Below are positions 1-64,000 of a stretch of 64,000 nt of DNA, in pieces. The position numbers and the translations under genes are program-made. This stretch comes from Leucosporidium creatinivorum (Eukaryota > Basidiomycota > Microbotryomycetes > Leucosporidiales > Leucosporidiaceae), in the NCBI GenBank assembly GCA_001600635.1, contig BCKL01000013.1, positions 679,396-743,395 of the forward strand, read 5' to 3'. The notes beneath the pieces are model-generated. The model ran no database searches, was not told where the DNA came from, and saw nothing but the letters and a program-made list of their open reading frames with translations. Position 1 is the first letter of the stretch; each line of letters begins with the position of its first letter.

Positions 1-2901
1 ATCATGACCCTCGAAGTTGACTTCCAGAAGAACTGTAACGAGGTGAGTTTGGGCGCTGTTCGGCGCGAGGGAGGGGTTCGGTGCTGACCTTTCCTTCCTT
101 CTACCCCTGCTCCCCGCTCCACCCTCTTTCCATCCTTCTCTCCTATTCTTCACTCTTATATACTCATACTCTACACCTCTCATGGTCGACCTCTCTCCTC
201 ACAACAGGAGAACGGCTCCCTCCTCTTCACCGCCGAAGAGCTCGACGGCGTGCCCGACGTTGAAGGCTACAAGAAGGAAGGCGACAAGTACCGCGTGACT
301 TTTAAGACGCCCGATATCGTTCCTCTCTTGTTTGTTCTTCTCGCTATCTCTACCTTCCCTCCTCCCTCGCTGACCCGATCTCTCGCTCCCGCTCCCGCTC
401 CCGCTCCTCCTCCTTCCTTCCTTCCTCCCCTATCCCCCCATCTCGCACCTCTCAAACCCACCCCACAACCCTCACTCTCACTCGCTACCCAACACCGCAC
501 AGCAAATTCGCCAACCTCCCCTCCACTCGCAAAGCCGCCGTCCTCGGCTACGAAGGCAAGACCCTCCAGAACGCGCCGCTGCTCGCCGAGATGGTACAGC
601 TCAAGGAGAAGGCTGCCAAGATGCTCGGGTATGAGAGTCATGCCGAGTGGGTTTTGGAGGTGCGTTTCCCTTCCCCCGTCTCTCCCACTCCGAGCCGAGC
701 CGAGAACTGATGAGATGCCGCCGAAAAACAGGTCAAGATGGCTAAAACCCCCAAGGAGGTCTTCTCCTTCCTCGCGGATTTGGAGGAGAAACTGAGGCCT
801 CTTGGGTTAGCGGAGAGGGAGAAGTTGCTGCAGTTGAAGAAGGAGGAGCATGAGAAGAGGGGGTTGCAGTTTGATGGAGAGTTTAAGGTGTGGGATTATA
901 GGTGCGTCTTGGGCCGAAGGAGGGAGAAGATGGGGGGGATGAGTGCTGATGATCGAGGTGCGGTGCAGGTACTACGACCGTCTGTGGACCGAGAGGGAGT
1001 TGGCTCTGGGTGAGTTCGATTCTCGGCGCTGTTCCGGCTCGCTGCTCACTGACTATCCTCCCACCTCTTCAACAAACAGACGAGACCAAGCTCGCCGAAT
1101 ATTTCGAGGTCTCCCTCCTGATCCCCAAGATCCTCTCCATCTACTCGCAACTTCTCGGCATCTCGTTCCACCCCGTTCCCCGAGACGCCGAGCATGGAGG
1201 AGAGATGTGGCATGAGGAGGCCGAGATGTATGCTGTGAGGGATGTCGAGAGGGATGAGCATTTGGGCTTTATGGCGTTGGATCTGTTCCCGAGGGAGAAT
1301 AAGTGAGTNGGGAGNGNGGGNGCCGAGCTGNNGGGGGGGGGGGGGGGGCGAGAGCTGACCGAGCGTCTTGTAAACACAGATACGGGTGCGCTCACTCGCT
1401 ACGATCTTCTTTCGCACCCATCACTACTTTCCCACCGCCTAATACCCCTCGCTCCCCTTCCTCGGCGCCGAGACTGACCCCCTCCTTCTCTCCCCTCCCA
1501 TCGCCCTCAACAGCCACGCCGCTGTCTGGGGTCTCATTCCAGGCTTCCAAAACGCTCAGAACGAACGCTCCTACCCCGTCGTCGCCATGGTCGCCAACCT
1601 GAGCAAGCCGAGCCCGACCAAACCGGCGTTGATGAAGCATCAGGATGTCGTTACCGTCAGTTCTGCTTCCTTTTTTAATGTGATACAAAGAGCTGACGAG
1701 CGTTCTCTAGTTCTTCCATGAAGCTGGACATGCCTTTCACGGCCTGTGCTCCGAAACACAGTTTCCCAAGTTTCACGGTACTGTGAGCTGTCTCCCAAAA
1801 GTCTCAGGCTTGTCGAAGGACTCCATTGCGCGCCCCCGAGCTCCCGCTGGTGCTCTTCTGCGCTTTCTTTCGGCGCTGACCCTCCCCGAACCCCTCTCCG
1901 AACAGGCCGTCGCTCGCGATTTCGTCGAGGCGCCTTCTCAGATGTTGGAGAACTGGATGTGGGAACCCAAGATCCTCAAGTCGCTCGGCAAGCACTACCT
2001 TACGGGCGAGGAGCTGCCCGACGAGATGATCGAGGCCGTCGTCAAGAGCAAGTCGGTCAACCAGGGTCTATTCTCACTTCGCCAGTGCTTCTTCGGAAAG
2101 TTCGACAGTGAGTTACAGCACAGCGAGCGCATCGCGAGACCCCGATTTCTTGCAGCTCCTGCTGCCGTAGAGACTGAGTCGCTCGAGCGCCGAGCGGAGC
2201 TGACCTTTCCGCCCTGCTCCCTCGCCCTCCTTCTCCCACCGAACTCTTTGCTCTCTATTTCTCCTTACTGATCGCACAGTGCTCGTACACACCACCGAGG
2301 TCAACGCCGATCTGACGACTCTGTGGAACGAGACGAGGGAGAAGACGAGCTTAGTTTCGAATGAGGGTACCAACGTCGGAGGACAGAGCGGGTTTGGTGG
2401 GTCTCTTCTCGACGACGACTAGTGTGTGCTGATGGACGCTAATGTGCTCGTTGATGACCAAACAGCTCACATCGCCGGCGGTTACGATGCGGTTCGTTCT
2501 TTTTCCCTCCGCTCTCCTCTTCCCCTTCCCCTTCCCCTGCCTCCTCTCTCCTGTCCCACGACTGACGCATCGCACAACAACAGGGATACTACGGCTACCT
2601 ATACTCGCAAGCTTTCTCGGCGGACATGTACGAGACAGTGTTCAAAGCCGACCCTCTGAGCGCCGAGGCGGGCAAGAGGTATAGGGAGAAGATTCTCAAG
2701 GTGGGGGGGTCGAGGTGAGCTTCTCTTCTCTTTATCTCCCCCTTCTCTTCTTTTCATTCTCTGCACTACACGAGACCACGGGCAGAAAAGCTGACCGCCC
2801 TTAACCGCAGGGACGAGATGGACTCGCTCAAGGATTTCCTCGGCCGTGAGCCTACTAATGAGGCCTTCTTGAAGAGTTTGTTGGGCGGGGAGCAAAAGTA
2901 G
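1..2901 (+). CDS. PRD1: Thimet oligopeptidase / saccharolysin-like M3 metallopeptidase, 5' end outside window
   Basis: Zinc-dependent oligopeptidase of peptidase family M3 that cleaves short peptides, usually in the cytosol. The window opens inside the coding region and about ten exons follow. The zinc motif HEAGH lies at 1717-1731 in FFHEAGHAFHGLCSE. The downstream exon has DFVEAPSQMLENWMWEP, the M3 block that holds the third zinc ligand (Glu), followed by SVNQGLFSLRQCFFGKFD, as in fungal saccharolysins. The upstream exon has ELDGVPDVEGYKKEG, also typical of PRD1. The C-terminal exon ends FLKSLLGGEQK at a TAG (2899-2901). Introns carry GCTGAC branch motifs; one (about 1306-1378) contains N bases and a 16-nt G run. 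Family assignment is firm; the exact member (PRD1 rather than another M3 peptidase) is inferred from the motif wording. Confidence 0.9.
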
Positions 2902-3416
2902 GGTTTGCTGGAAGCACGGAGCTGTAGATGAGGTGCAATCAGTCACTACTCTACACTTGAAGTGAGCGAGAGGGAGCGCCGAGAAGAGCGCCGAGCAGGG
3001 AACGGCTGGCGAGCGAGGCGGTAGCCGAGAACAGCGTAGGGTGCAGCTCGGTCGAGAAGGTACTGTACGCGAGTAGGCGAAGCCTGCTGAGCTGTAGCCC
3101 TGCTAATCGAAACTTCTTCGGTCGAGCCGGACGCGCTTTCGCAGCCGAGTCGCGTCGACTGCTCCCTATAGACAGCTGTACCTGTAGGCAGACGAAGCTG
3201 CAGCGGTGTTCTATCGCTGTCAACTCTGTAGCTCAGCAGCTCAAGCTTGCCGGAGTCCCCTCCTCGGACCTCGTCTCCCGCGCTTCTCTTGAAGAGTTGG
3301 ATGATGCTCGAGGTCGCGGGCTGGCTCCCACCACATCGCTCACCTCGTCTCGTCGTCAACTACCGACCTGCAGCAGTACCAATCGCTAGCCACTCTACGC
3401 TACCAACCTACAATAC
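2902..3416. other. Intergenic region between PRD1 and the F-BAR gene
   Basis: No gene is visible over 515 nt. It holds the PRD1 3' flank and the promoter of the F-BAR gene. Several CTGTAG/CTACAG elements are present (for example near 2920, 3090 and 3190), and CCTACA lies just before the start codon. Confidence 0.6.
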
Positions 3417-6400
3417 ATGACGACACCACCCTCGGGTCGACGCTCCTCCTCCTCCTCACGACACCGCTCCTCCTCCGCCAACGGGGGCGTAGGAGGCTGG
3501 GAGCCAGAATTAGCGCAAACAGAGGCAGATTTCGATTTCTGTAATGCCTTCTGGGTGACGCCGCCTAATGCACGGCAGAGGGGCCAGGGAGGGAGGGAAG
3601 GCGAGGAGGAGGATTGGGGAAGAGGAGGAGTTGAGACCGTGTTGGGCAGGATGAAGATGGGCACGAAAGGGTTGGAGGATTTGAGAGGGTTCTATAGGGA
3701 GAGGTGAGTCGAGGGGATACGATCGGATGTGCTACAGAGCTGGCGAGAGGAGCGCGTGCGTCAACATTGGCTCGCTGTACGGCGGCAGGTCGTTGTGGGT
3801 GCTGAGCGATCTCGTCAGACTTCTTTGTAGACTGCACTGCTGCGCTACAGCTCGTCAGCTTGGCTTCGAACGAGCTGCAGCTTGTTCGGGCGGGACGAGG
3901 CGCACGCGCCGCGTCGCTGTCAAGCGAGGGGCCAGCTTGGCGCGCTCTGCTGCAGTAACTCGTTCCGCTATCGGCGGAATGTGTACTGCAGATGGTTACT
4001 GCGAGAAGTGGCCCCTCATCGTTTGCATAGCGCGCTTTCGGCAACTCGCTCACTCGCCTTCCACTTTCCCTTCGCAGAGCTACTATGGAAGACGACTACG
4101 CCAAGAAGCTTAACAAGCTCAGTCGGCATGGCTTTGGTGCAGGAGAGACCGGGTAGGTAGCGCTCTTACGTCTGCTCGGCGAAGGCTGATCCATCCTCCG
4201 CCGACAGACACCTCGACCGAGCCATCCTTCAGACAAAGGGCGAGTGCGACGCCATGGCCAAGGCTCATACCGATCTGGCCAACTTGATGCGGACGCAGGA
4301 GACTCAGGTCAATGATTTCTTGAACAAGAGGGAAGGGGCGAGGAAGTCGGTGAGTCCGCACCGAGGTCTGCAAAGCCGAGCGAGAGCTCATCTCAACTTT
4401 CCGGCGACATTAGCAACAGATTAACATCGAGAAGAAATGGAAGGACCTCAACACCTGCCGTCATCATGTTCTGAAGGTGAGTTTGAATCGCAGGCCTTCC
4501 CGCCTGCGCCGAGTAGACNTCTCCTTATCGCGCAGGCCAAGGACAAGTACGAGCAAGACGCCATCTCCATCAACTCGCTACACGCCAGCGCTTCCCTGCT
4601 GCAAGGTCGCGATCTCGACAAGGTGAGCTCGGCAGGTCGCTTGGTCGGGACAGAACAGGAGCTGACCCGGACGTTGAAAAGGCCACGATGAAGCTCGACA
4701 AGGCTCAGCAAACGGTCGTCGTCAACGAGAAGGACTATAAGCAGTACACTCAAGTGTTGAAGGAGAACACGGGGTGAGTTCTGTGCCCTCGCTCGGCTAT
4801 CTCAGCTCGCTGACCTCGAGTTCGATGCGCCTCGCAGAACTTGGAACATGGCATGGAAGGCGTTCTGCGACGTAGGTCTTTGCTTTGGATCCGACGGGGC
4901 GATTGAAGCTGACTCATCTCAACCTACAGCTTTGCCAAGATCAAGAAGAGGAGCGCCTCGAGTTTGTCAAAGGCCGGCTTTGGGACTGGGCCAACGCCCT
5001 CTCCACCGTCGCTATGAGCGAGGATGAGGTGAGTTTTCTCTCGCGCTGCTTGACGAGCCCTTCGCTGACTCTCGGCGCTCCTGCAGTCGGCCGAGCGAAC
5101 AAGGACGGCGCTCGAGCAATGCGAGCCTCAAACCGACATCAAGCTCTTCGTCAGCGCTACTGGTACCGGCAACTCAATCCCAGGTGCGTTCATAGCTCCT
5201 CCGTTCTCTCGACGACCCCGGCTGACCTCGCCGCCCCTCGCAGATCCTCTCCCCTTCGTCGACTTCTCCAAAGGCGGCGCCCCTCCCAAGCAAGGCTACA
5301 AGCTCGCTCGGTACTCTCGCTCGTCGACACGGATGCCGGGTGTCAAGCACTCTCCCTCGGCGGTGGATGATATCGCTCGCGCTTTCCATCAGCCACCTCA
5401 GGCTCAACCTCGGCCGACGAGTCAGCAAGCTGCTCCTCCTCCTCCTCAGCAACAGCAGCAGGACCCTCGAGCACGCCACAACAGTCAAGGAGCGCAACGG
5501 CAGAGCCAGCAAGATCTCCCTCCCTCCGCTTCGACCCAATCCATTCCCTCCTCCGCCCCTCGCCCTCAATCACGAGGCGCCAACCGCCCTCCCTCGCGCG
5601 GCGAGACGCTCGCTGCTCCGACCCTCTCTTCCGCTCCTTCCGCCGACCTCTCTCCCAGTCAAGAGACGACGCCTACTCGCCCCAAGATGGCTGAGAGCGC
5701 CAGTGCGGGGAGATTCGCCGTCTCGCCTTCGGCCAACTTGAGGGGGTCGTCGGAGAGGATCCCTTCGAGCTCGTCGGCGGCTTCGGGGATTGGGTTGGGC
5801 AAGCCGGGTCATATTTCGGCGGGAGCGTTTCAGAGAGGGTCGATGAGCCCGAGTCCTTCGTTCGGGATGGCCGAGGGAGGCGGGACTTCCCCGAAACCGG
5901 CGCCGTATGAGGCTCCTATTCCCCAGCCGGAGAGTCAGACGGTCAAGCAGATGGAGGCGACCGCGCCGGTGGATGAGGAGAATGATCCGCTCGCTCAGGC
6001 GTTGAGGACGTTGCAGGCTAGCTCGTCGTCGCCGAGGACTGGAGGGTTCCCCGGGGCGGTTGGGCTGCCGGGGATGACGGGTCAGGATGGGGGAGCGAGG
6101 GCGACGCATCGGCAGTCGCAGCAGAGCTTGGGAAGGGCAGCGGGAGCGGCGTTCGGCGCTCAAGGATCAACCTCGAGGCCCACTTCGCCGGCGCCTCAAG
6201 CAGCGATGATGCAGCCCCCTCCTTCGCACCCTTTTTCCTCCAACTCTCGCCCTTCTTCTCGTCAAGGATCGGTCCCTCCTCCCCAGCACCAACAACAGCA
6301 GCAGCAGCAGCGCATTTCCCACCACTCTCAACCTTCCTACTCGGCCTCCAACTCACAAGTCGGCATCGGCGCGCGCGGCCGATCCCCCTCGCCTCAGCCT

Positions 6401-7960
6401 TTCAACCATCCCGAGGCGCTGAGGCCTCATTCGCCGAACCCAGGAGGAGCGAATCCGCCGAGGTCGAGCAGCCCTCAGCCGGGAGGAGGGGCGAGTGGGT
6501 TTGTCGGTGGACATCAGAAAATGCCATCGCTCGGTGCGCCGGTCGGTGGGTATGGAGCAGGAGCGGGAGGAAGGCCGCAGAGTCAGCAGATGGGGAGAGC
6601 GCCGAGCCCCGGACCGCAAGGGCAATTCGCGAGGGCGCCGTCGCCTGGACCTCAGCAGGGCTATGGTCGGGCGCCTTCGCCTTCTCCTCAAGCTCAGCAG
6701 CAGGGCTATGGTCGTGCACCCTCTCCGTCGCCCCAAGCTCAGCAGCCGTACGGCCGAGCCCCTTCTCCTTCGCCTCACCAGCAGTACCGCTCCCCTTCGC
6801 CCGCTCCTCAGCACCCCAACCATCAACAGCACTCTTCCATCACCTCCCCCTACGGCCAAGCTCCTTCCCAGCACTTCCAGTCACCCCCTCCTCCTCAGCA
6901 ACAGCTCCACCACACCGCCTCACAGCACTTCCAACAGCACCCCGCCGGCATGGCTTCCCCCGCCTCCTCCGTCTCGGCGTATGCTCCCTCGCCTTCCCTC
7001 GTCGGCATGCAATCGCCCTACCAGCAGTCCGCTCCTTCCTCCATCATCGGCTCGCCCGCCCCCTACCAACAGCAACAACCTCAACCGCACCAGCCTTTCC
7101 GCCATCCCTCGGCGGCCGCTCCACCTCCCTCACTCGCTGCGCCAGGACCCAACGGCGCGCCCTACAATGCAGCGCAGATCCCTACTCAACAGCAGATGGG
7201 AGTGCATCGCTCGGGGTCGATGCATTCGGGTGCTTCGAGCGCGGTTTCGGCGAGTCAGGCGTATGGAGGAGTACAGATGCAGGCGCCTTATCAGCAGCAG
7301 CAGGGACAGCAAGGGCAGTTCCAACAGCCTCCTCAGCAGCAGCAGTATGCTCAGCCACCGCCTCAGCAGCAAGCTCAGCAGCAGCCAGCGCCGGCACCTG
7401 CTCAGCGCCCGGCTGGACCGCCGACGGGGCAGTACACCGACGAGGGGAAGCCCATCATGTTCTATGGCAAGTTCAGTGCTCGGTAGGAGAGCTTGAATGC
7501 TGCAGAGGGCGATCGCTGACCTCTTTCCTCCCTCCCTTCCTCCCATCTCGGCTCCCTTCCCCTCGATCGCTCGTCCCCTCGCAGTCAACGCCATCTACGA
7601 CTACGCCGCCTCTTCGGTCGAGGAGTTCTCCTTTGCTCAAGGAGATGTAATTGCCGTCACCGATACGGATGTGTGTGGCTCTGGCATTCCCTCCCATGCT
7701 AAGAGCGGGCGAGCTGATTCTCCCTCGCCGAACAGCCCGACGGATGGTGGAAGGGCAACAAGGTCGGCGTCTCGGGTGGAGACAAGCTGTTCCCCTCCAA
7801 GTAAGCTGCTGCTCTACTGCTCTCGGTCGATCGCTCGCTGACCTTTCTTCTCCCTCGCCGTGCAGCTTCACCGAGGTTCGCGTCTCCTGCTCCGCTATCT
7901 CCCACTACGCCTCCAGAACGCTCGCTGATCTTTTCTTCGCTTCCACAGCTACTCTCGTAG
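3417..7960 (+). CDS. F-BAR and SH3 domain protein, Cdc15/Imp2/Hof1 type
   Basis: Membrane-bending scaffold expected to act in cytokinesis or cortical actin. The N-terminus carries an F-BAR domain: DFDFCNAFW, then LEDLRGFYRERATMEDDYAKKL across the first intron, then coiled-coil exons up to about 5150. DPLPFVDFSKGG (about 5240) matches the segment after the F-BAR domain in Cdc15/Imp2 proteins. A very long low-complexity exon follows (about 5240-7480), rich in Gln, Pro and Ser, with repeated RAPSPGPQ/RAPSPSPQ units near 6600-6790. The C-terminus is an SH3 domain: VNAIYDYAASSVEEFSFAQGD, then WWKGNK and LFPSNFTE. I place the stop at 7958-7960 after an intron with a weak GTTCGC donor, giving FTELLS; without that splice the frame runs to 8016. 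Intron 1 (3704-4077) is unusually long, and one intron contains an N at 4519. Confidence 0.85.
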
Positions 7961-8219
7961 ACTCTCGCTCACACCGCTCGGCTCTTACACTCGATACCCC
8001 CCGCCTCGCCACATAGCCCCTGCGCCCGACTGTTCCCTGTTATCTCCTTCGCAAGCTCTTATTCAGCGAGTGTATTATTGCGAGCCTGTGGCTGGAATCG
8101 TCGAGACCCTTCTCTTAGTATCAGAACTCGGTCGAGAGAGCAGCGAGAGAGAAGCTCGCCAAGGTCAACCTCGAAGGCGGCAGGGTTAAGCCACTTCCAT
8201 TCACGCTTCGACGCTGTAT
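7961..8219. other. Short convergent intergenic region
   Basis: The 3' ends of the F-BAR and kynurenine monooxygenase genes converge here. Nothing else is recognised. Confidence 0.5.
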
Positions 8220-10133
8220 CTACCTACCCAGCACTGCCCTACCCCACTTCCTCCAACCAAACACACCAGCGACTCCCAACCCCAGCACGCTCCCCCCAAC
8301 ACACCACTCCAAAACCCTCTGCTGCCACCTCCTCCTCTCCAGCACCTCCTCATACGCCAATCCCCACCGAAACGTAGTCATCCTATACAGACTCTCCCAA
8401 GTGCCTCCCATCCCCTCCACCGGATTCCGAGGAGCAGGGAGAAAGCGGAAGAGGGAAGAGAGTGCGCCGTCGAGAGTGAGTCGGAGGAGGTAGAATGGGT
8501 TGAGGACGGAGGAGGCCATTTCGGAGTAGTTGTGCGCTGCGAGGCGTTGGATTGCCGCGAGGGACGGGGCGCGTAAGGTGGTGTAGGTTTGGAGGGCGGA
8601 TTCGAGGGGTGTGCTGCTGGGGAGGGGGGTGGGAGACGGAAGAGGGGGAGTGAGGGAGGAGTAGGGCAGGGGGGAGGAGATGAGAGGGGAGGGAGAGGCG
8701 GAGAAGTGGTCCAGGAGGGTGGAGAGGAATCGGACGTCCTCAAACCCGCAGTTCATGCCTTGTCCTGTGTGCGAGATGGGAACGCCGAGGCAGAGGGTCA
8801 GCGGTGGTGAGGCAAGGAAGGGGAAGGGAGACGCACCGTAGAAGGGGACCATGGCATGTGCTGCATCGCCGATGAGGAGCGCCTTGTCCTTGTAGTGATA
8901 GGGCGAGCACTGTGAATGACGGAGCGATAGAAGGTCAGCCAAGGTTCAGTTTGGGCCAGGATAGCTTCTGCGCTCAATCGAGCGTAGCTGACAGCTTAGT
9001 GAGAAGCAGAGAACATCATGAAGAGCAAGGAAAGCGCACCTCAACCGTGATGAGCCCGTCCTTGGGGTTCTCCCTCCAGCTCTTCAGCAGCTCCTCCTCG
9101 CCCATCAACGCCAGCGCATCGGGGAACTCCTTGCGAAAGAGGTCGACAACGGGGTTGGCCGCGCCTGAGGAAAGAGTCTTGAGCTTCTCGTCGAGGTCGT
9201 CGAAGGTCGATTGGTGGGCGAAGAGGGTGAGGGTGAAGGATTTGTCCTGCAGAGTAGGCCGGGGTCAGCATATCGAATACTGTGGAAAGCTCAGAAAGCA
9301 AAGCACACCTGATTAGGCAGGGCGATGAGCATGAACTCGCCGCGAGGCCAGATGTGGAGGTGGTTCGGCGAGATCGAGAAGGTCGAGTTGGGGCCGGCGG
9401 GGATGGCGAGCTCGAGGTAGGCGTGAGGGGCGTAAGATTGCTTGAAGTTGAATCTGAAGGTGCGAAGTAGTCAAGGTCAACGCTCGAGCCGCCGAAGGAG
9501 CAACGCCGAACTTGGGACTCACCGAGCCTTGCTTCCCCTCATCATCTCCCTTCGCACTTTGCTGTAGGCTCCGTCCCCTCCAACGACGAAATCAAACTTC
9601 TCCTCGCTCACTACACCGTCCTTGCTCCCCAAGCTGACCATCGCTCCCTGCGCGCCCCTCAGATCCATCTCGACGAGCTTGGTCTCAAACCTGGTCTTGA
9701 CGCTGCCCCTCCCCTCCTTCGGCAGTCCATCCACATGGTCCAACAAGTAAATCCCTAGCAACCCTCGTGAGATGGAGCGAATAACTTCCCCTTCGGCAGG
9801 GAAGCCGTAATCCTGCGCTTGCAGTCCTACTACGCCGTCTCCCTTCTTCCCGCTCTTGGTATGCAGCATCCTCCCCCTCATCTCGATCCCTTCCTTCAGT
9901 ACCCTCTCCGCCAATTCCTCCGACACGGAACGAAGCGCCTCGATCCCCCGGGGCGAGAGAGCCAAGTTGATGCTCCTTGCGCGGGAGCTGCCTGCTACTT
10001 CGAGCCGGGGGTCCGAGCGGGATTCGATGAGGGTGACGGTCCAGCCGCGCGAGGCGAGCATGGCGGCGCAGAGGGTTCCGACGAGGCCGGCGCCGACGAC
10101 GAGGGCGTGTTGATCCTTTGAGGTTGCCGTCAT
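8220..10133 (-). CDS. BNA4: Kynurenine 3-monooxygenase
   Basis: FAD-dependent hydroxylase converting L-kynurenine to 3-hydroxykynurenine in de novo NAD biosynthesis, normally on the outer mitochondrial membrane. The start gives [20 protein letters not shown], a Rossmann GxGxxG FAD fold. [15 protein letters not shown] and [16 protein letters not shown] follow, both diagnostic for this family. Later exons read [17 protein letters not shown], then [20 protein letters not shown] and, after an intron, [10 protein letters not shown]. This is the DG/GD FAD-binding block of the enzyme. The C-terminus has a hydrophobic stretch ([15 protein letters not shown]) suited to the membrane anchor, then WGRAVLGR and a stop at 8220-8222. 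There are five coding exons. A 16-nt element shared with the NUP85 upstream region lies 36 nt before the start codon. Confidence 0.95.
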
Positions 10134-10596
10134 TTCTTGGAGGCGTCGGTGTAGGAGATTGTAGTGAGAGCTGTAGGTCGATAGCTGGATGTAGGAGAGT
10201 CCGCCCGAGTCGAGAAGTGAGAAGCGAGGTGATTGGAAGGAGCGAGAGAGCTGCAGCGCCGCGAAGGAGAGTCAGCCCAGGTAAAGGGGTACAGCACGAT
10301 TTGGGGAGCAGCTGCAGGGCTACAGAAGTGTCTCCATATCTCTCAGCTCTCCGCCTGTAAGTCGAACTGGACTACAACTCCTCACTTTGAGACCAACTCC
10401 GCTCGGACGCTCGTTCCGCTCTCTGTCTCTCGCTGTTCACCTCGTACTTCGTCCCATCGCTCGGAGGGCTCAAGCCGTAGCGCATCAGCTCTTAGGGACC
10501 CTCAAGTACCTGCTCCCACGTCCCTCGCCCTCTTCCCCCGCTCGAAGCGCTCGCTCTCAGACCGCCAGCTCTCAGAGCTCCCCTCCCTGTTCAGCC
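10134..10596. other. Divergent intergenic region, BNA4 / SANT-A
   Basis: 463 nt without a supported gene. It serves as promoter for BNA4 (minus) and SANT-A (plus). It contains the AGCTGTAGGTCGATAG element at 10169-10184. Confidence 0.6.
10169..10184 (-). promoter_or_regulatory. Shared 16-nt upstream element AGCTGTAGGTCGATAG
   Basis: The identical 16 nt occur at 43589-43604 upstream of NUP85. An 11-nt match to the core (reverse orientation, 31623-31633) lies before the phosphate transporter gene. It sits 36 nt upstream of the BNA4 start. A promoter role is inferred from position and recurrence only. Confidence 0.4.
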
Positions 10597-11515
10597 ATGC
10601 CACCACGCAAGACCATCTCAGGCGAGCTCATCGGCGAGCTACACAAGCTCAAAGCGAAGTACCAATGGGACTGGAAGAAGATTGCTAGCAAGATGGGGCA
10701 TACCGAAGAGGCGTGCAAGCGGAGCTGTCGGTCTTTCAACGCTGAGGTATGTTCGCTGGGAAGCTAGCTGACATTCTCTACGATGCAGGGAGCAACTGGT
10801 ACCTCTCGGCGAATGGACCCATCGACCTCACGAACGATTCGGACGAGGGGGATTCGGACGACGAGGTCGAGCGGCAGTTGGCTGGCGCTGGCAGGAACGT
10901 TAAGGTCGAGCATCGTGCACTTGAGATGCAGATAGAAGGTATATTTGTACTCTGAGCGACCTCCCAAGCTTGCAGCGCTGACGAATCTCTCGTTCGGCGG
11001 CTCGGCGATAGAGATCAAGGCCGCCGCTCCTGCTCAGCGAGCGAAGGGGAAGGACAAGGTCAGCTCTTCGAGTCTCGAAGCTTTATCTGATTTTACTGAC
11101 GCCCTCGGCCCGTACCCAGATCATCTCCGACCTCGAAGCCCGAGTCCTCGCCCTTGAGGAAGAGCTCCGAGTAAGAGCTCTCGTTCAGCTCTTACCGCTT
11201 CCACGCCCCCCGCCGCTCCACTTTAATCGCGAACTCGAAGCTGACTCTTCAATTGTCCTCTCCGTCTCGCAGACTGAACGAACCTGGGCTCTTGGCGACC
11301 GTGACCGAGCAGCCACGACACTCGAAGCGGCGCACAACGCACATCATGCCCGAGAGAAGGAGTGGACGGATAACATGGCAGGACTTTTGGGCGAGGCAGT
11401 GGGGAAGGTCGTGGTGGGCGAGCAGGGAGGGCGGGCGAGGGAGAAGAGGAGGAGAGACGGGAGCGCCGAACTTGGGGGAGGGGCGGCGAGAGGGGCAGCA
11501 AGGGCTCGAGGCTGA
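10597..11515 (+). CDS. SANT-A: small SANT/Myb-like coiled-coil protein
   Basis: Function unknown. Exon 1 encodes MPPRKTISGELIGELHKL followed by YQWDWKKIASKMG and EEACKRSW, a single SANT/Myb-like helix-turn-helix with the usual C-x3-W in helix 3. The Trp codon is split T|GG by an intron at 10727-10788. Its donor reads GTCGGT, which is weak, but it keeps the frame and the motif; the stronger GTATGT at 10747 breaks the frame. The middle is acidic (DLTNDSDEGDSDDEVE). Exon 4 is a short coiled coil (IISDLEARVLALEEELR). The last exon carries TLEAAHNAHHAREKE and a basic tail, stopping at 11513-11515. The C-terminal exon matches SANT-B, so A and B are tandem duplicates. I estimate roughly 200 residues. 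Confidence 0.7.
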
Positions 11516-11543
11516 GCGAAGCAAGGGCTCGAGGCTGAGCGAG
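11498..11543 (+). repeat. 23-bp tandem direct duplication
   Basis: GCAAGGGCTCGAGGCTGAGC plus GAA occupies 11498-11520. It is repeated at 11521-11543 with one change at the last base. The SANT-A stop codon (11513-11515) lies in the first copy. Confidence 0.9.
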
Positions 11544-11975
11544 GGTCTTCTGCGAGAGATACGAGTGTGCTCGAGCGTTGTCTTGAAGCTGTATCCGACG
11601 AGTTGATCGCCTACAGCGCTCGAAGAGAGTCGAGAGCCGAAAAGCTCGGCGAATGGGCGCGGTGAAGCAGTAGAGGGCTGCTCTGAGCAGCAAGCTCTGC
11701 TGAGCTATGCTATAGGTTGGAAGTTCTGCTCGAGAGCTGTAGCTACTCACGATCCGTGTCGACCCCTGACTAGCTTCGACCTCCCGCTTCGACCCTCGTC
11801 CGCCTCTCTTCCTCCTACCACTCACCTCGTCTCGACTCACATCGCTCGGAGGCCCGCTCTCTCGTACACTCCACCTGTGCGGTCGACCACCACCTGCTCC
11901 CACCATCTTCGTACTCTCCTGCACCTCCTCTCGCTCCCTCGCACGACCCAACTCGACCTCATCTCTCCCGCCCCA
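11516..11975. other. Intergenic region SANT-A / SANT-B
   Basis: 460 nt without a supported gene apart from the 23-bp duplication at its start. The promoter of SANT-B is presumed here, near CTGTAGCTACTC (about 11739) and a C/T-rich stretch just before the start codon. Confidence 0.5.
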
Positions 11976-12833
11976 ATGCCTCGCAAGAGAGATACAACTC
12001 GCAAGACGGTTTCGGGCCATCTTGGTCTCTTCAAGCTTCACGACGTGTACGAGAGCGACTGGGGCAAAATCTCGCAGGAGTTGCAGATGCCCCAAGAGAC
12101 GCCTAAAGCGGCTTGTGAGCAGTCTTGCCTACCCTCGAAGGTAGCAGATGCTGAATCGTTGGGAGACATCGCTGACTCCAGGGGACCGCTACAACCCTTT
12201 TTCGGACGAGGGCTTCATCGACGTCGTCAAGGCGAACGATGCCGAGAAGGCTAAGGAGAAGGAGGTGGAGGGCGAAGTTGCCGAGAAGGACGAGAGTCAA
12301 GGTCAGTCACCTCGCTGACCAGTCCACCTCGATTACCAGCTGAAAAGATCGACTTCTCGGCGATCTGTAGCTGGAAAGGAGGAGCCCGCCCGCAAGAAGA
12401 TCAAGCTGGAGGATGTGGTGAGGGCTTCGCTCGCGTCGTTCAAGTTGTAGCACATCGCTGACCCTCTTTTCATTATGAAACAGACCATCGCTACCCTCGA
12501 GACTCGCCTCAAGGAGGTGCAAGGCGAGCTCGAAGTGAGTGTCAACTTCCGCCGAGCTTTGGCGTGCTACTTCCTCTCGCTTCTCCTTCCCAATTTTCGC
12601 CTCGCTTGTTCGCCGCTGACACTCCTCTTCGCTCCTGGCCTCTTCCCCACCAGAACGAGCGCGCTTCCTCCAAGGCCGACCGCGAGCGCTTCGCGAAAAC
12701 GCTCGAGGCGACTCACGCCGCCCACCATCAGCGTGAGAAAGAGATTAGTGACAACGTCATCGCTCAGCTGGGACAAGCTGCTTCGAGGGGAGTGATGGGA
12801 CGTGCGCAGGGAGAGAAGGAGATGATGGGCTGA
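11976..12833 (+). CDS. SANT-B: small SANT/Myb-like coiled-coil protein
   Basis: Function unknown; paralogue of the upstream SANT-A. The start gives MPRKRDTTRKTVSGHL and YESDWGKISQEL, parallel to RKTISGEL and QWDWKKIASKM in SANT-A. An intron at 12115-12181 splits the Trp codon T|GG, giving PKAAWDRYNPFSDEG; the helix-3 Cys of SANT-A is not conserved here. An acidic/basic middle follows (EKEVEGEVAEKDESQ, then EEPARKKIKLEDV). The coiled-coil exon TIATLETRLKEVQGELE aligns with the equivalent exon of SANT-A. The last exon has TLEATHAAHHQREKE, matching TLEAAHNAHHAREKE, and ends at TGA 12831-12833. I estimate about 180 residues. Confidence 0.72.
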
Positions 12834-13187
12834 GGCGAGCGCCGAGTCGTGGGTTGAGGGTGCGCTTAGTGGATAGGAAAGAAAGATCGAAAAAGCTTGG
12901 AGATTCGTTCTGCACATAGGATTTGCAGTCTTACATCTCGATTCTGTGCCAGAACCGGCGGCCGAAGCTAGGAGGCTGAGCTCGGACCCTGCTCTTGACG
13001 GACAGCGCAGCGAGCGATGCAGGGAGTCAGATTTTCTCGAGCTTCAGAGGCTTTTCTCTCCTTCTTCTCATTCGTACTCTCTCCTTCTTTTCATTCGTAC
13101 GAATCTCGAGTCGCTCGTTCGCTACCTGAGGGACAGATGACGAATCGTTCGAACTCTCGACATCGCCGAGCTCCCCCTTTTCCAACG
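12834..13187. other. Intergenic region SANT-B / SANT-C
   Basis: 354 nt, presumed SANT-B 3' flank and SANT-C promoter. The SANT-C frame is open upstream to about 13017, so an earlier start cannot be excluded. Nothing else is seen. Confidence 0.5.
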
Positions 13188-14106
13188 ATGCTCCTCCTCC
13201 TTCGCTCGCCTCTCTCCCTTCAAAAGCCACTTTTCCGTCCCCCTCTCGGACTCCGTGCTTTCTTCTCCACCGATGTCGCCCGCCTCTCGCCGAACCGCCG
13301 CACCGCTTGCGGTCGGCCCTATCGCCGAGAACCTTGGAACTCTTTCGAAGAGGGCAAGCTCATGGAGCTGGCAGAGAAGCACGGAGGGCACTTTGAGCGA
13401 GCAGCTGCGGAGATGAAAACGAGATCCGTGAGGTCTTGTATGCAGAGGTGTACGTTCTCGTCGTCGACTGAAAGAAAGCTCGGGGCCGAGCAGGGCTGAC
13501 GCTTTGGCCGCCGACGCAGGGGAGCTGCTAGACAAGGCGGCGAGAAAGAAGAACTCGAATTAGTGAGCTCCCCTTCTTTCGGCGAACGATACAGCCACAC
13601 GCTGACCCTGTCGCTTCCTTTTTTAGTTTTTTAGTCCGGTGCCGAGTTGGATTGTTCGCGAGAGGCCGCTCCCGGTCCTCCCTCCTCAGATTACTGGCAC
13701 GGCGTGGAAGCCCGGTTCGTACAGCTGCATCTGTCCGTTACTTACCTCACTGACCTTGAACGAGCGTGCAGAGCGCTCTGTTCCAAAAAAACTGCCCGCT
13801 TAGTTTTCGGCGCTGCTCAAATTCGAGCAACGTGAGATGGCGGAGGAGGGGTGAGTGCTGCTTTGCTGGCCGAGTCTCCAATCTGACAAGCTCTATTACT
13901 CTCCGTTCACCAGCTCCAAGTTGCCACGATGAGCAGGCATGAGCTGGTCGACGATTTGGCGAGGGCCGAGGTGAGTTATTCGCTTCAGACGTTCTCTCGC
14001 CACAGCTTCTGAATGGGAGGAGTCGTGCACGCAGGGGGAGGCAAGGGTATGGAAGAAACTGTACTTCAAGGAGAAGCACTTCAACGAGAAGGATGGCAAG
14101 TCGTAG
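13188..14106 (+). CDS. SANT-C: SANT/Myb-like protein with presequence-like N-terminus, possibly interrupted
   Basis: Function unknown; paralogue of the adjacent SANT-D. From ATG 13188 the first ~28 residues (MLLLLRSPLSLQKPLFRPPL, then GLRAFFST) are Arg-rich with no acidic residue, like a mitochondrial presequence. The SANT segment follows: EPWNSFEEGKLMELAEKHGG and RSCMQRW. An intron at 13450-13519 splits the Trp codon T|GG. The most natural reading continues ELLDKAARKKNSN, YPVPSWIVRERPLPVLPPQI, then ERSVPKKLPA. An in-frame TAG follows at 13801-13803. The same frame goes on as FSALLKFEQREMAEEG, and later exons read ELVDDLARAE and WKKLYFKEKHFNEKDGKS, stopping at 14104-14106 and matching the SANT-D tail. 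It is either truncated at 13803, a decaying copy, or carries a base error. Confidence 0.55.
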
Positions 14107-14469
14107 ATTCGGCGATGATTCGCCGAAGGAGGGAAGGGGCAGGCAGCTGTAGATAGAACATCCCCACTCAGTAGTACTTGTGCAGTAGCAACACCACTCA
14201 ACACTCTCATTCGTTCAAGAGAAGGACATGTACGAGAGCAGGAGAGCGAGTGGCTTGGCCTCGGTCGAGCAGGCCGAATGGAAACGGACGGCGCAGCTGC
14301 ATCGCTCGAAAGTCAGAAGCGTTTTCCCTCCTCAGGGTCGCTCCTTCCTCCGCTCTGCAAAGCTCATCTGTACCGGAGCACAGGGACCAGGCGGATTCAA
14401 ATCCCCGTCTACGTCGACGCTTCACCGAACCGCTCTCTCGTCGTCGACACGACTTAAGAGGACGCCAGC
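14107..14469. other. Intergenic region SANT-C / SANT-D
   Basis: 363 nt. The stretch 14143-14203 resembles 15536-15599 downstream of SANT-D, so the duplication that made C and D included 3' flanking DNA. No other gene is supported. Confidence 0.6.
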
Positions 14470-15448
14470 ATGCTCGTCACGCGTCTTAGCCCCAGGCTCG
14501 CCGCTTGGGCTCCCTACCTTCCTCGCTCACCTTTCCAAGCTCCCTCTGCATCCATCTCCTCCCTCCGCCGCCGTCGGCGCCGAACGATCATTGGAGCAGC
14601 TGGTTGCCCTTGGCACAGCTGGGAGGATTCGCGTCTCTGGCATTTCCAAGGAATCTACCGCAACAACTGGGAGGCGATCGCCAAGCATGTAGAGACTGGT
14701 CGAAGTCCGGGAGGCTGTCTTCAACGATGCGAGTTCATCGCCGAGCTCGCGAGCGCCGGGGCGTCGTGCTGAATAGCCAGGGCTTCTCGCAGGGATCAAG
14801 CTCAAGAAGCATCTCAAGGATCCCAGGTAGGTGCTCCAAGCATCGACATCAGCTAGACCCCACTGATACCGTCGACCGAACCACAGCTCCGAACTCACCG
14901 TGTACGAGCCTTCTGCTCCACCACCGCCGGCAGCTTTGGCGAAGCGCATCTCTCCTCGAGTTGCAGGTAAGCGCGGTCTTGCTTCCGGAACCTGTAGTGA
15001 AAACGACGCTGACCTCACTGCCATTCAGAGCAAATGGCGGCGTACCTCGGGCGAGTTGAGCCTCTGGCAGTGGCGGGAGAGGGAGAGAACGAAGGCGAGC
15101 GAGCCACCTCTCGTACTGTGGGTCGTATCTCCCTGCTCTTACATCACTTTATCGTTCACAGCTAACTTGTCTCGCCCCTCCCAGCATGAGCTCGCCGCGA
15201 TGAGCAAGCTCCAACTCATCGACGAGGCCATTCGACTCGAGGTCAGCAGAGCTTTCAGAATTGCGCTCCCTCAGCTAATGTTCTGTGTTAGACAGCTCCT
15301 CGCCAACCAGTACCGCCAGCTCTGGATCGCACCCGTACAAGCGAAACTCAATGCTGCTCGGCGCCGAGAGGAGGAGTTTGAGGAACACTTGAGGGCTGGC
15401 TATAAGGCGAGCGTTGCGCGTGCGCGTAGTGCGAGGTCCAAGACGTAG
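14470..15448 (+). CDS. SANT-D: SANT/Myb-like protein with presequence-like N-terminus
   Basis: Function unknown. From ATG 14470 the first ~45 residues contain many Arg and hydrophobic residues and no acidic ones (MLVTRLSPRLAAWAPYLPRS, later RRRRRRTIIGA), suggestive of a mitochondrial presequence. The SANT segment reads CPWHSWEDSRLWHFQGIYRN, NWEAIAKHV and GGCLQRW. The Trp codon is split T|GG by an intron at 14729-14792 whose donor is GC (GCGAGT). This is the only good solution: a GC-AG intron at the position shared with A, B, C and E. The next exons read IKLKKHLKDP, a Pro-rich piece (YEPSAPPPPAALAKRISPRV), MAAYLGRVEPL, and HELAAMSKLQLIDEAIRLE. The last is LLANQYRQLWIAPVQAKLNA with a basic tail, TAG at 15446-15448. 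Confidence 0.7.
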
Positions 15449-15804
15449 AGATAGGTGGGGGAGCTCGTCGGCGATCAGGGCGGCGAGGAGGAAGAAAGTT
15501 CGGCGCAAGTTTCGGCGGCGGAGAGAAGCCGGAGGGCAGCTGAAGATAGCCCATCACCACTCAGCAGTACTTGTAGAAGCAAATCAACACCATTCAGCAA
15601 CATCTCTAGCCGAGAGCGAGATTGCAGGAGACGAGAGCAGCGAGCGAGTTGGCTTCAAGGCGTTTCTCGGGCTCGGCCGAGCGTCCCCTTTTAAGCCTGG
15701 CTCTTGTAAACTGCTTGCATATCGAAAACTGCCCGTTGTACATCGAGTCTTGAACACTGCCCACAAAACACCCGCTAAGCCCCTGCACCTCAAGCCCCGC
15801 CGTC
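15449..15804. other. Convergent intergenic region SANT-D / sugar transporter
   Basis: 356 nt without a supported gene. It contains the second copy (15536-15599) of the C/D 3'-flank duplication. Confidence 0.5.
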
Positions 15805-18112
15805 CTAGACATGACTCGTCTCGCCCTTGGTCTCCGAGTCGGAGCGGCTGCCAGCGAATTCCAGGTGCTGCACACGCTCCCTCTTGGCCTCGCCGACAGT
15901 GGTAGCATGCGAGTGACTGAAGAGGAGGTCGATCTCCTCGAGTGACTTGCCCTGTAGAGTGAGGAAAAGGATCAGCTCGGCGCTCCCTGCTCGGCGAAGG
16001 TGACAGGCAGTCATTGTCGTGCTGGAACGTACCTTTGTTTCGACCAGCAAAAAGTAAAACATCGGGACAAAGCAAAGATTGAACAGTCCGAAGACGATGT
16101 AGGTCTTCCATCCGATGCGCTCAATCTACAACAGGAAACGAAAGGTCAGCGGGGGACTCGAGCGAGAGGTGCAGACCGTGGCGGACCATGACGGGGAAAA
16201 CCTCGACTACGGCGAAGTTGATGATCTTTTGAAGAGCGAAGTAGAAAGTCAGCATCAAAGCGAAGGCCGAGAGCGACGTCGCGCCAAGAACGTCGACCCC
16301 ATCGCCGAGAAGGGCGACTCACCCAGTTGCAGCATGTGGCGAGCGCTGTGCCCTTGCCACGGATCTTGAGAGGAAGTAGCTCGGGGACAGTGCACCAAAC
16401 TGTCGCTTGGAAGCCTGGAAGACGAACATGAAGCATCAGCGGGGATTGTTCGGCGATCAAACTGCGCGACGACTTACCGATGGTAAAGGCGCTGAGGTAG
16501 AGGAAAGCGATCGCAACAGCAAGACGTCCCATGACGGGTGCGAGCTCCGTCTTGTACTGGATCTCGTGCGTAGCACCCGCGAGGACGGCAAAGCATGCTG
16601 CCATGAAGGCGACTGCACCGACCAGGAGAGGCTTGCGGCCGAGCGAGTCGATGAGAAGCCAGGGGACGAAAGACATGACGAAGAAGCAGGTGAAGAGACC
16701 GCCTGTGAGAGATGGGAAGGGTCAGCACAGAGCAGAAGAGAGCTCGGCGCGAGTGGCGGCTCACCGGAAAGGACTGAAGCGTCTGTGGGGGAGAATCCGA
16801 GACTGCCGGAGATGACCAGAGTTCCGTAGTAGATCACTGCATTGATTCCTCCCAGCCTGGGTGATGCTGGGTGGTCAGCGCAGCTCTCGCGTTCGTTTGG
16901 GCGCCGCCCTAAGCCCTTCAGCTCGGCGCCGACAAGCTTCATCAAGAACTCACTGCTGACAGAATTGGATCATGCAGGCGAGACCGAGACGACGACGCGA
17001 CTGAAGTTCATCTTTCGCGAACAGCTGTTTCCATCCCTTGACCATCACGGCCTGCTCGTAGGCGACAGCGTCGGCGATCTCCTGGTATGCTGCGCGAGCT
17101 TCCGGGTCGGTTACCTCCAGGTTTTTGTACGCGGCGATGGAAAGGAGGGCCTCCTCGTGACGACCGTGGTTCTCGAGCCAGCTGTGAGGGTGGGAGGGGA
17201 AAAGCGAGAGCGAGAATTAGCTTGAGGCTGAGCTCGGCGATCGGTGTGAGCCTAGCAAGCGACAGAAGTGGAGGGGTGGGCGTTAAGGAGGAGACGAAAA
17301 GCTCACCGAGGCGACTCTTTCACAAAAAAGGAGAGGATGAGGATGGGGATGATGATGACGATCTGGAAGGCGATGGGGAAGCGCCAGGCGAAGGACGAGG
17401 ATTCCGAGCGAGTGGTGCCGAAGTCTAGCCAGTAGGCGAGCATGATGCCAAAGTTGAGGAGGGAGAGCTGGGCGCAGACGTCTGAGAGGTAGGCGAAGGG
17501 TCAACATGGTGGTAGAAGCCCCGGCAAGAGGAGCACGCTGATCAACGCCGAGCTTACAGCGGCCGCGGCTGGCTTTGGGAGAGACCTCAGCTTGGAGGAC
17601 CGGCGCCTGGAGGATGTAGAGACAGATCAGCCTGACTCTAGAGCACGAATGAGAAGCCTGAAACTCACCGTCGAGTTCAACAAGCCCATTCCCAAGCCCG
17701 AGACGATCCGACCCGCAATCAAATGTCCCCTAGTATACGCACTGGCCTGGAGAGCAGCCCCGATGGCCATAAGAATAGAGCCAATACTGATCGTCTTCTT
17801 CCTTCCCAATCGTTCGCCGAAAGCGAAAGCTCCGACCGCGCCGAAGAAGCAGCCGACTTCGTAGATTGCTACGATGGTGGAGAGAGCGGAGCCGGTGGGG
17901 TTGTGGAAGGTCGTGTTGAAGGTTTTGGCTTCTGTGAGGCCGCCGATTACGCCGTTGTCGTCTGTTTGAGTGCGAGTGCGAAGGGGAGGATCAGCTCGGC
18001 CTTCGGAGGGGAAGAGGCCGGCATGTGACTGGACTTGGGACTTACAGCCGATCAACATGAAGGTGAGGGCTGTTAGGATGGCAGTGAGCAGGAGAGGCGA
18101 GATGAACGCCAT
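15805..18112 (-). CDS. MFS sugar transporter (sugar porter family)
   Basis: Twelve-helix plasma-membrane sugar transporter. From ATG 18112: MAFISPLLLTAILTALTFML, then YDNGVIGGL with the Tyr codon split by the first intron. Family motifs appear in order: GERLGRKKTISIG in loop 2-3, AGRIVSGLGMGLLNSTV, the Pro-Glu loop (APVLQAEVSPKASRGR), FVKESPR and CQQLGGINAVIYYG (the QQxxGxNxxxYY motif of helix 7). Then come DSLGRKPLL, WCTVPELLPLKIRGKG and VETKGKSLEEIDLLFS, the variant of the PETKG signature. The protein ends GETSHV at a stop at 15805-15807. About ten exons are present. Substrate (hexose, pentose, disaccharide or other) cannot be decided from sequence alone. An in-frame extension upstream of 18112 is open but looks like 5' UTR. 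Confidence 0.9.
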
Positions 18113-18835
18113 GGTGAGGCGCGAGTGCTGAGGGGCGAGAAGTTTGGGAGAGGGCGACGGTGGGTCAAGAGCTCGAGTGTGGTGTACAGAACCAAGAGAG
18201 CAAGAGAGATGAGCAGGGAGATTCGTAGGGGCTCCGCCCGTTCCCCCCCCCCACGACTTTTCTATCTGCGACATAACTTCTCCACTATTTGTGTCTCGAC
18301 GTCGAGATCAAGCGAGCTTGAGGATCGCCCGAGCTTTTTCGCCGACGAAGCTCAGAAGTGCCAGCGTGCCCCGCGGTCGGTCGACAGAAAGAAAGGAGCA
18401 CTTGAGAGAGGAAGGCGAGCCGCCACCGCTAAGCGCCGACACCCCGCGGGCTCGGCGCACGAGAGCAAGCCTGCAGTGATCTGGTCGCTCTCGCCGAAGG
18501 TCAGCTGTAGCTCGAGGTGGGTGGGGGCGCTCTGCATGGGAAGCGAGCTGGCGATGAGCAGCAGTCCTTTTAAGCATCTACGGCCCGCTTTGATGAGCTG
18601 GTTGTGGAGGGTTCGTGGGTGTAGAGAGAGGGAGCGGCTTCAGCGAAGGCTTGGGATTGGAAGGGGCTATCGAACGACGTCTGGAGGATCACATAGGTAT
18701 GTTACTTAGGTAGCAAGTTCCTTTCCCGCTGGACTATATCCGCTACGCCATCCTCGCCCTTCAGCTCCCTCCCTCGCCGATCATCCGGCCTGAGCCCTTG
18801 CGTGCGCCGACTCGCTCCCCCTGCTCTGCAGAAGT
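18113..18835. other. Intergenic region sugar transporter / SDR
   Basis: 723 nt, presumed promoter of the sugar transporter (minus). Open frames exist here (for example 18125-18709 plus) but they are Arg/Ser-rich, GC-driven and resemble nothing. No RNA gene is recognised. Confidence 0.5.
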
Positions 18836-19728
18836 CTACCACGGCATCACCGTTCCATCATAGACCATGAACGTGCCGCTGTCTTTCAGCGAAGCTTTGA
18901 GGATGACGTTCTGAAGGCTGTTGGGCGTGGTGTGAGGTCGGGCAGGGTAGAAGGTCAGCTCGGCGGTCTCACGAGGCCGAGGAGGAAGGGAGAGACGCAG
19001 CGCACGAGAGGGAAATGGACTCCTCTACTGTTAGTGCTGCCGGTCCGGAGGGACCGCCGTTCATGTCGGTTTTGACCTGTTTGACCGGCGAGGAGGTTTC
19101 AGCGCCGAGGTGTCGTGAGGTAGGGAGAGGAAGGAGAGATCTGGACGTACGTAGCCTGGGTGGAAAGGAATGACAGTGAAACCCTCTTCTGCTAGCTCAC
19201 GAGCGAGCTTGAGGGAGAACATGTTGAGCGCGGATTTGGAGATGGAGTCTGGTCGGACGGTTCCCTCAGCTCGGTCAGCTTGCTCCTCGCCTGTTTTTCC
19301 TGCATGCCCAACGACCGACCGAGCAAACTCACACGAGATACCAAACGGCGTTTCCCCCATCGGTCCACCCAACGAGCCCATACTGCTACTGAGCAAGAAG
19401 ATCTTGCGACCCCTTCCTCGGTGCAGGAGGGGGAGGAAGGCGTTGGTGACGGAGATGGGGCCGTAGAGGTTTGTCGAGAGGTTGGTGGTGAGCTCGGAGA
19501 GGGTCCTATTCGGTGCAAAGGGAGTCGAAAGGGTTAGTAGGCTGCAGAAGTAGAGTAGAGAGGAGGATGTCGAAGACGGACGAATCGGAGAAAGAAGCGT
19601 GGCCGCCGGCAAAGACTCCGGCTGAGTGGATGAGAACGTCCAGGCCGTATTGTGCTATCGGGTTCATCTTCTCTACCAAGCCGACCGCGCTCTGCAGACC
19701 ATCGTAGATTGGTCAGCTTTCCTCGCCG

Positions 19729-19759
<31 letters not shown>

Positions 19760-20000
19760 CGCCGAAACTTACCGCAATGGACCCCTCGCTCGTCACGTCC
19801 ATGGCTACAGTCTGTAATCGATCCATGCCGTACTCCTGTGCCAATGCCAGGAGACCAGGAGAGGAAGCAGGATCGCGAGCGGCGGCGATGACGGTGTGTA
19901 GTGGGGAGGCGGCGAGCAGTTGACGGGTGAGTTCGAGTCCGAGGCCCCGGGAAGCGCCTGTTATCAAGTAGGAGGTTGGTGCTGCTGCGAGAGAGGACAT
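18836..20000 (-). CDS. Short-chain dehydrogenase/reductase
   Basis: NAD(P)-dependent oxidoreductase of the classical SDR superfamily. The N-terminus SYLITGASRGLGLELTRQLL holds the TGxxxGxG cofactor motif. The next exons give MNPIAQYGLDVLIHSAGVFA (the NAG-equivalent strand, here HSAG) and ELTTNLSTNLYGPISVTNAF. KIFLLSSSMGSLGG supplies the catalytic Ser. The catalytic YSISKSALNMF (YxxxK) is recreated when T|AC is joined across an intron. The last exons read PFHPGYV, KTDMNGGPSGPAALTVEESI and SLQNVILKASLKDSGTFMVY, ending DGTVMPW at a stop at 18836-18838. The C-factor/carbonyl-reductase-like subgroup fits best; substrate unknown. One short intron contains a pure CAG/CTG tract. Confidence 0.88.
19731..19757. 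repeat. (CAG)9 microsatellite in an SDR intron
   Basis: Nine uninterrupted CAG units on the plus strand (CTG in the sense of the SDR gene). They lie between the donor and the GCTGAC branch site of a short intron. Confidence 0.9.
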
Positions 20001-20273
20001 GTTGAGGTGCAGAAATGAGAGCGTAGAGGCGGGAAGGAGAGGACCAGCAGCTTGGATCTGACCAAATCCGTTCGTTTCTCAGAGTTCGACAGCTTCGACT
20101 AAAGAGGAACACTCTATCAACCTACAGCTCAGCAGCTACCCGTCTACTGCACGCCCTATCACCCCCTACAGCTTCAACACAGCTCTCAGAGCGCTCCGTC
20201 CTCTCCTCACTCACTTCGCACTCGCCTCTCATCTCTTAAGCAGTTGTAGGGCATTAGCTCTCGCACATCAGCC
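20001..20273. promoter_or_regulatory. Divergent promoter region SDR / HSE1
   Basis: 273 nt between two divergent starts. It contains CCTACAGCT at 20121-20129, the reverse complement of the AGCTGTAGG core found near other starts in the window. Confidence 0.4.
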
Positions 20274-23200
20274 ATGTTTGGCAAAGTGAACAACCCCTAC
20301 GAAGAGGTCGTCGGTCAGTCTCTTCTCTTCTCTTCTCTTGCCCTTGCCCTCCCGCGCCACACGCACCCTCTAGCCCGAACTGACGCCGCTCTCTCGATTC
20401 CAATACAGCCAAGGCGACGGACGAGAAACAGACCGAGGTTAATTGGGATATTCTTTTGACCGTGTGGGATAAGGTCACTGAGGATGGGGAGGCTGGGTGA
20501 GTACACGAGCAGTGCTGCTGACGCGTGACGAGCTCGAGCTGGGCGGGGAGGGCCTTGGAAGGAGCTGAGGTGGGCTGCAGAGAGGCAAGGAGGGAAGTGA
20601 TCTGACGTGCTGCTGGTGCTCTCGGGGAGAGTGCTGGTCGGCGTCTGACCTTCCTCTCCAACTTGCTCGCTGGGCTGTTCGCACGCTGCGGCGCAAGGCT
20701 GCCGCTGTACTCCAGTGATTCGCGAGGGTCGTCGGTACTGGGCGAGTACTGGTGGCCCTGGTATGAACCCCGCTTGGAGCAGCAGCTCCACCGAGCATCG
20801 CCGAAGCCGAGCAGCGGCGTGGAGGACATTGGAACGGGAGCAGAAAACTGCAGGGCTGAAGGCAGGTGTGCACATCAGGAGGTCCATTGAGCGAACTGAT
20901 GAATGGCTGGCGCACTCGTGGAGCGCGTCGGTCGTCGTCTGATTGTCGATGAGCTGGTCCGTCTGGTCCGCCGAATCGCCCCCGACGGACGAGCTGCCGT
21001 ACTCTACAGCTTGCGGGGCTTTTTGGGTCTCTCCAGTAGAGGTCTGAGTAGCTCGCTGATGTAGAAGAAGCGAACCAGCTCTTGACCGTTGATGACTGCT
21101 GAGAGCGGAGGAGCGCGATACCTCGGCGTTCGCCCTGCCGTCGCTTACGTGCAGTACGAGGTCAGCATGGTCGATAGATCCGGGCTGCCCTTCTCTCTCG
21201 CTACTAGTTTTCGTCGGCGTGCGTCTTTTCGAGGCCTACGAGGGCTCGCTCCCACTCTCGCCGAGGATGGGGACGGCCTTCTTCTTGGGTAGCTCTGTTG
21301 AGACGCAGCCGCGGGCTTCGAGCCTGATGATGTCGCTCCTGCTGCTACACTGGGACCATCGCAGACGTCGTGCATAGCTCAGAGCCAACTCAGCTGGCCT
21401 CGACGCCCAACTTTCTCGGCTCGGCGGAGCGGAGGGAGTCGACGTCTGAGGTTCACGAAGTGGGCTCACCCCGAGTCCTGCCCCTCTAGCTGATGAGCCC
21501 CAGGTGTGGGCGTACATCTTCGCTGTCGACTGGTTGCTCTTGCGTTCTGTCGGCGCAGGGGAGGTCGGTCTTCATTTGGCGGTGAGGCGCGCTCTCGCGA
21601 CAGTTGAGACGCTCCGACTTGAGCTATCGGCCGAGGCGAGGCCGATGCGCTGCTTACTGATCGTGCGGACCTGCGCCTGAGTGAGGTGTCGGCTCGGCGA
21701 TCTGTTGAAGTAGGCTGCAGCCTTCTGGGGCTTGAGCTGCAGCTGCGTGGCTTCGTGGGACGGGAGCTGTCGGAGCAGACACTCGGATTGGTGTAGCTTC
21801 AGCAAGGGTCGCGCAGCGTCTCATGAGGGCTCGCTTCTCGCTCTCACGGGGAGGACGCCGCCTCCATGATTGATGAAGCGTGGAGGGCCCCTGGTGGGAG
21901 ACTGCGGTGCTCTCAGAGCTCAGTTTCGTCGACTCGCGGTTGCACTGGCGAGCTTCGGCGAGCTGGACTGTGCAGGAGCGGCGTTCCCAACTGACTTCGA
22001 GGGCGTATCTCGCGGCTTGGCGGAGTCGAGGGCTCGTCTTCTGCTCGCGGAGGGATATCTACTGCGAGGTTGCGCGTCTCGGCTGCATCTCATTAACGAC
22101 ATGCGCCGACGCGAGTTGGGCTGGCGGGCTCCTTCCCGCACGAGCAGTGCGGGAAGGAGCTCGCCCAATGCCCGACTCGTTGCTGCTATCGATAAAACAC
22201 GAAGCTGGTCAAATCGCTTTGGACGAGGAGCGAAGAAGGACGATCGCCACTTCGCTCGTGCATCTCAATGAGGTGCAGGAGCGAGTGTCTCTGCCCGATT
22301 TCCTCCTTCGCGCCTCCGAGCCGAGTGTGGCGACGCTCCTACTTAATGCTGTGGGAGAGCTGCATCACACCACTCGGGAATCCGTTCGTTGCTCAGCGGA
22401 GCTGCGAATTGGCTCCGTGAGGTGCTTGCTGAGGACCTTCACGTCGGGCATGAATGTCCGTTCGGCAAGCTCAAAGGTCATCTCGGTCGATGAAGCTTGT
22501 CTCGAAGTTCGAGGGGGGCTTCTCGACTGCATCCAACTATCCGGGTCTGCTCTTCTCTCAGATCGCAGCAGCAGACCTCCACTCGCACGCGCGAGCGCAT
22601 TGCCATTCCTTTCGGCGGCGAGCTCTGAGAGCAGCTTGCGCGACGGGTACTCGAGCGGTAGTGACCTCGCATGCATGAGCCGGAGTACACGTGATCGTGC
22701 CAGGTGATCTGGAGGATGGCGTCTTCGCCGTGACGGGCAGCTCTCGGCTCGTACAGCGCTGAGCACTCGCTCGTCTCTCGGTATCACCATCGCCCCAGAA
22801 CCTCCGCGGAGTCGTTATTGCCGGCCTCCCTCGCACCCAACGAACGCGTGGACATCTCTCTGACCACCCTCTCACTTCTGCCAGAGCCCGCAACTGCGTC
22901 GCCGCCCTTCAGAAGCGACTGCAGCACCGAAGCGCCAATGTTCAGCTGTTCTCGTTGACGGTGAGCTTCGGCGTCCCTTCGAACACGCCCACCCGCTGAC
23001 CATCCCCCCATCTACCTCTCCCACCGCTTCATCGTCGCCCTTTCGCTCCTCGCCCTTCCTCATGTCCGCTAACGCTCGCTACAGCTCGCCGGCGCCCTCG
23101 TGAACAACTGCGGCCCCTCGCTGCACCGCGAGATCTCGGGCAAAGCCTTTACGCAAACCCTCATGCGCCTCATCAACGACCGCACGACCCATGAGAGCGT

Positions 23201-25942
23201 CAAGAAGGAGGCGCTCGCCAAGATTGAGGAGTGGGTCAAGGAGTTTGGGAAGCGGGATGAGTTTGGGATGTGAGTTGCTGAGAGAGAGAGTGAAGAACCA
23301 GGGTGGAGCTGATTTTTGGTACCGATGAACAGCATGGTCGAGACGTATGAGGCGCTCAAGAAGCAGAGTGAGTCGAGCGTTCGAGGCCGAGCCGAGGACT
23401 AGAGCTGACCGTTCGCTGCTCTGTTCCAGACCACAAGTTCTCCTCCGACCGACCTGTCACTCCGGTCGACCATCGCGTGAGTAGCGCATCTCTTCCTTCT
23501 CTTCGCTGTCTGCTGCCTCCTCCGTCCTTCTCATCCCCTCTTCGCTGGCTTGTGGCTGACCTCATCTACCTCTTCCCCTCGTCGCTCCTTCCCTTCTCCT
23601 CGGATTCTTATCCCTCAACAACAGTCCGAGGACGCCATGCGCCGCGAAGAAGAAGAGCTGCAACGCGCCCTCGCCGAATCGGCGCAAATGGCCGACCCTC
23701 GTCGCGGCTTCGTTCCCTCCCAGCCACCCTCCGCCTCAGCCTCAGGCTCCAAAGCTCTCCCGCAACACCCCCCATCAAACGGCTACGAACCGGCCTTCCA
23801 TCCCCCTTCTCGCTCCTCCAACATTCCTGATCCTCGAGCGGCGCAAGGGAGGGAGAGGCGAGTACGAGCGATCTATGATTTTGAGGGAGGGCAGGGACCG
23901 GATGAGCTGCCGTTCATCAAGGGAGATGTGATTAGGGTGGTGGAGACGGTTTATGCTGATTGGTGGAGGGGAGAACTGAGGGGGAGGGAGGGCATCTTCC
24001 CGGCGAATCGGGTGGTGAGTGGCTCGTTCAGCTGACATCGAAGGGCGAAAGCTGATCTTTCTCTCGCATGCCTGAACAGGAGGAGATCCCCGACGCTCCT
24101 ACGCCTGCTCCCGCACCCGCACCAGCGGCAGCACCTTCCTCCGACGCCGACATGGAAGCCGAGCTCTTCGCAAAGTCGGCTAGCATCGATCAGCTCTTGA
24201 CCATGATGCGGAATGTTAGCGCTCGGGGCGAGAGCTTGACGGACAATGATGAACTGGCGGTGAGTCGTCTTTTCGCACGGCCTCGTGGGGGGCGGAACGG
24301 CGAGCGAGGAGCTCACGCGCAACCTCTTTTCTCACAGGATCGGTACAACGAGGCCATGGCGCTGGCGCCAAAGGTCGTCAGCCTCATTCGCAAGTATGAT
24401 CAGAAGCAGGGTGCGTTCGAGTCACCGCAGTAGGCTATCGACCTCGCTTCTCGGCGCTGACCTTGCCTTCGCTTTCGATCCACAGCCGAGCTACGAGAGA
24501 TGAACGACAAGTTTGTCAAGGCCAAGGCTACCTACGAGCAGATGGCCGGATACGGTGAGCCGTTCACCTCGCCTTCGCTCCGTTGCGCTGTCGCTCATCA
24601 CTTCCTCCCTCCCTCGCAGGACATGGCGGCTACCCACAAGCAGCACCTCCTCCTCACCAACAGCAGCAACAGCAGTCCCCCTACGGACAACAAGCACCTC
24701 AGCAGCAACAGTCGCCCTACTACCCTCAGCAGCAGGCGCCTGCACCTCAACCTCAGCACGATCCCGAGCAGGAGCGACGCGAACAGGACGAGAGGGAGCG
24801 GCGCGAGTACGAGGAGAAGTATGCGCAGTACGAGAGGGAACTCGCTGCGTACAACCAGCAGCTTCAGGCGCAGGTGAGTCCTTGCCGAGATCGAAGGAGC
24901 GAAGCCGAGTCGTCGCCGACATCGAACGAGGTCTACGCGGATTAGAGCGCCGACTTTTTTTTCTGTCGCTCTACAGCAACAGCAGCAGGCTTACACTCAG
25001 CCTCAGTCTGGCCCTGCGCCTCAGCCCGACCCTGCTACTCAACAGGTGAGCTTCTCGAGCCAACGAGCGCCGAGCATCGCTAACCCATCCATTCGCTCGC
25101 AGTGGCAAGCGGACCCTCGCCACGCCTCCAACGACCAGCACTACCACCAAGACCAAGCTCTACCGCCGCCCAATGGCGCTCCCGTCGCTGCTTCCTCGGA
25201 CACTCGGCAAGGCCAGTCTCCTCCGCCCGGCGCGACTCAGCAGTGGGCTTCGGTGCAGGCGGCACAGGCCCCTCCTCCCCAAGCCGAGCCGATCTGGGAC
25301 GGTCAGCAGTGGATCTACCCTCAGCAGCACGCTCATCCTCCGACTTCGCACCACGAGCAGCAGCCGGCGTCCATCTCTTCCCCGCCCCCTGCAGCACTCC
25401 AGCACGCCGCTTCGCCTCCTCCCCCAGTGGCCGGCTACACCGCTCCTGGATCCCAAGCCTACCCCGCTCAGCCGTACCCCGACGTAGCGGCGCCTCAGCA
25501 GCAAGCTCCCTACGCGATGGCGCCTTCCCCCGTTGGAAGTCTCGGCTCGCCAGCAGCTCCCTACGGTCTCGCAGAGCAAATGCAGCATCTCTCCGTGGAC
25601 CCCTCTGCGCACCCTCAGCAGCACCAGCAGAATCCCCCCCACGTCGCTCGCTACCAACTCGACGATCGACCTCTTAACGCTGCCTCGCCTCCTCCCGCTC
25701 AGCAGTCGCCCAACGCCGCCTACTCGTCCCTACCTCAGCAGAGCTCAGCTCAGCTCTACCAGCCGGCCGTCGCCGGTGCGGTTGTCGGCTCTCCTGCCCC
25801 CGCCGAGCAGCAACAGGCCGAGGACGACCCTCAAGCTGCGGCCGAGGCGTGGGCAAAGTACCATCGGGAGAAGGCCGAGTACGATGCATATGTACAGCAG
25901 CAGGCGGCGATGCAGGGTGGGATTCCGGCGCCGGTCGCTTGA
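20274..25942 (+). CDS. HSE1: HSE1/STAM-like ESCRT-0 subunit with a 2.4-kb intron
   Basis: Ubiquitin-binding subunit of the ESCRT-0 complex, partner of Vps27, sorting cargo at endosomes. The VHS domain runs from [13 protein letters not shown] and [13 protein letters not shown] across a 2388-nt intron (20497-22884). It continues as [31 protein letters not shown] and [14 protein letters not shown] ubiquitin-interacting motif follows ([15 protein letters not shown], about 23640). Then comes an SH3 domain ([38 protein letters not shown]). A GAT-like helical region spans about 24140-24560 ([38 protein letters not shown]). The C-terminal third is Gln/Pro-rich and ends GGIPAPVA at TGA 25940-25942. 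The domain order VHS-UIM-SH3-GAT is diagnostic. Confidence 0.93.
20497..22884 (+). other. 2388-nt intron of HSE1
   Basis: Donor GTGAGT and acceptor CTGCCAG join the VHS frame exactly (GG|A, Gly). It is far longer than the usual 50-100 nt introns of the window. Open frames inside, such as 21880-22707 on the plus strand, show no recognised domain. It contains the long hairpin at 22112-22179. It may hold an insertion or a noncoding RNA; I see no transposase or reverse transcriptase motif. Confidence 0.75.
22112..22179 (+). other. 68-nt imperfect hairpin inside the HSE1 intron
   Basis: The inner stem pairs 22123-22141 with 22147-22165 (19 pairs, one G-U) around a 5-nt loop. An outer 9-pair stem (22112-22120 with 22171-22179, one G-U) follows after a small internal loop. 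It looks like a structured RNA or a residual inverted repeat. No function is assigned. Confidence 0.6.
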
Positions 25943-26473
25943 GGTGCAGGCAGCTCTGAGAGAGCGTCGAGGTTGGAGCACGGTTGGTAGCTGGATAGTA
26001 GTGGAGAGTGGGATGACCGTAGACCTGATGTGACTAGTTCTCGAGTTCGTCCTTACACTCGGGCTACCGGATCCTACGAGAGCAGTAGCAAGCGAGACGG
26101 GAGGGCTCAGCAATGAGGCTCGGCGCTGATCAGTCTGCTCGGTAGCTACACGAGAGACGATTCAAGCTGTGCAGAAGTTTCAGAGGTGACATGAGCTGCA
26201 CTTTGAGTGGTTGAGCTGCTTCTCACACTGCTCAGCTGCACCTCGAGCGCTTTCGCCGGCGAAGGGAAGTCGCTCGGCCGAGTTTTCTCACCCTGTAGGG
26301 GCTCAACGGTGTTGCTGGGGCTGCAGGTCGACTCGTTACAGTCTTTTGTGCAGCGCGAGATCACCCTTGGAGCTCTGCACGATGTTCGGTACACGAGAGC
26401 CAGCTTCAAGAGGCCGGGCAAGGTAAAATCGCCTCTTGCCTTCCTACCTCTCACTCGTCTCAAACTCGCAAGC
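25943..26473. other. Intergenic region HSE1 / SANT-E
   Basis: 531 nt with no supported gene. It is the presumed promoter of SANT-E and is rich in CAGCTGC-type words. An in-frame open stretch upstream of the SANT-E start is probably 5' UTR. Confidence 0.5.
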
Positions 26474-27504
26474 ATGGCGCCTCGCGACGACCTCTGGCCG
26501 CCGAGCGAGGACCACCAGCTGCTCGCCCTTGTTGAAAAGTACGGCGACAACTGGCAAGCCGTGTCCGACAACCTCGTCACGGAGAAGGTCGACAAGAGAA
26601 CTTCTAACGCTTGCAAGCTGAGGTGTAGGTGTCACTATGGGGCTGGTCGCGGGGACGAGGGACTAACTCTATGCGCTACAGGGAAGAGGCTCGGTGGCAG
26701 TCAGACGGCGCAAGCTTCGGCTCGCTGCCAGTCGAAGAAGTCGGAGAAAGCTTCGCCGGTCTCGACTAAAGTTGGCGCGGGTGGCAGCCAAGGTCAGCTT
26801 TCTTGGCACATGCTATACCCTCTCAATCCTCCCAGCTGACGCCGACCGACCCTGCAGCCTCCAAGAAGCGCAAGGCGCTTGTTCTCGAGGACTCGGACGA
26901 CGAGGCCGAGACCGAATTCTCGGCTAGCAAGAGCAAGCGCAAGAGCAAGGCGGCGGATTCGCAGGTTCACTTCGATCATCTTGCCACTGGAAGCTGTACA
27001 CCTGGCAACTGGAAGCGCCAGCTGACCTCGCTCCTCACAGGTGCTGCTGAAGAAGGAGGTCGAGGACCTCAAAGAGGAAAAGCTCGTTCGTCGTCCCAGC
27101 AGACTCGCCCTGTGGCTCAAGCTCATGCATACTTCCTCTTTCACAGAAAATCGCCGAGCAAGCTCGTATCCGCTCCGAGATGAGGGAGGACAACCTGCAG
27201 AAAACACTCAGCGACGTCGTTGGCATCTTCGGCCGCTTCACTGAGAATACCGGCGTTTGTCCAGGTACGGGAGCGGGCGGTGGAGGCGATGGAAAGAAGA
27301 AGGTGGCATTTTCTGCTGAGAAGGATGGCAAGGATGGTGCGAACGGCGACGATGTGGATGGTCGTGAGTCTCTCGGCGTTGACAGCTCGGCGAGAGCTCC
27401 GCTGACCGCTCCCATCGCTCGCAGGACAATCAGGCAGTAGCTTAGCGACGATAGTGCTTGTAGGATATCCTTGCCTTCTTTTTGTAGCTTTGTCGGGGAG
27501 GTAA
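26474..27504 (+). CDS. SANT-E: SANT/Myb-like coiled-coil protein
   Basis: Function unknown. The start gives MAPRDDLWPPSEDHQLLALV, EKYGDNWQAVSDNLV and SNACKLRW, a good SANT/Myb helix-turn-helix with both framing Trp residues and the C-x3-W of helix 3. The intron beginning at 26625 splits that Trp codon T|GG, as in SANT-A to D. The next exons are basic (SQTAQASARCQSKKSEKASP) and then acidic followed by basic (LEDSDDEAETEFSASKSKRK), suitable for a nuclear localisation signal. A leucine-zipper-like coiled coil (VLLKKEVEDLKEEKL) precedes KIAEQARIRSEMREDNLQKT and IFGRFTENTG. The tail is Gly/Lys-rich; the last junction is uncertain and my reading stops at 27502-27504. It stands alone rather than in a tandem pair. 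Confidence 0.7.
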
Positions 27505-27780
27505 CGCGCCTGCTTGTTCCGATCTCGAAGCGGCGACGAGAAAGCGAGCGAGGTCGACCAGCTCGACATGAGTTCGCTGCAGGACGAGGACTGAGCTCTC
27601 GATCGAAAGGATCTGACGGCTCCATGGCGCTTCGATTCGCGATGAAAGTCAAGTCAAATCGAGTTTTAATCCTCGCCGAGCCATTCAGATCGTTTCCTAT
27701 CCGCTCGCATCGCAGCTATTGCTCACCTGTTCCAAGATCAAGAGCGTCAGCAAAGCACAATTTTCGAAGGGCTACATGAC
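27505..27780. other. Convergent intergenic region
   Basis: 3' flanks of SANT-E and the F-box-like gene. Nothing recognised. Confidence 0.5.
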
Positions 27781-28958
27781 TCACGCATCGTCGAGGTAGC
27801 TCTCCCATTCAGCGAACTCGCCCTCCCCTCCTCCCTCGCCGAGTTCGTATGCGATGTTGATCCCAAGCTGAGCACACCTCTCCTGAACCGCCGTGAACTT
27901 CCTGCGTTCTCCAATCTCCTTGCACGTGCTACAGAGGTAGATATCGTCCGGCAGTACTAGGCGCTGGAGGCTTTGGAGGGAAGCTGGCGCCGGCGAGATC
28001 GTTAAGAAGGACTGGAGCTCAACGAGTTGCGTTCCGAGTCGATCGAGCTCGCATTCGTTGTTCAACGGCGGAGGGATGAGACGAAGCTGTTGTAGCGACG
28101 TAGGGAGGTGCTTTAATGCCGACCGGAGAGGGAGGTCAAGCCCGTCGTCCATGATGCCTCGAGCGAGGGAGAGGTTCTGAAGTCGATGTATCTGGGGCCA
28201 CATCTTATCAGAATAGGGTTGGAAAAGCTGGCAGGAGTCGTCGAGCCTAACCGTTGTGAGCTGAGTCAGAGAGGAGAGAGCTTGAGCGAGGGCCGAAATA
28301 GAGGGGGAATAGCGGTTCACGTATCCGAGACTGAGAGCGACGGAGATAGCGGAGAGGGTAGTCAACGAGCTTGGCTTGAGGAGGTGGGTCCAGGCGTCGC
28401 GAGGTTTGACGACGACGTCGACGATAGACAGCCAAGCCAACCGGGGCAGCATGAACGGCGCAACACGCTTTGTACAGTCGACTTGGACGTTGCGAAGGTG
28501 CAGCTGGGTGTGGACTAAGAGAATGAGTAAGCGACTGAGGATGCAGGCGAGATTTGAGAGGAGCGAGACGTACAGGGAGCCGAGCCGAGCGTCGCGAGCG
28601 AAACGCCGAGATCCTTCAGGCGCAGGTCCACAGAGCTGGTGCACTGCTTCAGCACTTCGTCCAAGCCTTCAATATCGGTAATAGCTCCACCACCTGAGAC
28701 GCGCATCGACGCGACCTGCCCAGCGAGTCGACTACCCGTCCCCTCGGTGGAAGCGATGAACCTCGCCACGGTCTCGTCTCCCGCCAGCAAGACATGTCGG
28801 TAGAGCTCGAGCTGCGCCGACGGTGCCCAAGCCTTGCAGACGAGCGCGTAGGAGAGCAGGATGGCGTAGCGGTCTGGGAGAGCCTCGAAGGAGATGGTCG
28901 AGGGGAGCGAGAGGAGGATGATGCGGTGGATCAGCTCGGCCGGGAGGGAAGGGGCCAT
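27781..28958 (-). CDS. F-box-like, leucine-rich protein
   Basis: Probable substrate adaptor of an SCF ubiquitin ligase, by inference. The N-terminus MAPSLPAELIHRIILLSLPS followed by LLSYALVCKAWAPSAQLELY has the LPxEll..I and C+xW pattern of fungal F-box-like domains. The rest is Leu-rich with irregular repeat-like spacing (VASMRVSGGG, LRNVQVDCTKRVAPFMLPRL, LQNLSLARGIMDDGLDLPLR, LQQLRLIPPPL), as in degenerate LRR F-box proteins. One intron separates the first exon from the second near 28514-28575. The stop is at 27781-27783 after EWESYLDDA. An upstream in-frame Met at 28997 is possible; 28958 was chosen because the F-box begins directly there. Target unknown. Confidence 0.7.
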
Positions 28959-29174
28959 GTCGGTAGAGCTTTGGGGTTGGCTTATGGGCTGTAGCAAATT
29001 AGCCCCGAGGTCAGCGGGACGACTCAGCGAGCTCTCGAGCTGAGCGCGCAGAGAGAGAGAGCGAGCTCACCGAGCTGTAATAGAGTGAGCGCCTAGAGCA
29101 GCGAGCTGTAGCAGAGCAGTAAGAATCCTGTCCAAACGAGTCGAAGCTGCCGTACCCGAGCACAGAACGAGGTG
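28959..29174. other. Divergent intergenic region F-box-like / BTB gene
   Basis: 216 nt with several GAGCTGTA/CTACAG words. Presumed bidirectional promoter. Confidence 0.4.
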
Positions 29175-31129
29175 ATGGCAGGAGCACAAGAGTTCGATTT
29201 CGAGCTGCACTTGCAGGTCTCTCTCCCGCCGCTCACTGCTCGCTCTCGTTTGCTATTGTCCTACAGCTCCGGCCTCGCGCTCAAAGGAAAGCTGCTGGGC
29301 TACGTCACACTTCCCACTACCGCCCTCCTCGCTCGCTGCTCTTGCTGGGACACAAGGGACGCGTCGCTTCAGAGATCGTACGCAGGGACCTGCTCGTCGT
29401 CGAAAGTGAGTGGTTGTTCTCGCTACAGGGAGCTTCAGGGGATAGGTGCAGTCATCTGATGTGCTCTGCACTGCTCCGTCAGCGCCCGGGTACGCTGAAG
29501 CGCACTCGGAGAGCAAGAACAAGGTGTTGAAGGAGCAGCTCGCGCCGTTGTGCAGCTCAGTAGCTGACCTCTACCTTTTTTCACTGATCCACAGTCGAGG
29601 TTATCTCCTCCTGCCATCCCTCCCTTCGCCAGCTCTCGCTCCTCCCCTCTGAGCTCGCCCGCTCGGCATCGCCGAAGCTCCTTCGCCCCTTCCCCTCCGC
29701 TCGACCGCATCGCCACGAACAAGTCATCAAGCATTCTCGAGAAGCACTCTTTCGATCTCAGCTGGGACTTCGACGTCGACACAAACGACACCGCGACCGA
29801 CCTGAGGCAACCGCTCAAGACCCGCTTCGGCGAGGTGGTGCTTCAAATTACCATCAAGGAGCCGCAGCACATGGTGCAGACCGTCTGGTTTGATGGCGTG
29901 GAGCATGGCTCGATCGGTCGCAACTTCAAGCCCTCCTCCACGCTGTTCTGGGTCGATGCAGAAGGGAAGTCGACCTACATTCGAAACGGCATCTGGGGCA
30001 ACTACGCCCAATTCCCGCCCCATCGATCGCAACACACTCGACTTGATCTCTCCATCTGCGATCCTCAAGTCTTCAGAGATGCAGAGGCTGCCGATGCCAC
30101 GTTCAAACGCCTTACCCATCGGCACTATCGCTACGTCTTCACACTCGGCGACGTGTTGCCCCCGCTGAGCGAGCTGTAACCTTTGCCGAAAAACGCAATC
30201 AATTGCAACGACTCCTGTACGTCAGGATTATACGGCAGCGCCCGGCACTGACGCTCGCTGACCTGCCTCTTGACCTAGCAGCTTCCTTACTCGCGAAGCA
30301 CCCAAACAATGTCCGACTCGTCTTCGAGAGCATCGGCGCCGACCTTTGGAGCGGTGTTTCTTTCCTCTCCAGCTCGTCTCCCTACTTCAAGACTCTTCTC
30401 GCCTCGGACGACTTCGCCGAGAGCATACGCCGTGGTCGGAAACGACCGAAAATTGAGGAAGGAGAGACGATTGTGCTGGATGAAGATTCGACAGCGGGGT
30501 CAAGAGCGAGATCAGCCACCGAGGCGCAGTCGACGTATGGCCATGGCCATGGCGACGACTCGGACGAGGAGACAGACGCCTTCATCAGGCGGCGCAGCCC
30601 TTCTTCGGTCGAGGATAACAGCGATGACGGCGACTTCACCTACCGCGAGGTGAAAGTCGTGGAGTCGCCCTACACCACCTACCGCGCCGTCCTCCTCTAC
30701 CTCCATTCTGGCTACATTGCCTTCGCTCCTCTCTCCTCCACCCTCCTCCCCTTCGATCCCGCCGCCAAGCAGACCCGCGAGCAACTCCTCGACCAACACC
30801 TCACCAAGACACCATCTCACCCCTTCCCCGTCTCCCCTAAATCAGTCTATCGCCTTGCCCACCTCCTCGAAATCCCCTCGCTTTGCGACCTCTCCCTCGC
30901 CGAATTCGGACCTCAACTCAAGATCAATAACGCCGCCCGAGAGCTCTTCTCCAAGACGAGCTCCCTCTACGACGACCTGCGCGCTATCGTACTCGCCTTC
31001 GTCGTTGAAAACTGGGCCGAGGTCAAGGGCAGCGAGGGGATGAAGGAGATGGAGACGCAGGCGAGGACGGGCCAGCTGCCGCATGGGACAGCCATCTTCT
31101 TCGAGCTTCTTCCTCTTGTCTCCAAGTGA
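29175..31129 (+). CDS. BTB/POZ domain protein with MATH-like N-terminal region
   Basis: Possible cullin-3 adaptor or transcriptional co-factor, by family inference. The C-terminal exon (about 30286-31129) reads HPNNVRLVFESIGADLWSGV, SFLSSSSPYFKTLLASDDFA and later YTTYRAVLLYLHSGYIAFAP. That is a BTB fold with an acidic insertion (DSDEETDAF, EDNSDDGDF) between strand and helix blocks. The exon at about 29616-30170 contains HSFDLSWDFDVDTND, RFGEVVLQITIKEPQH and RYVFTLGDV, resembling the MATH-like segment often found before the BTB in these fungi. Upstream exons from MAGAQEFDFELHLQ join in frame but are less certain. The junction between the MATH-like and BTB parts (30150-30290) has no clean phase match and needs transcript data. 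The end is VSK, TGA at 31127-31129. Confidence 0.65.
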
Positions 31130-31735
31130 GGAGGCAGAGCTGGTGGGCGGATCTCGGCGCAGGGTTGAGGGAGGTTCGGGGCTCGGCGGAGAGGGGCAGT
31201 CGAGACCGAGGTTGATCAGTAGGGCCGAAGAAGGTTGTGCTACATCAACGCAAAGCAGATTTACAATCACATGTGACTCGGAGTGAAGCGAAGGCGGATT
31301 CCAGGTCACGAGGAGAGAAGGGCGGCGGGCCAAGGCTCGCGGGCTTGGGCTCGAGAGGAGAGCGAAAGACCGAGTTGTGAACGTCTGCTTCCCACCGTTA
31401 CCTCGTCCTAACAACCTACAACTGATCGTCAGATGGCGATGGAATGCTGAACCAGCTCTGTAGGTCGTTGTGCTCTCCATTGAACCCCGAGCTGATATGC
31501 TGATCCGCGCTTCCCTCGTTCTTTCTTAGTCGCCGTCTTCTCCTCTGCTCGATATCGTTATTCTACACCTCGTTATCACCTAGACCCACCTACCGACTTG
31601 GACGTCGAACTCCTCCCCGTACATCGACCTACAACTCCTCCAGCGCCCTCCCCAGCTCTCGCTCCCTCGTCATCCGAGCAGCTCCTCAACTTTCACCTCG
31701 AATCGCTCCTCAAGCGAGCAGAGCAAGGTTTAGCG
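31130..31735. other. Intergenic region BTB gene / phosphate transporter
   Basis: 606 nt. It holds the promoter of the SPX transporter gene. TGTAGGTCG is at 31459-31467 and the reverse core ATCGACCTACA at 31623-31633. An open frame leads into the chosen start (31598 on) but lacks SPX features, so I treat it as 5' UTR. Confidence 0.5.
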
Positions 31736-34700
31736 ATGAAGTTTGAGACTTCTCTGCTGTTCAACGCGGTCCCAGAATGGACTTCGTACTACATCAAGTG
31801 AGTTTGGCAGCTGAGGGCTCTTCGCTGAGCGTGGGCCGTTAATTGGGAGACGACGGACGGGACGGCGATGGCTGGGGAATGGCTGGGGTGTACCATAGCA
31901 AAAGAGACTCGCTGTGCTGCAGCCTTTCGCTGCTCCGCTGCCCTACAGCTCCCGGCGCGCCGCTCATCAACAAAGCTGATCTTCGCTCTCCGCTTCACAG
32001 CTATGGCCAGCTCAAGACGGCCATCTACCGCTTTGAGAAGCAAGCGCTAGCACCTCCACCTACATCCTACACCGACGAAGAGCCGACCCCTTCCAACCTC
32101 GAATCCGCTCAGCTTCTCGCTTCCGCCTCCGCCATCCAAACTCCCAACACGAATGAGAAGATCTTTACCCGTCTCCTCGACCAGGAGCTGCACAAGATTA
32201 CCGAGTTTTACGTTGAGAAGGAGCGGGAGCTGCTCGGAGACCTCGCGATGCTGCAGGCCGACGTCGAGCGCATCGAGGACGAGGCATCAGGCTTCAGCGG
32301 CCAAGGAGCTACCTCGGGCGGATCCGACACGGAGGACGAAGACGCTGGTGGGGATAGCGAGGACGACGAGCAAGGAGTCGCTGCTCGCACCAGCCGGCTG
32401 TTCAAGGGCGCCATCGAGACGGTCTTCTCCAACCCGAGCAACTACGATGCCGCCAAGCGCGCCGGTCGCAAGGCCAGGATGCGCCGGAATCCTTCATCGT
32501 CGAGGAGCGTGGACGCCAAGGGCAAGCGCCCCCGCGCGTGGAGCAACGCCAGCGCAACGAGCGATTTGCTTGACCTCGAGGAGGAGCCGAGCGAGGAGAA
32601 CGGAGAGGCCGTGCCCGAGGGCGTCGAGTTCCCCGTCACGCCAACGCTCAAGCGGAGTCAGTCAAATCACCTCAAGGCTAGCCAGAGCGCTCGGAAACGC
32701 GAGAACAGCAAGATGGGACAGAGCGTCGCTAGCTTCGGCGATGAGGACGATGGGCTCGCCGAGGGCTTCTGGGCGGGCAAGAGCGATTGGGCCATCGACA
32801 ACCGGATCATGTACAAGAGGAGGATTGCCGCTCTGTATACGGTAAGTTGTCGGAGACACTCCGTTACAGCTCGAGCTCGAGCTAATTCGCTCGGCCTTCG
32901 CAGTCCCTCTCCGAGCTCAAGCAATACGTCGACCTCAACTACACGGGACTGAGCAAGGTCATCAAGAAGTAAGCCTTTCATCACTTGCTTCTCGAGGTGC
33001 TCCCTTACCGACCTCTCTCCCGCAGGTATGACAAGATCACCAACTCGGCTCTCCGTCCTCGGTACATGAAGGAGGTCGTCGACACCACCTTCCCCTTCGA
33101 GCCCGTCACCCAAGAGCGCCTCAGCAACGCCATCCACTCTCTCGTACCCCTCTACGCCGACATGGCCACCGGCGGCAACGAGGAAGGCGCCCTCAAGCAG
33201 CTCAACGCCCACCTTCGCGAGCACGTCGTCTGGGAGCGCAACACCGTCTGGCGCGAGATGATTGGACTGGAGCGTCGCGGATGGGGAGGAGCGACGGGCT
33301 CAGGATCAGGCAAGAGGGGCACCGACGTGCCGATTGTGCAGGGCGTTTCGGTCGAGAGTAAGACGGAGCTCAACACTCCCGTCGGCCGCTTTTACCTCCC
33401 ATCATGGCTCACGAGCCAAGTCGTCGCGGGTGTACTCGCTCTGCTGCTGTTTGGAGGCCTCCTCAACGCGCAGTGGTTCGACCGAGTCGAGGAGCAGAAC
33501 TGCCTCGCGCTTCTCGCCTTCGTCACGATCTTCTGGGCTCTCGAGGTGAGTTGACTGCTCCCGGCGGTACTCAAGACTCGCTGACCTTCCTCGCACGCCA
33601 CAGATCGTCCCCCTCTTCGTCACCGCGCTCATGGTCCCCTTCCTCGTCGTCGTCCTTCGTGTACTGCGCTCGGCCGATGGAGAAGACCGACGCCTGACTG
33701 CTGGCGAGTCGACCAAGTGAGTTCGCTCAGGCTCTATCTTAGCGAGCATATCACTAATCCCCTACACCCGCAGGTACATCTTCGGGCAGATGTTCAGCCC
33801 CACTATCATGCTTCTGCTCGGTGGCTTCACCCTCGCCGCCGCGCTCAGCAAGCAGAACATTGACAAGGTCCTCGCCACCAAGGTGCTGAGCCTCGCCGGC
33901 ACCAAACCCCGATCGGTCCTCCTCGCCTACATGTGCGTCGCATGCTTCGCCAGCATGTGGATCTCCAACGTCGCCGCGCCCGTGCTCTGCTACTCTCTCA
34001 TTCAGGTAAGTTCGGATTCTCTCATCGCTGCAAGCGCTGCAGAGACATTCTTTCTGACACTTTCGACCCCACAGCCCATCCTCCGTACCCTCCCTCCTCA
34101 AGCGCCCTTCTCCAAGTCGCTCATCCTCGGGATCGCCCTCGCCTCCAACATCGGCGGCATGGCCTCCCCCATCTCCTCGCCCCAGAACCTCATCGCCCTC
34201 GAGTACATGTCTCCCGCCATCTCGTGGCTCGGCTGGTTTGCCGTCTCGATCCCCGTCGCCTCCACCTCCATCTTCATCATCTGGTTGATCCTCCTTTGGA
34301 GCTACCGCTCGGGCAAGGGCATCGTCATCAACCCCGTTCGCGTCAACAGGGAGCCATGGACCAAGACGCAGTGGTTCGTCTCGGTCGTCACCCTCGGTAC
34401 GATTGTGCTGTGGTGCGTCGAGTCGCGCCTCGCCTGGCTTCTCGGCGACATGGGCATCATCGCCATCATCCCGATCGTCCTCTTCTACGGCACAGGTATT
34501 CTTCGCAAGGTGGGCACTTTCCTTGAGCTGAGTCATCGCTTGCCCGCTAACAGCGTGTTATCCCGTACAGGCCGACTTTGACCACTCGCCTTGGTCCATC
34601 GTCTTCCTCGCGATGGGAGGTATCGCGCTCGGAAAGGCTGTCCTCTCGTCTGGTCTACTCGATGACATGTAAGTTGGTGCTGTGGATCTACTTGAAGTTC

Positions 34701-35308
34701 CTCGCTGACATCTCGCTCGGTGCGCAGGGACTCGGTCATCCAAGAACTGGTGCTCGGCCTCGACATTTGGCCCATTCTCGCCATCTTCTCGGTCGTCGTC
34801 CTCGTAATCGCCACTCTCATTTCGCACACGTATGTCTCTCGTGCCTCCGCTTCCCTCGAGCTTCGCTGACCTCTCCTCCGACTCGCAGAATCGCCTCGGT
34901 ACTTGTCGTGCCCATCGCTGCTCAGATTGGAGCAGCCATGGAGGTTCCTCACCCTCGCCTGCTCATCTTCGCTACCGCGCTGATTTGCAGTGCCGGAATG
35001 GGATTGCCTATTAGTGGATTGTGAGTCGTCGTCTCGAATGGCCGTTGATCTCGGCGCTGACCATTCGCCTTCTTCTCGCAGCCCGAATCTTCAAGCGTTC
35101 GTCTCTCTCGCTGCATCCGATCTCAAGCGTCGAGCTCAAGTATCTGACTGTCCCTTTGCTCTCCCACAGCATCAACGTCGAGGACGACATGGGCCAGCGC
35201 TACCTCGAGCCGAGCGACTTCTTCAAGAACGGTATCCCCGCTAGTATAATCGCCGTCATCGTCGTCATTACTGTCGGCTACGGTATCATGCGCGCGTTGG
35301 GAATGTAG
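31736..35308 (+). CDS. SPX-domain low-affinity phosphate transporter (PHO87/PHO90/PHO91 type)
   Basis: Phosphate transporter of plasma or vacuolar membrane, gated through inositol-pyrophosphate sensing by its SPX domain. The start was chosen where the SPX begins: MKFETSLLFNAVPEWTSYYI, NYGQLKTAIYRFEKQ. A long acidic, Ser-rich insertion follows (about 32290-32720). SPX ends with LKQYVDLNYTGLSKVIKKYD. A DASS/NadC-type (divalent anion:sodium symporter) membrane part begins near 33400. Its segments include FGQMFSPTIMLLLGGFTLAA, ACFASMWISNVAAPVLCYSL, GIALASNIGGMASPISSPQN and FVTIFWALEIVPLFVTALMV. The C-terminal hairpin reads GMGLPISGFPNLQA, EDDMGQRYLEPSDFFKNGIP and VITVGYGIMRALGM, TAG at 35306-35308. 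About ten exons. PHO91 is closest in the last segment, but the exact orthologue is uncertain. Confidence 0.92.
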
Positions 35309-35558
35309 GGGAGCGAGGAGCAGCTGCGTAGAGCACGGAGGAGTTGAGGTGACCCGAACGATAGATGCTATCCTTTTGCAGATCGGGGAGATGGAAACCG
35401 CTCAGAGAAGTTGAGAAGTCAAGCTGTCGAACAGTCGCAAGCTCCGAGCGCTGAGAAAGTGCTCAGACGACGAGCTCGACTAGATCAAAATCGAGCCGCT
35501 CATCTTTTGCTCTCCTCCCACTCGCTCGCTTCGTCGGTTGCTCGCTCGCCTCGCTACG
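35309..35558. other. Intergenic region phosphate transporter / SANT-F
   Basis: 250 nt, presumed SANT-F promoter. Nothing else recognised. Confidence 0.4.
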
Positions 35559-36563
35559 ATGTCTCCTTTCACTTGGACTCCCTGGCTACTGAACCAGCTC
35601 TCGATGCTCGCCAAGGACCCTCGAACTCAGAACGACTGGACTGCCATCAAGCAGCGGCTCGCGGAGCTGGCGCCTGAGGCTGGGGCGTTCTCGGACTCGC
35701 AAGTCTCGCAGAAAGTTCAGGAGCTCGAGGGTGAGACTCTTCGTCAAAACGAAGCTTCCGCAAGCTGACCTGTACTCGACTACAGCCGCCGACGCTGACC
35801 GCCAGGGTGAGCGCTTCATCTTCGCGGGTTGGACGAGCTTACAGCTGACCCCCCTTCACTACTCGAAATCAGACGCCCCTCAAGTCAAACATCCTCGCCC
35901 CCCGAAGCGCAACTACAGTACGCGGTCGGGTGAAGGCGACTCGGATTCGCAGGAGAGGCCGGCTCGCGGCGGGCCTTCCTCTCTCTCGGTCGTGGACGAG
36001 GAGGACGAGGAGGATCAGGTCGATACCCTGCAAGGTGAGTCCCAAAAGCATCCCCAAAAGCATTTACACAGAGCTCACGAGACTCTCAGCCCTCGCAAAT
36101 ACGCCTCGAACCCCGGCTCAACCTTCGGCCCACGACGGCGAGGCGCACTCTAGCGACGAGGAGCTCTCCAAGGTCTCCATCAAGACGGTAAGCTACTCTG
36201 CAGATAGTATGTAGTTCCTCGCTGACCTCTCGACTGCTCACCCTCCCCAGCTAAAGGAGCAAATTGACCGCCGAGAAAAAAAGAAGAGGAGGAAGGAGGT
36301 TCGCTCGCCTCTCCCGTCACGTATCGTACAGCGCTAATCATCCAAACTCTCCCGTCACATCCGAACAGGGCAAGCAGAAGACCCAGCTCCTTCAGCTCGA
36401 GTTGCACAACGTCGAGAAGGAGAAAACGGCGGCGGAGATGCACCACCGAGATGTGAGGTACGCTGTGCGCGAGGGTGTGCGAAGTGAGTTGTCATACCTC
36501 CCTCTATCCTCGAGTACTGGCGGGCTTACCCCTTCATCACCTCGAGCAGACATCCCCGAGTGA
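35559..36563 (+). CDS. SANT-F: SANT-like coiled-coil protein, paralogue of SANT-J
   Basis: Function unknown. The start reads MSPFTWTPWLLNQLSMLAKD, then NDWTAIKQRLAELAPEAGAF and SDSQVSQKVQELE, a divergent SANT-like helix-turn-helix without the helix-3 Trp. Short exons follow: one Pro/basic (VKHPRPPKRNYSTRSGEGDS), one very acidic (SVVDEEDEEDQVDTL), then SSDEELSKVSIKT. The C-terminus is a coiled coil split over two exons: LKEQIDRREKKKRRKE and KTQLLQLELHNVEKEKTAAE, then RYAVREGVR. The last exon adds only NIPE before TGA 36561-36563. SANT-J on the other strand has the same start (W..AST/LNQL, SESQLAARMQELEG), the same KKKRR-E coiled coil and the same REGV ending. Confidence 0.72.
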
Positions 36564-36940
36564 GCGCCGAGGTGAGCTTGGAGGAGAGGGCTACGAAGCG
36601 GATAGGCGTAGTGGAGCTTGAAAAGTGCTTAGGAGTAGTGAACAGCTTCTTGACCTCCTTTAAATGTCTCAATATGATGTAGCAAAGCGAGCGGATCCGT
36701 CCTCGACTTCTCGGCGCCATTCAGAAGCTCGGCGATGCGCTAGACAGCTCACGATTGGCGCGAGAGGTGCCAGCGAGAGCAAGAAGCAAGAAGTTCAATT
36801 CTATATGCTCCAAGAACTCCTCGACGACGCTCAAGCAACGTGCTCCAGCGACTCTCTAGGTCGGAAAGTCGAGCCTCTCGCGGCTTGACTTCCGACCACT
36901 CGCCTCGTCTCAAGACCGTCTCGCCCGCCGCTTCATCAGG
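36564..36940. other. Intergenic region SANT-F / SANT-G
   Basis: 377 nt without a supported gene. Presumed SANT-G promoter. Confidence 0.5.
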
Positions 36941-37802
36941 ATGGGCAAGCGCTGGACCTCATCTGAAGATCAAGAGATCCGAAACTTCGTTGCTAGCGCT
37001 CCAACCAACGACGTCGGGATCATTTGGGCGGGGATCACCAAACGGCTGCCTCGTCGCAAGCAAAAAGCTTGCCGCCAGCGCTGGGCTACTCTCAAGAAGG
37101 CTACCCTAGGAGCGCGTAAGTTTTTGCGCTCTAAGGAGGTACAGCAGCTACTTACTCGTCCAATCAGCGGTCAAGACAGCTTCCGCCGCCGCTCAGCCTC
37201 GCGCGAGCTCCTCGTCGTCTCCTCGCAAGTCGCAGGGTGGGGCGCTCTGGTTTCGGACAGCTACAGACGCAATCACTAACCTCCGTCTTCGCCTAAAGCC
37301 CGTCACCCGTCTGTTTCTCGCCCTACTTCCGCTCGCGCCGCCAACACCGATGAGGAGGAGAGGGAAAGCGAGGTGCAGGAGGAGAGAATGGTGAAGAGGC
37401 AGGTGCGTTGCTACTCTCGATTCAAATCTGAGCTCTTTGCTGACGCTTCGCTCATCGAACAGCTCATCAGCAGGAAGCACGACCTCGACGAGGCCATCGC
37501 CGAGCTCGATGTGGGTGGTCCTCCTCCGAGCTTTCTTCCCTTCTCTCACCTCTTCCTCCCCTTCTAGGTCTTTCACGGTCATCGCATGCTGGAGGAGGAC
37601 ATTCGTCATGTCAAGGCCGTCACTGCCATCAAGCAGGACCACACCAAGGATCTCGTCAAGCTCACCGACCGCGAGGTCGAGCGCCTTAGGCTCGCCGCGA
37701 TCTTTAACGATCCCGATCTCGTGAGTCGGTGCGATATATTACTGGTGAGTACTCGTCCGAGTAGCTCTGACCTTCCTTCCTTCGCAGATGACTCAGGACT
37801 GA
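36941..37802 (+). CDS. SANT-G: Myb/SANT-like coiled-coil protein, paralogue of SANT-I
   Basis: Function unknown, but this is the clearest Myb repeat of the cluster: MGKRWTSSEDQEIRNFVASA, IIWAGITKRLPRRKQKACRQ and RWATLKK, with three helices, framing Trp residues and C-x3-W. No intron splits that Trp, unlike SANT-A to E. Introns lie after the repeat. A Ser/Ala-rich basic linker follows (AQPRASSSSSPRKSQ). An acidic stretch (TDEEERESEVQEER) leads into the coiled coil LISRKHDLDEAIAEL, then HRMLEEDIRHVKAVTAIKQD and KLTDREVERLRLAAI. A tiny last exon MTQD ends at TGA 37800-37802. SANT-I has the same coiled coil (DHDLLKEDIRHQIALPQARK, LEVERLKLK) and also a tiny last exon. Confidence 0.75.
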
Positions 37803-38270
37803 ACGGCTCGCAGCGAGAAGCCGAGGCGGATAGGTTAGCTTAGGGCGGGGCGGCGTTGTAGTCTTGGGGCGTCTTAGCACAGAGAGTCGTTCATGAGCTG
37901 CCGTCGACCGTCTCGGCCGAGCGAGCAACACCGGCTCGTCCATTGGCGCATAGTCAGGGAGGCGAGGCGAGCGAGCGTCGAGAGTGAGACCGACTGAGGA
38001 ACGCCGAGCCCTCCTAGTTGACTACTCACTCGATGGCCCGCTCTCGCTCTCGCTAACGCTCTCGGCCACTCTAGACCGCTGTCCGACTCGAGTGAACGAC
38101 GATACAGATCCTTGCAGCGGCTCTGCCGAGCCTACGAAAAGGGGAGAGGGGAATCTAACGACGATGAGAGGGTACTGCAGCAGGGATGAGAGGGGTCGAG
38201 CGCACTACGGCGCGACTAGGACAACAAGAGGAGGTAGGATTGAGAGCTGTACAGTGCGAAGAGAGGATAA
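37803..38270. other. Convergent intergenic region SANT-G / TBC gene
   Basis: 468 nt holding two 3' flanks. No gene or RNA recognised. Confidence 0.5.
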
Positions 38271-41200
38271 TCAAGGGGGAGGAATCGAGGTGGAGGAGGA
38301 CGAGTCGGCCGTTGAGCCGTCGTCTGCATCGTCGGGCGAGATGCCGAGCTCGACTTGGAGATCGGCGACGTGCTTGTTCCGGAGGACGGAGATGTCGCGG
38401 TCCTTGATGAGAGCGCGAAGGTCCTCGCAGGCGATCTGCTCGGCGAAGGGGGAAGGTCAGCTTGCCGCTTTATCGCGAGAGATGATGCTCGACACACCTT
38501 GAGTAGCTTGTCGACCTGGTAGAGATGAGTTGTCATAGCCCTCATGAGAGCGTAAAGGTTCGCTGCCGAGTCGCAAGCGAGGATCTCGTCGTGGTTCATC
38601 TGGATGATTGCGACAGCGACGCGGAAGAGCATGACGGTGCCGAGGACGAAGATGAGGTCCCAGACGCGGCTGTGGAGGGGTGGCGGAGGTCAGTACGAAG
38701 TTCGAAAGCCGGCGAAGGGCAGAATCGACGAACAGCAGCGTCTGCGAAGATGAAGCGGGTCAGCGAGCTGTTCGGGAGGATCGTCGAGACCATTTGGGAC
38801 TCACCTGGATAGGTAGAGCATCTGTGAAGAGGCTGAGGAACCAGCCGAAGGTCACCGCTGGCAGTTCGACGCCCAGGTCCTCGAGGTGAGTTGCAACGTC
38901 GGGGTGCAGTCGCTCGATGAGGTCGCGGAGGACTCGTTGATCCGCCTGCGAGACGAGTAGGTGCGAGGTGTAGTAGTCGGAAGGGAGGATTTTCTGTCGA
39001 GGGAACAATCGAGGTCAGCGGCTGGCTTCGGCGAGTGAGGAGACGGGCGAAAGACAAACCTCGATGATGCACACGAGCACCCAGAAGGCGTCCTCTTCTG
39101 CAGGATGAGTGAGAAGAAGCGTAGCTGTGAGGTTGTTCATGCCTTGGCAGTCTGCGAGACGTTCAAGGGGAAAGTCAGCTTCGCCGAGGAGAGCGAGCGC
39201 CGAGCTAGTAACTCACAGCCGATCTTGGGGTTGCGCCACGAGTAGGCGATGAGGACGTTCCGTAGCTTGGCGACTCCTGGGCCGTTGCCGGCGAAGAAGA
39301 CGTTGGTAGGGAAGGTGCGATGGCCTGTTGATAAGGAGAGGTCAGTCGAGCTAGGCGGCGAGCGCTGAGATGAGGGGAGCTCACAGTCCATGTCGATCTG
39401 ATTCAAGCATAGATTCTCCTCGCTCTTGTGCTGGGCGAGGAGCTCTTGGTACAGCCCTGGCTCTCGCGCCTCGTTGGCGCCCGAGCATTCGGCCCAGATC
39501 CTGCTCGGCGGAGAAGGTCAGCGTTCATGCTCGCCCTCGCCGGAGGGAATAAGGGCCACGAGAATTCACTTTGGACGATAAGCGATGGGCACCCCCTTCC
39601 GCACCAACTCTTTAAACTCTGCCCAATCCTCCTTGCCACTCTTGCCGGCCAAGCCCATCTGACTCACGCCCACCAGATCCTCACTCCAAGCCTTCTCACT
39701 CAAATCCTCGCTACTCGCCTCCCTCGCCGCAAACGCCTCGCCGACCAATTCTGCTCCATCTGCCGTAGCCATGATCGTCCTCGGACGATCCTGCGCTCGC
39801 TGTCGCCGCCGAGCTCTCGAGGAGGAGGAAGCGGATTTGTCGTCGGCGGTGTTGGGGTGCTTGGAGTGGGAGGAGCCTTTGGTGAGCACGGATTGACGCC
39901 GCTGGATGAAGGAGTCCCAGGCGATCTTTTGGGCGTGCTCGAGGGCGTCGGACATGTCCTTGAGGGTCGTGAGAAGGAGCTTCATGCTCTGAGGACCGGG
40001 AGGGCGAGTAGGTGGTGGATTGGAGGAGGAGGATGGGGAGCGAACGAGGCGAGTCGGTCGGTGAGGTTGTGGGGAGAGGGGGGAGGTGCCGTTCGAGTTC
40101 GAAGAATAAGGAGGAGCGAGGGAAGGCGTGCCGGTCGGAGTGGTGGGAACGGGAGGCGAGCTGTCTGAGCTGTTGCTCGTAGTCGCTCCTCCGAGACTCG
40201 GGATCGGACTCTTTGGCGCCGGACTCCTACTCGTCGCAGGACTACTCCCTCCTCCCGACCCCGACCCAGGAGCAACAGAAGGCAACCCCATCGCCACTCG
40301 CATCGCCTCCAACTCTCTCTCCAACTCTTCCTTCCCTCCCGCTTCGGCCTGCGCCTCTGCCTCCTCAATCAACGCGGCTGCCGCTCTCAACGCCTCCGTC
40401 TCTTCCTCGCTCGTCTCCCCTCCTCGCGCTAGGCGATCCTTCCTCCGCCGAGCCTCTCGAAGGAGCTTCATCCCGCTCCTCACATCATAGACGAACCCAT
40501 ATCGATCGACCAGCGGGCCCTCTCCATACTTGCCACCACCCCCCTTCTCGCTCGAAGAAGCCCGAGCAAACGAGTTCTGGCTCTGCAGCGCAAAAGTGGG
40601 AGGGGCCGCCTCGCCCGACATGGTCGAGAGCTCCATGGTCGTTGGTGCTGAGGAGAGGGGAGAGGAGAGGTTGGAAGCTGTTGGCTCTAGGGCGAGGAGG
40701 GAGGTCGAGTGCGAGGAGAGGGAGACGGAGGTGGAGGGCGTGGAGAGGGCGGGTTGGGCGAAGGGCGAGTAGCGCGAGAGCTTGGGGAAGAGGGTGAGGT
40801 TTGGTGGATCTGAGGTCGTGGGCGTTGAGCGCCGGATGCCGTCCGATTGGGAACGCTTCATGCCGGTGCTGCTTGCGCTGATGCTCAAGGTGGCGGCGGA
40901 AGAGGAGGAAGAGACGGAAGCGCCGAGGCCTAATGCTCGACCAAAAGCGCCCTTGGCGGTCGAGACGTAACTGAGGTCCTTGTGGCTCTTGCTTTGGGGG
41001 ATGCCGCTGTCCTGCGAGGCCGAATACAGAGGCGTAGCGACGCTGAGGAAGGGAGGGACGTTCCGGCTGCCAGAGGAGCGACGACGAGCTTTGATCGTGT
41101 TGTCGCGGCTGGGGTGGTCCTCTTCCTCTTCTTCTCCCTTCCCCTCGGTCGACGAATCGTCGCCTTGTTGCAGCGAAGAGGCCGCGAGCGACTCGCCGTC

Positions 41201-43089
41201 CTGATCGGCGCTGGGTTGCGAGAGGGTCGAAGTGGGCACCGGGGTCGTGAGAGCGTGAGAAGGGCTAGCCATCGCGTTCTGTGAGTTGAGCGCCGGTGCA
41301 GCCCTTCCCTTCGGCCTCGAGAGCGTCGGCGAGCTGGGTGTTGAAGCCCTCCTCCCATTGCGCGCGACGAGGGGTAGAGAGGACTCCTCATCGGAGGTAG
41401 TGATTGAGGTGGCGAGGGTGTTGGGAATCGATTTGACGGAGAGGAGCGAATCGGGAGGAGGAGAGCCATCGTGGCGTTGTGGGGAAGTGGTGGAGGAGGC
41501 GTCGGATTGACCGCGCCGGCGAGTAGGGGAGGAGGGTGAAGAGGCGGAGGAGAGCCCAAAGAAGCCGAGCGACGAATTGGGCATCGGGGTGGTGAGATCT
41601 CCCTCGCCTGGCGTTTCTGGCTCGGCGTCCCCTTCTTCCTCCTCTCGCTCGGGAGTGGTATCCCGCTCGCCTCGCTCCGAGACATCTCCACCTTCCGGCT
41701 CCTCGACGATCGATCCCGTTTCCCCTTCATCACCCTTGACCGAGCTCGCCTGGCCCAAGGCACTCCGCCTTCCATCCTGCTCCTTCCCTCCCCGACCCCA
41801 TCCTTTCCACCCAATCCACTCGCCATACCCTCCTTTTCCTTCTGCTCCCTCGCCGATCGAAGATGATCCACTAGCTGTACTAGCCACGCTCTTGATGCTG
41901 TCCGAGCGATGGTGCCGGCGCTTGGACTTGCCAGCGGGGGAGGTCGAGGCGGCGGGGACGTTGAGACCCGAAGAGGAGGAGGAGGGAGAGTTGGGAATGG
42001 GCGGTGAGAGGAGAGCGGGTGGTGGTGACTGGGATGAGGTGAAGCTGCCGAAGAGGCGGGAGGAGAGGGAAGCATGCCGTTGTCGGCCTTGTTTCGGCAT
42101 GGGCGCCGAGGTGGCGTGCGCCTCGAGGTCAGGGGTGGAGCGGGAGGAGGTGATGGAATGACGAGAGATGGAGGCGCTGTCGTCTGCTGTGCCGTCTTCG
42201 GAGGGGGTGGCGGCCGAGGGGAAGGAGTGGAGGGAATGGGTGGGAGGTGAGGTGCCGAAATCGAAAGCGTTTTCCGAGATGGCTTCGGTGAGGTCGTCCA
42301 GGTTGAGTAGAATCTGTTTGATGAGTATGTCAGCGAGGTGAGCTGTCAGAGTTCCAGCCAACGCACCTCTGCTACTCCCCCTCGGGTTCCAGCTGCTTCC
42401 TCCTCCTCCTGCCCCGCCCTCCTATCCTCCTGCCTCAACTCGATCCTCCAATCCTTTTTCCTCTCTCCCGTCTTCTTGTCTCCATCATCTCCCACGCCCA
42501 CTCTAGCCCTGACCCGCGCCCTCTCAATCTCGCCCTCTCCCACTTTAGCCTCCCTCGCCAATCCAGCCAGCACGTCGCACTCCTTGCCCTTCCTAGCGAG
42601 CTCGAGTTGCTGCTCCTCACTCTCTCGTGACAGAGCCGAGACGAGTGCGAGAAGATGGGAAGGAGGGAGAGCGGCGAGCGTCTCGGAAGGGAGGAGATGC
42701 GGTGGGGAGGGCAAGGAGAGGTATTTCGGTAGTGGTAGAGGGTGGGTCGCCGTTTCGTCGCCTTCATGTGAGAGGGTGGACATGGTGGTGCCTACGCTGA
42801 TGGATCGAGCGAGCGAAGCGGACGAGATGGACGAAGGGAGGTTCGGTTCTCTTCTGCCGCCCGCGATGGTAGCCGCACTAGCCCGCCTGGTCGCTAGTAG
42901 GATACTCTCATCGAGATGACTGTCCTCCTCTGCCGGTGAAGCGGGGAAGAGGGGACTTGCATTGGCGGTAGTGGAGGAGCCGGCGGAAGGGGGAGGGATG
43001 GGCGAAGGTTCGGGGAAGAGAGGCGGATTGGGGTGTTTGGAAGGGTCGGGAGAGAGGGGATGGTCGTGTAGGAGAGAAGGGGAGGGCAT
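38271..43089 (-). CDS. TBC-domain Rab GTPase-activating protein
   Basis: GAP for a Rab GTPase in membrane traffic. From ATG 43089 the N-terminal exon is Ser/Pro-rich, with a coiled segment rich in Glu and Arg (SALSRESEEQQLELARKGKE). The second, very long exon is low-complexity and has RYGFVYDVRSGMKLLREARR near its middle. The TBC domain starts after ELVRKGVPIAYRPKIWAECS. It continues QIDMDC, RTFPTNVFFAGNGPGVAKLR, VLIAYSWRNPKIGC, DCQGMNNLTATLLL and AFWVLVCIIE. The rest is KILPSDYYTSHLLVSQADQR, GVELPAVTFGWFLSLFTDAL and RVWDLIF, with the IxxDxxR arginine-finger strand (here DMDC..HRT) and the YxQ-like CQGMN glutamine finger. The C-terminus is acidic and Ser-rich, stop at 38271-38273. Which Rab it serves cannot be told. 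Confidence 0.92.
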
Positions 43090-43164
43090 TGTTCTGTAGG
43101 AGAGTAGCAGAGTCAGCGGTTGAGAGAGAGACGGACGGGCGAGAATGGGCGTTTGAGCGTGAGT

Positions 43165-43225
<61 letters not shown>
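43165..43225 (+). repeat. 61-nt poly-G homopolymer
   Basis: Uninterrupted G from 43165 to 43225. The length is probably approximate, because such runs are poorly sequenced and assembled. If real it could form G-quadruplexes between two divergent promoters. Confidence 0.6.
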
Positions 43226-43226
<1 letters not shown>

Positions 43227-43588
43227 AGTGAGAGAGCTACAGCTGCGAGTAGCCCGTGCGCCCGATGAAGAATAGGACGATATACTCACCTCTAGTCCGC
43301 TGATGAGCTACAAGGCGGTTCAAAGCTGCCTCCTCCTTTGAGCTCCCCAGTGACGCGAGCTTGACCGGATGCTCAGTCCCGAGTATGCTGGTGTGGTACA
43401 GGCGATGTAGCAGGAAACCGTCGGTGTAGGCTGTGGAACGATAGAAGCGCTGGAGAGAAGCGAAAGCGGCTCAAAGGCGCTCGAGGTGGAACGAAACGAG
43501 ACGAGACGAGACGCGGGTCGAGTTGAGTTGCTGCTGAAGTGGTGAGAGAGAGGAGCGTGCGCTAAGTAGCAGAGCAGCCTGGGTCGGA

Positions 43589-43604
43589 AGCTGTAGGTCG
43601 ATAG
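43589..43604 (+). promoter_or_regulatory. Shared 16-nt upstream element AGCTGTAGGTCGATAG
   Basis: Identical to 10169-10184. It lies 116 nt upstream of the NUP85 start. Function inferred only. Confidence 0.4.
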
Positions 43605-43719
43605 GTCGAGTCGAGTCCAAGCAGCGAGTGGTTCGGTTTCAAGAGTCGAATCCAACCTCGCGTCTCTCTCTCTCTCGCTCTCTCGCTCTCTAGCTCTCCC
43701 TCCGCCCAAATCGTTCGTT

Positions 43720-46700
43720 ATGGATTCTGCACCTCGACAGGTCACGCTACAGCCACCATTGGCTCGTACTACTAAGGATCAACAACAGGTCACATTGGCT
43801 ACAGCTTTTGCTCCCAACTCCAACTTGATCGCTTTGGCTTTGGCTCCTTCCCCTCTCGACTCTGAGTCTCAGCAGCTCGTTCAATCTACTACTCCTCAAC
43901 GTCAATTGGTCTACTCGGCTCAATACAACTTGGATACATCTCATACGAGCGAATTCATCATCCATTCCTACACCTTGTTCGCTTCCTTACAGGTCAGTCT
44001 AACCTTAACACCTCAGCCTAACCCTCTTCTTTCTGGCTCAGCCCGAGCAGCCCAAGCTCAAGCTCACTCGCTTCTTACACATTAAACACAACAGAAAATC
44101 GCACAGGATACCACTACCACTACAGACATCTATGGTCAACCTTCGCAACCTACGCAGGATCAGCTGTCCTACTACAACCGCATCATCCGCCTCTACCAAC
44201 ACGCCCTCGTTCAACAGTTGCCCATCATCCAGGTAAGGTCTCGCGCTCTGTCCCAGCTCTGCTCTACTCTACTACAGCTCACTGTACTGCTACAGGCCGA
44301 TGCCACCCTCACTGCCTCCTCCCGCTCCCACCAACTCACCCACCACGCCGACCTGCATGCCATTCTCTCCCTCACCCAACTCCTCTACCTCCCCAACGAT
44401 AACCGCGGAGATGGGCTCGTTGGTGAAGAGCTCTTGGATTGGGTGAATACGGTGGATAGAGCCCCGCGTACCGAAGAAGGAGAGGAATTGGCCGACTTGA
44501 GTTGCCCGTGGGAACATTCCAACTTTTGGCCTTACCTCTATCGGTGTGTCTTTTTGGATTCTCTCTTCCCATCTCCTCAAAGCTGTAGCTAACCCCTCTG
44601 CCCTAGGTGCATCCTCCGCGCCCACCTCCTCTCCTGCTCCACCCTCCTCTCCCTCCTCGCCTCCTCCCATCCCTCCGAGACCCTGCGCTCTCTCGCCGCC
44701 CTCGCCGTCAACCTCCTCACCACCTTCCCTCGATCCACCGCGTTCCGCACCGAGCACGAATTCTTGGGCAAATTGAGGAGTTGGAAGGCCGAGGCAAAGA
44801 TGGCGGCGAGGGCGGCCGAGGAGCTCTTTGCTGAGGGGGAGGAGGATGAGGTGTTGGGTTAGGCTTTCTTACTACTCTCGTTTTAACCTCTCGCTTGAGC
44901 TACAGCTGACCCCGAGCTCTTGACAGCACAAGACGAAGACCTCCGCCTCGACTTTGAAACCTCCTTCCGCACCCTCTTTGACCTGCTCCAAGGCTCGGAA
45001 CCGCGTGTACTCGAGGTATCAGAGGATTGGAGGGAAGCTTTGGGTGCGTGGGGAGTGTGGGTCAATCCAGGGGGAAGGAGGGAGGGTATCCCGTGAGTCT
45101 CGGCTTTGGTTCTCTGGCCTCGCCGAGTCCTCCTTTGTGCGCTGTTCGCTCGAGCGAAGGGCCTACAGGAGTAAGATGGGAGATGAAAGACTAGAAATCA
45201 GATGCTGACTCTGATGTCGCTGGTCTCACACAAACAGAGCCACCCTCCAGCTCATCACCAAATCGCACCCCATCGATTCGACCCTCCCGAGCGAGGCTGT
45301 CCAATCGAGCTTAATCTTGGGTGATGTACCGAGGGTGCGTGAAGAGTCATGCCCTACCTAGCGACCTCGCGCTGACCTCGGCTCTGCTTGCATCTTTCCC
45401 TCTCTCCCGCCCCGCCTTGCACGCTTCGTTCTCGCCATCGCTCCTCCGCTCTGCTCATCCTTAAACCCTCCATCACTACCCCGACAATTGCCCCCCACCA
45501 CAGGCCCTGCAACAAACCAACCTCCTCTCTCTCTGGCTCGTAGCACACCTCTCGGACCTCCTACACCACCTCGGCGTGCTGGAAACCCCCTCCCCCTCCT
45601 CCTCCGCTTCCTACCACACCGACCTCCGCACGCACTTCCTCCTCTCCTACGCTGATACCCTGCAAGCTGATCCCAGCTTGTGGAGGGTCACTGTGGAGTA
45701 TCTGGCGGCGTGTGGAGAGGAGGGGAGGGCAAGGATCAGGGGGGTGCTCAAGGGAGTGGAGTTGAGCTCGGAGGAGGCGGAGAGGGTTGGTGGTGGTGGG
45801 GAGGGTGAGAGGGAGGGTATGGAGGTTGAGGGTGCCGAGGAGAAGGAGAATGATGATCCTGAGCGAAGGGGGGAGAAGAGGCAGCCGAGTGTCGTGGAGG
45901 AGGTGTTGAGGGTGTGCAGTGAGCAAGGATTGGAGGAGGAAATGATGAGCGTTTGCAAGGTGTGCCTTCGTGCTCTCTACTACATCGTCGACGACGAGCC
46001 TGACCCCAATGACTCTAAAAAACAGGTCTGGTCCGAGCAACTCATCGCCGAGAAGCGCTATGGCGAGGCCGTGTCGTTCTGCGTTCGCGCGGGCGACTCG
46101 AAGCGGATAGCTAGGATTGCGGATCGCGTGTTGGAGGAGTACGTGGTGCATGGTGAGTCGCCTTCGCTCGTTCTCGAAGCTCGGCTCTGCAAACTAAAGC
46201 TCCTCGCCCCCCGTCAACAGGCCAAGAATCCTTCATCCACCACGTCGATTCCATCCCCACCTCTCTCCTGCGCCCTCCCTCTTCCTCCCTCCATCGCGAG
46301 CTCTTCGGCGCCTCCTCCACCGACGACGGCCTCACCTCGGCCTCGCGCGCTTCCTCGCCCATGGGCTCCGACGAGGGCAACGCAGGGCTCCAAGCTCCTT
46401 TCTCCAGCAAGCTCAGCTTCCTCGCGAGGTATAGGGACTTTTTTGCGTTTTATGCGAGGGGAGATCGGAGGCAGGCGGCAGAATTGTTGGTGCTCCTGTT
46501 GACGAGTGGAGTAGCGCCCAAGGGGTTTTATGCTGCGAGTTATCTCGTTGCTCTTGTTCGTTTCGATCGATATGCTGACCACGCTCGATACCACACAGGT
46601 CATGCTCCTCGACGTCCTGCCCCTCCTCGAATCCTCCACCTCCCTCTCCAACCTCCTCATCACCCCTTCCGAGACGTACGAACTCCTCCGCATCCTCGAG

Positions 46701-46991
46701 GAATTGACTTCGCCCATCTCGGCCACTGGTGTCGACATCTACGGCCATCTCGACTCGCTGGCGCGGTTGCTCGGTGGAGGAGAGGAGGAGAGCAGGGAGA
46801 GGAAGACTGAGAGGAGTTTGAAGCAGTTGGAGGTGGTTAGGGGCGAGTTGGCGAGGTGGGCTTTTGATCTTGAGCTACTCGATGGATGAACGCTGACCTC
46901 CTCTGTCCTCCTACAGGCATCTCGGGCGTTGCTGCTGCCTCTGAGCGCGGGCTTGGAATTGAGCCCCGAGGAAGGGGTAGCTTGGGCTTAA
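43720..46991 (+). CDS. NUP85: Nuclear pore subunit Nup85
   Basis: Helical scaffold nucleoporin of the Y (Nup84/Nup107-160) complex. From ATG 43720 the first exon (about 90 residues) is beta-rich and polar (VTLATAFAPNSNLIALALAP). Later exons carry the Nup85 helical stack: YYNRIIRLYQHALVQQLPII, SNFWPYLYR, CILRAHLLSCSTLLSLL, LFDLLQGSEPRVLEVSEDW, HLSDLLHHLGVLE. These are followed by DPSLWRVTVEYLAACG, EQLIAEKRYGEAVSFCVRAG, FLARYRDFFAFYARGD, MLLDVLPLLESS and ETYELLRILEEL. An acidic loop (EVEGAEEKENDDPERRGEK) is inserted near 45830. The end is LSPEEGVAWA with TAA 46989-46991. About eleven exons, roughly 800 residues. One intron uses a GTTAGG donor. The first two exons use more A/T-ending codons than the rest. 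Confidence 0.85.
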
Positions 46992-47154
46992 TAGCACGCA
47001 GAAATGATCGCATATTCGCAGTAGAGCGACCCGAGCGACCCAGCGGTCCCTTGTACCTCGTCAGCTTCGAACCGATCCAAATGCAAGCGCCTCAGTCCGC
47101 TCGGAACCCGGCTTGCGCTCTTACCACTCACTCGTCCTCTCTCGCCGGCAAGAA
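46992..47154. other. Short intergenic region NUP85 / SANT-H
   Basis: 163 nt, presumed SANT-H promoter. Nothing else recognised. Confidence 0.4.
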
Positions 47155-48130
47155 ATGGGCAAGCGGAAGGAGCCCCGCGAGTTCGACCCTCCGTTTACGC
47201 GTCAAGAGTTTCAGCAGCTCGTCAGTATGAGAAGCGGTTACCCTCGAGGCGAGGAGGACTGCAACGAGATGGCGAGAGCCCTCCCCGGCCGCTCTGCCGA
47301 CAGTGTCAAGCAGAAGCTGGTGGCGATGGCTTTGGTGGTGGGCAAGTCGAGGGAGATGAAGAGCTACAATGAGGACCGGGTGTATGATCTTAAGGAGTGG
47401 AGGGAAGCGGGCTCGAAGGAGGAGAAGCGAAAGAAGGAGCGTCGCAAGAATCGAAAGAAGGTCAAAGGAAGAGTTAGAGCTACAGGTGAGGTTCTCGGCA
47501 CTGCTTGAACTCAATGCTTATCTAACTCATACCCGTAGCGCCCTCACCGACACCGGACTTGAAGCCCGTCGCTGATGTAGACGCTTCGCTCAAGTTGGAG
47601 CCCGAGCCCAAGCGCTCCAAGAAGGCAAAAGAAGTGCCGCCTCCGGGCTCCTCTATTGCAGAGCAGAAGGGTAGGTTGAGATCAGTATGGCTCTGCCCCA
47701 GACGACACCCACTGACGCTCCTCGCAGCCGCTCCGCCGCCATCTCCCGAGTCCGGCTCAAGCTCGGCGAACAGAAATAAGGGAAAGAGCAAGGCCGAGCC
47801 TGTCGAGATGCTCGACTTGACGTTGGGAGAGGATGATCTCGATTCAAAGCCCGCTGTTCCGGTGAGACGAGCGTCTCGATATCGAGTGTGGCTTCGAGAC
47901 TCACCTCCGTCTCTTTTCGCCGAGCAGAACGTCGGTCTGACTCTGAGCCCAGCCGTCGAGGTCGGTTCTGATTTCGCTCATCCGCGACCTCTCGCTGACT
48001 TTTAATCGTCGTACAGCTCCAACTCCTCAAGATCCGTAGTGAGGCGGCCCAGCAGAAGCTCAAGATCGAGAATGAGGCGCTGGCGAGGGAGAATGTGCTG
48101 CTTCGAGGGCTCGTGTCGGGCGAGGTCTGA
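47155..48130 (+). CDS. SANT-H: SANT-like leucine-zipper protein
   Basis: Function unknown. From ATG 47155: MGKRKEPREFDPPFTRQEFQ, QLVSMRSGYPRGEEDCNEMA and RALPGRSADSVKQKLVAM, a SANT-like three-helix pattern in which the helix-3 Trp is replaced by Leu. A strongly basic stretch follows (KEEKRKKERRKNRKKVKGR), suitable as a nuclear localisation signal. Acidic and Pro-rich linkers come next (LKLEPEPKRSKKAKEVPPPG, PVEMLDLTLGEDDLDSKPA). The last exon is a leucine zipper-like coiled coil: LQLLKIRSEAAQQKLKIENE then LARENVLLRGLV, ending GEV, TGA at 48128-48130. The architecture is the same as in the other family members; no close pair partner is seen in the window. Confidence 0.7.
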
Positions 48131-48422
48131 GGAGGTTGACAGGGACTCGAATGTACCCGACACGATCCATGAAGCCCTCTGACCTGTTGCTGTCGGGCTC
48201 GGCGAAGAGCTGGGGTCTGTTAGATCTCGGGCTTGTCGGAATTTGCAGCGGACTGGGTGGAGTCCGAGAGAGAGCTCTGCGTCTTTTGGCTCTCAGACGA
48301 CAGGATTGAGTCACAACAGTTTTTTGCAATCCGCTAAGCTATACGACTATCGCTCGCTACGCTCCCCTTCCTCCAACGACCTCGGCCTTACCCCGCCGAG
48401 CATGAGTAGACCTCCGAGATCT
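48131..48422. other. Convergent intergenic region SANT-H / SANT-I
   Basis: 292 nt. An alternative reading of the last SANT-I exon would extend to 48347. Nothing else recognised. Confidence 0.4.
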
Positions 48423-49286
48423 TCAGTCGCCTGCGAGCGAAGAAGGTCAGCTTCGCTTCTCAGCTCCTCGCATAGAGCTGTGAAACTCACCGTCACTGCT
48501 CTCGGCGACATCGCTCTCTTCCTCCTTGGTCTTCTTCTTGAGCTTGAGGCGCTCGACCTCGAGGCCGGCAAGAAGAGTGAGGTTTCCGACTTGCTCCTTG
48601 CGCGCTTGGGGGAGTGCGATTTGGTGACGAATATCCTCTTTCAGCAAGTCGTGGTCGTGGAGGGTCTAGAATGGAAACCGGTCAGCGGCTGTTGCGGGCG
48701 CCGAGGCAGAAGAGCGACCAACGCCGAGCTCCTCGAAGGTATCTTGCAGCTCGCGCTTTTTGGCAAGGAGCTGTGGAGTAAGAGTCAGCTCAGTATTATG
48801 CCGCTAGCGTGAAGCACAGTCGACTCACCCTCCTCCTCTGCTCCTGCTCATCATCCTCGCTCTCCTCCGAGTCGTCGACGGGGAGAGGAACGGCGCGGGG
48901 TGAGGAAGGCGGCGAAGCAGGGGGACGAAGAGCTGTAGTTGAGGTGCGTGTCAGTCATTTCCCCTTCTATAGGGGTCCTCGGAGAGCTCACCCTTGGCCT
49001 TGCGAGGCGTCGATTTCGTCGAGCGCTTCTTTTCAGCCTTGACGGCAACGGCATCCTTCCCTGCAGACGGTACAGAGTCAGAATGTGTAAAGGAAGCGTA
49101 AGGAAGCGTCTCACTGTTCTTGATCGCATGCCAGCGCGCCATACTCGCCATCTTGGTGCGGCCCTTGACGTCCTTCTCCACTCCCCTCCAGTCGACTTGT
49201 CCCCGAGCACTCGAGTTGGCTTCCGCACACTTGCGCAACTTGTCGTCTTCAGAAGAGTCCCAGGGTTGATTCCTCCAGCCCGGCAT
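48423..49286 (-). CDS. SANT-I: Myb/SANT-like coiled-coil protein, paralogue of SANT-G
   Basis: Function unknown. From ATG 49286: MPGWRNQPWDSSEDDKLRKC, VDWRGVEKDVKGRTKMASMA and RWHAIKN, a Myb-like repeat with framing Trp residues; no intron splits the helix-3 Trp. A basic exon follows (GKDAVAVKAEKKRSTKSTPR), then a Pro/Ser-acidic exon (VPLPVDDSEESEDDEQEQRR). The coiled coil reads ELLAKKRELQDTFEELG, then HDHDLLKEDIRHQIALPQAR and LLAGLEVERLKLKKKTKEEE. This matches SANT-G (EEDIRHVKAVTAIKQD, REVERLRL). Using the GTGAGT donor, a very short last exon gives the ending DGD and a stop at 48423-48425. A tiny last exon is also seen in SANT-G. Confidence 0.73.
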
Positions 49287-49633
49287 GCTTGTTGAGAGAC
49301 GCTGAGAGAGCGAAGCGAGTGGTGGGAGGTCAAGCCGTGAGAGGCTCGATTTCGAGGATTGGGCAGTCAGTCGCTCGGGCTCTTCGCTGGAGTGTCGGAG
49401 AAACTGATTGATCGATGTGAGATCTACTCGAGGCTTCTCTTCCTCGCTAGCAAGCTATCTCGCGCGAAACGAGCTCGCTAGCTCAACGCCGAGATTTGAA
49501 ACAGCGCCGAGCAGGCCTAAAAACGCCTCGAAACGCTTTGTATTGAGCAAGAGCGATCGCTAGAAGAAGTGAATGGGCCCCTTATTCCTACCAGCTCCTT
49601 CTGCAACAGACACCACTCATCAGGTCGCCCCCC
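49287..49633. other. Intergenic region SANT-I / SANT-J
   Basis: 347 nt, presumed SANT-I promoter and SANT-J 3' flank. Nothing recognised. Confidence 0.5.
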
Positions 49634-50724
49634 TCACTTCGGCGAGGTCGTCTCGGCGCTCTTTGGATCAGGATCCGGCTCAATGGCTGCAGGAGTCGTT
49701 TCGACATGTCAGCGAGCGAGTAAGGGAGCGCGAAATAGATGACTCGCACGCACCTGCCACTCCCTCGCGCAGAGCCAGCTTGACTTCTCGCAAGCGAGCT
49801 TCGGCAGCATCCGTCTCGGCGCGACGGTGAGCATGCTCAAGCTTGAGGAGGTCGGTCCTGTTGTCGAGCTAGGTGAGGCAATATACGGGTCAGCTGTCGG
49901 CTCGACGAGTGCAAGCAGACGGAAGCAGGGGCTGCACCGAAGACGTACCTCGATACGACGCTTCTTTTTCTGCGCCTCGTGAATCTGCTGCTCGAGCTGC
50001 ATCGGCGAAAATGTCAGCTCAGATCTCCCAAGCTACAGTACACAACTCACGATCCCAACAGAGACGAGCTTGAGTGTGTCTCCGCCGCTGCTTGAAGCCG
50101 CCGCCTCGCTGGCAGTGCCGACCGCCGAGCCAGACCTTGCGCGCGCGAGTGGTCCCGAGGCGTCTCTGTGCAGGGAGTAGCGATGAGTGAGTGAGCTAGA
50201 TTAACGATAGACGATCTGCCAGCTGACTCACCGGGGTAGCTTTCCTCGAGATGGCGCTGCTCCACCTCGACCTCGAGGGCCACGCCGAAGTCGGGCGAAA
50301 CCTGACGGGCGTGCTTCTTCTTCTGAGGCGCTGCTGCTGCTTGCGGAGCGCGCTTAGTCGTTGGATGCTTCTGATTAGCTTCGGCATTGATCGACCGAGG
50401 GGGTGAGCCTGCAGAGAGAGAGGGGAAGCGGTCAGCTTCTCGCTGCTCGCTCGACGTCACACGCCCACGACTCACCGTCGTTCTGGCGGATCTCGTCGGC
50501 TTGGCCAGATTCTCAACGGGGGTAGGGGTCAGCCTCTGAGCTGCTCGACTGCATCCGCTGAGCTCACCTTCGAGTTCCTGCATCCTCGCTGCGAGCTGGC
50601 TCTCTGAGAAGCGCTTCTTGGTGAGATCCCTCAGCTGCTGTCGGATACGTGACCACTGGCCAGGCGCATTGTCGTACAGCATTACGAGCTGTTCAGTTGA
50701 CGCTGGATCCCATGAAGCGGGCAT
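49634..50724 (-). CDS. SANT-J: SANT-like coiled-coil protein, paralogue of SANT-F
   Basis: Function unknown. From ATG 50724: MPASWDPASTEQLVMLYDNA, PGQWSRIRQQLRDLTKKRFS and ESQLAARMQELEG, parallel to SANT-F (W..W..IKQRLAEL, FSDSQVSQKVQELE). A basic Ala/Lys exon (TTKRAPQAAAAPQKKKHARQ) leads to VALEVEVEQRHLEESYP. A Ser/Ala linker follows. The coiled coil is split over two exons, LEQQIHEAQKKKRRIE and LDNRTDLLKLEHAHRRAETD, then LREVKLALREGVA, as in SANT-F. The last exon is IEPDPDPKSAETTSPK with stop at 49634-49636. An in-frame Met exists upstream (50841), but the SANT segment begins at the chosen start, as in the other members. Confidence 0.73.
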
Positions 50725-51009
50725 GACGACGGCAAGCGGAGGCGAGAGACCAGCGAGCGAGTGGGGAGAGATCAAAAAGCGCTCGAGGTCGAGTCGAGTC
50801 GAGTCGGTGAAGGGGGCGGAGGCGACGCTCAGCAAGCTCATAGACGGTACTGCGATGCAAAATGTACGAAAGTCAAGAAGATACTACAGATCGGAGAGAG
50901 CGCTGCAGCTCCATCTCCCTTCTCCAGCCGAAAATCGAAATGTCCGCGCTCCATCTCGGCGCCCTTCGTCTCATCATCTCCCGCTAAGCTACCCCCAAGC
51001 TTATCCAGC
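50725..51009. other. Intergenic region SANT-J / SAP-like gene
   Basis: 285 nt, SANT-J promoter and 3' flank of the SAP-like gene. Nothing else recognised. Confidence 0.4.
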
Positions 51010-54000
51010 TCAGAGAGCCTTCTTCTTGCCCGCCGCACCGACACCAGCAGCCCGCTTGGCGACCACCTTTCTCGCCTTGCTCTCCAACTCGGTCTTCTCG
51101 AGCTTGCTACCCTTCATCCCACCGCCGAGCTTCGATCCAGCAGCGGTGCGAGTCTTCCTCGCCGAAGAGGGTGCACCCAGCTTCTTGATAGGGGTACCAC
51201 CCAAACGGGCGCCTGCGCTGGTCGAGGCGTGAGGAGGGGAGAAGAGCGTGTTGGTGAGGGGTAGGAGCGCCGAGGCAGCGGAGGTCGAGGCGACGGGAGA
51301 AGCAGGAGGAAAGGGCGTGAGGGTGGAGGGAAGTGAAGGGAAGATGGAGGGGAGTGAGGTAGTAGGGACTGAGGGGAAGTCGAAGCCGAATCCGCCGGGC
51401 ATCTCGCGCTCGAGCTGCTGCTGCTGCGCCGGCGCGGGAGCGGAAGCCTCCTCCTCGATCTTTTCCACCGGCGCCATCGCTCCAGGCTTGACGGCACCGA
51501 GCATCGCGGGGTTGGCGACCCTCTTCGAGAGGGAGAGGCCGCGAGCGGGGCCGCTCAGGCGGGTGAGGGATGGGGTGCGCTTGAGCGTAGGGACGCTGGT
51601 GCCGAAAGCCGTGGAGGAGGAGGCGAGGGAGGAGATGGAGGAGACTGGGCGAGGCTTGCTGTGGGAGGTGAAAACCGAGCTGTCGCGGTTGATGGGTCCT
51701 GCGATGGTTGGAGAGAGATCAGCGACATCTCACAACGAGCGGACGAGACATAAACATACCCAGCTTCGGCGTGTAAGGTAGAGGCTTCGCCAGGCTCTCC
51801 TGCAAGTTGAAGCGCTTCCAGCCTGGCTCCTTCTTGACGTGAGGCGAGGATCCGGCCCATACGCTGGCCATGGAGGTGGAAGGAGCGAATGCGCGCGACG
51901 GACCAGCGCTGAAGAGAGGCTTGGAAGCCGACGGGGAGAAGGCTGTGATTCGGGAGGAGGTGCTGCTGGCGAGCGAGGGGAGCGCGGCCGAGGAGGTCGA
52001 TCTGGGAAAGGTGCGGATGGTGGAAGTTGAGGCGGAAGGGAGAGGGAGAACGGGAGTAGTGGTGGTAAACTTTTTGACGGCCGACTTGAAGAAGCGAGAA
52101 GCGGCGTTGCCCTCGCGGGGTTTGGCTGTTGAAGGAGGGACCGTCAGCTACACGCTCTCCTCGACTCTGAAGCACGACTCACGTCCGACGACCGTACTAC
52201 TCCTCCTGGTTCCTCTAGCAGCTCCAGCGGCCCCGCCAACCTGACTTTTTCTCCTCGCCTTCGCCAGCTCCAGCTTCCTCTTCCTCTCCTCTCGCTCCCT
52301 CGTCCTCTCCTCCGCCTCCTTGAGACGATCCTCGTCCTTGCCGTCGTTGGGGTACAAGCTCTCGCGCATCTCCCTGCCCTTTCCCTTGTCGAGCGTGCTC
52401 GAGCCGAGAGTGGAAGGAGCGACGAATCGACTCGAAGTGCCGGCAGTCGAGCGAATAGAAGCGGCGAGGGAGACCGATTGGGAAGGGGCAGCGGAAGCCC
52501 ATCCCTCGCCGAGGAGGTTGGAGACGATCTTCTTGTCGGAGAAGGTGGAAGTGGCGACCTTGCTGAGGCTCTTGGAGGAGGTGGATTTGAGAAGCGAGGT
52601 CGATGCGGAGGAGGGCAGTTTTACGCGCTTGACGGAAGGCTGAATGGCGGTACTCGTCGATTGATGGAGGGAGCGGGAGGAGGAGGAGGAGCGCATGAGG
52701 GTGGCGGAGGAAGTCGAGGGAGTGAGCGCCGAGCGCTTGGCGGCGTAGTGGTTCGTAATCGAGTCCATCCTGTGCGGATGGGAGCGAGTCAGCGGAAAGT
52801 TCTGGGTGACGGCGAGTGCTGCTCAGACTCACTTGTCAAAAGCCCTCTTGTGCGCGCCCTCAAATTTGCGCTTCTCGGGCGATTCCAGCGCATCCGCTCC
52901 CTTCTCCCCACCGCCCAGAGCACTAGCACCATACACCACCCCGCTGGCTTTACTCTCCATAGCCCTCCTCGTCATCTCCTCCATGACCAGCTCAGCAGCC
53001 GTCTTTCCGCTGCACTCGGCGCTCGGTCCAGCGAGCGAAGTGGAAGTTGAGGGAGCAGAGAAGGTGAAGGGCGTGGGAGCCAAGGTTGAGACGCTCGTGT
53101 TGGGGGATCCGAAGATGAAAGCGGGTGAAGGAGCGGGAGGAGGGGTGTCTCCCGAGGCGAGTCGACCAATGCGAGTGGTGCCCCTTGGCGCCGCGTGAGG
53201 GACCTCGAAGGTAGTTGTAGGGACGTCGATGCTTCCCATGGAAGTGTCCTCGTCGTCAAAGGAGTCGTCCATTTCAGTAGCGACAACCCTGATCCCTCCG
53301 CTGATGTACGAGCGAGGCGAATCGGTCGTGAACGCCGAGTTGAGTGTCGGCCTGGGCGAGCCAGAGGCCGAGTAGGAGCGAATGGAGGTGGGCGAGAGGG
53401 GAGGGTAGATTTTGGGCGTGGGAGGGCGGTCTGAGGGCAGCCCGGTGGTCGTGGGAAGCTGAGGAGCAGGAGGGCTCGGCGCTGGAGCGGGGGGAACGGG
53501 AGCGGGAGAGCCGAGGGGTGTGCTGGACTTGGCGGGCGAGTGTTGTAGGCGCTTGAAGATGGAGCCCGAGACGGAACGGATGGTGGAGGCGAGCGAGTTG
53601 GAGGAGGAGGAAGTCGAGACGCCGGTGCCGTTTGTTGAGCGAATGGAGCAGCCTGCGAAGGATCAAGAGGGTGAGCTGTAGAACACGGTGGCAAGAGCAT
53701 AGCGTCGACTCACTCTGCATCCCGAATTCGGTCTGCATCTGCTCGGCCTCAGCTTGAGCCGCTTCGTCTGGCTCGGAGAGGAGCGCCCAGTTCGACAAGG
53801 TGGAGACGTCTCCTTCCTCTGCGCTCTGCAACTGTTGACCGTGTGCTTGTAACTTGGCGATGAGTTCAACGCTCTGTAGGATGGCAGAGAAGGTCAGCGC
53901 TGTGTGTTGATTGAAGCTGACTCCTGAGCGAGCTTCGAAGAACGCAAGTCGTTCAACACGCCGGTGCTGTAAGACTACAGGGCGGCGAGGGCGCTCGGAG

Positions 54001-54135
54001 AAGCAGCAGAGTACGCACCTTGCCGTTAGCTTTGATGTGGTGCAGCTTGCACAAGGCGACGAGTTGAGTGCGTTTGAGGGCGCTCAGAGCCGCCTCGTCG
54101 CTGAGGATCAGCGTCTCTGCTGGTGATAGTGACAT
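51010..54135 (-). CDS. SAP-like N-terminal domain, Ser-rich basic protein
   Basis: Function not established. From ATG 54135: MSLSPAETLILSDEAALSAL, then KRTQLVALCKLHHIKANGK and VELIAKLQAHG, a SAP-like helix-extension-helix that in other proteins binds DNA or marks nuclear/spindle factors. The rest is low-complexity Ser/Pro/Thr-rich sequence (STIRSVSGSIFKRLQHSPAK). It has an acidic patch (DDSFDDEDTSMGS), a charged coiled stretch (RLKEAEERTREREERKRKLE) and repeated short basic motifs such as KKEPGWKRFNLQESLAKPLP and PTLKRTPSLTRL. The C-terminus is very basic (KTELESKARKVVAKRAAGV, KKKAL) with stop at 51010-51012. A microtubule- or chromatin-associated role (NuSAP-like layout) is a guess from SAP plus basic disordered tail. 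Five to six exons. Confidence 0.7.
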
Positions 54136-54329
54136 GGGAAAGAGTGTTGGCGTGCTGAAGTGCTACAGAGCGGCCTACGAAGGCGCCGGAGCGAGGTGAA
54201 ATCTCGAGTCGAGGTGAAGTTGGAAAGAGAAAGAGAGGCCGAGAGACGCGCGAAGGAGGTCATTCAACTTGGGCGAGGGGTCAAAGCGCGAGTGAAATGC
54301 GTGAAGTGCTACAGCGTATTTCTGGCAAG
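54136..54329. other. Short intergenic region
   Basis: 194 nt, promoter of the SAP-like gene and 3' flank of TRM9. Confidence 0.4.
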
Positions 54330-55818
54330 CTACAACTTCTCCCACCTAACTGCAATCTCACCCACCCAATTCTCCCTCTCCCACCGCTCCTCGTCCAGCT
54401 CCACTACCAACTCCCATCCTTGTCCTCCTTCGGCGCCGAACTGCACCTTCTCCAACGCCGAATCGACTCCCTCCAGCTTCTCCTCTTCGCTCTCCTCGGC
54501 CAGCTCGTACTCTGTAGGCTGTACGAACCTCCCTCCTACGCTCTTGGCCGCCCACCGAACCAACGCCGAGAGCTCGTAATGCCGGAAGAGGTGATAGTAG
54601 CGGTTGAAGGTCGGTTTCGGCTCGGGTGGAGGTGCTTCTGCTTTTTGTGCTGCGTCTTTTGCTTCTTGGGCGATGCGAGCGGCTCGTTCTGCCTTGGTGA
54701 GGGAGGAGAGCTTCGGCGCTCGGGGTTGGCGAGGTGCTTGAAGTTCCCAGGGGACGAAGACGTCTTGCTCTTGATCGTCGGCCTTTTGTTCTGATCGAGG
54801 GTTCTGATCGTCGGCTGGTGGTGATGCGAGCGAAGAGACGGGGATGGCGCCCTTCTTGCCGCCTTGTCGTTTCCGAGCACTGCCTTCTCCAGCGAGAGCG
54901 GGGTCTTGCTCGAGCGCCCATACGACGATGAGAATGCGGGAAGTAGGGGGAGCGGAGGTGGAAGGTGTGGAAGATGAAGGACGAGGGGAGAGGACAGAGA
55001 GGATGATTTGCTGTGAAGGGCCGAGAGACGGTTAGCGCTGCGATGATACAGAGGAGGGTAGAACTCACTTTGATAGACTGCATACGGCGCTCTGGAGTAG
55101 CAAAGTGATGGATGGTAGCAATCGAGATGGCGTGATCCTGTTGAAGGGGGGATTGAGAAGTGATCAGCCTTCGCCGAGATCTTGGCCGAACGTTTCAAGG
55201 ACTCACAAACACGCCGGAGCGAATCATGCTCATGTCGAAGCAATCTCCTCGGATCGTCTCGTGTCCCTTGGAAGAAGCGATTCCCAGCAGGCCTAACGAC
55301 ATGTCGAATCCGACGGGGAGGATTCGGGGCTCGTCTTCGGCAGCTCTTGCGCTGGTTTGTAGGTCCTCTGGCGCTGAGTTGGGCGCACTCGTGGTGTACG
55401 ATACAGTGTCCTTCCCCTTGCCCTTGTTGGTGATGGGAGTCGGTGCTGGATCCGCCTTGGGCCAAGCTCCCCCTTCCCTTCCTCCGGGGTGCTCGTAAGG
55501 GAGGACCGAGTTGCAGCCTAGATACTTGCCATTGCCGCATCCGGCGTCTAGTACAACTGAGCCCTATTGTAGCAGAAGGTGAGCCCTGAGACGACCTACA
55601 GCTCCCGAGAGAGCTCTCGAGAAAGCTGGAGAGAGAGAACGCACGGCTGGCAAGGAAGCGAGGAACTGCGAGACGAAAGGCCAACGGGTGTGGCGAGTAC
55701 GAGAAAAGTCGAGAGCGATTTGATCGTAGACGACGTGGACGTGCTCGGCTTCAAACGTCGAAGAGGCTGCTCCTGCTCCGAGCGAAGCGGTGGGAGGTTG
55801 CGAGCTGGAGGAGCTCAT
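54330..55818 (-). CDS. TRM9: tRNA (carboxymethyluridine34) methyltransferase TRM9
   Basis: SAM-dependent enzyme that methylates the carboxymethyl group on wobble uridine of certain tRNAs (with Trm112), giving mcm5U. From ATG 55818 the segment EAEHVHVVYDQIALDFSRTR, HTRWPFVSQFL is the conserved Trm9 start. GSVVLDAGCGNGKYLGCN is motif I of the SAM site. GFDMSLGLLGIA and RGDCFDMSMIRSG follow, then FDHAISIATIHHFATPERRM. The insertion between motif I and GFDMS (PKADPAPTPITNKGKGKDT) and a long Lys/Pro/Ala-rich C-terminal insertion (DDQEQDVFVPWELQ, AERAARIAQEAKDAAQKAE) make it longer than yeast Trm9. The C-terminus returns to the family pattern: RYYHLFRHYELSALV, then ending IAVRWEKL at 54330-54332. 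Four exons. Confidence 0.93.
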
Positions 55819-56389
55819 CTTGAGGGGGAGAGCTGTAGGGCGGTAGAGTCGAGCTTAGAGATGTGCTGTAGCGAGTCGAAATATACTACGAGTGGGATGT
55901 AGGAGGTCAAGCCTGAATTTCGGCCCCGCTCTCGGATTTGGACTTGGGCGCGCGACTCGCTGCCCAGCTCTCCCTTTCGCTCTCACGCGCTGCTTTGAGG
56001 GGGGCAGCTTCGACCTCGTCTCGTTCTGATCGACTACAGCTACAACAAGAGCAGGATCATCGCTCTCTCTCGCTGCTCCTCTCTCGACTGTAGGACACGC
56101 TCCCTCTCGACGTCGTCTCTTGAGCGTTGGCGCGACGAACGACAAGTTTCAGCTCGCCAAGTCGACGTGTAGCTCGTCAGCATCAACTCGATTCTACTAC
56201 AGGTGAGCTCCTCTGTTCCCTCAGCCTCTACCTATCAAGCTACAGCCAGGAATGAGGCCGAGCTCCTCACAACACGGCGCGCTGCTGCTGCCTCTCTCGG
56301 CCGTTGGAGAGCAGACGAGAAGCGCTCGGACGTGTAGCGCACTCGAACAGAAGCTTACATTCATCTCTATACCCCTACAGCGGACTAAC
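55819..56389. other. Divergent intergenic region TRM9 / ZDS
   Basis: 571 nt without a supported gene. AGCTGTAGG is at 55831-55839, 13 nt before the TRM9 start, and CTACAGCTACAAC is near 56034. Confidence 0.5.
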
Positions 56390-59300
56390 ATGTCGCAATC
56401 ACCACCACTCTCCCCCTCCTCGTCCGCCTCTCACCCCTCCTCGTCCCTCTCTCCCGCCTCGGCTTACGCTCAAGCTCATCCGGATCCATCAGCGGGTGGA
56501 GCATTACATACTCGAGCTCGCTCAGGCTCAGCGTCGAGGACTTGGGACGAAGCGCAGGCAGAGGAGCAGCGCCAGCGGCAGGAGGATAACCAGAGGGCGA
56601 GAGAGATGGCTCACGATGGTACAGGCGATGCGGGGGCAATTTCGGCGGGGGAACTACGAGCAGAGGTGAGTGTCGGGTGCTTCAGCTGGACTACAAGGCT
56701 ACAGAGAGGGCCGTCGAGGCCTGGCGGGATGCGTGTTGCGTTGCTGCGGTCAGACCTCTCGTCATGGCGGGGGTTCGGAACGCTGGGAGAGGATAGCTGG
56801 TGGCTTGGTGCAGTGCAGAGGTCGTAGAACCGAGTCTTGTGGCGCTCATTCCGCTGTCTGCCGCCGTCTCCCATCACGAATCGGAAACGCGGGGGCGAGG
56901 GCAGCGTCGAGCGGCACCTCCGATACGCTACAGCAGGCTTTCAGAGCTCGAGGTGGTGGTCGGTGCATCTTGCCTGCGTTCGTTGCTCTCTGGACTGTAC
57001 GCCAGTTGCGCGCTGGTCGGGTGGGCTCCCCTGCTCGGCGGATGCGAGATCTTGGTCTTCTCCTTCGCCGAGCTCCAGCAGAAATCTCGTCGCGCGCTGA
57101 GATTGGCGCAGGCCCCTTAACAGCAATATTGTACAGCGCTTTGATATGCGAGCCCGTCGCTGATCGCTTCCTACCCACACCTCAGATGGAGACCCTCCTC
57201 TCCCTTCGCCGAAGGTCCCTCTCGCAACCCGCTTCGGTCGACCCCGACCTACCACCACCCTCGCCAACATCACCGACTCAACCGTCCTACCCTCATCCAC
57301 CATCACACCCTGGCCGCCCTCAGCTCTCCCTTCAAATCGCCAATCCAGCAACATCTCCGAGCGGCGCACCTCTCTCTCCCACCGCGCCAACAGCAGCCGA
57401 GACCGGTACCCTCGTCCGTCGAAAATCCTCCATCTCGACTCGGCTACCCTCCGACCACCCTCTTCCTTCCCCTCCACTCCCATCGCCAACCGGCTCGAGC
57501 TTCTCGGCTTCCTCGCCCGACGGCGCCGAAGCAGCGCATACCAGTCAAGACCTCTTCTGGCTGCCCGCGTCGCTGCACCCTGAACTCGCGCCGCAAGAGT
57601 TCAAGGCCTTCATTCGGGAGCAGACTCGGCCGGACGCCCTCGCTCGACGGACGAGCACGGGCGGACGAGGAGGGTATGCTGGTGCGGGAGGAGGGAGGGT
57701 TGATAGGAAGAAGAGTATGCTGAGGGGAGAGTACAAGCCGAGGCAAGGGGATGGAGTGGAGGAGGAAGGACAGCCGAGGATGAGGGAACGAAGGCCGGAG
57801 GGGCTGTCGAGGACGGCGAGTGAGGGGAGTAAGAGGACGACAACGAGGGTCGACTTTGAGGAACTGACGATCCGGGATCTTCAGCGATTGGAGGAGCTTG
57901 CCGGTGAGTTGCTCTGTCGCTGCCGAGGGTCGCCTTGGAGGCGCCAAGTTCCAGAAAGCGATCGCTGACCTTCATATTGGACACGACAGCTTATGCTGAG
58001 GCAGAGAACGCAAGGGATGGAGAGGAGGAGGGAGAACGGCTAGGGCGAGTGCTGAGGAGGTCATTGAGCCTGAACCCAAATCTCGTCGCTGCTGGTGAGT
58101 CTCTCTCTCTCCGAGCAGCGCTGAACGCCCGTGAACGCTGACCTTACCGATCCTCCCACTACTCTGTGTCCCGCTCGCTCTTCTCCCTCTCACCACTCGC
58201 GCTCCCTCCACCTCAGCCGCCGCCGGCGCTCACCTTTCCCTCGCCTCGGAGCCTACCGCCTCCGACCAGTCCCTCGCCCCCGACAGCGACAGCCCCCTCA
58301 TTGTCCACTCGCCCGGTCAGATCCTCCGCCGAACTGCTCGCACCAAGATCAGGAAAGCTGGTCTCGTCGGCGACGGAGGAGGCCATCGCTTTGGCCCTTC
58401 GCGTCGCGTTCGTACGGCTTCGGGCGACCTGTCGGCGCATGGAACGAGTGTCGAGGACGACGATTCGATTGGAGGAAACACTAGTGTCGACTCGCTCGAG
58501 TCGGGCGAGGCGATGCAAGTGGCTAGCGAGATCGTCGACGGCGACCCAGGAGGGAGGAGTATCGCCAGCTCGCCTTCGTCCGACAATCAGCACGAGGTGC
58601 AGTACTTTGAGGACGCGCCCTCGATCAGCATCATTGAGGACTTCCCGCCAGCTGCCATCGACGGCGCTTGGCTCTCCGACGAACCCTCCAAGCCGACCTC
58701 ACCAGTCGACCTCAACGCCCCTCTTCCTCCTCCTCCTCCTCCCGCTCAAGGACCCCCACCTGTTCGACCACCACTTCACTCCCCCCCTTCCCTCCCCGCC
58801 GCACCCAGTCCCAGCTCGGCCGACTACGACTGGGCGACTCATCACCAGCCTCAGCAGCTACAACAGCAGCAACTCCCGCCGGCTCAGCCTTACGTTCCTC
58901 CACCACCCGTTCCTGCACCCCTCCCCGAGCGCAAGGATTCCGTCTCTCATCTTCCACCACCCGCTCCCTCCTCGTCATCGTCCCGGTCGAGCTCGATGAG
59001 CGACAACAAGAAGAAGAGCGGATGGGCTCGCCTCGGCTTGAGCGTCAAGCCTTCCGAGGAGAAGAAGAAGGGCAAAGGAAAGGACAAGGGCGAGAAGGAG
59101 ATGGAGAAGGTGGTCGAGGCGGCCGTCAAGCAGCAGCAGCTGGATCGCGAGAAGGAGGCGAGGGATACGCGCGATCGAGAGGAGAAAGAGCGGAAGGAGC
59201 GGGAGAAGGAACAGAGCAAGGAGAAGGAGGGTGGGTTCTTCGGAGGTCTCTTCGGCAAACGGAAGAGCGAGCAGGAGCCGGTCGCCCCTCCTACCCCTTC

Positions 59301-60680
59301 ACCACCGCCCGAGATCCGCACCCCTCCTCCTCCACCGACCGCTTCCGGCGCTCTCGCTCCCGATGGACGCTACATCAACTTTTACCGCCTGCCGATACAC
59401 GTCGAGCGAGCCGTGTATCGACTCAGTCACATCAAGCTCGCCAACCCGCGGAGGCCGCTCTACGAGCAGGTCCTCATCTCCAATCTCATGTGCGTTTCGG
59501 CTCGCCACGGCTTCTCGCTTCCGAGCTGACCTATCTCTCGTACCCTCGCAGGTTCTGGTACCTCTCCATCATCAACAAGCCGGTCGCCCCTCCTCCAGCA
59601 GCGCCCGCTCCCGTCCCCATCCCCGTTCCTCAGATGCGAGCTGGATCGGACGACTCTCAGCAGCAACAGCACGCAGGACATTCTTCGTCGAGCTCAAAGG
59701 AGAAGCGCGGAGGTCTCAGCAAGCCCGCCGGCGAGGGTCAGCAGGGCAGGAGGGGCGCCTATCGCTCGGCCGAGATGCCCGTCAAGCAGCCTCAATTCGA
59801 GCAGCAGAATCGGCAGATTGAGCAAGAGTATGGCGGTGGAGGACAGGGAGGCGGGCATCACCCACAACAGCACTCGCAAAACCACCCTCCTTCGCACTCG
59901 CAACCTCATCAGCAGCAGCACCACTCGCAAGCCTCTTCCTCTCACCACGCTTCGCCCAACCCTCACCCTTCTTCCCCATCTTCCATTCCACACGTCGTCG
60001 TTGCGCCCTCCTCACCGACCTCTTCGGCATCTCCTCCGCTACATTCGACCTCTCGCTCGCCCGACCGCGCTTCCGCTCCTGCCGACATGTACCGCGGTTC
60101 GTCGACATCTTCCTCCTCCCTCTCCTCTTCGGACGACGACGAAGACGACGACGATCGACCGCTCGGCAGCCTCCCCGCCCATCGCGAGTCGTATCCGCCT
60201 CACCGACCCATCCCTGTCTCTTCGTATCCCAAGCACGACAGTGGCTTCCAAGTCACCTCTCGCAAGGTCTCGCCGACGCCGTCGAGGGGCCCAAGGACTT
60301 CGACGGGCTCGGCAGAGGAGCAGAAAAACCGGAGGGTCTCGAGCGTCTCGCAGATCTCGACGGGCTCGTTTGACGCCTCGGACATTATCGACGCCTACTC
60401 GGGATCAGCCAGTGGAGCCGCCTCGCCCGCTACGAGCCCCGTCCTCAGCTTCAAGGAGGTCGCGCCCGTCGCCGAAGGGCTCGCTCCTTCTTTGGACTCG
60501 GGCGAGGTTGCCCATGCACCTCTCTTTGGGAACGTCGCGCCGAGGAGAAGGGGCGACTCGCTGGTGAATCGAGGAAACGCCGAGGATTCCAAGACGGATG
60601 AGCTGGTCCGAGTGAGGAGCAAGAGCCCGCCGCTGAGGCAGATCTCCCCGGTGTCGGCGGGNGGGCGAGAGTATCTTTAG
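56390..60680 (+). CDS. Zds-family PP2A regulator
   Basis: Homologue of yeast Zds1/Zds2, which bind Cdc55-PP2A and control mitotic entry and polarity. The first exon (ATG 56390) is Ser/Pro-rich (SQSPPLSPSSSASHPSSSLS). A 520-nt intron (56666-57185) follows. The next exons contain SQDLFWLPASLHPELAPQEF and KAFIREQTRPDALARR, the conserved N-terminal Zds block, then long Ser/Pro-rich regions and a Lys/Glu-rich coil (about 59020-59240). The diagnostic C-terminal Zds domain is YINFYRLPIHVERAVYRLSH, IKLANPRRPLYEQVLISNLM and, after an intron, FWYLSIINKP. A His/Gln/Ser-rich tail of about 370 residues follows, ending at TAG 60678-60680. It is much longer after the Zds domain than yeast Zds1. An N at 60662 affects one tail codon. 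Confidence 0.88.
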
Positions 60681-60978
60681 AGGATAATATGGTAGAGCTC
60701 GTCTAGTTTGGTGCAGGGTCGTCGTCGTTTGAAGGGAGTGGGAGTTGGATCTCGGAGGTGCTGTGGGAGGTCGAGTTCGCATTCGGTTTCGTTTGTACAG
60801 CAGCTATAACTAGGGAATATACAAAGACACGCGAGATCTCTAGCTCTAGTAATAGAGAGCTGTAGGAGAGTCTGCTAATTTGCCCCTGACTTGCGAGCTC
60901 AATCAGCTTCGGAGCCTTGCGCTCCGCTCCTCTCCCTTCTCCCTCATCTTCGCTTCGTCGCTTACTCTACTACACGAC
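60681..60978. promoter_or_regulatory. RIB4 upstream region
   Basis: 298 nt between ZDS and RIB4. AGCTGTAGG at 60858-60866 lies about 115 nt before the RIB4 start. Confidence 0.4.
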
Positions 60979-62227
60979 ATGTCGCCTACTATCGATCCTA
61001 CTGTCAAGGGCCTCGGACCTTCCGAGAAGTTTGATGGCTCCGACTTGCGCATCCTCATCGTCCACGCTCGGTAAGCTCTCAACTCGCCATTCTCGTCTCC
61101 TCGGCCGTGTAGCTGACCAGTCGCTGCCTGCGGGTCTCGCCGCGCTACAGATGGAACGACGCCGTCATCACCCCGCTCGTCAAGGGCTCGATTGATACGA
61201 TGGTCAACCAGGGAGTGAAGCGCAACAACATTGTCGTCGAGACTGTTCCCGGGAGCTACGAGCTGCCATTGGCCTGCTCTAGGTGAGTAACAGCGAGCTC
61301 GTGCTTGCGCTGGTGCTGCTACAGGAGCTGCAGGGAAGCAGGGACGGACAGGCGGACCGCCTGGTGCGTGTAGGCGGCCGTGGAAGCGCGAGGACGGCTG
61401 CAGTGGAGTGGTGGGGAGCTGACTTCAAGCTGCGGATACCGCTGTTTAACTTCGCATCGCTACAGCGGTGCGGGGTCTGCAGCTGCCCGCGCCTCCATAC
61501 GAAGCTGCTCGTTCGCTGAGGATGCGGCCACCAGCTCTTGGGCGTTTTATGCGAGCGCTATCTGTGCACAGCGGTACAGGAGCGTCACAGTAAGCTTATT
61601 GTGGTCGGGTCGGCCATGCCGAGTAGTCTGTCATTCTGGCAGGCTGGGGCGCCGACTGGCTTCACCTTGGGCTCGGCGCTCCGCCACGAGTGCTGAGTGA
61701 AAGGTCTGCTCGACGCGACGTCCGCCCCATGCTGAGCACCTAGCGATAGCCTGCTTCTCGAGTATTCGGCCTTACGTTCCCCACAACGAGCTCTCTCGGC
61801 GATGGTAGCTGACCCCCCTTCCTCACTCCCTCGCAGGCTCATCGCCGCCTCCCAGATCCAGGCCTCGGCCAACGCTTCAGACCTGATGGGCGCATCTACC
61901 CTCCTCGACGGACCCTCTGCCACCCCCGCCGCTCCTCTCTCGAAGGGTCCCTTCGCCGCCATCATCGCCATCGGTACCCTCATCAAGGGCTCGACTGCTC
62001 ACTTTGAGTACATCTCGGACGCCGTCACCAACGGTCTCATGCGTGTGCAGCTCGACACTGGAGTCCCCGTCATCTACGGAGTACTCAACTGCCTGACCGA
62101 GGAGCAGGCCCTGCAGCGCGCTGGAGTCGGAAAGGAGACTGCTGGACACAACCACGGCGAGGATTGGGGTAACGCGGCTGTAGAGCTGGGAGTCAAGACC
62201 AAGAAGTGGAGTACCGGTTCGATCTAG
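60979..62227 (+). CDS. RIB4: 6,7-dimethyl-8-ribityllumazine synthase
   Basis: Penultimate enzyme of riboflavin synthesis, condensing 5-amino-6-ribitylamino-uracil with 3,4-dihydroxybutanone phosphate. From ATG 60979: [20 protein letters not shown] and [10 protein letters not shown], where the pyrimidine-binding aromatic (W) lies directly after an intron. Then [20 protein letters not shown], the conserved VPGSYELP block, and [20 protein letters not shown], with the GTxIKG and H-F-E-Y-I catalytic His. [20 protein letters not shown] and [14 protein letters not shown] follow (GxxNxGxxxGxAA-like end). TAG at 62225-62227. A 554-nt intron (61283-61836) separates exons 2 and 3 and is far longer than most introns here. 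It is the second-to-last gene before the telomere-like repeats. Confidence 0.95.
61283..61836 (+). other. 554-nt intron of RIB4
   Basis: GTGAGT donor and TCGCAG acceptor restore the frame exactly (AG|G, Arg-Leu-Ile). It is much longer than the usual introns. No ORF in it resembles a known protein. Confidence 0.7.
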
Positions 62228-62491
62228 AGGTCTTGAAAGCAGTAAAATGGACATTCGCTGAAGTCGAAACTCGGCGCGGCTGGGGACAGGCTGCGAAGGG
62301 TGAAGCGAGTGAGCGCGCTTTCAAGAAACTACTACACAAAGCTCTGCAAGTTGTCTGCAGCGTGACAGCTGAGTTTTGAAGCCCCTCAGTCGAGCTGAGC
62401 CCACGCGACCAGCGCGTTTCGAGGTCTCCCTCCTCCCTCTCGCTCTTCATCTCGACTCGCTCGTACCGCCTCACCGCGACTACTAGACAAC
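62228..62491. other. Intergenic region RIB4 / membrane protein gene
   Basis: 264 nt. Nothing recognised. Confidence 0.4.
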
Positions 62492-63680
62492 ATGAGCTTC
62501 CTCAGAGACTACACGGTATCGCTCGCTACCATCGTGGAGGTTGCGCTCGTAGGCGGGCTCGTCGCTGGGGTCGTCTTCGTCTCCAGCTCAAAGGCCAGCT
62601 CGTCTGCGGCAGGAGCAGGAGCAGAAGGAAAGAAGAACAAATCCAAGAAGAAGCGCAAGCCGGTCAAGGACGCCTCGCCCGTCCAAGAGAAGGAGCAGGC
62701 AGCTCCCCAGGCCACGCGACAGCAGGCGCCACCAGTTCCCTCGCCCGCCGCTGCTGCTACGGCTTCTGCGCCGACTCCAGCGCCCAAGAAGAAGAAGGGG
62801 AAAGCTGCTCCTGCTCCTGCTCCCACGCCAGCACCAGCTCCCGCTCCCATCGCTCCCACCTCGGACGCTCCCTCCTTCGCCAAGGTCGTCGCTCCCTCTC
62901 CTCCAACTTCCACAACCTCTTCGGCTCCATCTCCCAAGCCCAAGAAGACGGCCGCCGAGAAAGCCCTCCGCCCCGAGCCGAAGGGCGCTACCTCGGACAT
63001 GAGGGACGAGTCGATCGACCCTACGCCTCAGGCTGCTCGCGTGATGAAGGTCGTCGGAGGCAAGCTGGGAGCCAAGGAGCCCGAGCCTGAGCCCTGGGGA
63101 GACGATGGATGGGAGAAGCAAGAGGATGAGGGAGATTGGGAGGTGGCCAAGCCCGTCAAGAGTGAGCTCGTTTCGGTGCAGGCTCGTCTCGCTTGAGGGG
63201 GTCGCTGACCTCGCTCTTTCGCTTCCACAGAGCCCACTCGCTCGATCGGAGGGTCGTCTGCCTCGTCTTCCGCCTTTGCCGCCTCCAATCCTGCCCCAGC
63301 TCGCTCGATCCCCGGCCTCCCCTCGGCAGCTCAGTCGGCGCAGGCCAACAAGAATGCCAAGGCCAAGGCCAAGGCTGCTGCTATGAAGGAGGACGCCGAG
63401 AGGGAACGTCTGCAGCGATTGGCCGAGCATAGGAAGGGACTCGAGCGTGCCAGGTGAGCTTTCGGCGATTGAACCTCGGCCTCTCCTCTTTCGCACCTTT
63501 GCACACGCTGATTGTTACCCTACCCACAGGATGCTCGAGCAAGAGGCGATGCGCAACAAGGGCAAGCCCAAGTCTGGACCTCGGTCGGAGAACTTCACGG
63601 CGTCCGAGCCCAAGTTCAAGCCCAAGAGCGGGGGGATGACTGCATCGCTCGACTCTGATAGCAATCTCATCTGGGAGTGA
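62492..63680 (+). CDS. Single-pass membrane-anchored, Ala/Pro/Lys-rich protein
   Basis: Not recognised by name. From ATG 62492 a short N-terminus (MSFLRDYTVSLA) leads into one hydrophobic helix (TIVEVALVGGLVAGVVFVSS), then a strongly basic stretch (EGKKNKSKKKRKPVKDASPV). This is compatible with a signal-anchor with a cytosolic tail. The middle is Ala/Pro repeats ([19 protein letters not shown]). A conserved-looking acidic Trp motif follows (EPWGDDGWEKQEDEGDWEVA). The next exon is Ala/Lys-rich (QANKNAKAKAKAAAMKEDAE) and probably helical (LQRLAEHRKGLERAR). The last exon ends SDSNLIWE at TGA 63678-63680. Three exons. It is the last gene before the chromosome end. The pattern of ER-anchored protein with basic coil is seen in ribosome- or RNA-associated ER proteins, but no function can be assigned. 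Confidence 0.65.
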
Positions 63681-63953
63681 TTGGTAGTGTGGGCTGGGCA
63701 AAGCGGAGCCGCCCGAAATACAAAGCTTTGCGGTCGAGCTCGGAGTGAGGTTCACGCGAACTGTCGAGCTGGGTCTCGCCTGTGGGTGTGGGCGAGGGGG
63801 CGGAACAAGCCAGCGGTTCAACTTCTCTTGGTTCCAGCTGCTACTGTACGAGATGACAGCCCGCCTTGCCCCGGGCTAGTCTTGAGCTCAGTCGGACGGC
63901 CCGCTTTGCGCACGCCGGACTCGGCTCGGCGCAAGTTTTGAAGAGCGGGAGAG
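63681..63953. other. Subtelomeric flank
   Basis: 273 nt of GC-rich sequence between the last gene and the telomere-like repeats. Nothing recognised. Confidence 0.5.
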
Positions 63954-64000
63954 TTAGGGTTGGGGGGATTGGGGTTATGGGTCAGGGGGGTTTAGGGTTA
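63954..64000 (+). repeat. Degenerate telomere-like TTAGGG repeats
   Basis: The sequence can be parsed as TTAGGG, TTGGGGGGA, TTGGGG, TTATGGG, TCAGGGGGG, TTTAGGG, TTA. The G-rich strand points 5' to 3' toward the window end, as expected for a right telomere. The repeat is imperfect, so it is either the inner degenerate part of a telomere or noisy reads at a contig end. Confidence 0.7.

Follow-up and report, generated by a model that had tools for sequence, protein, structure and literature searches.

Do ten small genes crowded into 40 kb of the basidiomycete Leucosporidium creatinivorum descend from one another, and what might their products do? We examined a window (the whole stretch of DNA analysed) of 64,000 nucleotides in which a preliminary description had placed ten starts, eight on the plus and two on the minus strand. 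All ten were confirmed, each start being an ATG that opens a Myb/SANT-like first exon, and the genes are numbered g1 to g10 from these starts (Table 1). A six-frame profile scan covering the window, its upstream 20 kb and 50 kb of contig C21, using an HMM built with the ten included, gave exactly these genes as the window matches among the best 45 listed (at least 22.6 bits), and among those 45 there was no eleventh member in the window or the upstream 20 kb. The best reversed-peptide control reached 7.2 bits. Sequence comparison divides the ten into four duplicated pairs (A, g6/g10; B, g7/g9; C, g1/g2; D, g3/g4) and two singletons, g5 and g8. The A and B genes keep the same order at two sites that are inverted relative to each other. 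A position near a telomere, as originally suggested, is plausible, since contig and window end at the same base and the last 50 or so bases are degenerate TTAGGG-like sequence, although four consecutive perfect TTAGGG repeats were found nowhere in the assembly. A link to the mating type was rejected, as every STE3 match lay on C25 and the top-ranking homeodomain match on C24.

Table 1. Gene models, short tail exons and upstream blocks (window positions)
Feature	Position	Strand	Remarks
g1, subtype C	10597..11515	+	5 exons, 206 aa, Myb domain and charged tail
g1 short tail exon	11120-11170	+	hand-placed
g2, subtype C	11976..12833	+	5 exons, 178 aa
g2 short tail exon	12484-12534	+	also in unguided model
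g3, subtype D	13188..14106	+	Arg-bearing N-terminal extension, then Myb domain; tentative model; donor site T/GTACGT
g3 candidate short tail exon	13914-13970	+	open 57-base stretch, phase 0 to last exon
g4, subtype D	14470..15448	+	6 exons, GC-AG first intron in preferred model (one of 20 open models)
g4 short tail exon	15185-15241	+	also in unguided model, whose score is negative (−1.3)
g5, singleton	26474..27445	+	best Myb of the set; approximate 3' end
g5 short tail exon	27041-27085	+	hand-placed
g6 upstream block	35475..35530	+	77% like g10 block and (from 35485) g9 block; one dyad half-site only
g6, subtype A	35559..36563	+	7 exons, 209 aa; longer alternative model ends 36888
g6 short tail exon	36251-36298	+	
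g7 upstream block	36866..36911	+	87% identical to g9 block over 47 aligned bases; dyad inside
g7, subtype B	36941..37802	+	6 exons, 187 aa
g7 short tail exon	37463-37510	+	hand-placed after g9
g8, singleton	47155..48130	+	236 aa in 4 exons; introns in phases 1,1,0; short tail exon absent from model
g9, subtype B	48423..49286	-	6 exons, 191 aa
g9 short tail exon	48723-48770	-	
g9 upstream block	49306..49352	-	partner of 36866-36911
g10, subtype A	49634..50724	-	7 exons, 230 aa
g10 short tail exon	49949-49996	-	
g10 upstream block	50752..50803	-	

The single N-terminal Myb/SANT-type domain proposed for each gene was borne out by an independent Myb HMM, trained on 24 Myb exons from elsewhere in the genome without the ten. 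For nine genes none of 1000 shuffles of the same sequence scored as high; for g6, 7 of 1000 did. Scores in bits were 21.5 (g1), 11.7 (g2), 38.4 (g3), 35.9 (g4), 5.3 (g6), 12.6 (g8), 31.5 (g9) and 15.9 (g10). The Pfam Myb model, applied to the N-termini, placed three genes above its curated cut-off (g5, 2.8e-10; g7, 2.2e-9; g3, 1.2e-5) and g1, g4 and g9 below it, and was unmatched in g2, g6, g8 and g10. On whole spliced models, with an earlier splice choice for g3 and g4, only g5 (6.3e-11) and g7 exceeded the cut-off. A profile from five weak members had four matches, all of them Mybs at only E 0.28-0.88, and a profile of g6 and g10 matched no Myb.

Within the pairs, identity is 33% (A), 35% (B), 38% (C) and, over 91 N-terminal codons, 34% (D), with phmmer E values of 1.6e-6 to 1.8e-25 when the set of ten serves as database; paralogue E values were 5e-23 for g1-g2, 8.7e-17 for g6-g10 and 1.4e-24 for g7-g9. 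Second codon positions are the best conserved in all four pairs (0.54-0.60 versus 0.35-0.42 at third positions), a purifying pattern in the coding sequences of each. Between subtypes the similarity is weak, the best E value in the set of ten being 9.7e-7 (g5 to g7). This is consistent with Myb genes of different sources having collected at the contig end, four of them then duplicating once. The Myb-domain tree points the same way: it needs 8 label changes, shuffles need 9.4, and 58 of 500 shuffles are as low, so that the expected clustering of the ten above other Mybs failed at the level of domain sequence; judged on these alignments, the Myb domain by itself does not bring them together as one group. 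Of the 66 Pfam Myb matches in the genome (E at most 1), 27 lie on contig C21, a second Myb hot spot. We nevertheless regard separate origins as fairly unlikely, since a single clade of the ten was not rejected (AU p 0.32) and since the subtypes have in common both their intron phases and a short exon in the tail, which the controls, C21 pieces with Myb genes among them, lack.

This exon, of 45-57 bases (15-19 codons) and lying between phase-0 introns, is present in eight of ten hand-checked models, for which several splice sites were picked by hand in comparison with the paralogue; g8 and g3 are the exceptions, the latter left out of the count because its exon is only an open 57-base stretch. 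Unguided models have it in five of ten genes, covering subtypes A, B, C and D, versus none of the control genes (35 genes with 145 internal exons, 30 of these genes having at least three exons; Fisher 3.8e-4 by gene and 2.5e-4 by subtype). Taken with the shared intron phases, this exon speaks for a common origin of most members, as far as predicted gene structures can tell. Protein searches of the fungus's own genome (E 1) fell inside the window at 7 of 8 places for g10, 6 of 8 for g9, 6 of 6 for g2 and 5 of 12 for g5, and matches outside it had E 0.002 or worse. Such single-sequence searches, made without D and g8 as queries, are weak, g9 recovering its pair partner only at E 0.04. Among about 5.8 billion proteins no homologue was found at E 0.01 for the A and B alignments or g5 (7952, 2670 and 1626 candidates, respectively), with C, D and g8 left out; since that collection may hold no relatives of this fungus, we do not claim orphan status.

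That all ten proteins bind DNA is doubtful, because the putative recognition helix is acidic in two members (helix-3 net charge −2 in g6 and g10) and neutral in two (0 in g1 and g2). The net charge of the whole Myb domain is zero or below in g2, g5, g6 and g10, and the best PDB match of g8 is DNAJC1 (E 0.009), a SANT-domain protein. These features would suit SANT-type chromatin or protein-interaction adaptors with no DNA binding of their own, a reading that we hold to be about as unlikely as separate origins: helix 3 carries +2 to +7 in g3, g4, g5, g7, g8 and g9, its basic form ends CxxRW in g3, g4, g5 and g7 and xxxRW in g9, and the best matches to the profile of all ten, in which the better members dominate, are c-Myb (E 3.2e-20) and B-Myb. 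GARP-type proteins (MYB-CC, PHR1 type) carry SHLQKYR in helix 3, and telomere proteins of the TRF/Taz1 type carry the telobox motif there; neither was seen in any of the ten helix-3 sequences, read by eye.

The B pair has a further feature in the block upstream of its genes, which is more conserved than its coding sequence: the best 40-base identity between g7 and g9 is 0.88 upstream and 0.72 in coding sequence, with a shuffled maximum of 0.60. For the other three pairs identity is lower in the upstream 100 bases than in coding sequence (0.65/0.70, 0.65/0.70 and 0.53/0.65). The B block contains the dyad TCGAGCC-N6-GGCTTGA, which has just two mismatch-free occurrences in 27.7 Mb, each preceding a B gene; with at most one mismatch it is rarer than its control (51 versus 74 per strand). 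The block might instead be partly the last coding exon of longer A genes and no promoter, given that the longer g6 model scores slightly higher (33.5 versus 32.7) and stops inside the block. We find this distinctly unlikely, as conservation extends 23 bases beyond that stop and a related block also precedes the A genes. A separate motif, CCACTCRCTCG, is frequent in the window (26 versus 5.9 expected, allowing one mismatch) and therefore not family-specific.

A C-terminal coiled coil had been assigned to all ten products. In heptad scores with 300 shuffles each, few shuffles reach g2 (18) or g6 (15), whereas 52-215 of 300 match the remaining eight genes, and the helical periodicity of the tails gave a combined p of 0.60. 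Across the set, a predicted coiled-coil tail is only weakly supported, having mostly failed these two crude tests. At the other end of the protein, the acid-poor, Arg-bearing leaders of g3 and g4 were considered as mitochondrial presequences and rejected, their amphipathic moments being reached by 414 and 271 of 2000 shuffles, respectively.

That the ten are decaying or mobile-element-derived accessory genes with no cellular role, as the low scores of unguided models (−1.3 to 33.5, versus at least 60 for many neighbours) and the unsettled middle of the g3 model might suggest, is very improbable given open multi-exon models for nine genes (all but g3, with g5 open as far as modelled), the purifying pattern in all four pairs, and no transposase named among the neighbours, where 10 exon pieces were scanned with Pfam and neither of the two with a match was one. 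A Myb-like accessory protein of the PIF/Harbinger type would be expected beside a DDE transposase and terminal repeats.

With slightly better than even confidence, we therefore read the array as old local duplicates that encode dimeric Myb-type regulators and share an unusual exon layout. Each protein would have an N-terminal c-Myb-type helix-turn-helix (in the D pair, after a leader), then a charged linker and, at the C-terminus, a segment that is probably helical and encoded across the short exon. The tail may dimerise the proteins, and the paired Myb domains would bind DNA in the members with a basic helix 3 (B, D, g5 and perhaps g8), with the A and C members, whose helix 3 is acidic or neutral, possibly acting as partners or modulators. 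The B genes might be controlled through the dyad of their upstream block, and the controlling factor could be a dimer from within the family. A fuller scheme, in which the Myb-plus-coil paralogues are a self-regulating combinatorial set, only part of it binding DNA, with mixed dimers, the B-gene dyad as operator and one pair perhaps mitochondrial, is a long shot. If the favoured reading is true, ten diverged Myb-type regulators, possibly dimeric, form a compact natural set within 40 kb of a fungus, useful for asking how paralogous regulators share out their partners and DNA targets. Where sequence similarity fails, a short tail exon flanked by phase-0 introns would then serve as a practical marker of the family.

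We found no account of this Myb-plus-helix family in the openly licensed literature, and the words Myb and SANT are absent from the main text, as excerpted, of the Microbotryum genome paper (PMC4469406). The layout of a Myb-like domain plus a coil has, however, been described before, in plants and in some fungi, so the initial statement that no family with this layout had been described was too strong, as excerpts of three sources indicate (PMC2936532, PMC6686422, PMC5470089). Plant MYB-CC factors (PHR1/PHL1) have, according to the excerpted account, one Myb domain, as here, together with a predicted coiled coil; they form homo- and heterodimers, and PHR1 binds an imperfect palindrome (PMC2936532). 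Helix 3 of the ten is c-Myb-like (CxxRW) or degenerate and their coil is putative; the likeness seen is one of layout. In plant trihelix (GT) factors, the trihelix domain is accompanied by a long helix at the C-terminus, able to dimerise as a coiled coil, as an excerpted source has it (PMC6686422), whereas the Pfam trihelix model was listed for none of our ten genes, in N-termini or spliced models. Coiled-coil regions are reported for several Myb factors in a transcription-factor survey of Ascochyta rabiei, an ascomycete, which in excerpt does not mention a local ten-gene array (PMC5470089). The ten share their domain with single-repeat Myb-related proteins of the c-Myb type (Pfam PF00249/PF13921), but differ from these in forming a local array of ten with a short tail exon in most members.

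The ten genes g1 to g10 (table) are real, local and old, and a variant of an already known protein layout. By scoring with a Myb profile trained on 24 Myb exons from elsewhere in the genome and none from the window, we confirmed the Myb-like domain that the preliminary description had assigned to each of them. All ten outscore shuffled sequences, g6 marginally (7 of 1000 shuffles were equal) and its pair partner g10 clearly. Exactly ten of the 45 best matches listed in the profile scan lie in the window, and none of these 45 lies in the 20 kb upstream of it.

Four pairs are evident, with g5 and g8 single. Pair A adjoins pair B at both sites, A coming first each time, an arrangement that points to a probable inverted duplication of a two-gene A-B unit. 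Second codon positions are the most conserved in all four pairs (for D, over the N-terminal 91 codons only), as would be expected of proteins under selection. The anticipated clustering of the ten above other Mybs was not recovered: in a Myb-domain tree (59 columns, 56 rows; 7 of 53 inner branches well supported) they do not group together, yet a single clade was not rejected by a topology test.

The genes were rebuilt stepwise, first by an intron-aware script, next with the ten ATGs imposed as start sites and finally as manual models. Eight models closed in the first manual round, including g3, in which the first splice choice was later replaced and the middle is provisional; g4 closed in a later manual round, with 20 boundary choices possible and a GC-AG first intron preferred. 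The frame of g5 is open throughout its modelled extent. The D-pair N-terminal extensions are Arg-bearing, acid-poor and mitochondrial-presequence-like, and no more amphipathic than shuffles.

Introns are short, the majority carrying CTGAC or CTAAC, and their positions and phases agree across subtypes. The first, in phase 1, lies at or just past the Myb domain end in nine genes and ~50 residues beyond in g8; it splits the helix-3 tryptophan codon between T and GG in g1, g3, g4 and g5, and lies four residues earlier than this codon in g2. Linker introns are mostly phase 1, and in the tail a short exon of 15–19 codons is flanked by two phase-0 introns. This exon was recovered with the start codon as sole guide in g2, g4, g6, g9 and g10 (an unguided g4 model containing it scored negatively) and is present in 8/10 manual models (g1, g2, g4, g5, g6, g7, g9, g10). 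In g3 there is a matching open 57-base stretch with a phase-0 junction to the last exon, its upstream side provisional, and g8 has the first phase-0 intron and lacks the second. None of 145 internal exons in 35 control genes (other window genes, L002, L003 and five pieces of contig C21 holding other Myb genes) is of this kind, a comparison imperfectly matched in that controls were predicted with free starts and family models with forced ones. The tail-exon layout is the best evidence for a common origin of most of the ten.

Locations of genes and other features (window positions unless a contig or sequence piece is named)
Feature	Location	Strand	Pair
g1	10597 (start)	plus	C
g2	11976 (start)	plus	C
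g3	13188 (start)	plus	D
g4	14470 (start)	plus	D
g5	26474 (start)	plus	
g6	35559 (start)	plus	A
g7	36941 (start)	plus	B
g8	47155 (start)	plus	
g9	49286 (start)	minus	B
g10	50724 (start)	minus	A
A-B unit	35559-37802	plus	
A-B unit	50724-48423	minus	
D-pair N-terminal extensions	13188-13320, 14470-14600	plus	D
Homeobox_KN matches	C13:384792, C13:406751	opposite	
Similar genes adjoining C21 Myb genes	L034:775-2166, L035:3531-5123		

The genome comprises 27.7 Mb in 63 contigs, and the window's contig, C13 (window at 679396-743395), terminates exactly at the window end. The proposed nearby telomere is plausible: the last ~50 bases are TTAGGG-like, but degenerate, and four consecutive perfect TTAGGG repeats occur nowhere in the assembly. 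Two of ten scanned neighbouring exon pieces gave a Pfam match (sugar transporter, lumazine synthase); the window holds no tRNA genes and no Rfam matches at gathering score. The word CCACTCRCTCG, one mismatch allowed, occurs at 26 places in the window against 5.9 expected, and is possibly a general promoter word of Leucosporidium creatinivorum. Elsewhere, STE3 matches lie on C25. Contig C24 has a homeodomain match and, 1.3 kb from it in opposite orientation, a further weak match (E 0.07). Along with the short introns carrying CTGAC or CTAAC, these matches would suit a basidiomycete. Two weak Homeobox_KN matches on C13, in equal-length open frames (461 aa), are possibly an inverted duplication.

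Across the genome Pfam Myb models match 66 times at E 1 or less; 4 of these matches lie in the window and 27 on C21 (500 kb), a second, larger hot spot (pieces L034-L038, 183-495 kb). C21 has a Myb-like domain of another kind (QPFSxxDDxxLLxL..YKxISRxMxPxRHKxEV; 17/17 places on C21), and in one of the predicted members Pfam detects two Myb stretches. Adjoining C21 Myb genes are two predicted genes that closely resemble each other; the longer, the one scanned, has no Pfam match at E 0.01.

At the DNA level the two A-B units match best in a block of 47 aligned bases (87% identity), noncoding in the preferred models and situated 30-75 bases upstream of g7 and 20-66 bases upstream of g9. Within it lies the imperfect dyad TCGAGCC-N6-GGCTTGA, whose arms show one difference. 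Genome-wide, the 21-base core has 2 exact matches and no others below three mismatches; at three mismatches 2 more places appear, against 16 for a reversed control. The looser dyad has 2 exact places, with one-mismatch places at background. A weaker version of the block precedes both g6 and g10, and in the pairs other than B upstream identity shows no comparable excess over coding identity. Part of the block could belong to the 3' end of an A gene longer than modelled, but conservation of the block persists 23 bases past the stop of the longer A model.

The best profile matches are c-Myb and B-Myb, which, together with basic third helices, argues for predicted DNA binding by g3, g4, g5, g7 and g9. 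DNA binding by every one of the ten, each originally given a DNA-binding-like domain, is doubtful, helix 3 being acidic in g6 and g10 and neutral in g1 and g2; that of g8 is +2, without the tryptophan. Charged residues make up 26-40% of the proteins, and the C-terminal coiled coil is putative, coil tests on the tails failing to beat shuffles in most of the ten. The model of putative Myb protein dimers is therefore drawn from architecture and from analogy with PHR1, which is reported to dimerise and to bind an imperfect palindrome (PMC2936532).
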